From Dermatophagoides farinae (lineage: Eukaryota; Arthropoda; Arachnida; Sarcoptiformes; Pyroglyphidae), in NCBI RefSeq assembly GCF_024713945.1, contig NC_134679.1:5585001-5649000 (forward strand): a stretch of DNA of 64,000 nucleotides. Direction: 5' to 3'. Below the pieces are notes generated by a model. The model ran no database searches. It was given only the letters and a program-made list of their open reading frames with translations, and was not told the DNA's origin. A program made the position numbers and the translations under genes. The stretch's first letter is position 1. Each line of letters begins with the position of its first letter. Positions 1-64,000 of this stretch are shown here, in pieces.

Positions 1-738
1 ATGCTATTTTTGACAAAAATAATCTTCCAACTTTAGATTTATATGTGTGAATATTAATCCTAATTTGAATCAGTTGGTTTGGATTAATCTTGTTGATGAT
101 TTATAGTTTGTTTTTTTTCCAATTTCAATAGTCAATTTCCCAGCATATCTTTTGATTCGTAAGCAATTCACAAGATGCAAATCAAAACATTTTTTTTTCT
201 ATTGGAATAGTGAAAATTTTTTTCATTTTGAACAAAAATGAAATGATAATAAATCTGGCCCAATCTATCTTTAATCATCATTCTTTCATTTTTTCCCCCG
301 TTGTTGCTATGATTACGCCCGAAATAAGATCAGTATCATTGGTTGAGGAGAGAAAATTTTTCAATGAATGAATGATTGGAAAACAACAAAAATAAATATC
401 ATTCCACTCCACCATCGTAAAAAAAATGGAAACAGTAAAACAAACAAACAAACTTTTTATTTTTGACGGCTAAATTATTCATACAATTTTGTTTTCGAAG
501 ATTTAAAACATAGATATTATCGTAATAAAGAATATCGCTGCCAATCGATCGAAGCTGTCGATCGATCATTGTAATATATAATCGATCGATGCTTATTCAT
601 TTACACACGATATGAATCAAGATGAATCACATGGCATCATTGTTATACTATGTTATAAGAACTTGAAAAAAGGTGTCAGGGGTTTGGCCCGACAAAAAAA
701 AATGTGATGATGACCTTGATTGATTGATCTATGTGGAA

Positions 739-757
739 TGTGTGTGTGTGTGTGTGT
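739..757. repeat. (TG)n microsatellite
   Basis: Uninterrupted TG dinucleotide run of about 9 copies in presumed intron. Confidence 0.9.
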
Positions 758-1324
758 CATCAAGATTGATTGAACAACAAAATTCCCATTTTAGACTACC
801 AAACTATGAGCCAGAAAAAAACAGACAAACAAACAAATCCAATTTATTGACCTTTTACCACCTTTACTTGTTGTTATAGTTTTCTCATCACTATCATTTT
901 ATTTGATTTAACTATAATCAAAACAATCAAAAGCAATTTATCATCATCTAAATCATTTTCAACAACAACCAATCTTAAAACTGAAACAAAACAATGTAAA
1001 TTGTAGGGTTTGGTTTTTGTTTATTTATTAGTTTTAGCATTAGTCTTGACCATCATCATCATCATGATTAGATAGTGGATATAGTTACAAAAATGTTGAC
1101 CAGATTGATATACTCGTTTTTTTATGCAGACTGGCCACTGTATAGTACTGGTGAATTTTGTATGGATTCATTGTTTTTTTGTTTTGTTTTTTTTTTTTTT
1201 TGCAACCTTATGTGTTGTTTATGGTCATTTTTTTGTTTGTTTGTTACGAAACCTTTTTTTCTTTATGTGCTTGATATTTTTATTTTGTCCGCTTTGTTTT
1301 GTTTTAGAGTCATATTTAAAAAAT

Positions 1325-1347
1325 AACAACAACAACAACAACAACAA
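1325..1347. repeat. (AAC)n microsatellite
   Basis: About 7-8 copies of AAC, one of the two trinucleotide families that dominate this genome's simple repeats. Confidence 0.9.
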
Positions 1348-3001
1348 AAATGTTCGCATGAGCTATTATCATCATCTTCATTTTAATAATTATAATTTCC
1401 ACAATCAATGGTGCAATATAGATTTTCATTGCCATGATTTCGACATACACACACACATACACATGTATATAATATTATACACCTGGTCCGGTACAATCTT
1501 GATTTTAACCCTAATTTTTTTTTCGTCTTCAACCAAATTCATTGCTATCCACATTAAGATTGGTGAAAAGCAAAATGAGACCTAATTTTCCAATTATTAA
1601 TGGCTTTAATTTTTGTCTTTTTTCATTTATTTTTTTTTGTTTTTGAAAAGTTAAAATAATAATTACCTGATGATGTTGATGATTATTTTTTTCCATATTT
1701 TCTATCATCATTTCTATTTACTACAAGTGTCTTGTGTCATAATCATTATATTGTCTTGATCATGATGATGATGATGATGATGTATAATTACGGTGATTGT
1801 CTTGGCCGTATATTGTTGTTGTTGTTGTTTTTGGTCGATTTCAGGTTTATTTTCAGTGTTTTGTTTTTTTTTTATTTTTTGCTTCAAAATAAAATGAAAG
1901 GATGATTAGACATCATTTATTGCATGACTTGTGTCGATAATACCATGTGACTAGCTTCCTTTTCATGTCAATCATTGTCATCTATATATCTGTATATGGT
2001 GGCAGTTACATAATTAGTAAAAAAAAAGATAATGGTATTAGTAGTAGCAAAAGTCGTTTGTTTTTTTTCTGTCACTGTCAATTATTATCACTGCCATCAT
2101 CGTAATCATCATCTTCATCATCATCATCATCTTTATTGATATGATTCAAACATTTTTTTCCTTTTCGTTTCAATTTTAGATTTTGAATAATTTTTTTTTT
2201 CAATTGATACAGCTGATGATGATGATAATTACATGATATAATCACAATGAAATATAGAAAGAACAATTTGGTAATAATGAAAAAAATTTTTTTTTCTTTG
2301 CTAAAACGGAAATATCCTTATCAAACACATATAGAGACATTCAAAATCTTTCCATTTTTATCATCATTTTTTTTCAAATGAAAAAATTCAAATCGACTGG
2401 TTTTTTTGCCGCCGTTGTTGTTGTTGTTTACCAACAAAAAATAAAAAGATTTTCAAATATTTATATCGTCCTTTTAAAGGTTTTAAGGGGTTTTTGTTTA
2501 TGACCTTTTTTTCGAAAAAAAAAGATTAAACTTAAAATATATGAAAGCCGTTTATACAAATTGAAATCCAAAAATAAATATAAATGTAAATCTTAATCCA
2601 ACAACAACAACAACAACAATGGCTTTGAATAAATGAATGAAAATTTTCATTAAAAAAAATCAAGAATTTACAGGTAAACAAACAAACAAAAAATATCAAT
2701 AATCGTGACCTTGTGTGTGTGTGTCAGAATTGATTTAAATTTTTTAAACGTCGTTTTTTTTACCTTTTGAAATAAAAAAAAAATTACTATGATGATGATT
2801 CACAAACACACATACCGACATAAAAATGTATATTTCAACAGTCTTATTACTAATTCATCATATAGTTAATGTGATTACATAATGTAAACAACACTAGACA
2901 GACATACATACACTATACTAGACCGTTATTTATATAAATAATAGATAACATTCAAATTTTTTCTGATAATTAAATTACTTGTTACTACATCTTGTTTTTT
3001 C

Positions 3002-3028
3002 GTTGTTGTTGTTGTTGTTGTTGTTGTT
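3002..3028. repeat. (GTT)n microsatellite
   Basis: About 9 copies of GTT, followed within 30 bases by an AC repeat. Confidence 0.9.
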
Positions 3029-3056
3029 TCTTTTCCTCTTTATTATACATTACACT

Positions 3057-3085
3057 ACACACACACACACACACGCACACACACA
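3057..3085. repeat. (AC)n microsatellite
   Basis: AC dinucleotide run with one G interruption. Confidence 0.9.
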
Positions 3086-6000
3086 ACAAAAAAAACTTTC
3101 AACAATCATCAAGCCAAGTGAATCGTCGAAACAAATAACAGCGCAACAAGTTTTCTTTGTGAAATTACAAATTAGACAAAAAAAAATAATAATAAAATAA
3201 TAATGGACATTGGACGACGACAACAACGAACGCAGACAGAATGAATGGACAATTAATCGATCAACTACTGGCCCTTTTTTTTCATTGAATGACTGTTGTT
3301 ATTGTATATAGAAAAACAAATGGTCTCAAATAAAAAGAAATCGAGGTCAACAAAATAAATTTTTTTTTTATTATTATTTCTGCTTACAAAAAAAACTGAC
3401 CAAATTCCAATTCACAAGAAACAAATAACAAACAAACAAACAAAAAAAAAAATACAAAAATGGTTGCCCATTTTGTACATTATTATCACCGAATTTTTTT
3501 TTCGTTTGTTAGTGTGTGTCTGTGTGTGTGTGTGTATGTGTGATCAACACCGGCAAAATGATCATTTTGTATTGTTTTGATGACCAAAATGATTTTTTTT
3601 TTTCATTACAAATCAAATCATCACAAACAAGTACAGAGAGAAATTGAAACACCCATTTTATTCCTGTTTCAGAAATTCACATAGACATTTATCATTATAA
3701 ATGTGAAATGGCTATAATGACATTTATGATGATGATGATGATAATTGGTTCAATGTGAAATTTGTTTGTTTATTGTTTCCAGGAATTATTATTATTTCCA
3801 GTTTATTTATATAATAAACATTACCACCATTAACTACTTTTTTAAATGTTTTTCTTTAGTTTATTTTATTTTATTTTATTTTTTTTTTTTTTTTGAGTGA
3901 ATATCATTCAATTCTATGAATAAAATACTGGTTGATTGTCTGTGTGTTTCATACAATTGATGTAATCTAATCGTTGTCTTTTTTGTCTTGTTTCATAAAA
4001 TCAATAATTCTCTTATTTCCATAATAACAACAACAACAACAACAACATCATAATCGAATAAATATTGACCACAAATGTTCATTATATCTTTATAATTTTG
4101 ATTATAATACAGCCATCATCATCGACAAGTTGATGTTTGTTCGATGCCAATGTCATCAGCAACAAATTGACAAATAATGTGTATATAATAATGATGTGTG
4201 ATGAAACATTGGTGCCAACAAAAACACAGAAAACACAGAAAACAAAACTTAAATCCGACACATATAAAACACGTTGTTTTTCTTCTCTGAAACAAACAAA
4301 TGTCTTGTTCATAATTCTTATTCATATATATTTGTATCCTTGAATGGCGGTTTAAAATGATGAAAATAAAAGAAATTCAAAATAAAAGAAAAAACAAATC
4401 CTTAATTCAAGACGACATGATGATGATGATGAACATGGTGATTATATAATACACACATACAACTGGCAATATTCAAATCATACACCTCTTGTTTTTTTTC
4501 TGTGTTTGTTTGCATGATAATAATGATGATTATTGTAATAAACATTGGTATATATGCTGTGTAGTTACATTCATTTCATTTCATTTGATTTTTCTTGATT
4601 TTCTTGTTTTACTAAGATGAAAATTTTTCTGTATTTTTTTTCATCTACAAAATAAAATTAGCCCATGATCCAATCCAAAGCAAAAGCATTGGTATTTTTG
4701 TTTTATTTTCGGTTGATTTTTATTTATTTCATTGCTGTTTCTGTTGTTGTTGTTGTTGTTGAATGTGACTACCGAAAATAATCCGAATGTCAAGATTTTT
4801 TTTTTGTAGACTAAGATGTTCATTGCGTGCCATTTTTTTTAATGATTATTTTGGCTATTCCAATGTGGCCACCAATAAAACATATAGACAGCATTCGAAT
4901 CCTAAAAATATGATTCCTTGAAATAAACAAATAATCGTATAGCAGCACATAGAAGAGAAAAAAAATGTGTCCATTCATTCATTGCTTATTTGGATGTCGG
5001 TGTTTGGGGATCACGTCTTCGTCGTCGTCGTTGTCGTTCAATATTTTGGTTGTCAGATAATTTGATATTTTTTTTTTTTGTTTCCTTGCTCTCTCCTCAA
5101 ATCTTCAATGGTTTTTTCTCCTTGTCGTTGTTGTTGCTGTTGTTCCAATTCATTCATTGCCATTCTTGTTGTTGTAGTTGTTGTTGATGATACATTATTT
5201 GACAATTTGATTGTCCAATATTACCATTTGGATAGTGAGAAAGAAAAAAAAAGACGTGTGTGCACTTATTGGACATTGTCCACATATATATGAAAAATTA
5301 AATGATAAAAAAAAATCTTTTGCTTATAATAATAACGCACGACACACAAACTCTATTGTTCTAGCTATTCTGTTTTTTTTTCTTTTTCTTCTTCTTCTTG
5401 CTCGATCCATAGATGAAATAAATAAAGCTTTCTATCTATCTATCTATTTTTTTTTGATATTTAAAATTAGGGAAATTAAATTTAGCTCCCGTTTTTATTA
5501 TATAACGATGATGATGATGATATTACAATCATTGTTGGCAATGAAAGATTTAAATATTGTGTTACCATTGCCATAATAATAATAATAATAATAAAGCGAA
5601 TCATGATATGGTGATTGTTCTGAATCCGTTTGTTTTTCATTTTTGTTTTTTTTTATCATCATTTTCATTATTATTATTATTATTGTCATTATAATGGAAA
5701 TTACTTGTCGTTTCAAAATGAAAATGATCAAATCGTCGAATGTCGTAATAATACACACACACAATTCACATTTGACTTTATTATTATTCCATAAAAAAAA
5801 TGACCATTATTTTATATCACAAGAAAAGATTGTGTGTTTGAATTCATTGATGACACTTGTTTGTGTGACAACAATTGACTTTCTTTTGAATGAATTGTAT
5901 ACACTTGACCATCCGACTTGAATTAACTAATTGAATTTGATTTTGTTTTTTTTTCTTTCCTTTTTCCTTTCATAATGTTTGTTCTTTGTGTTCGGTCATT

Positions 6001-6431
6001 TTTTTTTTTTTTTGCTATTTGTCGCATTCAATTTCCATTTATTCATTCAGTCTCAGCAAAACAAAATTTTTTTTTTTTTTGGATTCGTGTTTTGTGTTTG
6101 ATTATTTAAATGAATGAATGAATGAATTGTAATGGAAATATATTGTCATTGTGTGTTTGATTCCATCATTTTCTTTCATTTTGATTCTATTTTTGTCTCA
6201 TTTTCAATTCTTTTTTCTGCCATATTTTTTTTTGCTCTTTTTATCAACAACGGTGGAAAAAAAATCATCATTACTTAAAAGGTTGATTATGATTGTGTTT
6301 TTGGTTCGTTATCATCATCATCATTTATTGTTTATTGTCATTGTTGTCATCTGCTAATTGTAGGAAAACAAAAATATTTTCTTTTTCTTCGTCTTTTTTT
6401 TTTGTTTGTGTCCATTGTATTTGTGTATATC

Positions 6432-6481
6432 CATCATCATCATCATCATCATTGGGGTATTATGATGATGATGATGATGAT
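6432..6481. repeat. Inverted (CAT)7 / (ATG)n repeat pair
   Basis: Seven CAT copies (6432-6452) are followed after 9 bases by about 6.7 ATG copies (6462-6481). ATG is the reverse complement of CAT, so the two blocks can pair into a hairpin of about 20 bp. Confidence 0.8.
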
Positions 6482-6795
6482 TGTCTCATTTTGTTGTTCT
6501 ACTTGTTTTGAAAATTGAATGATGAATGAATGAATCATTTTTATTCGTTTTTTAAACTTTCGTAGTCATCATCATCATCATTATTATTATTTTGGCTATT
6601 TTGACTACTACTGCTATATGAACTTACCGACCTTTTTTCCTATCTAATACCCGTTGTTGTTGCTGTTTGTTGTTGTTTCATTGTTTTAATAGTTGTTCAT
6701 GTGATTTTACTGTTTCTCTTTTGTTTTGTTTTTATTTTGTGGATTTACTAAATGTTTTCGTTTTTTTTCTATTTTAATTTTTATTTTTCTTTTAG

Positions 6796-7367
6796 GATCA
6801 TATCTTAGAGATACTTAATAAATGGGAACAAATCGATGATGAAATATGGGCCAAATTAATCTGTATGGAACGTAATCGTCGTGTAGCAAAAGCATATGCA
6901 CGTGCACCAATACTTACTATAAATGGTTCAGATGATGGTTTCGATGGTTATCGTATTGGTTTGAATGGTTTCGATAATCCATTACGTGATCCAAAAACCG
7001 ATGTCATTAAACATCATATTGGTGATGTAAGTTATATTTTTTTTTCTACGACCACACAATAACAACCATTCAAATTGAAAAAAAACATATGGCCCAAATA
7101 ATCTCTATATGGTCATTATCAATTTCGAAATAAATCAACATTTGAATCACATCATATGCACACAATTAGTTCATTGATTGATTGATTGATTGATTAGTTT
7201 AATGTTTGATTGTATTTTGTAGAAAAAAATTTAGTAGTTTTTGTTCAACAACAATTTTTCAACTTTTAGACACACACACACACATACATAGATGATCAAC
7301 AGGAGCCTTCCATATTCAAATCATTCAATCCATAACCATTAATTTACACAGTGTTTTAGGTCATTCT

Positions 7368-7398
<31 letters not shown>

Positions 7399-10300
7399 GT
7401 CTATAATACACAAAGTGTACAATCGAATTTGGTCAAACATTCATGCATTCATTTATTCATTCATTGATAGACTAAACAAAACAATCGAATGAATTTTTTC
7501 ATTCGATTGTTGTAGATGTGTTGATGGTCATATGTATGAATGAATGGTCAACGATGATGATAATGATTATGATGATGATGTGATGGCCATCTCTAAAAAT
7601 AATCGATGCTTATCGTTATTATTGTTGATGATGATAGGTTGACTTATTCTTGTATTTTATCATCATTTTTTTTCCTGTTTTTATAGGGCGTAAAAATTCG
7701 TATGGATGATGATGGTAACATTCTAATCAAACGTCTGGCAAAATCCAATGTTTATGTTAAAGGATGGCAAATCGGTACTACCAACGCTGTCGCAAATGAT
7801 TCACAAACAAATCAAGAATCACAGACATCAGTTTCAATGGAAATCATACGAAATAATGGTCTACTAGAAGTAAATAAAGCCGTACGATTATTCGATATGA
7901 AAAGGTTTCAACAAAATATGAATCGTGAATTACGAAGAGCTTATCCGGATCGTCGTAAATTAGAAAATCAATGTATTTGTTGTATAAGTTTTGTGAAAGA
8001 TGCACCAGATTTACTTGATTTACCAGTATGGATTATGATTATCAATATTGTTGCAATGGATATGCTCAAATCTAAATTGCCACCAGGTATTGTCGTCATC
8101 ATTATTTGTTTATTTTCACATTTTTAATTTTAATTCTTATTATTATTTTGTTACAGCAATTTCAAAACGTCAATCTGTACCAAATCTGGTTACATTATTC
8201 GATCGACAAAAAGCGGCCATTCAAGAAGAGGATCCTTATACTTTACCTGGTAATAATAGTTCTTCATCGGGTGGATCACGATCATCTGGACATTATGTGA
8301 GCACAGGACCAATGTCACCACCACCACCTCCAACATCGAATGGCAGCACTAATAATTCAAAGAATAAGTCATCATCCGATGATCCAAAACCTCCTAAACT
8401 TCCACCCAGAGATTTCGAAAGGAAAAATAAATCTCGATTGCTTTCATCATCGAAAAAGTTCTCATCAAAAAATCAGCTACCTAAAGATACGGAAGATGAA
8501 AATCAATATTCTATAATGCCCTTGAATAATAATCCGCGTACTTTTGGTCAGTTTTCTTTATTCTTTATTTATGTTTCAATTAATCATTTTTCTTTTTTTT
8601 CAACAGATGATCCATATTACAGTGGATTCAGTGCTCGTGTGCCTAATTTTGCCAAGAAATCCTCTACTCAAAATCAACACAATGCATCAACATTGATGGC
8701 CACATCAAATATGGCAAATATGCCATTCAAATCAGCTTATAATCAATCGGATTTTCATGCACGAAAAGTTCCAACTAGTGGTTTTTTAAATTCTTATTTA
8801 AAGTCACCAAACATCCTACATTCTCGTACCGCTTCCTATCAATCCTATTATGGATCATTAGGTATGCTAAATATGTTATTGAAAAAAAACTTTTTTTTTA
8901 CTTGTGACGATTTGATGATAATCCATTCGTCCGATTGATCATCATTCGAAAATGCAGTTCAATGCTTTCATCAATCGGAAAAAACTATTCAGATATTGAA
9001 TCGATTAATAAATTTCACCGAAAGCTAATGTAAGAGACGATATATCACCACCAACATGAAATGACTACACAAACGACAAACGTTCATGTCACGATAACAA
9101 TGTTGATGATGATCATCGGGACTTGTTTCTCTAACCCATTCAACTCAATCATTGATGGCTGGTGATCATGCAAGAAGAAGAATGAATGATAAATCACATT
9201 GATAGTTGACTGTTAGATAAATATCAATTTCTTTCTGGTTATTTTTATTCATTATTATTGTTCTTTTTTTATTCATGTTCTGGCATTATTCCCAAAATTA
9301 TTTTATTGTCCCTCATGATTAGCTTCAGGTGTATTGTTGTTGTTTATTTTTCGATCAATCAAAGTTACCAGATAGATATAACTATCTCTAGTTTATAATA
9401 ATGCTAACGAAAAAAAAAACAAACGATCAAATTGCCATTTGAATCAATTAGATTTGATCATTGATTGATTGATTGATTGATGGATTGATGGACAAATAAT
9501 GAATAAATAAACAATCGATTGATTTTCCGATCAAATCCGTCTTGCATACCTATAATCTTGATGGTGATTATTGCCCTGAAAGATTTTGGTTTCACATTAG
9601 CAATTTTTTTATTCTGATAGCAAACAGATCCATTTGATTTTTAAATGTCAAATATTTCGAAAAACATAGCAAGAAAGATATTGATTGATTCGTTCATATC
9701 ATCTTAGATCAAATTCCATTCGGTATAAAAATAACCATGGAAATTGTGCTACCATTTTTATTTCATAATAAAATGATGATGATGATGATGATGATAGTGA
9801 AATGATAACTTTCTCTCTCTCTTCAAACTGATGTCCATCATTCATTTATTAACATTGTTCAATGTTGATTTTTTTTGCATTCATTCATTCATTCATTCAT
9901 TCATCATTTAAAAGTCATGACCAGATTTAATAATAATAATAATATCTCAATGAATGAATTCAATTGATCAATCCATTAATCGATTAGAAATTGATTGCTT
10001 TTTTTTGTTCATTTATTATTATTATTATATCGAATTATGATCGTATATTGTGATCATTTTCTTTTGTTTCATCATCTTTCAAATATAAATTTTTTTTTCT
10101 GTTCATTTCATTCATATACAATGGCTACCGAATTTTTCTCATTAAGTTGATTAATTATTTCTGAGAAAAAAAGATAAATAGAACTTTTTTTTGTTTAAAT
10201 TGAATAGAGATGATTTAATCAATAAAATGAGTCGATTAATGAATTGATAAGGACGGCTATGACGATTACGACTACGACGACGGCAACGGAGGTTCATTAT

Positions 10301-10788
10301 AATCGGATCAATATATTGACTCTTTTCTTTTCTCTATTTGTCACATTGATTGTAAATAATTAAATAAATAAATAAATAACGGTCTTTTTTGTTATCTCTT
10401 TTGTCCAGGCGAATCCGATCCATATACAGTGTCAAGTGAAAATGGTGGTGGTTGTGGCCCAAATGGTGATGATTCTTTCATTTCATACGGTGTTGGTGGT
10501 GGTGGTGGTGGTGGCGATTCAACCTATGGTAGCACAAGAATCGGTATGGCCGCTACACGTTATGATTCGAATAAATATTGTCCAAGTGGTGGTGGTGGTG
10601 TTGGTAACGGCAACGGTAATTCTCATTATCCATATACTCAATATCCATATCATCATCATAACGGAAAAGGTCATCATCATCATCATAATGGAACAACGAC
10701 GAAACAATCATCCGTTGTTGCTACAATGGCTCCATATGTCTATCGTTCTTCACGTAATGATGATTATTATTGTGCATGGGATGAATGA
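6796..10788 (+). CDS. exp: MH2-domain (SMAD-like) protein, probable Expansion orthologue, 3' five exons
   Basis: Spliced exons: 6796-7026, 7687-8086, 8157-8546, 8607-8861, 10409-10788, giving 1656 nt (551 residues plus TGA) in one frame across all four junctions. The 5' end is missing, so the start is unknown. Residues about 72-210 form a divergent MH2 domain: G-D-G-V-K-I-R opens it like the G-R-G-V-R-L of SMADs, RLFDMKRFQQNM matches the KIFNNQEFA helix, and CISFVKDAP followed by a W-I-x-I-x-I strand matches the SMAD core end. No MH1 (DNA-binding) domain is seen. Downstream is a disordered tail with a PPKLPPR SH3-ligand-like motif, Ser/Asn tracts, and Gly- and His-rich stretches. Drosophila Expansion is an MH2-only protein controlling tracheal tube size; assignment to it rests on this architecture and remembered similarity. 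The 60-nt intron at 8547-8606 is open in frame, and reading past the 8862 donor would end at 8938, so alternative C-termini are possible. Confidence 0.75.
7027..7686 (+). other. Intron of the MH2 gene (660 nt)
   Basis: GTAAGT donor at 7027 and TTATAG acceptor ending at 7686, phase 0. It contains CTG, GTT, TGATTG and ATG simple repeats and no other feature. Confidence 0.8.
8862..10408 (+). other. Last intron of the MH2 gene (1547 nt)
   Basis: GTATGC donor at 8862 and TTGTCCAG acceptor ending at 10408, phase 1. It joins G-S-L to G-E-S-D-P-Y. Contents are ATTC, TGAT and ATG repeats; no second gene is visible. Confidence 0.7.
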
Positions 10789-11253
10789 AAAGGAAATATC
10801 ATCAGATCAAATGCCAAATATGATATTCAACAAGCCAGTCTATTCTAAATCTATCTGGACAGATTGTTTGTTTTTGCCATCAATGGAATTTGATTATAAA
10901 ATAGACTTTTCCTCTCTATTTTCATTGTCATAATATTCTTCGATTTTTTTTCACTGCCTCTGCCATTTTTTTTCTTTGTTTTTTTTCGTTGTTGAATTTT
11001 TTTTCTACTATTCAAGTTTTTCTTTACTTTTTTTCTACTCTCATCACCGTGCATTGCAATGATTGCTCTGCTCGTTTTCTTTCCTTTTCCAATAATTCGC
11101 GATTGATTCGCACTTTTTTTTTGCCTTTAGGAATTATTTTCATTTTTTCTTTTGCTGATTATTGATTGTAATTATTATTATTCGCTCTATGTATGATTGA
11201 ATTGTATGATTCTGATTGATTGTAATGATAAAATTTTTGAATTTTTTTTTCCA

Positions 11254-11259
11254 AATAAA
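11254..11259 (+). promoter_or_regulatory. AATAAA polyadenylation signal, MH2 gene
   Basis: Canonical AATAAA 466 nt after the stop codon, followed by a T-rich stretch. Confidence 0.55.
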
Positions 11260-11410
11260 CCTTTTTTTCACTTAGTTTCGATCGAAATTTTTTGTATATG
11301 AATTGATCAATTTATGTTAATAATTATCGTTACCAGATGGCAGCAGTGATAGAATTCTACAGACCAAAAAAAAAAAATTTTTTTCCTGATGATGAGAATA
11401 ATGTTCGAAT

Positions 11411-11416
11411 TTTATT
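11411..11416 (-). promoter_or_regulatory. AATAAA polyadenylation signal, SSUH2
   Basis: TTTATT on the + strand, read as AATAAA on the minus strand, 62 nt past the SSUH2 stop. Confidence 0.55.
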
Positions 11417-11477
11417 TTTTCTTTTAATTCATTGTTTTCTTTGATTTGTGAAAAAAATGCGTTTGTGTGTTTTTAAT

Positions 11478-13674
11478 TCAAGCTATACGACATGGTGAAG
11501 AACAAGATGTGCAACAACAAAAACAACAACATGGTATACAAAAACATCGTTGTGGATAATCGATAGCGAAACATCGACGTTGTGATTTTCGACCAAAAAC
11601 ATAGAAACGAAAACGATTTCCATGCCATGAACTAAGTACACGACAAACAGGTATCACTTTGATTCGATGTCTCTATTTGGTGTAAAAGTTTTTTCAAAAA
11701 TAATTTTAAAATGTTAACAAACATAGAAACAAATAACAAACCTGCCATATTAATCGACAATTTCCAAGGTATTTACGGCGATGTAATCGTATTAAACGTT
11801 CACTTTGTCCAGTAATGAGATCATTATGAAACAATGATGATGTTGGATGTAGCTGGTATGTGTGTAGAGCACGAATTTATCATTATTGACATTTTTTTTC
11901 AATATGAATCAAAATAATTTATACTCACATCTAAACCATCTTCGTTCAATACTAAATCACCATCAGTCAATTTGATTTGATCGAAAGGAATTTCATTGGA
12001 ATATTTATCCCTGATAATAACTGAATTGTGATGATTTGTTCTATTTGAATTTAATGAAAATATAAATATAAATCGGTCATGTCATTAAGGCCATTTTGAT
12101 GGTCTTTACGTACAACGTGACAATCATTTTGATGTAACATTTAATTTGTCCGGATCCAGCACAACCAATACATGCGGTCATTCCAACACCCGAACAGCCA
12201 TCACATCGTAATCGACCACGTCCACGACAACGCCAACAATAATCATTGCCATTGTCACTGTTGGCCGAAAATGTTCGTGTAAATGCTGGCTTATTGTGAT
12301 CGATACCATAGAAACCTACTCCTTCACAAATATCACATTTGGTCTTATGATTGAAATTTGATCAATGATTGCATTACCAAATTAATGTGATGGGAAAAAA
12401 ACTTACCGATCCAGAACCAACACAGACTAGACATCGTTTTCGGCCTACGCCAGCACAGATATGACATGAATGTATGGAAACTGTACCTGGTACGGTCACC
12501 TCCATACATTGATCTTGGAATATTTTTTCCTGATATTTTCTTTTAAGTGCTTGTTCCTCCTTACTAGCCACAAGATTTAATGAATCTTGACTTAAAGGAT
12601 GTTTATCGATTGTCAAAAATGTTACGGTACGTTGTGTGGGTGGTTTCTCTTCAATAACAACGGTATCCACCTCGTCGACAACATCATCATCTGTTTCTTT
12701 GATAGGTGGTAATGGTGTTGATGGCTGTTGCTGAGGTGTTGATGACGGTAATGATGGAGTCATCTGTTCGATCATCACTTCTAAATCACGAACTTGATGA
12801 ACAGGAATTTTCCATGGATCATCAGCTGGTTGATGTGAATGTGGATAAGGCACTTGATTATCTGTTGTATCATCGTCATCATGATCGACAAATGGTTCAA
12901 ATGTCCAACATAATTGTCTCCTTTCACATACTGATTCAAGTGAATATCGTACAATCAATGAATGATGAATATCGATGATTGACATTTCTTTTGCAGCTTT
13001 ACTACCATGACAAAATTTCTGTTTCACATGCTGGTGAAGGCATTCACGTGTTTCTTGTTGGCCAATATCATCGGTGCCCACTCTACAATTTGGGAATATT
13101 AGTTAGGTCAAAGTTCATTATATATTAAGAAAAAAAAAGATTTGAACAAACTTTTGAATCCAATCTTTGCTTAATCTAGTGATTCGATAATCAATAATTT
13201 CCGGTGCCGAAAGCTCTTTGTCATCATTGTCTTTATTTGTATCATTCAAATCTTTGAATTCAGATTGTTGTTCATCAATTGTTTCATCATCTGTATTCAA
13301 TGGTTCTGGCGTCATTGTAGATGGCGGCAATATCTCAACTGTAATATGAAGATAAGTTACATTGATTGATTGATTATTGACTGATGAAAAAAATAATTTT
13401 TTATTTTATTACCTGGTCTGAATGTAACCCATTCATAACCTTTATAGCATTTCATTGTTTTTAGATCCGGACAAGGAAGGCCACTAAAATTATCTATTAA
13501 TATTGATGCTTTATGACTATTAATTCGTAATGTAGTACCACCGGTTGTAGATGCTGAAATTGCAGCCGCTGCTGCTGCTGCTGCGGTCGCTGATGTTCCA
13601 TCATAAGAATTGGTCCTCGAAATGGAATTTCGTCCTTGTAGATAGATACTTTGTCGTCGTTTTCGATAGGACAT
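11478..13674 (-). CDS. SSUH2: SSUH2 homologue (DnaJ-type CxxCxGxG protein)
   Basis: Seven exons in transcript order: 13674-13413, 13338-13152, 13082-12407, 12343-12114, 12040-11929, 11852-11738, 11656-11478; total 1761 nt, 586 residues. The ATG at 13674 opens M-S-Y-R-K-R-R. Family core: D-W-I-Q-K then a KFCHGSKAAKEM segment; W-T-F-E-P-F; then six CxxCxGxG zinc-binding motifs (CHICAGVG, CLVCVGSG, CDICEGVG, CWRCRGRG, CDGCSGVG, CIGCAGSG); then the C-terminal domain with VLIPVCRVL, W-H-G-N-R-F-R-F-Y-V-F-G and F-A-I-D-Y-P. These match the order in vertebrate SSUH2. It is longer than the human protein (about 350-375 residues) because of a low-complexity N-terminus (poly-Ala) and an acidic/Pro-Gln insert at roughly residues 200-300. 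The family resembles the DnaJ cysteine-rich domain; its biochemical role is not settled. Two donors (GTTTGT at 13151, GTTATT at 11737) were chosen by frame and homology, so those joins are less certain. Confidence 0.9.
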
Positions 13675-15809
13675 GTTTTTCTATATTCAATATATTTTCT
13701 TTATTTCTCTATATATATTGCACTTTAAATTGTGTAAATCAGTATCAGTATTTGTTTTGATTCTTCATCATCATAATAATAATAATATTTCGCATCCCTA
13801 AAGGGAATTAATGTATTATTAAATTATTAATTTCTAGTAAGTTTTCATCAACAGATAAAATTAATAAGCGGTAAAATTTTCTTTTTTCTGATTATTATTT
13901 ACTTTATGATTCCAGTACTAATAATAATGATTAATTATTTACAGAATGCAACATATTTATCAAGTTTTTTCAATACTTTGTAAATATATTGACAAATTGA
14001 ATTTCGGCCAATAGTGGTAAATAAAGGATTGATGACTGAAACAACACAAGTTAAAAACATTTTTTTTGTCTATTTATAGCCATCATATATGGTCATGGTC
14101 ATGATTATGATTTTGTAAATAATATGGTCCCCATGAATTGACATTTAGCGAGTCAATTATGTACTATTGGATCAGTTAACACATTGTATGAGTTGATCAT
14201 TGGTTACATCATCATCATCATCATCAAGGACATAACCTAAAAATAATTCAAAACCAACAACAAAAAAAAATTCTGACCACTTGACCACAACACCGTAACA
14301 TTGAAAGTCATGAATGATGAATACATACATCATGTGTAACACTGAAAAAAAAACACTTATGAAGAAAATATAGAAATTTTTTTTTTGTTTGAAACTTGAA
14401 ACATTTGTCCCACATAACATCACATTACGTTGTTGGAACAAAAGTTTCTTCAAAGTTCCAACAATAATCAAATGAATGAATGGCTGTAAATTTATTTTTC
14501 GATCCATAAATTTATCATTGTTTTTTTCAGCCTGAATCATCATCACATCTTTGTTGTCACATAATGGCTATTTTCATCAACAAGAATGAAATAAAAAGCA
14601 GAACGATCCAAAAATATTGTTCTCCACTATTGTTCACACGTCAAATCATAAAACTTTTTTTTTCACTTTACTAATTCTACTGTTTACACACAGACACACA
14701 CACAAACACACATCAAAAGGAAGCTAAAATAATTACATTGTGTTTCGACCAAAAACAACAAGATACCAGAATTATCTTTTCTTGTCTTTGTCGTCGTCGT
14801 GACCATTATGTTTGACATTCTGTTTTTTTTTCTTTTTACCATGTACAGTTCATTCTCAACATCATCATCATCATCATCATCATCTTTTTTCTTAATATCA
14901 AGAATCATGATCATGCATAACAATGATAAAAATGGAATGAAATACGAGCCATTGTGTAATATTTCACATTTCACAATATAAATTGATGAATAAGAACGAC
15001 AACAACAACAACAAAGAAAGCAAAAGAAAATTGTCAACTACAAAAACCACAAGATTTTCAAATGATGATGACAATCGCTTCCACAAAGAGTTTTTTCTTA
15101 TTATTTTTTCCTGTTTTTTTTAAGTGTAAATCTTTTTTCTTTACTGGAATATTTCATCATGATGACATCTTGGATTTTTGCGCTTTTTTTACCATAGTCA
15201 AGTTTAATTTTTTTTGGTATGAAATTCAATTCACTCGGGTATAATCCATTCGAGAGAGAAAGTTAGGAAAAAATCAACATTACACCATTGATCGAGACAA
15301 TATTTAAAACATTCAATGGTATTTTCATACGACCAAAGAAATCATTCAACCAAATGTCAATGATTAGTGTGTCGACTCGACGATGATAATAATGTTCCGA
15401 ATTCAATCATCGATTCTATCCCACACACACACACATAAAAGAGCGGAAACACTTTTTCAATAATCTAAAGAGAACAAAAAAAGATTCAAAATGTGTGGGT
15501 CTCGAAAAAGGGTTAAGATTTTTTTTTCTTGTTTGTTTGTAAAATGCTGATTGTTTTTGATCGTCGTCTTTATGTCAATGAAATTCATTGGAATTTATAA
15601 ATTTTTTTTCCACTTCTTATCCAACTAAACACGACAAAAATAGAATCCTGAATTCATCAGCCAATCATCATCATCATCATTTTATTTCTTATTCCTCTTG
15701 TTTGTTTGAAATTCGTTTTTGTTTTGTTTTGTTTTGTTTGTTTTATTTGTCTTCGAGGCTTTTGTCTTCTTCATTTTATTTCTCTTTGTTTTCAAATTTG
15801 ACTTGTGTA

Positions 15810-15899
15810 CAGTAATAACCCGGTTATGTTCCAAAACTTTTTTTTTTTTGAACATAAAGCAAAACAAGACGAGATAGCGTTAAGCGAGTGGTATTACTG
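15810..15899. mobile_element. Short degenerate MITE of the Tigger/pogo type (90 bp)
   Basis: Ends are CAGTAATAACCCGG on the left and, read from the right end inwards, CAGTAATACCACTCGCTTAA, flanked by TA on both sides (15808-15809, 15900-15901). The inner left arm (GGTTATGTTCCAAAA) matches the inner right arm of the 199-bp copy at 17619 (GGTTACGTTCCAAAAA), so this looks like an internally deleted relative. TA target duplication and CAGT ends fit Tc1/mariner-superfamily Tigger/pogo elements. Confidence 0.7.
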
Positions 15900-16027
15900 T
15901 ATTTTGTTTTTTTTTCTTTTGTTTTTTCATTTTATATTCATAGATGATGTGATCTGTATATCTTAATGTTTTTTTATTGTATGATTATAATTCGAGTTGA
16001 TCTAATTTGTCTTTAGCGAACAACGTT

Positions 16028-16065
16028 GATTCGATGATTTGATGAGACACACACACACACACACA
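16028..16065. repeat. (AC)n microsatellite
   Basis: AC dinucleotide run of about 10 copies following GAGAC. Confidence 0.7.
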
Positions 16066-17618
16066 ATTCATACATACAGAATTACAAAACTCTATAGAAC
16101 AAAACAAAACAAACAAACAAACGAATTGTAACTATGTTCATCATAACATTTCGAATCTAGAATTCGAATTCTGTTTTTTTTCTACTTGATTTTGTGTGTG
16201 TGTGTATGTGAGTGAGTTGAAAAAACAGAAATGACAACAAACAAAATTTAGAGTTGTATACAAAACAATTTTTGTTGTAAACAATATTTTCATTCGACAT
16301 TCTAATTTTGTGTTTGTTGATTGAGCGTGTGTGTGTGTGTTCGTTTTTTCAACCAAATCAATTCAATTCAATAAATCTTTCTGTCATATCCTATCGATCA
16401 TCATTTAATTGTCATGAATTAATTGAAATTCAATATTTATATTTATATTTGCTTTAAACTTTATTAGTCAATGTATGTGTCAACATTGATTGAATCAATC
16501 AATGTGTTTGGATCCTGTCAATGCCTACCAATCCATATATCAATGGATGAAACAACAACAACAACAACAAAAGCAAACAAACAAGTCAAGTCAAGTCAAA
16601 ATTTCATTGAAATAAACCAGACACGTTTAGTCGGGCTTAGTTGTTTTTGTTGTCGTCTTTGTTGTTGTTGTTGTTGTTATGGTTTAGGGACCTAGCATAA
16701 AACTTCAATTATCTATTTCTTTAATTGAATGGATTTTTTTTTTTTGCTTTGATTAAAATTTTTTCTGTGTGATGTCATTATTTTTGGCTGCTGTTGTTTG
16801 AAGAATATTTTTTGGTAGCAATTGCACAGATAAAAAAATTTGAAATTTTTTTTTCATTTTTCCTTTGGTACTTTCCTGTCAGTGTACTGTTAAGGATTTC
16901 CGAGACAGTGTGGATCCAAATTTTGCAAAAAAAAAATGATTACATTTTCACTTGAAATGGATGGCTGTTAGAGAATTTTTACCCAGCTAATTTAATTTTT
17001 TTCAATGAATGATAGGCCGCAAATTTTTTTTTTTTTTTTTTTTTGGTAGACACATTAGCACATCATCATCATCATCTTTGATGATGTATTCACCAAGTTT
17101 TTCTCTCTTTTTAAAATTATCATCATCATCATCATCATTATTTCATTCGTGAAATCGAAAAATTCTTTTTTTCTTGATAATTTTTATATGTGAAACATTG
17201 GCCAGAAAATTGTGGCCATCACACACGTACAAACCATCATTCATGATGATGATTATGTTGGTGGTGAACAACAACAAGAAAAAAATTTTTGTATCCCAGA
17301 TTCTTGTGTGTAGGCGTGTATTACATGCTACACATTACATGTAAATAACACATTTCGTGGAATCATCAGAAAAAAAATGACTTGAAAGAATCCAAAAAAA
17401 CATTACATATAACATGAATTTGAGAAAAAGCAGTTTGAAAGATGAGTAATAATATCAAGAACGGCCACATTCACTTATTACTGCAACAACATCAACAACA
17501 ACAACAACAGAATCTTTTTTTTTTACAGTTAAAGTTACAATGCGACATGAATAATAATAATTCTATACATCCTGTGCAAGCAAGTTGTATTTTTTTCATA
17601 TATTAAACTTTGCATATA

Positions 17619-17817
17619 CAGCAATACCCCGCTTAACGCTGCCCCGTTTAGCGCTGATTCGATATAACGCTGTACAATTACCCTACATTGCATTACATTG
17701 TTACATTGTATATGAAGGGTAAAAATGCATTATGTAAAGATAGCCCCGCTTAGCGCTGTTTCGCTTAACGCTCAGAATTTTTGGAACGTAACCCCCGCGT
17801 TAAGCGGGGTATTACTG
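17619..17817. mobile_element. Tigger/pogo-type MITE (199 bp) with TA duplication
   Basis: Terminal inverted repeats of about 23 bp: left CAGCAATACCCCGCTTAACG, right (inverted) CAGTAATACCCCGCTTAACG, differing at two positions over 23 bp. TA dinucleotides flank both ends (17617-17618 and 17818-17819). Inside, GCTTAACGCTG / GTTTAGCGCTG / GATATAACGCTG units recur. There is no transposase frame, so it is non-autonomous. It is clearly more GC-rich than its surroundings. Confidence 0.85.
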
Positions 17818-18041
17818 TATATTGATGATATTTGAATTACTTTTTTTTCGAAATTTGAATACAAAAGAATCGATGAATTATAATTATTATTATTATATGT
17901 ATAGTTTTGATATTTGTAACCATCACATTTTGGTTCTTGGTTTTATTATCATCATCATCATCATATTATGATTCTGTTTTTTTTACAAAAGAAAAAAATG
18001 GAGATAGAGAAAGAAATAGTGAAAAAGAATTTTGTTTCATA

Positions 18042-18080
18042 ATAGTATCAAATATATTATGCAAATATATTTGATACTAT
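18042..18080. repeat. Perfect 17-bp inverted repeat (hairpin)
   Basis: Arm ATAGTATCAAATATATT (18042-18058) and its exact reverse complement at 18064-18080, with a 5-nt loop. The stem is AT-rich. It has no TA-flanked TIR signature like the nearby MITEs. Confidence 0.85.
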
Positions 18081-19263
18081 CTATATCATATATTTGAATA
18101 TTAATGCATATATCGATTATATTATAATAATAATGATCATTATTATATTGAATATATAGAAAGGTTTGTTTCAAAAAAAAAAAAAAAAAATTTCTCAGAC
18201 ATCATTTCTAACAATCATCATCATCATCATATATGATTTTTTTGGTTGATTTGGCTATTGTAATCTATTTTCTATTTTATTTGAAGTGGTGGCTATTTTA
18301 ATTTTGCAGATTGAAACAAACTAAATGCCATATACTAAATAAAAAAAAATCTAATCATACAAAATGAACACACAATGTAGCCAAACTTTGAAAGTCATTT
18401 GTCATCACATGTCAAATCATAATCATCATCATGAGTTTATGAGTTTATTTTGGTTGTTTGAGTGGAAATATCTAAGTGAGCTTTAATTGTTTCAAAGTGT
18501 TTTTGTTGTTTTATTTTATATACAATTGCTAAATGAATATATACTTGTATATAATATGAATGATGAACAAGTGAAATCAAAACAGAAAAAAAAGGATTAT
18601 GGAAAACAAACATGAGATCATAGTCATAGTCATTATTATTAAGGCAATGTTGATGATGATCAATCCTTGTGAATGGCTGTATATGATGATAATAAATAAT
18701 ACTCGGTGGTATCTTTTTTTTTCATCCATTCTGGTTGTTGAGAATCGCTATATGTGTCCAAAAAAAAATTTTTTTGAAAAAACTCTAGGCCTTTTTTCTA
18801 TATTCATCTTATTGTGTGTGTGTGTATGGTTTATAAGAGAAAAAAGAAAAATTCATTCGACCATAATCACTGTCATCATCATCATCATCATCATCATCAA
18901 CTCAAAAAGCTAACCATATAGAATGGATCATGTTTTTTGTTTTTTTTTTGTCTTCAGGAATCCTGCTGTATTATATATATATATATCTGGATCTAGAATA
19001 CTTTTTTTTTCATCAGAAAAAAAAACGAAGATCCAATGTCTTTATTAATATATTAAACTTTACACATTTATTTCATTCGATGTGCCATGATGTGTGTTCA
19101 AAATTGTTATTATTATTATTATTCTCATGTGACCAAAACAACAACTCGTGGACCATATATACAACACAACACAACACAAGGATCAAATGAACATAGCAAA
19201 AGAAACGAAACAAAATTATATTATTTGATGATAAGAACAATATCTGGTCACAATATATCCAAC

Positions 19264-19287
19264 CACACACACACACACACACACACA
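19264..19287. repeat. (CA)n microsatellite
   Basis: Uninterrupted CA run of 12 copies. Confidence 0.9.
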
Positions 19288-20673
19288 AATGCATACAGAG
19301 AGACTAAAGTGAGATTTTATTTCAATTATATCTCACTGTTATTAACAGAATAAGTGTTCCCGGAAAAAAAACTGATGATTATTATTATCATGAATATTGA
19401 ATTGTATGAAAAAAAAGACCCAGATATATAATAATAATTGTGATTACGATGATGATGATGATGATGGTGATTGGCCAGCATACAGAATACAGCTCGATAG
19501 TGGCTGCCTGGCTTGCTATTAGAATGTCGCATATTAATTTTTCCTACATTGTATTCTCTATATATAATCTATGGTCTTGGTAATGTGTATTTTTTATTCA
19601 TTGTTTTTCAATAATGAATAAAAAAACGAATTTTTTTTTGTTTTTTTGTTTTTCATTAAGGTCTGTGTTTAGGTGATGATGTGATTGTTGCATATATATA
19701 TATAAAACGTTTATTATCATTATTATTCGGACTTACATTGACAATCTATGTTTTTTTTTGGTTGGTTGGCTGGCTGGCTGGCTTGAAAATGATTTATTAT
19801 TCCATTTGATCGATCGATCAAGCAATCAATCTATCGATTTCAATACCCAATCAGAATTAATAATAATAATAATAATATTTCTGGTTCATTAATCGATTTT
19901 CGAAGTATGTGGTTTATTTGTTATGATTGATTGATTAAATCAATCGTTTCGAATGATGATGATGATGATTGTCACGCTGCAGCTCGATATTGTCGATGGA
20001 CACACATACACACACACTGTTTGGATTTAGTTTTTTTTATATTTTTTTTTTGTTTATCCTGATTTATTTATTATCATCATTCACACATATACACAAAAAA
20101 ACACACACAAAACTTTGCAGTCTTTATAGTTTTTTTTTTTGGATCAATTGAATCAAATCGATTGAATTGAATTTTGTACAAACACCATATAGATGAAGAT
20201 GATGATGAACAACAACCAAAAACATATCGTTCATTCTCAAGGGATTTTTGTGTTTGTTCATTCAACAACCATCGTTATGCAATATTGTCTTGTATCCAAG
20301 CATGATGATGTGTCTATGTGATGATAATTAAATTGTTTGCGACAAAAAAAAATAATAATAATTAAATGATGCACATTCATTTTCTTGTTCTCTCTCGAGA
20401 ATGAATGAATGAATGAAAAAAAGTACTGATTCTGTTTAGAAAAAAAAAACGAAAATAAACGAAATGAAACAGGTGTCAAAATGAAAATGAATTTTTTGAT
20501 TTTTGTATTATAAAAGACGACGATGAAATTAAAATTAACAATGCATACATAGAAAAAAAAAATGATATTGTCACCGACACACAGACACATTATTATCATG
20601 TCGAGTTTGTCATTTTAGAATAATAATGAATGAATGAATGAATGATGTATGTGGAATTATTATTTTCAAATTT

Positions 20674-20707
<34 letters not shown>
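20674..20707. repeat. (ATC)n microsatellite
   Basis: About 11 uninterrupted ATC copies, one of the longest trinucleotide tracts in the window. A matching ATG tract lies at about 20856-20882 on the same strand. Confidence 0.9.
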
Positions 20708-22974
20708 CTTTTGATATCAAATTGCCATTATTCAAATATGAATGGAAAAATTTTATTATTATTATTCATATTTATATCGAAAATACAAACAGATTATTTC
20801 GATGAAAACAAGAATGAATCAATGAATGAATGAAAGATTCAATGTTATGATTATTAATGATGATGATGATGATGATGATGATATTTCATTTCCAAACATT
20901 TCATTTAGCATTTCACCAGCAGATCTATTTTGCACATATGCACACGAATAAAGAAAAAGACACATTCTATTATGAAGAATTTTTTTTTCTTTCATACGCC
21001 AAAAAAAGTGGTACATTGATGATGATAACGATCGCTCCTTTTTTTTCTTGATGTCTTTTTAAGAAAATTATAACAACATCAACAACAACACAGAATTTTC
21101 ACAGTATTTAAACATTGTACTTGATTTTTTTTGATTCAATGACATGTGATTATTTTTTTTTTCTTCATGATTTTAATTTTTTCGTTTCTCTTCCAATAAT
21201 GTATTTTGATGATTATTCAGGTTTTGAAGCCAAAATTTGTTTGTTTGTTTGTTTTTTTTTTTTTTTGATTTACCGGCGAAACACAAAACTCACATAATGG
21301 CCATGAATATGCTTGGCGCGTAAAATTCTTCTTTATTTGAATCACATGGATTTTTTTTTCTTTAAAATTCTTCTAATTCTGGCGAACAAAAATTGTATCG
21401 ACATTAACCAACTTGACTAACTGGCTTTATGGCTCCCGTGTGTGTGTGTGTATGTGTGTGTTTGGTCGTGTGTTTTGGGAGCCTCTTGTGTCTTCCAATA
21501 TTTATATACCAATGAAAATAGATTCTTTCCTTTGCAAATATTCTTGTTCGATTATTGCCGCTGCTTTTTTTTTTTTTTTTTTGGTTGTGGCAACAAAGAA
21601 TTCTTCATTATATATATATATATTTATATTTGTGTTCATGTGTGCATCGCACAATATCCGTATATGATTTTTTTTTCTCTCAATAATACGACGTATATGA
21701 CAATATATAAAATAAAGACGATACCATATTCCCGGTTATTTTTTATTATATTCAGTTTTATATTCATTTCAGTGTGTGTGTATGTGTTTGTGTGTATGGA
21801 ACATAAGAGAAATTTTCATTCCAATGGTTCCCGATCGAAATTTTTTTTTTTTTTTTTTTTGGTAGTGAATAAATAGTGAAAAAAAAACACTTTCTCTTTC
21901 TCCAATCCGATTTAAGAAAATTTCAGAAACTAACTAACTAACCTAGAATCTATTTATTCACAAAAAAAAATTCTATTAAAGAAAATTTACACAATTTATC
22001 CAAGAAGAGACATAAGATTATAAAAGACGCACACACACACACACACATATAGACAGTGTATAAATTATAGTAAGGCACATGCAAATTGTAGACAAATTTG
22101 GCCCCAATAGAAAAAAGAGAAAACAAATCCGAAAACAAATATTCAATTTACATCAAACCCATCATCATCAACATCATCATTTTGTTATTTGTCGTTGTCA
22201 CTGTCGTTCATAATAATAATAATAATGATGACGACAAAGAAGAAGAAAAACAGAGATTTCATGAATAATCTTTTTGTTTTTTTTTCTTGTTTGGATTTAT
22301 TCATTATTTTCACTTTGTTCATTTATTCATCAGTGAATATTAAATATTCCTTTTTTTTGTGTGTGTGTGCCATATAAAATTGCCATTCATTTTCCAGCCA
22401 GATTTCACTCTTACGTACATACAGACACACACACACAAAATCAGCACATTTGAAATGTTTATGTTTATACAAATAACAACAACAACAACAACAATATTAA
22501 ACTGAATCTAGGAATTGGATTTTTTTTCTTTTTTCTCAATTATTTATTCCTTAATTTTAATTCGATTCTTTGATCTAATAGTTATACTTTTTTTTGTTGT
22601 ATTTTGAAATTAACTAAATATATATTCATTCTATTCATTACTTTCAATACGATATTTTTGATCAATTTTCTTTCTGTTGTTGTTGTTGATGATGATGATC
22701 ATGATGAATGTAGCCAAAATAAACTTTTTTTCCCACTCTTTACACTCAACTGTTAAACTGGATGATTTTTTTTTCTTTTTCCCTTTCTCTCTCTCTCTCT
22801 GCCATTATTGAATAATAATCATTGAATTTTGACAAGCCGTTGTTCACTATGGTGATCATCGTCATCATCATCAATAATTTCCGTTTTCCGTTCATCTCTC
22901 TGTCTCTCTCTCTTGGCAATTAAATAGGAACTAAAAATAAATTTAAATTTCTTGATGATGCAAAATAACAGAAA

Positions 22975-22998
22975 CAGCAGCAGCAGCAGCAGCAGCAG
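22975..22998. repeat. (CAG)n microsatellite
   Basis: Eight CAG copies; the only CAG tract of this length outside coding DNA here. Confidence 0.9.
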
Positions 22999-23450
22999 GG
23001 ATTCGTCTATGAAAACACAATTTCAATGATATTTCTGCTTTCAATCATCATCGTCAATCGATGAAAAAATATTGACAACTTTTTTTTTCTTGATAAATGA
23101 TTTTCATTTGTATATCATTCAACATTATTCTAATGACTATTTTGTACACACACACACACAGAGAGAGAGAATTGAAAGAATCGTAAAATTTTGCTTTTAT
23201 TTTTATTATTGCCACCATTATCACCTGATTTCTTATTGTTCAATCAATTTTCAAGATTCAATATACATTGATACATAATAGAAAATTGTCTGATATCGGA
23301 ATTATCTTAACTAATGTATAAGTTTCATTCAATGGCTGGTTTAGATAGTTTTAGGCCTTCAGGAGCTAAACAAAAACCACAAAGAATACTTGGTGAATAA
23401 ATTCAATAAAAGTCATTTGTTTGAATAAAAAAAAATGCGAAGAAAGCAAC

Positions 23451-23482
<32 letters not shown>

Positions 23483-23528
23483 ATTTACGAATTTCCCTTA
23501 CGGTCTCTTTTTTTTTTTTTTTTTTTTT
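23451..23528. repeat. A29 / T21 inverted homopolymer pair
   Basis: A 29-base A run (23451-23479) and a 21-base T run (23508-23528) are separated by 28 bases of ordinary sequence, so the two can pair. The run lengths may be inaccurate in the assembly. Confidence 0.8.
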
Positions 23529-26024
23529 GGTCGTCAAAAACATCAATCGCAAACAACAATCATTCAATTCAAATCGAAAGAAAAAAATAATGAACAATAC
23601 ACCGAATAATGGAAATAGAAATTCGAATAGCAGATGTTTCAAAAATGGAAAATGCCATTTTTTTTTTTGTTCATCACCCACACCACTATCACAATCAATA
23701 CCACTTTCAATGCAAACACAATACGAGAATCAAAAATGAAGAAATCGGATTCTTCAAACAAACAAAACGAAATGAAACGAAACGAAACATCTCAATAAAA
23801 AAGGCCATTTTTGTTTTTTATTCTTTTGGTTTTTTTTGCATCTCTTTTCAATGGTTAGCTCCAAAAATGTGTGATATAACGCATAATAATCTCTATCAAC
23901 AACAACAACAACAACAACAGACAATATGATGACAACAACAACATCATCATTATCATTTATAGAATCGTTTGTGTTGTTTAGGAATTCTCGTGATTTGTAT
24001 CGTCTTTTTTTTTGATTCTGCTTCTTTACTGAATATAAACGATTACATCAACACACAACAGTATTGCTAAAAGCCAAAACCAAACAAACACACAAACACA
24101 CACACACACTCTTGACTTGATTCTTTCAATGGTTCATTATTGGATATATGGATGATCATCATTGGTTTGGTGTATAATTCATGTTTTCAAGAATCGGACA
24201 AATTCTATAATTTCTCTATAACTTGTACTTGTATTTGTTTCACAATGATAAGATTGTGGGGGGGGGTGGACAATTGAAATTTGATGATGAGAAAATAATG
24301 AACGTCAATTTAGCATTCTCGTTTTTTGCCTTTTTTTTCTTTAATTGCTATCAAACATTCAACAAACAAATAGCGAAAAAAAAACGAATAAATTGAACCC
24401 AGAATAAAGAGAATACGAAAAGTCGTTTATATTAGAGAATTCGTTTTTTTCCATATATTTAACAATGAAACTCGAAAAATATTCTTTGGAATCTTTTTTG
24501 TTTTGTTTAGATCGCTATATAAATGGACAGTTTTTCGTTTTTTTTTCTGTTTGATTTTTTTTCCCCGATGAAAGAAAATTGAAAAGATGTTTTTTTTTGT
24601 TCATTACTCCAACGACGACGGATATTGACCAATTGTTGGTTTGGTTGGTCATCATCATCATCATCATTATAGTTATAGTGGCGTAGAAGAAAAGAAAAAA
24701 AAAGCTAAACATTTCCATCATATGGACCAAACGACGACCATCATTCAATGTGCAAACATACACATACACACACACAAACACAAATATGATACGAGAATGA
24801 TAAGAATAAAATGATGATGAACAAAAAAACTTTTCTGTTTTGTTGTTTTTTTTATTGTTAAAAATCCATGTAGAATTCAGATAATGTGATGTGATGTGTG
24901 TGTGTGTGTAGTACACGACTGGAAGATTCAAAAAAAAAAATTCCAAAAAAAAAAAAACAAAATTGGTAAATATAAAAAAAAATGAAACAAGGCATACAAC
25001 TTTTGTTTGGCCAAACAAACCAAACACAATCGTTGTTGTTGTTGTTGTTGTTGTTGTGATGTATTTTCCAAAATTTAAACTTATAGTTTATAATTAAACT
25101 AAAGAATTCGATCCAAAACCATAGTGTTGGTTGGTCTAAGCACATACACATGGACAACAACCAAGAATTCTTTGCTATAAATTTTATTATAGAAAACATT
25201 CTTTTTTTTCAAGGAAAAAAAATCGAAATTTAATTCTGTATTATTTATTATTATGAGAGAGAGAGAGAAAAAAAGTTGTGTAAGAATTGAAATTTTTTTT
25301 TTCGGTCCAATCCGGATTCTTGAACTTTTATTGTTGCTGTTGTTGTTGTTGTTGTGTATTCAAACATTTTCATGATGTTTGAACGGTCGATATGATGATG
25401 AAATAAAAAAAAACGGGATTTTTTTCTTCGGTTATTTTTTTTCTTTGAAATTGCATTTTTCGATTTATTTATTTTTTTTGGATATTTACACTCAAACGAA
25501 AACACCCAAACATTTGAATGGAAATTTTTTTTTTGCAATTCGAATGTTTTTCAAATAATAATGTTTGGAATTATTGATGTGTGTATGATTGTTTGGTAAA
25601 CGAATCCATCATCGATCAACAACAACTCATGGATCAATCAATCAAATGCATTCATCAAGAAAATATCATTTTATCATTTATTTTTTCTTTATCATCCTTA
25701 AAATAAAGTCAATTGGCTCTTCAATTGTCAATGTGTTTATCATTATTGATTTGAAAATATATCAAATCAATTGAATGTTGATAGACAACAATATTTATAA
25801 ATCAATTATCGATCGATAACTTGTTGCCATTGATGATATGGCCCATATGTTTGTTTGTGTGTGTGTAAGTAAAGTAAGTATTGCCTGCTATAGTTTGTTA
25901 TATTGCTAATATATTTCATTTCCATATCATCTCAACTTTAGAAATATAATTGTTTGTCATGTGAAACATTCTTCACTATACTATTCAGTTAACCAAAAAA
26001 AAACAAACAAACAAACAAATCGTA

Positions 26025-28382
26025 ATGAGCGAAACAAAACCTTTGTTGCAAGATAATGATAACGACGACGACAACGACAGTGGTCAACAACAACAACAAC
26101 AAGAATTACAAGATCTTCGACCATCTACATCATTGTCTTTCAATAATAATAACAATAATAAAATTCGACATCGAAATACTGTTGAAAAACAATCACAAAA
26201 AATGGCTGAAATAACTGAACCATCGTCATCATCATCATCATCATCATCAACAACAATTGGATCACCACAAACATCATCATCATTGGTTACTAATAATCCA
26301 AATAGCGGTACAAATACACGTTATGGTACACTTCAATCGACTGTAGCGTCAACATCATCTGGTTTCAAACGTACCATGTTGATCGATACAAGATATCCAC
26401 GTACATATTTTACTCGTAAACAATTTTTTATTGCAGCAATATCGATGTTATTGTTTATTGCCGCTGTATCGGTAACATTGATATTCGGTCTACCACGATT
26501 GAAAGCTAAACGTGATGAATATTTTGCTGCTCGTTTCTATGAATCACCCTTACCCGAAGTTTTGCATTCAAAATTTGCCGTACTTGTTAGCGGTAATGAA
26601 TATCCAAGCTGTGCCGATGCTGGTCGTGAAATGTTATTGAATCGAAATGGTTCGGCAATGGATGCAGCATTAGCATCTTTATTCTGTCTGACTATGGCAT
26701 CGCCTCATTTAGTTGGCCTTGATTCCGGTTTTCGTGGTCTTGTTCATTCGGATCAGAAAACTTACACATTCGACGTGATTGAAAGAAATTTTCCATTACT
26801 GCAATACAATTCCACAACAAAAGCTAGTCTATCGTATCCCGTCTTACCATTGGCAGCTGAACTGCTTTGGAAAAATTTTGGACGAGTTTCCTGGTCAACC
26901 ATATTGATGCCATCGATTTGGTTGGCCGAGAACGGTGCACCAATCAGTGAACATTTAGCACAAGAAATTCGTGCTAATCAAAATAAGCTTTTAAATGACT
27001 TCAAAGTGATTCGTGACCGATTCATTCGATTCACAAATTCAACCGAACGTTTATTGAATGATGGTGAAATGTATAAAAATCCTTCATTAGCAAAGATATT
27101 CCGATCAATTTCAGCAAATGGATCTATGGCTTTGTTTCAAGAAAATTATGTTGATGAAATCTATGAAGTTTTGAATGAAACAATATCTATTCACGAACTT
27201 CGTTCGTTTCTTACCAAAGCCGAACTGATTACCATCGATGAACCGTTTATATTTTCATTATTTGAATCGAAATTAAATCTTATGACCGGAACTCTTAAAA
27301 ATTCAAACGAAGCTATTACATTGGCTTTCATGATGAAAATACTAGAAAAGCTTACTTATAGTGAAATTGATTCTGGTTTGAATTATGTTTGCAATAATCC
27401 CAATGACGATGATGATGACCGTATCCGTTCATTGAAAGAAGGTGCATTAGAATTTCAATATCTACTAGATACGATTCAATTTGGTGCAACTGCATTAGCT
27501 AAATTGCGAGCTAGACAATCGAATGAATCTTACCTATTGAACATGAGTTATATTGATCATATTGCCAAACAAATTGTCGAAAGTGCGGCCAAAAAAATTA
27601 ACCAACGGAATTTGGATTATTTTGATATTAAAGAATCGTTGATAGAAGAGGAATTAATTCCCAGTGAAAGATTGGAAGGACATAATTTACATATCACTGT
27701 TTATGATGGTCGTTCAGGCGATGTAGTCACGTTGACCACATCAAAACGTCGATCAATGTTCGAAGGTAAACATAAATTTGTTTCAAATCTTACTGGAATG
27801 GTGTACGATATATTCACCGATAATAATGAAATTAAAGTTCATTCTCAAGCATCATGGCCAATATTGATCCAAGATGTTCAACGACAAGGACTTATCCATA
27901 TGATCATCGGTAGTGTTGGTGGTCGTGGATCATTACAATCATTATCTGCTATTGTTCAAGTATTGAACAAAATTTTACTAAATTGTCAAACATTGAAAAG
28001 TTCAATAGATGAATCAAGGATTTTCTATCATCCTCCGAATACATTTTTTTATGAATCAAATTTTCCTCGTGCATACATAGATCTATTAATTCGAATGTTT
28101 GATCGACAAAATTTATGGTCAACCGATGATAAGCGGATCAATAGCAGCCAACAATTAGATGACAACGATGGTGATAATGATTCATTATTAAAGGAAAAAA
28201 CATTTAAACGATTATGGTCAGAATCTGGTGTCTATGCTATGATGATGATGATGACACAGCATGACGGCATCAATGTTACGAAAAGTAAAGAAAACAGTAT
28301 TCAACAACAAAAACAACAACAATCAAATAAGCTACGTTCAATGATCGATTATCGTCTGGATGGATACATTAGTGGACAATGA
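26025..28382 (+). CDS. Gamma-glutamyltransferase-family type II membrane protein, probable pseudoenzyme
   Basis: Single-exon frame of 785 residues from ATG to TGA. Residues 1-133 are a cytosolic, low-complexity tail (Gln, Asn and Ser tracts). Residues about 134-156 form one hydrophobic segment followed by basic residues, giving a type II anchor like GGT1. The ectodomain has GGT landmarks: A-G-R-E-M-L-L-N-R-N-G-S-A-M-D-A-A near 199-215, SPHLVGLDSGF, V-I-E-R near 251 (the Arg that holds the gamma-glutamyl carboxylate in GGTs), SWSTILMPSIWLAENGAPIS near 289-308, and GSVGGRGS near 629. The family's autoprocessing and catalytic Thr (T-x-H-L-S-V-V) aligns with Asn554 in HNLHITVY, so self-cleavage and transferase activity are doubtful. 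Acidic (460-465), Gln-rich and Met-run insertions and many N-x-S/T sites are present. The lack of introns contrasts with every other complete gene here. It converges on ABC gene 1, 259 bp away. Confidence 0.85.
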   Translation: MSETKPLLQDNDNDDDNDSGQQQQQQELQDLRPSTSLSFNNNNNNKIRHRNTVEKQSQKMAEITEPSSSSSSSSSTTIGSPQTSSSLVTNNPNSGTNTRYGTLQSTVASTSSGFKRTMLIDTRYPRTYFTRKQFFIAAISMLLFIAAVSVTLIFGLPRLKAKRDEYFAARFYESPLPEVLHSKFAVLVSGNEYPSCADAGREMLLNRNGSAMDAALASLFCLTMASPHLVGLDSGFRGLVHSDQKTYTFDVIERNFPLLQYNSTTKASLSYPVLPLAAELLWKNFGRVSWSTILMPSIWLAENGAPISEHLAQEIRANQNKLLNDFKVIRDRFIRFTNSTERLLNDGEMYKNPSLAKIFRSISANGSMALFQENYVDEIYEVLNETISIHELRSFLTKAELITIDEPFIFSLFESKLNLMTGTLKNSNEAITLAFMMKILEKLTYSEIDSGLNYVCNNPNDDDDDRIRSLKEGALEFQYLLDTIQFGATALAKLRARQSNESYLLNMSYIDHIAKQIVESAAKKINQRNLDYFDIKESLIEEELIPSERLEGHNLHITVYDGRSGDVVTLTTSKRRSMFEGKHKFVSNLTGMVYDIFTDNNEIKVHSQASWPILIQDVQRQGLIHMIIGSVGGRGSLQSLSAIVQVLNKILLNCQTLKSSIDESRIFYHPPNTFFYESNFPRAYIDLLIRMFDRQNLWSTDDKRINSSQQLDDNDGDNDSLLKEKTFKRLWSESGVYAMMMMMTQHDGINVTKSKENSIQQQKQQQSNKLRSMIDYRLDGYISGQ

Positions 28383-28430
28383 TTGGCAATCAAACTGAAA
28401 AAAATCATTGTCTGCCTGAATTTATAATTC

Positions 28431-28436
28431 AATAAA
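28431..28436 (+). promoter_or_regulatory. AATAAA polyadenylation signal, GGT-like gene
   Basis: AATAAATAAG 49 nt after the stop codon. Confidence 0.6.
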
Positions 28437-28641
28437 TAAGAATGAGTGTTTTTCTGTGAAAATTCTTCTAATTTTTTTTAATTCTATTTTTGTGATTTGC
28501 AATAAATTCAGATTAAGATATAAAGATAAATTGTCAAAAAAGATGAAATTGAAATAGTTCTTTTCTCTGTAAACAGATGGCAACAATATCATCATTCATC
28601 ATATATTAAATTTGGTTTGTTTTCCAGAAAATAGAATAAAA

Positions 28642-31600
28642 TTACACCTGAATTTGTTTGATGATCAATTCATGATGACATTGTAAACCGGGTATGATTA
28701 CGTTCGATGGTTTTAATTTTTCATATGCATCCTGTATTTTCATGGCACGACGTCGTCGATTTTCATAACGATTCGTTTTGATTAATAAAACCAGAATGGC
28801 AATAATACGATAGAATAGCATATTGAATATCAACATGATAATTGTCGATAGAAAATATGTTTCATGAAATTCATGTTCATTATCTTCCATTTTTAATTTA
28901 AGCATGATTTTTTGAACCTCTTTTTTGCGACAACGATCAAATCCATATTGTAATAATAAAATGGCTTCTAAACCAAATCTTGTTGGAGCAAAATTCGATA
29001 AAAATTGAAATATATAATGCAGACGACGAATTGGTGTGGCTATATTACTAAGTAATAATGATATAACTTGTACTGCCGGCATCGCAATGATTAATGCAAT
29101 AAAATCGCCCAATGTAAGTATAGCGATTAGATGACCAAGTGCTTGTGCGACTAATGCGTTTATTATGAAATATAATAACATCCACCAATACATTCCTGGT
29201 TGAATTGGTTCGAAAATATCGGTTATATATGCAAATATTATGATGGCGGGTATTAGCGGTATGATTTCGGTAAATAATTTCATCGTATAAAATACACCTG
29301 TGCTATACCAACCTATAAATTGGAAAAAAATAATTTTTAGTGAATAAATCAATTAATTCAATTATATCTTACCATTTCGATGTTCATTACGGAAAAAGAC
29401 AATTTCTTTGGAAAACATGATCGATGCTTGTAATAAAAATAGAAAAAATAACAATGAATTCACGAAAGCTGCATAAATGAATGAAGCTTTTAAATCGAAA
29501 TCTTCATCTTCTTTGTCCTGTGTTTGATTACAGGTATTATTGAAATCATCCAATAAGTCAACACAACCATCATAATAAATCATGTTGTGGTCAAAAACTA
29601 TATTAAATGCAGATCCAAAACCCATGTACAAGCAATACATGATACACAGAGTTTGCCACAAATATCCACGAACATAGAATGCATAACGTAGTATCAATAC
29701 CCAGACAGATTTTAATGAAAAACGATTTCGATTAGTCGGTATTCCATCCAATACAGGAACGGTTTCATTTAATAGAATATGATAATCATTTAAGATTCTC
29801 TCATTGGTCAAACAAACCAAATCCTGAATAAAAGGATCTTCATAACTGAGACAAGAATATTTGATCAACTCTTCAACTGGAAAAATTTCATCTTGATCCA
29901 TTCGGTCTGAAACTTTGGTCAAATGCTGACGTATATCAGATGGTGGACCTGAATAGACACACACTCCCCCTTTAGCTAGAACGTAAACCTGGTCAAACAT
30001 GGAAAACACTTCGGCTGTTGGCTGATGGATTGATGTGATGATGCAAATGTTGTGGTGGTGAGCCACTTGTCTCAAACATGACACGACAACTTGAGCTGAG
30101 CTTGAATCCAAACCACTTGTTGGTTCATCGATACAAATCAAGTTTGGCATCCGAATCGATGTGAGTTCCAGACCAAGCGCCAAGCGTTTCCTTTGGCCAC
30201 CTGAACAATTTTGCACATAAGTGTCTTTCGTATCAACCAGATCTAATTCTTTGAGAATTTTCATAGCGATTGCTTCATGATCCAAGTTTTCGTTTTCCAT
30301 AGCATTTTTCAACATTGATGCATAAATCAAACTCTGCTTGGCTGTCAAACCGGGTAGCAAATGGCCTGAAACTTCTTGCGTAAGATAACAAACACGTATG
30401 GGCGTAAATTTACTGAGGTAGAATTTAGTTGTATCGCTCAATCGTGTCTTTGATTTCCCGATTAAAATATTGAGCAGTGAAGTTTTGCCGGCTCCAGATG
30501 GTCCCATCAGAGCATTAAGGGTGCCAAAACGGAATTGACCATTCAAATTTTTCAGAATTTGTTTAGAATTTGGTCCTTCTTTTTCTACGCTTCGAATTTC
30601 GTAGATAGATTTTGTACCAAACAAAGTAAGCGATCGCCATGCAACAACAATCTTATGGCGAGCAAAATCTTCAAAACCAAGTTCATCTTCCTTTTTGATT
30701 CGAACGGTTTTAGATAAATCAATTGCTTCTTCTTTCTGGTTAGTTAGCTTTCCATAATCAATACATTTAATTGCATCAGAAATTGAAGCTTTGACAAATC
30801 TTTTTGGTCGAAAAAATCCACTGAAATGGTATACCATCAAAACGAATACAAGAAAACGAATGATGGCAATGTTGATGATCATGAAATATGAATCACTATA
30901 CACTGTATCTACATTAACTCCAAAATCCTCGAGTACGAATGAAATTGTCGTCTCATCATCGCAACGATCCAGTCCATACATCGTATACATTAGCCCATTG
31001 GAAACAGTCTTGAACGATAAAATTTCTGACATTCGTAAAAAAATTGAAGGTAAAGTTTTCATCTTATAAGGATTGAACATGAAACCAGTGAAGAACTGTT
31101 GACAAAGCACAATAATATAGGAAGATACGACCGATACTTCAACTTTACCAAGAAAGATCAAACATAAAATATAGCCGATGCTTTGCTGATAACAATTATT
31201 TAACCATGTAAAATATAAATAATGACCAAGTCGATTCCAATTCATTTGATAATTGTCAACGTATAGATGATCAACAGAGAAATATGCAACGAGACCAATA
31301 AAAACGGACATAATAGTCAATTGGAAAAAACGTACAACGATAAATGCCCAATAGAATGTACCAAGACCATACCATTCTGTAATTTCAAACAATGATCATT
31401 TTATCATTATCATGATTAGTTTTTAGGATAAACTTACGATTACGATGTTCATTTCGAAATACTTTTAATATGGGATCGAAGAACATGCTACTGATAGAAA
31501 CTATGCTCATACCGAATAGTATAATGAAAAACCATTGATTCATTTCATAATCATCAGCCAATGCTTCAGCGTATAGTTTATCACGACAGGTAACATTTCG

Positions 31601-32812
31601 AGCACTTTCATCCGAATCGAATGAATAACAAGTTTCAGCATGAGTCATTGTCGATTCAAAAAACGTTGTGACCAACATGATTACGAAAAAATAATATGGA
31701 AATTGCATTAAAAAGCTTTTATATTCGGCTATGAATGTTATTCTGAATATCCGATGAAATTGTAAGATTAAGTCTCCCCAACAGAAACGTTTACGTCCTT
31801 GTCTGATACCATTCTGTAAGAATTTTAAATCATCAACCAATGGATCCAATTGAGTATGTTGTTCAATCAAGGTTGAATCGGTTAATTTTCGAACATTTTT
31901 ACTTCCGATAGCTAGCGAAAAAATTTCTCTTAAAGTTATTCATTTAACTATTTAGATTTAATAATTCTAGTTCATACCTTCACAAGCGATATCCAGATAT
32001 TCTTCAATGGGTGGCTTCTCCGTGTCGAATTCATCGTCAATTTTTTGTTTCAAATTGTTACGCAAGTCGTTTGGTGGTCCTGAATAGATGCAAACACCTC
32101 CTTTGGCAAGAACAAATACTTTGTCGAATAAAGCTAATGTGTCTGAATTTGGTGTATGGATTGATACCAGAATGGTCAATCGGCTATTGTTGACTAATTT
32201 GCGAAGACATTGTGTGACCAATAAAGCAGCATTACTATCGAGACCGGTTGTTGGTTCATCGACGAACAAAAAAGTCGGCTTTTCCAATGACATCAATTCC
32301 TGAGCGATAGCAATACGTCGTTGTTCTCCGCCAGAACATTTCTCGAAATGATTATCCAATATGGTTTTATCGAGTAAAAGTTCATTCAACACAGAAAGTA
32401 TATGCTGATTCATTCGATTCCATTGGCTCATAGTATTCTTGAAACGAAATGCATAGTGAAGTATTTCTCGAACTGTCATTCGAGCGATGATGGTTTCGTG
32501 AACATGTTGCTCGACAAATCGAATAACTGGCGTTTGATTACGTTCTGCACGATTCAGATAAATCTCGGAGTCCGAAGTGATACCACTACGAAGTGTACCA
32601 TTCAAGCAGTTGAGCATTGTAGTTTTACCTGCTCCACTTGGTCCCAGAAATGCATTCATACTGCCATAAGTGACATGGCCATTCAAACGTTTCAGAATGG
32701 ATTTTTTTCCGCTGCCGAACCAGCCACTCACTTGATACGATAAATTTCGCCATGCCAATGAAATATTTTCGGCCATAGGTTCACAATTCAATGGTCCATT
32801 GTTTTCATTCAT
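28642..32812 (-). CDS. Full-size ABCG-type ABC transporter, array gene 1
   Basis: Exons 32812-31978, 31911-31438, 31376-29373, 29312-28642; all three introns (66, 61, 60 nt) are phase 1; 1327 residues. Order NBD1-TMD1-NBD2-TMD2. NBD1: Walker A GPSGAGKT 57-64, Q-loop Gln in FVEQH about 102, signature CSGGEQRR about 159-166, Walker B FLFVDEP about 181-187 with catalytic Glu, H-loop SIHTPN. NBD2: GPSGAGKT 728-735, CSGGQRKR about 827, LICIDEP about 849, SIHQPT about 887. Both sites therefore keep the residues needed for ATP hydrolysis. NBD-before-TMD order and motif style are ABCG. TMD1 spans exon 2 and early exon 3; TMD2 spans late exon 3 and exon 4, with a Cys- and N-glycosylation-rich loop (N-N-T-C-N-Q-T). 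Start: ATG 32812, because an in-frame TGA lies just upstream of the non-ATG frame extension. Likely a plasma-membrane exporter; substrate unknown. Most similar to genes 2 and 6. Confidence 0.9.
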
Positions 32813-33218
32813 AATGTTGTCGCATTTGTCGATCACAGTTAATGAACCTTCAATTGTTTGACTAATGAATCAGACACTAATATTATATTTAAAAAAATTT
32901 TTATATTAAATTAGAGCTGAACGGATGTGTTTCCTTTTCAAAATTATCATCAATAATAACAGTGATAATAATGAAGATTGTTGAAATAATTTTCACAGTA
33001 GGATTTCATCACTAATTTATTATTGATTAAAAAATATTAAAATTATTGTCTTGCGTATAACACACACGATTACGAAGAACGTTAAATGGCGCCAATGGTT
33101 AAAATTTATATTTTTGAATCAAGAATTTATGTTACACTTCTGTGAGAGAGAAAAAAAAAGACAAATAAGCTTATATTATCTTTAAGGTCGAAAATACGGA
33201 AAAAATTTGTTAAAATAT

Positions 33219-33287
33219 TATAGTATCACATCACCCACCATATAAAATTAAGGTGTATCAATCACCATCATCGTCATCATCACTATT
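33219..33287 (-). promoter_or_regulatory. Conserved upstream block, candidate promoter of ABC gene 1
   Basis: About 70 bp beginning TATAGTATCACATCACCCAC on the + strand, repeated with few changes at 38531-38598 and 53870-53938, each time about 385-410 bp upstream of an ABC start codon. On the minus strand it contains TTTTATATGG, a possible TATA element. Conservation may simply reflect recent duplication. Confidence 0.3.
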
Positions 33288-33893
33288 GAAACTTGATATG
33301 AATAAATGTTTAAATCCGAAATTCCTATTGAAAATTTATTCATCATCATCATCATCATCATCATCATAACTCAATCATCACCACATGATCAAAACAAAAA
33401 TAATTGTATCCAAGGAATGATTAATGTTAATGATTGATCATTGATTTGATAATAATGATGAAAAAAAAATATCAAGAAAAAACTAGTTTTTGTCGTTGAA
33501 TAAAAATCTTTAAATGCTGACTTGTGTGTGTGTGTGATTGTGTCGCTGTTGATGTGACCATCAATATAATGATTAATTATCAATGATGATTGAATCAATC
33601 AAAATGTTGATGCGATGAAATAAAAAAGGGAGAGAGAGAGAGAGGTAGAAAAAAAATCCATTCATTAATAAAGTTTAATTTTTTTTTAAATAAATTCGAT
33701 CAATAAACATATATATATTAAATTTTATTGCGATAAAATCACATCACTGTTTGGCTGTCGAGTTGGATGAATTCCAAGAAAAAAAAGTGGAAAAAAATTT
33801 GTACAAAAAAATCAACTAACCATAATGTATAAACGCGATGTTTGTTGTTCATAATAATTTTTTGGAAAAAGTAAATTTGTTATTTTTCAAATT

Positions 33894-33899
33894 TTTATT
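33894..33899 (-). promoter_or_regulatory. AATAAA polyadenylation signal, ABC gene 2
   Basis: AATAAA on the minus strand 72 nt past the stop; conserved at the same place after genes 3 and 6. Confidence 0.5.
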
Positions 33900-33970
33900 T
33901 TTAATTACTGTTTTTGTTGTTATATTACTAATTACTAATTTATGGTTGCATAATAATGTTGGAATAAAAA

Positions 33971-36900
33971 TTACACCTGAATTTGTTTGATGATCAATTC
34001 ATGATGACATTGTAAACCGGGTATGATTACGTTTGATGGTTTTAATTTTTCATATGCATCCTGTATTTTCATGGCACGACGTCGTCGATTTTCATAACGA
34101 TTCGTTTTGATTAATAAAACCAGAATGGCAATAATACGATAGAATAGCATATTGAATATCAACATGATAATTGTCGATAGAAAATATGTTTCATGAAATT
34201 CATGTTCATTATCTTCCATTTTTAATTTAAGCAATATTTTTTGAACTTCTTTTTTCCCACAACGTTCGAATCCATATTGTAATAATAAAATGGCTTCTAA
34301 ACCAAATCGTGTTGGAGCGAAATACGATAAAAATTGAAATATATAATGCAGACGACGAACTGGTGTGGCTATATTACTAAGTAATAATGATATAACTTGT
34401 ACTGCCGGCATCGCAATGATTAATGCAATAAAATTACCCAATGTGAGTATAGCGATTAAATGACCAAGTGCTTGTGCGACTAATGCGTTTATTATTAAAT
34501 AAAATAACATCCACCAATACATTCCTGGTCGAATTGGTTCGAAAATATCATTTATATATGCAAGTATTATGATGGCGGGTATTAGCGGTATGATTTCGGT
34601 AAATAATTTCATCGTATAAAATACACCTGTGCTATACCAACCTATAAAATTGCAAAGAATAATTTTTAGTAAACAAATCAATTAATCGAGTTCACCTTAC
34701 CATTTTGATGTTCATTACGGAAAAAGATAATTTCTTTGGAAAACATGATCGATGCTTGTAATAAAAACAGAAAAAATAACAATGAATTCACGAAAGCTGC
34801 ATAAATGAATGAAGCTTTTAAATCGAAATCTTCATCATCTTTATCCTGTGTTTGATTACAAGTATTATTGAAATCATCCAATAAATCGACACAACCATCA
34901 TAATAAATCATGTTGTGGTCGAAAACAATATTCATAGCAAACCCAAAACCAATGTACAGACAATACATAATACACAGAATTTGCCACAAATATCCACGAA
35001 CATAAAATGCATAACGTAGTATCAATACCCAAACAGATTTTAATGAAAAACGATTTCGATTAGTCGGTATTCCATCCAATACAGGAACGGTTTCATTTAA
35101 TAAAATAAGATTATCATTCAAGATTCTCTCATTGGCCAAACGAACCAAATCCTGAACAGAAGGATCTTCATAGCTAAGACAGGAATACTTGATCAACTCT
35201 TCAACTGAAAAGATATCATCTTGATACATTCGGTCAGAAACTTTGTTCAAATGTTGACGCATATCGGATGGTGGACCCGAATAGACACACACGCCACCTT
35301 TAGCTAGAACATAAACCTGATCAAACATGGAAAACACTTCGACGGTTGGCTGATGTATCGATGTGATGATGCAAATGTTGTGGTGGTGAGCCACTTGTCG
35401 CAAACATGATATGACAACTTGAGCTGAACTTGAATCCAAACCACTTGTGGGTTCATCGATACAAATCAAGTTTGGCATCCGAACCGATGTGAGTTCCAGA
35501 CCCAGTGCCAAACGTTTCCGTTGACCACCGGAACAATTTTGCACATAAGTGTCTTTCGTATCGACCAGATCTAATTCTTTGAGAATTTTCATAGCGATTG
35601 CTTCATGATCCAAGTTTTCGTTTTCCATAGCATTTTTCAACATTGATGCATAAATCAAACTCTGCTTGGCTGTCAAACCGGGTAGCAAATGGCCTGAAAC
35701 TTCTTGCGTAAGATAACAAACACGTATGGGCGTGAATTTACTGAGGAAGAATTTAGTTGTATCGCTCAATCGTGTCTTTGATTTCCCGATTAAAATATTG
35801 AGCAGTGAAGTTTTGCCGGCTCCAGATGGTCCCATCAATGCATTAAGAGTTCCAAAACGGAATTGACCATTCAAATTTTTTAGAATTTGCTTCGAATCCT
35901 TTCTTTCATTTTGTACCGTTCGAATTTCATATATTGATTTTGTACCAAACAAAGTAAGCGATCGCCATGCAACAACAATCTTATGGCGAGCAAAATGTTC
36001 AAAACCAAGTTCATCTTCTTTTTTGATTCTAACAGTTTTAGATAAATCAACTGCTTCTTCTTTCTGGTCAGTTAGCTTTCCATAATCAATACATTTGATT
36101 ACATCGGAAATTGAAGCTTTGACAAATCTTTTTGATCGAAAGATTCCACTGAAATTGTATACCATCAAAACCAATACAAGTAAACGAATGCAGACACTGT
36201 TGATGAACATGAAATATGAATCACTATAAACTGCATTCACATTAATTCCAAAATCTTCGAGTACGAATGAAATTGTCGTCTCATCATCGCAACGATCAAG
36301 CCCATACATCGTATAAATTAGCCCATTGGGAATGGCCTTGAGCGATAAAGTTTCGGAAATTCGTAGAAAAATTGAAGGTAAAGTTTTCATCTTATAAGGA
36401 TTGAACATGAAACCAGTAAAAAATTGTTGAAAAAGTACAATAATATAGGCAGATACGACCGATACTTCAACTTTGCCAAGAAAGATCATACATAAAATAT
36501 AGCCGATGCTTTGATGAAAGCAATTATATAAATAACTAAAATAAAAATAATGACCAAATCGATTCCAATTCATTTGATAATTGTCAACATATAGATGATC
36601 AATAGAGAAATATGCGACTGTATTAATAAAAACGGTAATTATAGCCAATTGGATATTACGTAAAATCATAAATGGGAAAAAGAATGTACCAAGACCATAC
36701 CATTCTGTAATTTCAAATGATGATCATATTATTATTATTATGAATAGTTTTTAAAGTCGGACAAACTTACGATTACGATGTTCATTTCGAAATACTTTTA
36801 ATATATGATCGAAGGACATACTATTGATAGAAACTATGCTTACGCTGATGAGCATGGCGAAAAACCATTGATTCATTTCAAAATCATCAACCAATGCTTT

Positions 36901-38145
36901 TGCGTATAACTTATTACTACAGGTAATATTTTGAGCACTTTCATCCGATTTGAATGAATAACAAGTTTCAGCATGAGTCATTTTCGATTCAAAAAACGTT
37001 GTGACCAACATGATTACGAACAAAAAAAATGGAAATTGCATTAAAAAGCTTTTATATTCGGCTATGAATGTTATTCTGAATATCCGATGAAATTGTAAGA
37101 TTAAGTCTCCCCAACAGAAACGTTTACGTCCTTGTCTGATACCATTCTGTAAGAATTTCAAATCATCAACCAATGGATCCAATTGAGCATGTTGTTCAAT
37201 CAAGGTTGAATCGGTTAATTTTCGAACATTTTTACTTCCGATGGCTAACGAAAAGATTTTTCTTAAAGTTATTCATTTAACTATTTAGATTTAATAATTC
37301 TAGTTCATACCTTCACAAGCGATATCCAGATATTCTTCAATGGGGGGCTTCTCCGTGTCGAATTCATCGTTGATTTTTTGTTTCAAATTGTTACGCAAGT
37401 CATTTGGTGGTCCAGAATAGATGCAAACACCTCCTTTGGCAAGAACAAATACTTTGTCGAATAAGCTCATAATGTCTGAGTTGGGGGTGTGTATTGAAAC
37501 CAGAATAGTCAATCGATTATTACCAGCTAATTTTCGTAAACATTCCATAACAAGTAGAGCAGCATTACTATCAAGGCCGGTTGTTGGTTCATCGACGAAC
37601 AAAAAGGTCGGCTTTTCTAATGACATCAATTCCTGAGCGATAGCAATACGTCGTTGTTCTCCGCCAGAACATTTCTCGAAATGATTGTCCAATATGGTTT
37701 TATCGAGTAAAAGTTCATTCAACACAGAAAGTATATGTTGATTCATTTGATTCCATTGGCTCATTGGATTCTTGAAACGAAATGCATAGTGCAAGATTTC
37801 TCGAACGCTCATTCGAGCAATGATGGTTTCGTGAAAATGTTGCTCAACAAATCGAATAATGGGCGTTTGATTACGCTCCGCACGATTCAGAAAAATCTCG
37901 GAGTCCGAAGTGATACCACTATGAAGTGTACCATTCAAGCAGTTGAGCATTGTGGTTTTCCCGGCTCCACTTGGACCCAGAAACGCATTCATACTGCCAT
38001 AAGTGACATGGCCATTCAAACGTTTTAGAATGGATTTTTTTCCACTTCCGAACCAGCCACTCACTTCATACGATAAATTTCGCCATGCCAATGAAATATT
38101 CTCGGCCATAGGTTCACAATTCAATTTCAAATTGTTTTTATTCAT
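33971..38145 (-). CDS. Full-size ABCG-type ABC transporter, array gene 2
   Basis: Exons 38145-37311, 37244-36771, 36704-34701, 34641-33971; introns 66, 66 and 59 nt, all phase 1; 1327 residues, same exon lengths as gene 1. NBD1 has GPSGAGKT 57-64, CSGGEQRR 159-166, FLFVDEP 181-187 and His219; NBD2 has GPSGAGKT 728-735, CSGGQRKR 827-834, LICIDEP 849-855 and His887. NBDs are almost those of gene 1. TMD1 differs more, for example FFFPFMILRN at the start of exon 3. Specific marks are RTVQNERKDSKQ before NBD2, shared in close form with gene 6, and exon 4 nearly identical to gene 1. An in-frame TGA precedes ATG 38145. Likely a membrane exporter; substrate unknown. Confidence 0.9.
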
Positions 38146-38530
38146 AATGTTGTTACATTTGTCGATCACAGTTAATGAACCTTCAATTGTTTGACTAATC
38201 AATCAGACACTAATATTATATTTCAAAAAAAAAATTTTATATAAATTAGAGCTGAACGGATGTGCTTCCTTTTCCAAATTATATCATCAATAATAACAGT
38301 GATAATAATGAAAATTGTCGAAATAATTTTCACAGTATAATTTCATCAGTAATTTATTATTGATTAAAAAAATATAAAAATGATTTTCATGCGTATATCA
38401 CACACTCGATTATGAAGAACGTTAAATGAAGCAAATCAGCAATTTATCTTACGCTTTTATAAGAGAAAAAAAAGAGAAATAAGCTTATAATTTTCAAGGT
38501 CAAAAATATGGAAAAATTTTGTTTTCATTT

Positions 38531-38598
38531 TATAGTATAACATCACCCATCCTATAAAATTAAGGTGTATCAATCACCATCATCGTCATCATCACTAT
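38531..38598 (-). promoter_or_regulatory. Conserved upstream block, candidate promoter of ABC gene 2
   Basis: Second copy of the block described at 33219-33287; it survives although the rest of this spacer has diverged, which slightly favours a function. Confidence 0.3.
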
Positions 38599-38882
38599 TT
38601 AAACTTGAAGAAGATGAATAAATGTACTAATACCAAATTCATTTTAAAAATTAATTTATTCTTCATCATGATAATAATGATATTCAATGACGAAGAAAAA
38701 AAAATAAAGAAAAAACTATAGTTTTTTGTCGTTGAATGAAAATCTTTCGATGTTGGTTATACAGTCGAAGGAATTCCAAGGAAAACGAAGTGGAAAAAAA
38801 CCAATTAATCATGATACATAGACGTCATGTTTGTTGTACATAATAATTCTTTGGAAAAAGTGAATTTGTTTTTTATCAAATT

Positions 38883-38888
38883 TTTATT
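38883..38888 (-). promoter_or_regulatory. AATAAA polyadenylation signal, ABC gene 3
   Basis: AATAAA on the minus strand 61 nt past the stop. Confidence 0.5.
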
Positions 38889-38948
38889 TTTAATTTCTGT
38901 TTTTGTTGTTGTACTAATTTATGGTTGCATAATAATGTTGGAAAAAAA

Positions 38949-41900
38949 TTAAACCTTAAACTGTTTGATTGTCATTTCATGATGACATTGTAAACCAGGT
39001 ATGATTACATTCACTGGTTTCAGTTTTTGATGTGAATCGGCTATTTGCATTGCCCGTTTACGACGATTTTCATAACGATTGGTTTTTGCCAATAATAATA
39101 ATAATGCAATCACACGATAGATTATTATGTTAAATATAAGCATAATAATCGTATAATAGAAAAATGTTCCATGAAATTCATGTTCATTTTCTTCCATTTT
39201 GAATTTCAACAAAATTTTCTGCACTTCTTTCCTACGACAACGATCAAATCCATATTGTAATAATAAAATGGCTTCAATTGTGAATCGAGTGGGCGCAAAA
39301 TTCGAAAGAAATTGAAATATATAATGTAGACGTCTAATCGGTGTGCCCATATTACTGATTAATAATGATATAACTTCAATGGCAGGTATCGATATGATTA
39401 ATGCAACAAATTTGCCTAACGATATTATAGCGACCAAATGTCCAAATGCCTGTGCAGCTAAAGCACCCATCAATGAATAGAACAATAGCCAATAAAACAT
39501 TCCAGGATGAATGGGTTCATAAATGTCAATCAGATATGTAAAGATTGTTAGCGCAGGTATCAATGGTAAAAATTCTATTAACATTTTCATAGAATAAAAT
39601 GCACCAGTACTATACCAGCCTATAAAATGAAAAAAATTTTAAATGGAAAAGAATTAAAAGAATCTGACATTATAAAACACACACCATTTTGATGTTCATT
39701 ACGAAAATAGACAATTTCCTTCGAGAACATGATTGACGTTTGTAATAAAACTATGAAAAACATCATTGATTGTCCGAAACAAATATAAATGAATGAAGCT
39801 TGAAGATCAAAATCTTCATCTTCTTTTTCTTGAGTTTGATTACAAGTATTATTGAGTTCATCTTCCATGTTTACACAGCCATCACGAAATATCATGTTTG
39901 TGTCGAAAATATAATAAATTGAAATACCAAATGATATATATAGGCAATACATTAAGACAAGAATTTGCCACAAATATCCACGAACATAAAATGCATAACG
40001 TAGTATCAACACCCAGACAGATTTTAATGAAAAACGATTTTGATTAGTCGGTATGCCATCCAATACAGGAACGGTTTCATTTAATAAAATAAGATTATCA
40101 TTCAAGATTCTCTCATTGGTCAAACGAACCAAATCCTGAACAGAAGGAACTTCATAGCTAAGACAGGAATACTTGATCAATTCTTCAACTGGAAAGATGT
40201 CATCTTGATCCATTCGGTCTGAAACTTTGGTCAAATGCTGACGTATATCAGATGGTGGACCCGAATAGACACACACACCACCTTTAGCTAGAACATAAAC
40301 CTGATCAAACATGGAAAACACTTCGGCGGTTGGCTGATGAATCGATGTGATGATGCAAATGTTGTGATGGTGAGCTACTTGTCGCAAACATGACACGACA
40401 ACTTGAGCTGAGCTTGAATCCAAACCACTTGTTGGTTCATCGATACAAATCAAGTTTGGCATCCGAATCGATGTGAGTTCCAGACCCAGTGCCAAACGTT
40501 TCCTTTGGCCACCTGAACAATTTTGCACATAAGTGTCTTTCGTATCGACCAGATCTAATTCTTTGAGAATTTTCATAGCGATTGCTTCATGATCCAAGTT
40601 TTTGTTTTCCATAGTATTTTTTAACATTGATGCATAAGTCAAACTCTGTTTGGCTGTCAAACCGGGTAATAAGTGACTGGAAACTTCTTGCTTAAGATGA
40701 CAAACTTTTATGGGAGTAAATTTACTGAGATAAAACACGGTCGAGTCGCTCAATCGTGTCTTTGATTTCCCGATTAAAATATTGAGCAGTGAAGTTTTGC
40801 CGGCTCCAGATGGTCCCATCAATGCATTAAGGGTGCCAAAACGGAATTGACCATTCAAATTTTTCAGAATTTGTTTAGAATTCGGTCCTTCTTTTTCTAC
40901 ACTTCGAATTTCGTAGATGGATTTTGTACCAAACAAAGTAAGCGATCGCCAAGCAACAACAATCTTATGGCGAGCAAAATCTTCAAAACCAAGTTCATCT
41001 TCCTTTTTAATTCGAACAGTTTTAGATAAATCAATTGCTTCTTCTTTCTGGTTAGTTAGCTTTCCATAATCAATACATTTGATTGCATCAGAAATTGAAG
41101 CTTTGACAAATCTTTTTGATCGAAAGATTCCACTGAAATGGTATATCATCAAAACGAATACAAGAAAACGAATGATGACAATGTTGATGATCATGAAATA
41201 TGAGTCACTATACACTGTATCCACATTAACTCCAAAATCATCGAGTACGAATGAAATTGTCGTCTCATCATCGCAACGATCCAGTCCATACATCGTATAC
41301 ATTAGCCCATTGGGAACAGTCTTGAACGAGAGAATTTCTGACATTTGTAGAAAAATGGAAGGGATATTTTTCATTTTATAAGGATTGAACATGTAACCAG
41401 TAAAGAATTGTTGACATGTTATAACAATGTATGAGGAAACAATTGAAACTTCGAATTGGCCAAGAAAGATTAAACATAAAAGATGACCAATGCTTTGTTG
41501 TTGAAAATTATTAAGCAAAACAAAGTAGAGAAAATTTCCAAAACGATTCCAATTTAATTGATTATTATCTACGTAAAGATGGTCAATAGAAAAATAACTG
41601 ATCATTCCGATAAAACCAGTCAATATAGTCAATTCGATGCAGCGCACAATAAGGAATGCCCAAAAAAATGTTCCAAGACTGTACCATTCTGTTTTTTTTT
41701 TGAATCAAAATGATTATTAAATTAAGAAAAAAATGGTTCAACATTTTTTTACTTACGATTTCGATGTTCATTACGAAAAACTTTAAGAATTGGATGAAAA
41801 AATAGACAACTCATACCAAGTACGCTTAAACTGATTAATACAATGTCAAACATCTGATGCATACGATAATCATCTGTTAGGGCTTCATCATACAATTTTT

Positions 41901-43130
41901 CACGACAAGTCATATTTAATGATAAATAATCATCTGATTCTAATGAATAACAAACATTTGCATGTGTCATATTCGTTTCATAAAACGATGCTATCACCGT
42001 GATAAGAAAAAAAAAGAATGGATATTGTATCAAAAAATTTTGATATTCAGCCACAAATGTGATTTTCATTAACCGATAGAATTGCAAAATAAAATCTACT
42101 AATGAAAATTTTTTTCGTCCTTGCCTTATGCCATTCTTTAAGAATTTTAAATCATCAACCAATGGATCCAATTGAGCATGTTGTTCAATCAAGGTTGAAT
42201 CGGTTAATTTTCGAACAATTTCACTTCCAATAGCTAATGAAAAGGTTTTTCTTAGAGTTATCCATTTATCTAGATTTAATGATTCTATTTCATACCTTCA
42301 CAAGCGATATCAAGATATTCTTCAATGGGTGGCTTCTCCGTGTCGAATTCATCGTCGATTTTTTGTTTCAAATTGTTACGCAAGTCATTTGGTGGTCCGG
42401 AATAGATGCAAACACCTCCTTTGGCAAGAACAAATACTTTGTCGAATAAGCTCATAATGTCTGAGTTGGGGGTATGTATTGAAACCAGAATAGTCAATCG
42501 ATTATTACCAGCTAATTTTCGTAAACATTCCATAACAAGTAGAGCAGCATTACTATCAAGGCCGGTTGTTGGTTCATCGACGAACAAAAAAGTCGGCTTT
42601 TCCAATGACATCAATTCCTGAGCGATGGCAATACGTCGTTGTTCTCCGCCAGAACATTTCTCGAAATGATTATCCAATATGGTTTTATCGAGTAAAAGTT
42701 CATTCAACACAGAAAGTATATGCTGATTCATTCGATTCCATTGGCTCATAGGATTCTTGAAACGAAATGCATAGTGAAGTATTTCTCTAACTGTCATTCG
42801 AGCAATGATGGTTTCATGAACATGTTGCTCAACAAATCGAATGACTGGCGTTTGATTACGTTCCTCACGATTCAGATAAATTTCGGAGTCCGAAGTAATA
42901 CCACTACGAAGTGTACCATTCAAGCAGTTGAGCATTGTGGTTTTACCAGCTCCACTTGGACCCAGAAACGCATTCATACTGCCATAAGTGACATGGCCAT
43001 TCAAACGTTTCAGAATGGATTTTTTTCCGCTGCCGAACCAGCCACTCACTTGATACGATAAATTTCGCCATGCCAATGAAATATTCTCGGCCATAGGTTC
43101 ACAATTCAATGGTCCATTGTTTTTATTCAT
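38949..43130 (-). CDS. Full-size ABCG-type ABC transporter, array gene 3
   Basis: Exons 43130-42296, 42233-41757, 41688-39685, 39619-38949; introns 62, 68 and 65 nt, phase 1; 1328 residues. NBD1 motifs sit at the same positions as in genes 1 and 2. NBD2 starts with GPSGAGKT at 729-736 and has local changes (CHLKQEVSSHLLPG in place of CYLTQEVSGHLLPG), keeping the Q-loop Gln. Membrane segments are clearly diverged: exon 2 loop YLSLNMTCREK has one extra residue, and the late exon 3 loop reads FDTNMIFRDGCVNMEDELNN. The C-terminus ends T-I-K-Q-F-K-V, a version found only here and in gene 6. The 3' part of exon 1, intron 1 and the 5' part of exon 2 look identical to gene 6 over 580 bp. The frame stays open to a GTG upstream, but ATG 43130 matches its paralogues. 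Confidence 0.9.
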
Positions 43131-44404
43131 AATGTTGTTGCATTTGTCGATCACAGTTAATGAACCTTCAATTGTTTTAACTAATGAATCAGACACTAAT
43201 ATTATATTTTCAAAAATTTTTATATTAAATTAGAGCTGAACGGATGTGTTTCCTTTTCAAAATTATATCATCAATAAAAATAAACGATGATCACTATGAA
43301 AAAAAATGTTTAAACAATTTTTAAATAAAGCTATGCCTCTTAACTGGTTGTTAAGCTTGTTGAATTAATTGAATGTGTATGTATGTATGTATTTTGCTGG
43401 AAAAATTTATCACTAAAAAAACAGATGTGAAATAAGCATCATGCGTATAGAAAATAGATTGTCGATAAATGAATGATGATGTCTAGAGAAAATGGCGCCA
43501 ATGTTTAAAATTCAACGTTATTAAATTAATTTATTATTATTAAACTATATAACTAGCCAGAAAAAAAATTTTTTTTTCTACACTAACTGGTTATTTAATA
43601 TATGAAAGAATCTATGTTAAATTTTTTCTTTCTGCATCGTATATACCTTTTCTAATATTGGATAGTTTTTTTTTATTTTCTTTTTGTTCAAGGATAGATT
43701 CATTGATTATTTAGGTGAATATCATTTCTTTTCATGGTCATGATAATCTCTTTAAATCGAAAAAAAAGCAAAGAAAAAAAAATATATTGTACAGCCATAC
43801 ACTTTTTTTTTTGTTCATATGTTGTATTTTTATATCTGTTTGATTGACAACAATTTTTTTGTTTGTTTGTTGCCATATTCGCATAGCATATATATATATA
43901 TATAAATGTTCATATTCGGAATTCGTAAATCAAAGATAATATAAATCAATGTGATGATAAAACACAGTGATAAAATAGTTTGAAATTAATGATGATTGAC
44001 ACTATTCAATACGTGATTACGTTGCAATGAATGATACTAAAAGTTTTTGGCTGATCTTATATACATGTGAAATAAAATGTACAAAACTTATGATTTATGA
44101 TAATTTATGATTATTGATTTTCTTTTTTCTTTACTGATAAATAAATTCTTTCATCAATCATTCTTTGTTTATACTGAATGGTCAAATCATCATCTCATTC
44201 ATGGAAACAGCATGTTTTCTGGTTTCATTCATTGACTGTGATTATCAATTTTTTTTTTGTCAATTTTGTTTCATATTTCTAAATTAAAATTCCAAGGTTA
44301 AAATTATAAATTTTGAAAAGAAAAACGAATCGAATAGTTAATCTAAATTGTACTTGTTAGTACAAACAAAAGTACATTTTTTGAGAGAGAGAGAAAAAAA
44401 AGAA
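43131..44404. other. Spacer between ABC genes 3 and 4
   Basis: 1274 bp. Only the first 130 bp or so match the other spacers (leader with GAGCTGAACGGATGTG); the rest is unrelated, with T/A tracts, a TATATATA run near 43888 and a GAGAGAGAG tract near 44383. The conserved upstream block is absent. Confidence 0.65.
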
Positions 44405-47400
44405 TCAAATTTGAATTCTTCGAATAATCAGATCATTATGACATTGTAGACCAGGTATGAATACATTGGATGATTTAAGATTTCGATGATAATTGGCAAT
44501 ATTTTGTGCACGTTTTCGACGACATTCATATCGATTTGTTTTCATTATCAACAATAATAATGCCAATATACGATAGAAAAGGACGATAAATGTTAACATG
44601 ATAATCGTATTCATTAGAAATGATGAATGATGTTCATGTTCATCATTTTCCATTCCTAATAAGTATAAAATTTTCTGTACCTGTTTACGACGACAACGAT
44701 TGAATCCATATTGTAATAATGAAAATGCTTCAATACCGAAACGTGTTGGTGAAAAATTTGATAAAAATTGAAATAAATAATGTAAACGTCGAACTGGTGT
44801 TGCCATATTGCTGAACAATAATGCTACAGTCTGTATTGCTGGTATCGATATGATTAAGGCAATAAATTCACCTAATGTAAATATGGCAATCAAATGTCCA
44901 AGGGCTTGTGCAGCTAATGTGCCAAGAATTAGATAAAAAATTATTGGATAATAAATGTTCGGTAATATCGGTTCATATATATTGATAATATAACCATAAA
45001 TGAAAATGACCGGAATTATAGGTATTAGTTCTGTAAATATTTTCATGAAATAAAATGAACCAGTACTGTACCAACCTGTATACAAATGAATAATAAATTT
45101 AAATTATTATATATCTGATGATGAAATGAACATTATCACTTACCATTTCGTTGTTCATTGAAAAAGTAAACAATTTCCTTTGAAAACATAATTGAAGCTT
45201 GAAGTAGAACCAAAAATATAAATAGACCATATGACCAACAAATATATGTGAATGATGCTTGTAGATCAAAATCTTCATCATCTTTTTCTTGTGTTTGATT
45301 ACAGGTACTATTGAATTCATCTTCTAAGCTTACACAACCATCATGATAAATCATATTATGATCAAATATGATAGTTAGTGATATAGCAAAAAATAAATAT
45401 AGACCATACATCATACATATACTTTGCCATAGATAACCATGAATATAATGTATATAACGAAGTATTAATACACCAACGGATTTTAATGTAAAACGATTAT
45501 GATTTGTAGGTATACCATCCAATACGGGTGTAGTTTCATCAGATAAAGATGAATCTTTTGTTAGAATTGTTTCGCTTGATGAACGAGCCAACATTTTTAC
45601 GAATTCATTTTTATATCCGAAACAAGAATATTTGATCAACTCTTCAACTGGAAAGATATCATCTTGATCCATTCGGTCTGAAACTTTGGTCAAATGTTGA
45701 CGTATATCGGATGGTGGACCCGAATAGACACATACACCACCTTTAGCTAGAACATAAACCTGGTCAAACATGGAAAACACTTCGGCAGTTGGCTGATGGA
45801 TCGATGTGATGATGCAAATGTTGTGATGGTGAGCCACTTGTCGCAAACATGACATGACAACTTGAGCTGAACTTGAATCCAAACCACTTGTTGGTTCATC
45901 GATACAAATCAAGTTTGGCATACGCATCGATGTCAGTTCCAGAGCCAGTGCCAAACGTTTCCGTTGACCACCGGAACAATTTTGCACATAAGTGTCTTTT
46001 GTATCAGTCAGATCTAATTCTTTAAGAATTTTCATAGCGATTGCTTCATGATTCAATTTTTCTTTTTCCATGGCATTTTTCAACATTGATGCATAAATCA
46101 AACTCTGTTTGGCTGTCAAACCGGGTAGCAAATGGCCAGAAACTTCTTGTGTAAGATAACAAACACGTATGGGCGTAAATTTACTGAGAAAGAATTCGGT
46201 ATTATCGCTTAATCGAGTTTTAGACCGGCCGTTAAGAACATTTAAAAGTGAAGTTTTTCCGGCACCAGACGGCCCCATCAATGCATTAATGGTGCCAAAA
46301 TGGAATTGACCATTCAAATTTTTCAGAATTTGTTTAGAATTTGGTCCTTCTTTTTCTACACTTCGAATTTCGTAGATGGATTTAGTTCCAAACAAAGTAA
46401 GCGATCGCCAAGCAACAATAATTTTATGTCGAGAAAAATGTTCAAAACCAAGTTCATCTTCCTTTTTGATTCGAACAGTTTTGTGAAGATTTTCAATATT
46501 TTCATTCATGCTAGAACAATCTCCATAATCAATTGATTTGATTGCTTCGGAATTTTCAGATTTTTGAAATCTTTTTGATCGAAAGATTCCGCTAAAATGA
46601 TATACCATCAAAATGAATACAAGAAAACGAATGATGACAATGTTGATGATCATAAAATATGAATCTTCATATACGGTTTGTTCGTTAACACCAAAATCTT
46701 CAAGTACAAACGATACTTTTGTTTGATCAACTTTATCATCACATCTATCCAATCCATATATTGTATACATTAATCCATTTGGACATGTTTTAAATGATAA
46801 TAATTCTGAAATTTTTAGAAATATCGACGGCATATTCTTCATTCTATATGGATTAAACATATAACCGGTGAAAAATTGTTCACAGATAACCAATATATAT
46901 GATGTTAAAATGGCAACTTCAATTTTTTCTAAAAATATCAAACAAATTAAGTAGCCTAAACTTTGTTGATATAAATTATTGAGCCATATAAAATAGAAGA
47001 AATTTGCAAAACGATTCCAATTCATTTGATAATGATCAATATAAAGATGATCGATGGCAAAATATGCAACCAAACTGATAAGACAAGCAATTATAGTTAA
47101 TTCAATAAATCGTACAACAGTGAATGACCAATAGAAAGTACCGAGGCTATACCATTCTGTAAATTAAAAAAAAAAAGTTTAAAAATCAAATTCAATAATG
47201 AAATTTCAAAGTCAACGAATACTTACTATTACGATGTTCATTACGAAATACTTTGAGTATTGGATTGAAAAATAAGCTACTCATACACATTATACTTAAT
47301 GATACCAATGTCATATATAGCCATTGATTTATCCGATATTCATTGGTCAATGCTTCAGCATGTAATCTATCGCGACATGTTAAATTATTGAAATCACCAT

Positions 47401-48683
47401 CATCAGCTTCGAATGAATAACATGTTTCAGCATGTGTTATTTTTTGATCGAAAAATGTTGCAATAAAATTGATTATGAAGAAAAAAAATGGAAATTGCAT
47501 CAAGAAATTCCTGTATTCATCGATGAATGTTATTATAAACATTCGATATATTTGTAATAATAGATCACCAAATAGGAATTGTTTTCGTCGTTGTCGAATA
47601 CCATTGGACATGAATTTCAGATTATCAACTAATGGATCTAATTTTTCATGTTCTTCGTACAAAGTTGAATCAGCTAATTGACAAACATGATCATTTGCAA
47701 TGCCTAGAATTAGTGAAAGAAAAATGAAATTTTTTTTTTTTAAATGATACTAAAATTACAATCAAACCTTTACAAGCTAATTCCAAATATTCTTCAATCG
47801 GTGGCTTTTCAATGTTGAATTCGATATTAATTTTTTGTTTAAGATTATCACGCATATTTTCTGGTGGTCCAGAATAGATGCAAACGCCACCTTTTGCCAG
47901 AATAAACACTTTATCGAATAAAGTCATAATGTCTGAATTTGGTGTATGTATTGAAACCAGAATAGTCAATCGATTTTTATCAGCTAATTTTCGTAAACAT
48001 TGCATGACCAATGCTGAAGCATTACTATCGAGTCCGGTTGTTGGTTCATCGACGAACAAAAACGTTGGCTTTTCCAATGACATTAATTCCTGTGCGATGG
48101 CAATACGTCGTTGTTCACCACCGGAACATTTCTCAAAATGATTATCCAATATGGTTTTATCGAGTAAAAGTTCATTCAACACCGAAAGTATATGTTGATT
48201 CATTTGATTCCAATATTTTGCATCATTTTTGAAACGAAATGCATAATATAATATCTGACCAACACACATTTTACCGATAATATTTTCATGTATATGTTGT
48301 TCAACATAACGGATATTCGGCACATCATCATGTTGATTTAGATAAATTTCTGAATCAATTGTCATACCATTTGAATGTGTACCATTCAGACAGTTAAGCA
48401 TTGTTGTTTTACCGGCACCACTTGGACCAAGAAATGCATTCAAACTATGATAATTAAGATGTCCATTTAAGCGTTTCAGAATGGTTTTTCGTTCACCAAA
48501 ACCACCAACACTAGCAAACCAACCGACATTAACTTCATAGGATAGATTACGCCATGCTAATGAAATATTTTTTGCCAATCGTAATTGAAGATTTTTTTTG
48601 TCAACATTTTCTTCTTGTAATTCAAATACAAATGATGATAATTCACATTTAGAATGATTGTCATTTCTATTGAAATCATACAT
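44405..48683 (-). CDS. Full-size ABCG-type ABC transporter, array gene 4 (divergent)
   Basis: Exons 48683-47768, 47703-47227, 47156-45144, 45075-44405; introns 64, 70 and 68 nt, phase 1; 1358 residues, the longest of the six. The N-terminus is different (M-Y-D-F-N-R-N), and an insert V-N-V-G-W-F-A-S-V-G-G-F-G-E-R precedes NBD1. NBD1: GPSGAGKT 86-93, Q-loop YVEQH, CSGGEQRR, FLFVDEP. NBD2: GPSGAGKT near 759, CSGGQRKR, LICIDEP. A three-residue insertion follows GLDRCDD in TMD1. Membrane parts are well diverged from genes 1, 2, 3 and 6, while the NBD2 core remains very close. The start ATG 48683 lies directly after an in-frame ATC microsatellite in the transcript. Gene 5 is its nearest relative in NBD2 flanks (NVLNGRSKTRLSDNT). 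Substrate unknown. Confidence 0.88.
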
Positions 48684-49272
48684 GATGATGATGATGATGA
48701 TGATGGTTAATTTCGATTTTATTTTCAAATCTTACCTTTATATATCAACTGAAAATTTTTCCATACGAAAACGAATTGGAAATGTGAAAAAAAAATTCTT
48801 TCGATATAAACAAAAACGATTGTACTGGTCATTTCATCGGCTTATCGTCAAGAAGAAGAATTTATTCGTAAAGTGCAACCTAATGAAATAATAAAAAAAA
48901 AATTCGATAATCATCATTGTGTATGCGTGAAAGAGATAAAAAAAAATATATTCCATAACAAAAAAAAAAAAAATAGCCAAGATTAGAACAAGAAAACAAA
49001 CAACAAAAACAAAAACTGTTTATTACCACTTAATCATCATATATACATAAATGATCAACGGTGTGATAATGACCATTAATTATTAATTAATTAATTAATT
49101 CAGAGAGAAAATGAAAGTGATGACGACACATGTGTAATATTGATTTTAATTCAATTTTTTTTCTTATTATTAAATTTTTGCCTTTTAATTGAAAAATGAG
49201 TATGAGTATATTAAATTATCATGGGAATTTTTTTTAGAGAAAGAGAGAGAGAGAAAATGACAATAACAGTTG
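48684..49272. other. Spacer between ABC genes 4 and 5
   Basis: 589 bp, unlike the other spacers. It has a TTAATTAATTAATTAATT palindromic run near 49080, A-runs near 48961, and a GA tract near 49242 just 3' of gene 5, similar in position to the GA tract 3' of gene 4. An ATG/ATC tract sits at the gene 4 end. Confidence 0.65.
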
Positions 49273-52200
49273 TTATACTTGAATTCTTTTGACAATTAAT
49301 TCACTGTCACATTGTAAACCGGGTATAAAAACATTGGATGGTTCAATCAGATGTTTTTGATGAAAATCAGCAATTTTCAATGCACGTTTTCTGCGATCAT
49401 CAACATGATTACATTTGATTATCATCAATAATAATGATACTAAACGATAAAATAGTAAATTAAATATCAACATGATAAGTGTTTGTATAAGAAACGTAGT
49501 ATGATGTTCATGTTCATCATTTTCCATTTTCAATTGGAAAAGAATTTTCTGTACTTCTTTACGGCGACAACGATCGAATCCATATTGTAAGAGAAGCATA
49601 GCTTCAATGCCGAAACGTGTTGGTGCAAAAATCGATATAAATTGTAGCAAATAATGTAAACGTTTCACAGGTGTACCAAGATTACTGACCGCCAAAAATA
49701 TCGCCTCAACACCTGGTATTGAAATTACTAATGCCACAAATTCACCATATGTAACAATCGAAAGTAGATGACCAACAGATTGATAGGCAGCAGCGCCAAG
49801 AATTATATAGAATGCAATGGAAAAATATATTCCCGGCCGTACAGGTTCATAGATATCGATCAAAAGCGTATACAATAGAAAGATTGGAATCTGTGGTAAT
49901 AATTCTACCCACATTTTCATGAAATAAAATGCACCAGTACTATACCATCCTAATTTGTTTTAATATAACAAAAAAACATTTAAAAATGATTAGAAAAATT
50001 TCCACATTTCTTAAATGGTGATTTTCTTACCGTTTCTATGTTCATTACAAAAGAATACAATTTCTTTCGAAAACATTATGGCCGATTGAACCAATACAAG
50101 AAATAAAAACATTCCATAACTAAATGCAACATAAATGAATGATGCTTCTAGATGAAAATCTTCATCATCTTTCTCCTGTGTTTGATTACAAGTACTATTG
50201 AATTCATCTTCCAGATTTACACAACCATCGATGAATATCATATTATGATCAAATAAAATATTCATTGTTATTCCAAAACATAGATAAAGACCATACATTA
50301 GAGCAAGAATTGGCCATAAATAACCACGAACATAGAATACATATCGTATCATCAATATCCAAACAGATTTCATTGAGAAACGATATCTATTTGTTGGTAT
50401 ACCATCCATGACAGGGGTCGTTTCCTCTGATATGATTACATCTTGAGTCAACATTTTTTCATTTGAAGAGGTTACTAAATCCTGAACAGAAGGATCTTCA
50501 TAACTGAGACAAGAATACTTGATCAACTCTTCAACTGGAAAGATATCATCTTGATCCATTCGGTCTGAAACTTTGGTCAAATGCTGACGTATATCAGATG
50601 GTGGACCCGAATAGACACATACACCACCTTTAGCTAGGACATAAATCTGATCAAACATGGAAAACACTTCGGCGGTTGGCTGATGAATCGATGTGATGAT
50701 GCAAATGTTGTGATGGTGAGCCACTTGTCGCAAACATGACACGACAACTTGAGCTGAACTAGAATCCAAACCACTTGTTGGTTCATCAATACAAATCAAG
50801 TTAGGCATCCGAATCGATGTGAGTTCCAGACCAAGCGCCAAGCGTTTCCGTTGACCACCCGAACAATTTTGCACATAAGTGTCTTTCGTATCGACCAGAT
50901 CTAATTCTTTGAGAATTTTCATAGCGATCGCTTCATGGTCCAATTTTTCGTTTTCCATAGCATTTTTCAACATTGATGCATAAGTCAAACTCTGTTTGGC
51001 AGTCAAACCGGGTAGCAAATGGCCTGAAACTTCTTGCGTAAGATAACAAACACGTATGGGAGTAAATTTACTGAGGTAGAATTTGGTATTATCGCTTAAT
51101 CGAGTTTTAGACCGACCGTTAAGAACATTCAAAAGTGAAGTTTTTCCGGCACCAGATGGCCCCATTAATGCATTCATGGTGCCAAAATGGAATTGACCAT
51201 TCAAATTTTTCAGAATTTGTTTAGAATTTGGTCCTTCATTTTCTACACTTCGAATCTCGTAGATGGATTTAGTTCCAAACAAAGTAAGGGAACGCCAAGC
51301 AACAATAATTTTATTTCTAGAAAAATCATCGAATCCAATTTCATCTTCTTTTTTGATTCGAACAGCTTTGGATAAATCAATCATTTCATTTTTCTGATCG
51401 GATAAATTTCCATAATCAATAGTTTTGATCGAATCTTGATGAGATTTTGATGATTTAATAAAATTCTTCGGTCGATTAATACCACTAAAATGATAAACCA
51501 TCATAATGAATATCAGCGAACGAAAGATGACAATATTGATCATCATTTTATATGAATCACTATATACTGTATCGACATTAACACCAAAATCTTCAAGCAC
51601 GAATGACATTTTCTTTTCATCTTCACACCGGTCCAATCCATACATTGTATACATTAATCCATTAGGACCAGTTTTGAATGATAATAATTCAGACATACGT
51701 AAAAAAATTGATGGCATATTTTTCATCTTATAAGGATCAAACATATAACCGGTGAAAAATTGTTCACTAACAGCAAGCATATATGATGTTACGATTGATA
51801 CTTCAATTTTATCCAATAATAATACACAGACAAAATATCCAATACTTTGTTGATAAAGATTTGTAAGCCAAATAAAATAGACGTAATTCCCAAAACGATT
51901 CCAATTCATTTGATAATGATCAACATATAGGTGATCGATAATAAAATATGCTACTAAACCAATGAATCCAGCCATAATAGTTAATTCAATGAACCGTACA
52001 ATCATAAATGCCCAATAAAATGTACCAAGACTATACCATTCTGTGAAAAAAAAATAAAAATAAAAATCAGATTCATCAATAAAGAAATTTCAAACATGAT
52101 AAATACTCACGATTACGATGTTCATTACGAAAAACTTTGAGTATTGGATTAAAAAATAAACTACTCATACACAAGATAGCCAAAGCAGTTAGATTAAGCC

Positions 52201-53477
52201 AATACCATTGATTCATTTTATAATCATTTGTTAATGCTTCGGCATGTAATTTATCTCGACATGTAATATTGAATTCACTGTCATCAGCATCGAATGAATA
52301 ACATGTTTCAGCATGTGTCATATTTGGATCAAACAATAAGGTCATGATTCCAATTAAAAAGAAAAAGAATGGAAATTGCATTACGAAAGTTTTATATTCA
52401 GCCACGAATGTAATCTTGAATATTCGATATAATTGTAGCATGAGATCATCGATTGAAAACCATTTACGTCGTTGTTGTATACCATTGGATAAGAATAGCA
52501 AATCATCAACTAATGGCACAAGTTTTTCATGTTGTTCAATCAGTGTCGAATCAGCCAATTTACGTACGAATTTATTACTGATACCTTTTATTTATGAATT
52601 GAAAAAAAATTATTGTTTGATAATTTTATTCAAAATGCAAACCTTCACAAGCGATATCCAGATATTCTTCAATGGGTGGCTTTTCTGTGTCAAATTCGTC
52701 ATCAATTTTTTGTTTCAAATAGTTACGTAAATCGTTTGGTGGGCCTGAATAGATGCAAACACCACCTTTGGCCAAAATGAACACTTTATCGAATAAGCTC
52801 ATAATGTCTGAGTTGGGGGTATGTATTGAAACCAGAATAGTCAATCGGTTATTACCAGCTAATTTTCGTAAACATTCCATAACAAGTAGAGCAGCATTAC
52901 TATCAAGGCCGGTTGTTGGTTCATCGACGAACAAAAAAGTCGGCTTTTCCAATGACATCAATTCCTGAGCGATGGCAATACGTCGTTGTTCTCCGCCAGA
53001 ACATTTCTCGAAATGATTATCCAATATGGTTTTATCGAGTAAAAGTTCATTCAACACTGAAAGTATATGCTGATTCATTCGATTCCATTGGCTCATAGGA
53101 TTCTTGAAACGAAATGCATAGTGAAGTATTTCTCGAACTGTCATTCGAGCAATGATGGTTTCGTGAACATGTTGCTCGACAAATCGAATAATTGGCGTTT
53201 GATTACGTTCTGCACGATTCAGATAAATCTCGGAGTCCGAAGTGATACCACTACGAAGTGTACCATTCAAGCAGTTGAGCATTGTAGTTTTACCTGCTCC
53301 ACTTGGTCCCAGAAATGCATTCATACTGCCATAAGTGACATGGCCATTCAAACGTTTTAGAATGGATTTTTTTCCACTTCCGAACCAGCCACTCACTTCA
53401 TACGATAAATTTCGCCATGCCAATGAAATATTCTCGGCCATAGGTTCACAATTCAATTTCAAATTGTTTTTATTCAT
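49273..53477 (-). CDS. Full-size ABCG-type ABC transporter, array gene 5
   Basis: Exons 53477-52643, 52584-52111, 52040-50031, 49949-49273; introns 58, 70 and 81 nt, phase 1; 1331 residues. It is a mixture: exon 1 is close to gene 2 (L-K-L-N-C-E-P near the start), whereas exons 2-4 are divergent and resemble gene 4 in style. NBD1 motifs lie at the same positions as in gene 2; NBD2 GPSGAGKT is near 730, with CSGGQRKR and LICIDEP intact. A two-residue insertion (SKSHQDSIK) lies in the TMD1-NBD2 linker, and exon 4 has two extra residues near the end (FHQKHLIEPSN). Late exon 3 has an FDHNMIFIDGCVNLEDEFNS loop with conserved Cys and N-x-T. An in-frame TGA precedes the ATG. Substrate unknown. Confidence 0.9.
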
Positions 53478-53869
53478 AATGTTGTTGCATTTGTCGATCA
53501 CAGTTAATGAACCGTCAATTGTTTGACTAACGAATCAAACACTAATATTTTATTTTCAAAAATTTTTATATTAAATTAGAGCTGAACGGATGTGTTTCCT
53601 TTTCCAAATTATCATCAATAATAACAGTGATAATAATGAAGATTGTTGAAATAATTTTCACAGTAGGATTTCATCACTAATTTATCATTGATTAAAAAAT
53701 ATAAAAATGATTGTCTTGAATGACACACACGATTACGAAGAACGTTAAATGGCTTCAATGATGAAAAATTATATTTTTGAATCAAGAATTTATGTTACGG
53801 TTCTGTGAGAGAGAAAAAAAAGACAAATAAGCTTATTATTTTCAGGGTCAAAAATATTTGTTCAAATAT

Positions 53870-53938
53870 TATAGTATCACATCACCCACCATATAAAATT
53901 AAGGTGTATCAATCACCATCATCGTCATCATCACTATT
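53870..53938 (-). promoter_or_regulatory. Conserved upstream block, candidate promoter of ABC gene 5
   Basis: Third copy of the block described at 33219-33287, about 393 bp upstream of the start codon. Confidence 0.3.
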
Positions 53939-54539
53939 GAAACTTGATATGAATAAATGTTCAAATCCGAAATTCCTATTGAAAATTGATTTATTCATCA
54001 TCATCATCATAACTCAATCATCACCACATGATCAAAACAAAAATAATTGTATCCAAGGAATGATTAATGTTAATGATTGATCATTGATTTGATAATAATG
54101 ATGAAAAAAAAAATATCAAGAAAAAACTAGTTTTTGTCGTTGAATAAAAATCTTTAAATGTTGACTTGTGTGTGTGTGTGATTGTGTCGCTGTTGATGCG
54201 GCCATCAATAATGATTAATTAATTATCAATGATGATTGAATCAATCAAAATGTTGTTGTGATGAAATAAAAAAGAGAGAGAGAGGTAGAAAAAAATCCAT
54301 TCATTAATAAAGTTTAATTTTTTTTTTAATAAATTCGATCAATAAACATATATATATTAATATTAAATTTTATTGCGATAAAATCACATCACTGTTTGGC
54401 TGTCGAGTTGGATGAATTCCAAGAAAAAAAAGTGGAAAAAAAATTTGTACCAAAAAATCAACTAACCATAATGTATAAACGCGATGTTTGTTGTTCATAA
54501 TAATTTTTCGGAAAAAGTAAATTTGTTATTTTTCAAATT

Positions 54540-54545
54540 TTTATT
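54540..54545 (-). promoter_or_regulatory. AATAAA polyadenylation signal, ABC gene 6
   Basis: AATAAA on the minus strand 65 nt past the stop. Confidence 0.5.
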
Positions 54546-54609
54546 TTTAATTGCTGTTTTTGTTGTTATATTACTAATTTATGGTTGCATAATAATGTTG
54601 GAAAAAAAA

Positions 54610-57600
54610 TTAAACCTTAAACTGTTTGATTGTCATTTCATGATGACATTGTAAACCCGGTATGATTACATTTACTGGTTTCAATTTTTGATGTGAATCG
54701 GCTATTCGCATTGCTCGTCTACGACGATTTTCATAACGATTCGTTTTGATTAATAAAACCAGAATGGCAATAATACGATAGAATAGCATATTGAATATTA
54801 ACATAATAATTGTCGATAGAAAATATGTTTCATGAAATTCATGTTCATTATCTTCCATTTTTAATTTAAGCAAAATTTTTTGAACTTCTTTTTTGCGACA
54901 ACGTTCGAATCCATATTGTAATAATAAAATGGCTTCTAAACCAAATCGTGTTGGAGCGAAATACGATAAAAATTGAAATATATAATGCAGACGGCGAACT
55001 GGTGTGGCTATATTACCAAGTAATAATGATATAACTTCTACTGCCGGCATCGCAATGATTAATGCAATAAAATTACCCAATGTGAGTATAGCGATTAGAT
55101 GACCAAGTGCTTGTGCGACTAATGCGTTTATTATTAAATAAAATAACATCCACCAATACATTCCTGGTCGAATTGGTTCGAAAATATCATTTATATATGC
55201 AAGTATTATGATGGCGGGTATTAGCGGTACGATTTCGGTAAATAATTTCATCGTATAAAATACACCTGTGCTATACCAACCTATAAAATTGCAAAGAATA
55301 ATTTTTAGTAAACAAATCAATTAATCGAGTTCACCTTACCATTTTGATGTTCATTACGGAAAAAGATAATTTCTTTGGAAAACATGATCGATGCTTGTAA
55401 TAAAAACAGAAAAAATAACATGTTATTCGTGAAAGCTGCATAAATGAATGAAGCTTTTAAATCGAAATCTTCATCATCTTTATCTTGTGTTTGATTGCAG
55501 GTATTATTGAAATCATCCAATAAGTCGACACAACCATCATAATAAATCATGTTGTGGTCAAAAACTATATTCAATGCAGATCCAAAACCCAAGTACAAGC
55601 AATACATGATACACAGAAGTTGCCACAAATAGCCACGAACATAAAATGCATAACGTAGTATCAATACCCAAACAGATTTTAATGAAAAACGATTTCGATT
55701 AGTTGGTATACCATCCAATACAGGAACGGTTTCATTTAATAAAATAAGATTATCATTCAAGATTCTCTCATTGGTCAAACGAACCAAATCCTGAACAGAA
55801 GGATCGTCATAGCTAAGACAGGAATACTTGATCAACTCTTCAACTGGAAAGATATCATCTTGATCCATTCGGTCAGAAACTTTGGTCAAATGTTGACGCA
55901 TATCGGATGGTGGACCCGAATAGACACACACGCCACCTTTAGCTAGAACATAAACCTGATCAAACATGGAAAACACTTCGGCGGTTGGCTGATGTATCGA
56001 TGTGATGATGCAAATGTTGTGGTGGTGAGCCACTTGTCGCAAACATGATATGACAACTTGAGCCGAGCTTGAATCCAAACCACTTGTTGGTTCATCGATA
56101 CAAATCAAGTTTGGCATCCGAACCGATGTGAGTTCCAGAGCCAACGCCAAACGTTTCCTTTGGCCACCGGAACAATTTTGCACATAAGTGTCTTTCGTAT
56201 CAGCCAGATCTAATTCTTTGAGAATTTTCATGGCGATCGCTTCGTGGTTCAAATTTTCATTTTCTGATGCATTTTTTAACATTGATGCATAAATCAGACT
56301 CTGCTTGGCTGTCAAACCGGGTAACAAATGGCCTGAAACTTCTTGTGTAAGATAACAAACACGTATGGGGGTAAATTTACTGAGGAAGAATTTAGTTGTA
56401 TCGCTCATTCGAGTTTTGGATTTTCCGATTAAAATATTTAGCAGTGAAGTTTTGCCGGCTCCAGATGGTCCCATCAATGCATTAAGGGTTCCAAAACGGA
56501 ATTGACCATTCAAATTTTTTAGAATTTGCTTCGAATCCTTTCTTTCATTTTGTATCGTTCGAATTTCATATATTGATTTTGTACCAAACAAAGTAAGCGA
56601 TCGCCATGCAACAACAATCTTATGGCGAGCAAAATGTTCAAAACCAAGTTCATCTTCTTTTTTGATTCTAACAGTTTTAGATAAATCAACTGCTTCTTCT
56701 TTCTGGTCAGTTAGCTTTCCATAATCAATACATTTGATTGCATCAGAAATTGAAGCTTTGACAAAATTTTTTGATCGAAAGATTGAACTGAAATGGTATA
56801 CCATCAAAACGAATACAAGAAGACGAATAATGAGAATGTTGATGATCATGAAATATGAATCACTATACACTGTATCCACATTAACTCCAAAATCTTCGAG
56901 TACGAATGAAATTGTCGTCTCATCATCGCAACGATCCAGTCCATACATTGTGTACATCAACCCATTGGAAACGGTCTTGAACGATAAAGTTTCGGAAATT
57001 CGTAGAAAAATTGAAGGTAAAGTTTTCATCTTATAAGGATTGAACATGAAACCCGTAAAAAATTGTTGACAAAGTACAATAATATATGAAGATACGACCG
57101 ATACTTCAACTTTACCAAGAAAGATCAAACATAAAATATAACCGATGCTTTGCTGATAGCAATTATTTAACCAAGTAAAATATAAATAATGACCAAATCG
57201 ATTCCAATTCATTTGATAATTGTCAACATATAGATGATCAACAGAGAAATATGCAACTGTGCCAATAAAAACGGACATAATAGTCAATTGGAAAAAACGT
57301 ACAACGATAAATGCCCAATAGAATGTACCAAGACCATACCATTCTGTAATTTCAAATGATGATCATTTTATTATTATTATGATTAGTTTTTAAAGTAGGA
57401 CAAACTTACGATTACGATGTTCATTTCGAAATACTTTTAATATGGGATCGAAGAACATACTACTGATAGAAACTATGCTCATTCCGAATAGTATAATGAA
57501 AAACCATTGATTCATTTCATAATCATCAGCCAATGCTTCAGCGTATAATTTATCACGACAGGTAACATTTCGAGCACTTTCATCCGATTCGAATGAATAA

Positions 57601-58840
57601 CAAGTTTCAGCATGAGTCATTTTCGATTCAAAAAACGTTGTGACCAACATGATTACTAGAAAATAATATAGAAATTGCATTAAAAAGCTTTTATATTCGG
57701 CTATGAATGATATTCTGAATATCCGATGAAATTGTAAGATTAGGTCTCCCCAACAGAAACGTTTGCGTCCTTGCCGGACACCATTCTTTAAGAATTTTAA
57801 ATCATCAACCAATGGATCCAATTGAGCATGTTGTTCAATCAAGGTTGAATCGGTTAATTTTCGAACAATTTCACTTCCAATAGCTAATGAAAAGGTTTTT
57901 CTTAGAGTTATCCATTTATCTAGATTTAATGATTCTATTTCATACCTTCACAAGCGATATCAAGATATTCTTCAATGGGTGGCTTCTCCGTGTCGAATTC
58001 ATCGTCGATTTTTTGTTTCAAATTGTTACGCAAGTCATTTGGTGGTCCGGAATAGATGCAAACACCTCCTTTGGCAAGAACAAATACTTTGTCGAATAAG
58101 CTCATAATGTCTGAGTTGGGGGTATGTATTGAAACCAGAATAGTCAATCGATTATTACCAGCTAATTTTCGTAAACATTCCATAACAAGTAGAGCAGCAT
58201 TACTATCAAGGCCGGTTGTTGGTTCATCGACGAACAAAAAAGTCGGCTTTTCCAATGACATCAATTCCTGAGCGATGGCAATACGTCGTTGTTCTCCGCC
58301 AGAACATTTCTCGAAATGATTATCCAATATGGTTTTATCGAGTAAAAGTTCATTCAACACTGAAAGTATATGCTGATTCATTCGATTCCATTGGCTCATA
58401 GGATTCTTGAAACGAAATGCATAGTGAAGTATTTCTCGAACTGTCATTCGAGCAATGATGGTTTCGTGAACATGTTGCTCGACAAATCGAATAATTGGCG
58501 TTTGATTACGTTCTGCACGATTCAGATAAATCTCGGAGTCCGAAGTGATACCACTACGAAGTGTACCATTCAAGCAGTTGAGCATTGTAGTTTTACCTGC
58601 TCCACTTGGACCCAGAAACGCATTCATACTGCCATAAGTGACATGGCCATTCAAACGTTTCAGAATGGATTTTTTTCCACTACCGAACCAACCACTCACT
58701 TCATACGATAAATTTCGCCATGCCAATGATATATTCTGGGTCGATGATGAACTATCGTCATTTCTATTTCGTAATTCAAATTCAATAGATTCAACAAATC
58801 CATCATTGGAATATTGGACATCATTATTTTTGTCGTCCAT
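54610..58840 (-). CDS. Full-size ABCG-type ABC transporter, array gene 6 (mosaic)
   Basis: Exons 58840-57946, 57883-57410, 57343-55340, 55280-54610; introns 62, 66 and 59 nt, phase 1; 1347 residues. The N-terminus (M-D-D-K-N-N-D-V-Q-Y) is unique and 20 residues longer than in genes 1, 2, 3 and 5. NBD1: GPSGAGKT 77-84; NBD2: GPSGAGKT about 748-755; signatures and Walker B are intact. The gene is a patchwork: the exon 1 to exon 2 junction equals gene 3, most of exon 3 and the 5' part of exon 4 follow gene 2 (RTIQNERKDSKQ), and the last 40 or so residues (IADSHQKLKPVNV to TIKQFKV) follow gene 3. It is the most upstream gene of the array in transcription order. Its 5' flank differs from all the spacers, so it probably has its own promoter. 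Substrate unknown. Confidence 0.9.
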
Positions 58841-60445
58841 AATCACTGTATGTAACAATGTTGATTAACCATAAACAAATAACGGATAATTTCACAATTT
58901 TTGCATCATTTAAACAAATATTTACTGGTGCGATGGAATTTTAAAAATGTTTCATTCATTCCTAAAACAGAAAAAACAAATCCAAAAAAAAATCACGCTG
59001 TATTCACAGATCGCATTTTTTGTGAATATAAGACACACATAGATAGAGAGAGAGAGAGATATGAACTGATAATGAACAGTGAATAAATTAAATCAAACAA
59101 CAAGAAAAAAAATGAATGAATGAATAAAGGAATGAAAGATTTTTTGTACTCAAAAATAAAGTTGTGCCAAAAAATGTCCTTGAATGTTTTACGTGCACAC
59201 AGACACAAACAAACACGCACAAACGTACCTTTCTGATGTTCAACAAATGCAGAATGAATAACAACAAAAAATGTTGAGAGAATGAAGAATTTGTTGTTGA
59301 AATGAATCGAAATCAGGAAAAAAAAAACAACACGCGCATGAAGATTTGTTGTTGCTATCGCTTACCATTCATGATTGATAATGATAGATGGTTTTGAATG
59401 TTTTTCATTAGAAAAAAAAACTTGTTTCAAAAGTTTAGTATGAGGGTTATATATATGTACGAAAGATGTTGATGATTCGATGATCAATGATTGGATGGCC
59501 ATCAATTTGAGTTGTGTTTGGCTTTTTAAAACTAAAATTGCAATGCTGAACTTTTTTAGCAACTCGATTGCTGATAATTTTTATGGCAAAAGTTTTTTTT
59601 TTATCAAAAAATTTTACTGATTTTTTTTATTTGGTTTTGATTATGATGGTAAAAGGACTCAACAAAAAAAAAATTTCGTTCGTAGGTCTAATGAACTTTT
59701 TTCCCCAATTCAATCTTGTGTGTGTGTGTATTCAAACGGTTGTCGAAAGGGATGTCCACATTTTGAAGGAAATCCTGTAATAAAATATTACCAGTACAAC
59801 ATAAAAAAAATCAAATCAAATCAAAAGGAAATCATCATTTTCATATTTTCAGTGCAAAGATACAACATATCCAATCAATCAATCGAACATGTGACAAACT
59901 ATAATTTGTTCATTGACTTGATCGGACAACAGATGGCAGCACGGTCTTTGTTAATTTTTTTTGTTTTGAAATATTTGAATACAATTTTGGCGCAAATTAA
60001 TAATGATGACGATCAAAAATCAATAAAAATCAAACGTTTGTTTGTTGATAAAGTAAAATCATTTATATTATATATCAATTTATATATTTATATTTATATA
60101 TAAAATACATCAATTCAAGAGAAAAAAAAATTTTTATGATAAGAAAATTATAAATGTTTGTGTGTGTGTGTGTGTTGGTTTGTTTGTTGGTTGGTTGGTT
60201 GCAATGTTGTAAAAGTAAAATCTTTTTGAATTGAAGAAAAATTGAGGATGCAATGATTTCGAAGAAGGCAAATTGAAAAATTTGTGAAAGAAGAAATAAA
60301 GAATACCATAAAACATTGAGAGAGAGACAGAGAAACTAGATGAAATCATTGGCCAAGCCATTTTTCTCAATTGATACATGAAAATCAAATTCTTTCATTT
60401 CCAGATGGAGGGAAAAAAAATATCGTTAAAGAATGTTTGAATAAT

Positions 60446-60473
60446 GATAATAATAATAATAATAATAATAATA
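60446..60473. repeat. (ATA)n microsatellite
   Basis: About 9 copies of ATA. Confidence 0.85.
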
Positions 60474-60644
60474 GAAAAAAATTTACAAAATAAATGAAAT
60501 TCTTTTTTTTTATCCGTGAAAAAAAAAACAGGAAAGAAATTAAAATCATTTATAATTGAAATGGATGTTATTAATGTGATTTTGTTTTCAGCAAATTCAT
60601 GTGATGATAACAATGATAATCGATTGGGAAAAAAAATGATTTTT

Positions 60645-60669
60645 AGAGAGAGAGAGAGAGAGAGAGAGA
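60645..60669. repeat. (AG)n microsatellite
   Basis: About 12 copies of AG, purine-only strand. Confidence 0.9.
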
Positions 60670-60851
60670 AAAAAAACAAAACAAAACCAAAAGAAATGAT
60701 TGTTGTTGCTGTTGATTTGGTTGTTGTTGTAGTTGTGGTTGTTGTTGTTGTTGTTGGGCATCGCATTTATGGCAGTTATATACGCGTGTGTGTGTGTGTG
60801 ATGAACATATGAATAGATCAATTCTGTTTGCTGAATCAAATGAATGAATGT

Positions 60852-60882
60852 ATATGAATATGAATATGAATATGAATATGAA
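60852..60882. repeat. (ATATGA)n hexanucleotide repeat
   Basis: About five tandem copies of the hexamer ATATGA; the only hexanucleotide repeat noticed. Confidence 0.85.
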
Positions 60883-61079
60883 TTGTAAATTGTTAAATAT
60901 TAATCAATAAGGTATATAAATGGTATTCAAGTGTATATAATATTCATAAAAAAAAATTTTGAAATTTATAAATGAAGACTGTACAATAAGCTGTGTGTAA
61001 TAGAGCTATAATAATGTAATAATGTATATATGTGTGTTGTGTATATTTGTAATTGTAAAATTATTTGTCGTGCATCATC

Positions 61080-61080
<1 letters not shown>

Positions 61081-61119
<39 letters not shown>
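61081..61119. repeat. (CAA)n microsatellite
   Basis: Thirteen uninterrupted CAA copies, then an imperfect continuation (with ACG units) to about 61144. Confidence 0.9.
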
Positions 61120-61121
<2 letters not shown>

Positions 61122-62048
61122 ACAACGACGACAACAACAACAATAGTGAAAATGACAATTATCAACAAACAATTTGTATTTGTAAAATGATGAATATGAA
61201 AGAAAAAAAAAGTAAAAATCAATCAATCAATTGTGTGTTTATGTGTGTGTGTGTGATAGGTGTGTGATAGGTGTTTTGGGTGTTTTAAATGTGAGATAAT
61301 AGTAATAATGTGATGTGATTTATATATAGCAGTGAGACAGTTATAGAGAATAATGAAGAGAAGAAAAAAAAACAAAAACTCAATAAATGAATGAATGAAT
61401 CAACGTCAAAACAGTGGGTATATATGTAAGTAAAATGGGAAAAAATTGGTAGTGAAAGAAATTATTGAGAAAAGAAAAAAATATTCAGATTCTTTTTCTC
61501 TTCTAATGTCATTTATTCATTTTCGAGATTTTTTTTTATGTTTGTTTGTTTGTTGAAAAATTCCCAGAATTAAAAATTAAAAAAAAAGACTAGCACAAGT
61601 GTGAAATGAATGTGTGTGTGTGTGATCATTGAATTCAAAGTAAAATTTATCATATCATTTGTTGTTGTTGTTGTTGTTGCTGGATAAAGTAAATAGAGCG
61701 ACTAAGAAAAAAACAAATTATTAGGTTTTTATAAGACAAAAAAAAATGTGGGGCAGTTTTATGTTAGCACATTGGTGATGATGATGATGATTCTTGCAGT
61801 GATGGTCATGGTGGTGATGAAGATTTTTGTGCAATCAATTAAAATATGAAAGATCGAGAATAGAGAAAGAGAGAGAGGCAAAAAAATATCAGATAATCAG
61901 GATATATAATCACGAAAAAATATTGATGATGATGATGATTTTTTTTTTTGGAAAAAAAGTTGTATTTGTAGCTGCTCGTTTTTTGTTTTGTTTTGTATCG
62001 CAAAAAAATTGAGATTTTTTTCAATTGTTTTGTTTTGGTTTTTGGTCA

Positions 62049-63311
62049 TCAATTCGAACCAATACCAGATCCGGAAGCAAGAATTGGTGTCGGTGTCGTT
62101 GTTGGTGGCTGTGTATTATTTGTAGAATTTGTACCATTCGTTAATGATGATGATGATGATGTTGTTGTTGTTTGTGAATTATTCAATTGATTTGATACAG
62201 ATACAGATGGTGATGATGATAGATTATTCATTATTGTTGAATTATTATTATTATTACCAATCTGTGATCGATGATGATTCGATAATGATGAATGATGATG
62301 ATGATGATGATGATGAACATCATAATGTTGTTGTTGTTGTTGTTGTTGCTGCTGTTGTTGTTGTCTCATTGTAAGATATGATGGTATATGATTATTTTGA
62401 TGATGCTGATGATGATGATGGTTATGAAGATGATGATTGTGGCTATGATTGTGATTGTGGCCATTCATCATTGAATTATTTGTATTGTTGTTGCTGTTGT
62501 TGTTGTTATTATTATTATTATTCATAGTTCCAGTTGTTGAATTATTAACATTACCACTATTACTACTACTACTACTACAATTCATTAAGAATGGTACGTA
62601 AAACATCTTTGATTGTAATAATAGATTTGCAGCTGAACTAACTTGTGCCAACAAGTTTAATAATGAATTCAAACGTGCCAATACATGACCAGCATTTGGA
62701 CCTAATGCACCGGTTAAATTATGTGTTTGTGCTGCCGTATTTAATGATGATATGAATGCAGCTGATGAACCACCACCATTTAATGATGCTAATTGTGCTG
62801 CTGTTGAACCTAATTGTCCAGAACCAAGTGGCGGTTTTTTATGTATCAAATGTGAGACCAATGCTTTTAGATAACGATCACGTATCCTTAATACAGAATT
62901 TGGATCAGCAATATCTGGTTGTTGTTGTTGTTGATGATGATTATCACCGCTTCGAGATCCAGAATCGGCACCATTTTCATTATTATTATTATTATTATTA
63001 TTTGCAACAATGCTTGTCATTGCAATCACTTTTAATGCAACAAATTCATTCAATGTTAATCCTAATGATTTGAATGCAAATCGTACTGCACATAATTCCG
63101 ATACTAAACCACCGGCTTCCATTTCCAATTGTGCACAAGATATTATTGTACCAGATGATGTTGCATTCAATCTTGATAGATTACCAGCTAAATTTGTCAT
63201 ACATTGTCGTATTTCCATATCCAATGATTCAATGCATGTTGTATTACTATTTATGGCTGAAAATGCACATGTTGATAGGACTAGTAATTCATGCCATTTA
63301 TGTGTCAATAG
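62049..63311 (-). CDS. Nuclear receptor ligand-binding domain, last exon (HR4/NR6A-like?), partial
   Basis: The exon runs from a CTCTAG acceptor (exon top 63311) to TGA at 62049; 420 residues in this window, 5' exons beyond the right edge. Helix-like blocks fit the second half of a nuclear receptor LBD: L-L-T-H-K-W-H-E-L-L-V-L-S-T (end of helix 5), GLVSELCAVRFAF then LTLNEFVALKVIAM (helices 7-8), RIRDRYLKALVSHLI (helix 9), ARLNSLLNLLAQVSSAANLL (helix 10/11) and SKMFYVPFLMN (helix 12 position). Helix 12 lacks the usual acidic AF-2 residue. An Asn/Gly/Ser/His/Gln insert separates helices 8 and 9, a Gly/Ala/Ser-rich one helices 9 and 10. After helix 12 comes a tail of about 170 residues of Ser, Asn, His, Gln and Thr runs encoded by microsatellites. 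The L-x-L-x-E-[FY]-V-x-L-K-V-I-A-M style suggests NR6/HR4, but this is from memory; NR5 is an alternative. Confidence 0.7.
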   Translation of the reverse strand, partial: LLTHKWHELLVLSTCAFSAINSNTTCIESLDMEIRQCMTNLAGNLSRLNATSSGTIISCAQLEMEAGGLVSELCAVRFAFKSLGLTLNEFVALKVIAMTSIVANNNNNNNNENGADSGSRSGDNHHQQQQQPDIADPNSVLRIRDRYLKALVSHLIHKKPPLGSGQLGSTAAQLASLNGGGSSAAFISSLNTAAQTHNLTGALGPNAGHVLARLNSLLNLLAQVSSAANLLLQSKMFYVPFLMNCSSSSSNSGNVNNSTTGTMNNNNNNNNNSNNNTNNSMMNGHNHNHSHNHHLHNHHHHQHHQNNHIPSYLTMRQQQQQQQQQQQQHYDVHHHHHHHHSSLSNHHRSQIGNNNNNSTIMNNLSSSPSVSVSNQLNNSQTTTTSSSSSLTNGTNSTNNTQPPTTTPTPILASGSGIGSN

Positions 63312-64000
63312 CTAGAGAAACAAAACAAAAAAAACAGAAAACAAAACAGAAAAAAAAATCATGTCAGTCATCAAATGATTTTAAGAAAAAAAAAGAATCC
63401 TGTAACAATTGAAATTGCATAACAACAGTGGAGAAAACAATCATATCATCATGAAGGTACATTTTAAAACAAGACACACATACAATTAAATAACCGAAAT
63501 TTTTTTTTGTTTTTTGTTTCTCTTTATTTTGACCTAGTTTTAGAGGCCATAGACAAGAAAAAAAATAAACAAGAAAATGTACACACACACACATGATGAT
63601 GATGATGATGATGATGAGGTGGTGGTGGTGGTTATCAACTTGGTTTTTTCATTTTATTATTGACTGATTGTTTGTTTTTTTTTCTAGTTTCATTTTGTCA
63701 TTCTGTCAACATTATTATTTTTTTACCACAAAAACAACAACAACAACAACAACAATGAATTCCTGGATTAGAATTTATGAGGTGAAGTCAACTTTTTTTT
63801 CACTCTAGGGTAGTGTTATATATCTTCCCATATTTGGAAACTTTTGGAAAAAAAATGGAAATGAAAAAATTCTCAAGAATCCAAAAGAATATTCTAGAAT
63901 CTTTTAATATTTTTTTTAACATTTTCAACAACAACAACATACATACATACACACACAAAACAATTTAATTTACAAGATCATCATCCTTGGAAATCTATTA
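63312..64000 (-). other. Intron of the nuclear receptor gene, continuing off the window
   Basis: Begins at the acceptor of the last exon (minus strand). Holds an ATG microsatellite (about 63593-63616), a GGT tract and CAA and CATA repeats; no further exon recognised. Confidence 0.6.

Follow-up and report, generated by a model that had tools for sequence, protein, structure and literature searches.

The window, a stretch of 64,000 nucleotides of Dermatophagoides farinae DNA, carries a tandem array of six full-size ABCG-type transporter genes. The full-size layout is known from fungi and plants and has been reported absent in animals; the mite family appears to have a separate origin within the mites. 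Judged from sequence, one of the mite's half-size ABCG genes was very probably duplicated and fused with its copy, and the fused gene then spread to some 30 places; the products would be single-chain ABCG-type exporters. The genes of the array are listed below; exon 3 is the fusion exon in each, and all models come from splice reconstruction, with Pfam and a PDB sequence search added for gene F.

54610..58840, minus strand: gene A, full-size ABCG, 1347 aa; exons 58840-57946, 57883-57410, 57343-55340, 55280-54610
49273..53477, minus strand: gene B, full-size ABCG, 1331 aa; exons 53477-52643, 52584-52111, 52040-50031, 49949-49273
44405..48683, minus strand: gene C, full-size ABCG, 1358 aa; exons 48683-47768, 47703-47227, 47156-45144, 45075-44405
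38949..43130, minus strand: gene D, full-size ABCG, 1328 aa; exons 43130-42296, 42233-41757, 41688-39685, 39619-38949
33971..38145, minus strand: gene E, full-size ABCG, 1327 aa; exons 38145-37311, 37244-36771, 36704-34701, 34641-33971
28642..32812, minus strand: gene F, full-size ABCG, 1327 aa; exons 32812-31978, 31911-31438, 31376-29373, 29312-28642

The array holds six genes and, after the models were rebuilt, runs exactly from 58840 to 28642 on the minus strand. Each has four exons and three introns (58–81 bp, all GT-AG, all phase 1), and the reconstructed genes contain no internal stops. The preliminary description had proposed six tandem genes with the domain order NBD-TMD-NBD-TMD and products of 1327–1358 residues, and rebuilding all six models confirmed this. 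It had also placed the fusion in one exon of 667–670 codons. This holds for all six genes: the third exon (2004–2013 bp, whole codons throughout) is stop-free and carries the end of TMD1, a linker, NBD2 and the start of TMD2 in a single open frame, and the joining of the domains is therefore independent of any splice guess. Pfam, to which gene F was submitted as the sole array gene, returned two ABC_tran and two ABC2_membrane stretches, both families above their curated cut-offs and in the ABCG-type order of NBD before TMD. Gene A differs from B, D, E and F at its N-terminus, and NBD1 of gene C is the most divergent of the array. Because protein identity among the copies is 71.1–92.5% and dS is at least 0.09 in every one of five segments across all 15 gene pairs, the copies represent distinct genes; the same divergence rules out an assembly duplication or haplotype copies.

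Paired matches to the N- and C-halves were found at 24 further places outside the array, on six contigs, for a total of about 30 genomic places coding for full-size ABCG. The local expansion proposed earlier was thus too narrow a description of the family. DNA was examined for 18 of the 24 outside places; the other six (C3:813k, C4:4261k, C6:4505k, C8:2768k, C9:2008k and C9:2029k) are known from match rows only. The N-half match is partial at C6:4505k and C9:2029k, and C3:813k is the weakest of the 24 (33% for the N-half, 40% for the C-half). Locus C9:2032830 is irregular. No stray mite contigs turned up when prokaryote genomes were scanned. Half-size ABCGs dimerize, and the full-size chains might likewise work as dimers; or alternative transcripts or cleavage of the finished chain might separate the halves, which could then pair with those of other genes. 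Every one of the six array genes does contain AATAAA or ATTAAA words in its fusion exon, and in B, D and F these lie upstream of or near NBD2. Such A+T-rich words are, however, expected by chance in a window with a G+C content of 27–34%, and one frame joins TMD1 to NBD2, with no stop or splice break, in every array gene and in 17 of the 18 outside loci examined. We consider an arrangement of this kind improbable.

The two halves of the chain have several features in common. A phase-1 intron lies after EHxN and before WY at the same codon of TMD1 and TMD2 in all six array genes; outside the array, a pattern search of the examined loci found it at the TMD1 site in 8 of 18 and at the TMD2 site in five full-size loci. 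The mite's ordinary half-size ABCGs have no intron at this codon. Intron 2 was shown to be absent only at C3:3473669 and C3:808831. At C9:823011 a frame of 1163 residues might point to its loss, but in the alignment the frame appears to run on through the intron. A two-residue insertion follows EL(T/M) in all N-half (24/24) and C-half (21/21) NBDs and is absent from both PDR NBD2s, ABCG1, ABCG8 and those ordinary half-size ABCGs that are covered there. The Walker A, Walker B and H-switch motifs are likewise present in 24/24 N and 21/21 C NBDs. The SGG signature is found in all 24 N and in 19 of the 21 C NBDs, the remaining two being without an exact SGG. Both ATP sites of the full-size mite proteins look intact.

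The relationship of the halves was probed with an NBD tree of 57 rows, which included fungal PDR domains (one NBD1 and two NBD2), ABCG1, ABCG8, nine ordinary mite half-size ABCGs and an ABCH outgroup, with no ABCA row. Six of 63 rows were left out (N and C of the near-copies D and E, one gappy half-size row and one C9:2032830 row). Neither this tree nor that of the TMDs contained other arthropod or mite genomes, or plant or protist full-size ABCGs. The 21 N-halves form one clade (99/98) and the 19 C-halves another (100/99); together with one odd half-size gene they unite at 100/100, to the exclusion of PDR, ABCG1, ABCG8 and the nine ordinary half-size ABCGs. In AU tests, a grouping of the C-halves with PDR NBD2 was rejected (p = 0.009), as was one of the N-halves with PDR NBD1 (p = 0.00015). 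The latter result is less safe than its p value implies because the lone PDR NBD1 row sits on a very long branch (2.76), flagged by the tree tool as joined to another long branch. That the halves are mutually nearest among the rows, together with the AU tests against fungal PDR, supports the earlier suggestion of an independent animal full-size ABCG family. Searches of an open-access library turned up no full-size animal ABCG family already described to which the genes could belong.

An ancient fungal, plant or protist PDR line, retained in the mite or acquired horizontally, would account for the identical domain order, and in a PDB search with the N-half the top summed score, which adds up more than one domain, belonged to CDR1 (123.6 bits; ABCG1 had 112.2). 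Taken per domain, however, ABCG1 leads by a small margin (97.0 bits, against 92.7 for CDR1 NBD2), and with the C-half it is clearly first (158 against 124 bits). For L046, a paralogue that reads as one frame of 1190 residues (L046:187-3756), TIGR00955 scored 297 bits and the PDR model TIGR00956 scored 236.5 bits, both below their cut-offs (736 and 1959). PDR-specific Pfam domains, whose names we take to be PDR_CDR, PDR_assoc and ABC_trans_N, were not listed for gene F or L046 at E ≤ 0.001 in a search without a positive control. The AU rejection of both groupings, an intact NBD1 and the intron and insertion common to both halves also argue against such a line. PDR origin or horizontal transfer is disfavored by trees and motifs alike, and we regard it as very improbable.

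The TMD tree (38 rows; N of D and E and C of E left out) groups 21 N-halves at 100/99 and seven C-halves at 100/98. The union of N and C reaches just 85/94, and five of the seven C rows are array genes. The two trees place the half-size C5 gene differently, with the N-halves in the NBD tree (96/84) and outside N and C in the TMD tree; a grouping of N and C without it was not rejected (p = 0.168). If this gene truly sits with the N-halves, either the halves had diverged before they were fused or the gene was once full-size and has since lost one half. A half-size gene adjoining the N-halves in the NBD tree would also suit a fusion of two different half-size genes, whose halves came to resemble each other later by convergence or gene conversion, as would the NBD motif details in which N and C differ (CSGGEQ versus CSGG[QE]RKR, SIHTP versus SIHQP). 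This is unlikely, given that N and C unite in both trees and have in common the place and phase of the intron and an insertion that ordinary half-size ABCGs do not have. Duplication of one half-transporter gene, followed by fusion and multiplication, is favored because the N and C clades unite and because both halves carry the phase-1 intron and the two-residue insertion.

Within the array, NBD1 is far less diverged than TMD2 in seven of ten gene pairs, and dN/dS is 0.03–0.27 in comparisons without TMD1 of gene E. The divergence pattern in most pairs suggests that NBD sequence has been exchanged between array copies.

We propose that in the mite lineage a half-size ABCG gene was duplicated and that the two copies were joined head to tail as a single NBD-TMD-NBD-TMD gene, as common ancestry, intron and insertion would indicate. 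Multiplication of the fused gene would then have produced the roughly 30 places known, including the six of the array. By analogy with the ABCG fold, the protein most likely folds on itself, with NBD1 and NBD2 closing around two ATPs and the two TMDs forming one outward-opening path, and a single chain would do the work of animal ABCG dimers. Since the motifs of both ATP sites look intact, both probably hydrolyze ATP, whereas one site is weak in the PDR pumps of fungi. Going by the ABCG family, we would guess that lipids or other small hydrophobic molecules are the probable cargo; xenobiotic or cuticular-lipid export, as suggested earlier, would be candidate roles. Exchange of NBDs among copies whose TMDs retain old differences would fit a shared motor serving varied substrate paths. 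A more far-reaching reading, which we offer tentatively, is that one fusion in the mite lineage made the full-size form the animal's main ABCG type. The arrays might then be a modular pump kit in which gene conversion homogenizes the ATP motors and selection maintains the differences between membrane halves, so that a repertoire of single-chain exporters for different cargos results.

A large full-size family that re-evolved in an animal would be a natural experiment on the benefit of joining two ABCG halves. Possible gains are fixed pairing, asymmetric halves and separate evolution of the two membrane halves, with both ATP sites apparently still functional. Where ABCG counts take the genes to be half-size, full-size genes in mite genomes may be split or misnamed. 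Some of these genomes are those of mange and dust-mite species, in which efflux pumps are of practical interest.

Fungal PDR proteins (CDR1 and 7p03, presumably Pdr5) and plant full-size ABCGs resemble the mite proteins in carrying NBD-TMD-NBD-TMD on one chain and in belonging to the ABCG fold family. The fungal proteins differ in that their halves are not the nearest tree rows to the mite halves; NBD1 of CDR1 does not pass the Walker A, Walker B or H test, nor does either PDR NBD2 pass the SGG test, whereas the mite sites appear intact. Among solved structures, half-size ABCG1 scores best with the mite C-half and, per domain, with the N-half, and animal half-size ABCGs (ABCG1, the mite ABCG1-like L009 and its kin) have the EHxNxWY-type membrane motif in common with the family. 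Animal ABCGs are half-size, whereas here both halves lie on one frame-continuous chain, and the mite's ordinary half-size ABCGs further differ in having neither the EHxN/WY intron nor, where covered, the insertion. ABCH proteins, typical of arthropods, also have the NBD-TMD order. They form a separate branch, the outgroup splitting off at 100/100 in the NBD tree, and the full-size mite NBDs are nearer ABCG than ABCH or ABCA (by bit scores, and by an NBD tree without an ABCA row). In the search with the C-half, chain 8yzp, which we take to be a beetle ABCH and whose entry name is 'ABC transporter G family member 23-like', reaches 59 bits and ABCG1 158; the mite has its own match to 8yzp at C4:4.04 Mb. 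Membership of ABCH was rejected on these bit scores, the NBD tree and the separate match. According to PMC4649718, the full-size ABCG form was lost in metazoans, and PMC3724490 states that half transporters alone had been reported among metazoan ABCGs. The ABCG tandem arrays of Tetranychus urticae, as given in PMC3724490, resemble the present family as a lineage-specific mite ABCG expansion; the 23 ABCGs described there have the usual NBD-then-TMD order, in contrast to the full-size form found here.

Exons in the window, which lies on contig C3 (5585001–5649000), were located as long open frames and then linked via canonical splice sites. The reconstruction agrees exactly with the preliminary description, which had placed six genes of the order NBD-TMD-NBD-TMD, with products of 1327–1358 residues, in a single array. 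The features are, in window coordinates:

25965–28382, plus strand: a gamma-glutamyltranspeptidase-like gene (PF01019, 119.5 bits) that reads as a single open frame, convergent to the array and 259 bp from the stop codon of gene F
28642–58840, minus strand: six full-size ABCG genes in one orientation, A (at the 58840 end) to F
62049–63311, minus strand: a long open frame with N-, H-, Q- and S-rich tracts at its end and no match found in Pfam

Neighbouring genes of the array are separated by 589–1274 bp. Each gene consists of four exons with three short introns (58–81 bp) between them, GT-AG and phase 1 throughout. Gene F contains two ABC_tran and two ABC2_membrane stretches (Pfam), and a simple hydropathy scan of F and C gave five or six membrane helices per TMD, with one extra weak segment within NBD1 of C. 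A single frame in the third exon covers the last part of TMD1, a linker, NBD2 and the beginning of TMD2.

The N-half (NBD1 and TMD1) and the C-half (NBD2 and TMD2) of gene F were used to search the whole genome (62.4 Mb, 22 contigs). A further 24 places, spread over contigs C3, C4, C6, C7, C8 and C9, showed paired N- and C-half matches on one strand. With the six genes of the window, the family occupies at least about 30 places; these counts are lower bounds, with scoring confined to the best candidates. The full-size feature is real and larger than first noted: the local expansion proposed earlier is too narrow, since the six genes form one array of a wider family. Eighteen of the 24 places were examined as DNA, the other six being known by their matches alone, and in 17 of the 18 TMD1 runs into NBD2 in a single open frame. 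At the exception (C9:2032830) the sequence examined stops just short of the C-half match. Ahead of that match, this locus (C9:2032830–2037497) has one N-half and then another copy of a TMD1-like stretch, and is possibly a rearranged or decaying copy. Some of the roughly 30 places may be pseudogenes.

Markers in the same genome identify it as that of a mite, most likely an astigmatan one. The group 5/21 mite allergen family (PF11642), not known outside astigmatan mites, matched at E 2.6e-53, and the arthropod-typical Chitin_bind_4 cuticle domain (PF00379) gave 24 matches. One locus outside the window (L012) scored 226 bits against PDB chain 8yzp ("ABC transporter G family member 23-like"), which we take to be a beetle ABCH. 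Two adjoining allergen-family genes lie on opposite strands, divergently, at C4:4170433–4171937.

The origin of the two halves was addressed with trees. The NBD tree (57 rows) comprised NBDs from 21 N-halves and 19 C-halves, 10 of the mite's own half-size ABCGs, and ABCG1, ABCG8 and three NBDs of the fungal full-size (PDR) line as references, with two ABCH as outgroup. The N-halves form one clade (99/98) and the C-halves another (100/99); N, C and one half-size gene are united at 100/100. Descent of the halves from the PDR line would group each with its PDR counterpart. Constraining the C-halves with PDR NBD2 was rejected (AU test, p 0.009), as was N-halves with PDR NBD1 (p 0.00015), although the latter result is less safe because the sole PDR NBD1 row is very long-branched. 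The TMD tree (38 rows) agrees, with an N clade (100/99, 21 rows) and a C clade (100/98, 7 rows, 5 of these from the window) joined at 85/94. On the evidence at hand the mite full-size ABCGs are independent of the PDR line, and the independent family proposed in the preliminary description is supported.

A shared intron and a shared insertion say the same as the trees. Every one of the six window genes has a phase-1 intron directly between EHxN and WY, in both TMD1 and TMD2. Among 18 full-size loci outside the window, a pattern search detected this intron at its TMD1 position in 8 and at its TMD2 position in 5; it is absent from TMD1 of C3:3473669 and C3:808831, and for TMD1 of the remaining 8 loci the pattern matched neither presence nor absence. 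By motif reading, the codon is uninterrupted in eight ordinary half-size ABCGs (L009, C4:5667040, C7:1058220, C9:726377, C9:2634846, C9:955915, C5:5196542 and C3:4357904). It is also unbroken in half-size C6:2845358, yet an exon starts a few residues upstream. Two extra residues follow EL(T/M) in 24/24 N and 21/21 C NBDs; they are missing in both PDR NBD2s, ABCG1, ABCG8 and the ordinary half-size ABCGs covering the site, which two half-size rows do not reach.

One half-size ABCG gene, within C5:5256445–5262000 (also delimited as C5:5257000–5262000, minus strand), has both an intron of the same place and phase as the full-size family and the EL(T/M) insertion. Its Walker A, signature, Walker B and H motifs are all degenerate. 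It may represent a leftover of the gene as it was before fusion, or else a once full-size gene now missing one half. It sits on a very long branch, its position differs between the NBD and TMD trees, and a tree with it outside N+C was not rejected (p 0.168). In the simplest history, one half-size gene already bearing the intron and insertion would have duplicated, the two copies would then have fused into one gene, and the full-size gene would have multiplied later.

Divergence within the array is uneven. Across the 10 pairs that A, B, D, E and F form, dS in NBD1 is 0.09–0.35; in 7 of the pairs TMD2 dS is 0.84–1.48, at least three times the NBD1 value. For A–B, dS is 0.11 in NBD1, 1.15 in TMD1, 0.48 in NBD2 and 1.48 in TMD2. 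The pattern is reversed in A–E, A–F and E–F (TMD2 0.11–0.14, NBD1 0.16–0.35), and NBD1 of gene C is set apart (0.73–0.86). The first intron is identical in A and D, and the third in A and E. Protein constraint alone cannot account for low dS, so the gene segments have different histories, which sequence exchange between array copies, often spanning the NBDs, would most simply explain. Array comparisons without TMD1 of E gave dN/dS of 0.03–0.27. TMD1 of E (36704–34701) gave 0.69 against A, 0.57 against F and 0.20–0.30 against B, C and D, suggestive of relaxed constraint or of selection favouring change.

According to one paper, no metazoan ABCGs other than half-size ones have been reported (PMC3724490); others have them half-size "in most metazoan species" (PMC4247197; PMC6471920), and metazoa are counted among the groups that lost full-size ABCG (PMC4649718). 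A passing remark on "ABCG full transporters" of oyster and shrimp, which cites a fungal PDR pump review among others (PMC4247197), may be an error. The accessible text of seven further papers (PMC8290562, PMC7738191, PMC5467014, PMC12364353, PMC6806590, PMC8175442 and PMC7591027) makes no mention of full-size ABCGs in mites, and no description of such a family was found in the open-access literature; predicted proteins of this kind may well be present in public databases without comment. A known architecture appears to have been reached again in a mite, although animals were reported to lack it. Homofusion, argued for the ancient full-size ABCG in PMC4649718, would be the same kind of event as we infer for the mite family.

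The product is a putative ATP-driven exporter in which the N- and C-halves would pair inside one chain. Lipids or hydrophobic small molecules are the cargo expected of the ABCG family. For the C-half, ABCG1 is the nearest solved structure (158 bits, versus 124 for PDR and 59 for 8yzp). The N-half is about equally close to ABCG1 and to NBD2 of the fungal PDR protein CDR1 (per domain, 97.0 versus 92.7 bits); summed over domains, CDR1 leads ABCG1. All 24 N and all 21 C NBDs have Walker A, Walker B and H-switch motifs, and the SGG signature occurs in 24/24 and 19/21, respectively; as judged from these motifs, both composite ATP sites should be able to work. By the same criteria NBD1 of CDR1 lacks intact Walker A, Walker B and H motifs, while the signature is what fails in the two PDR NBD2s.
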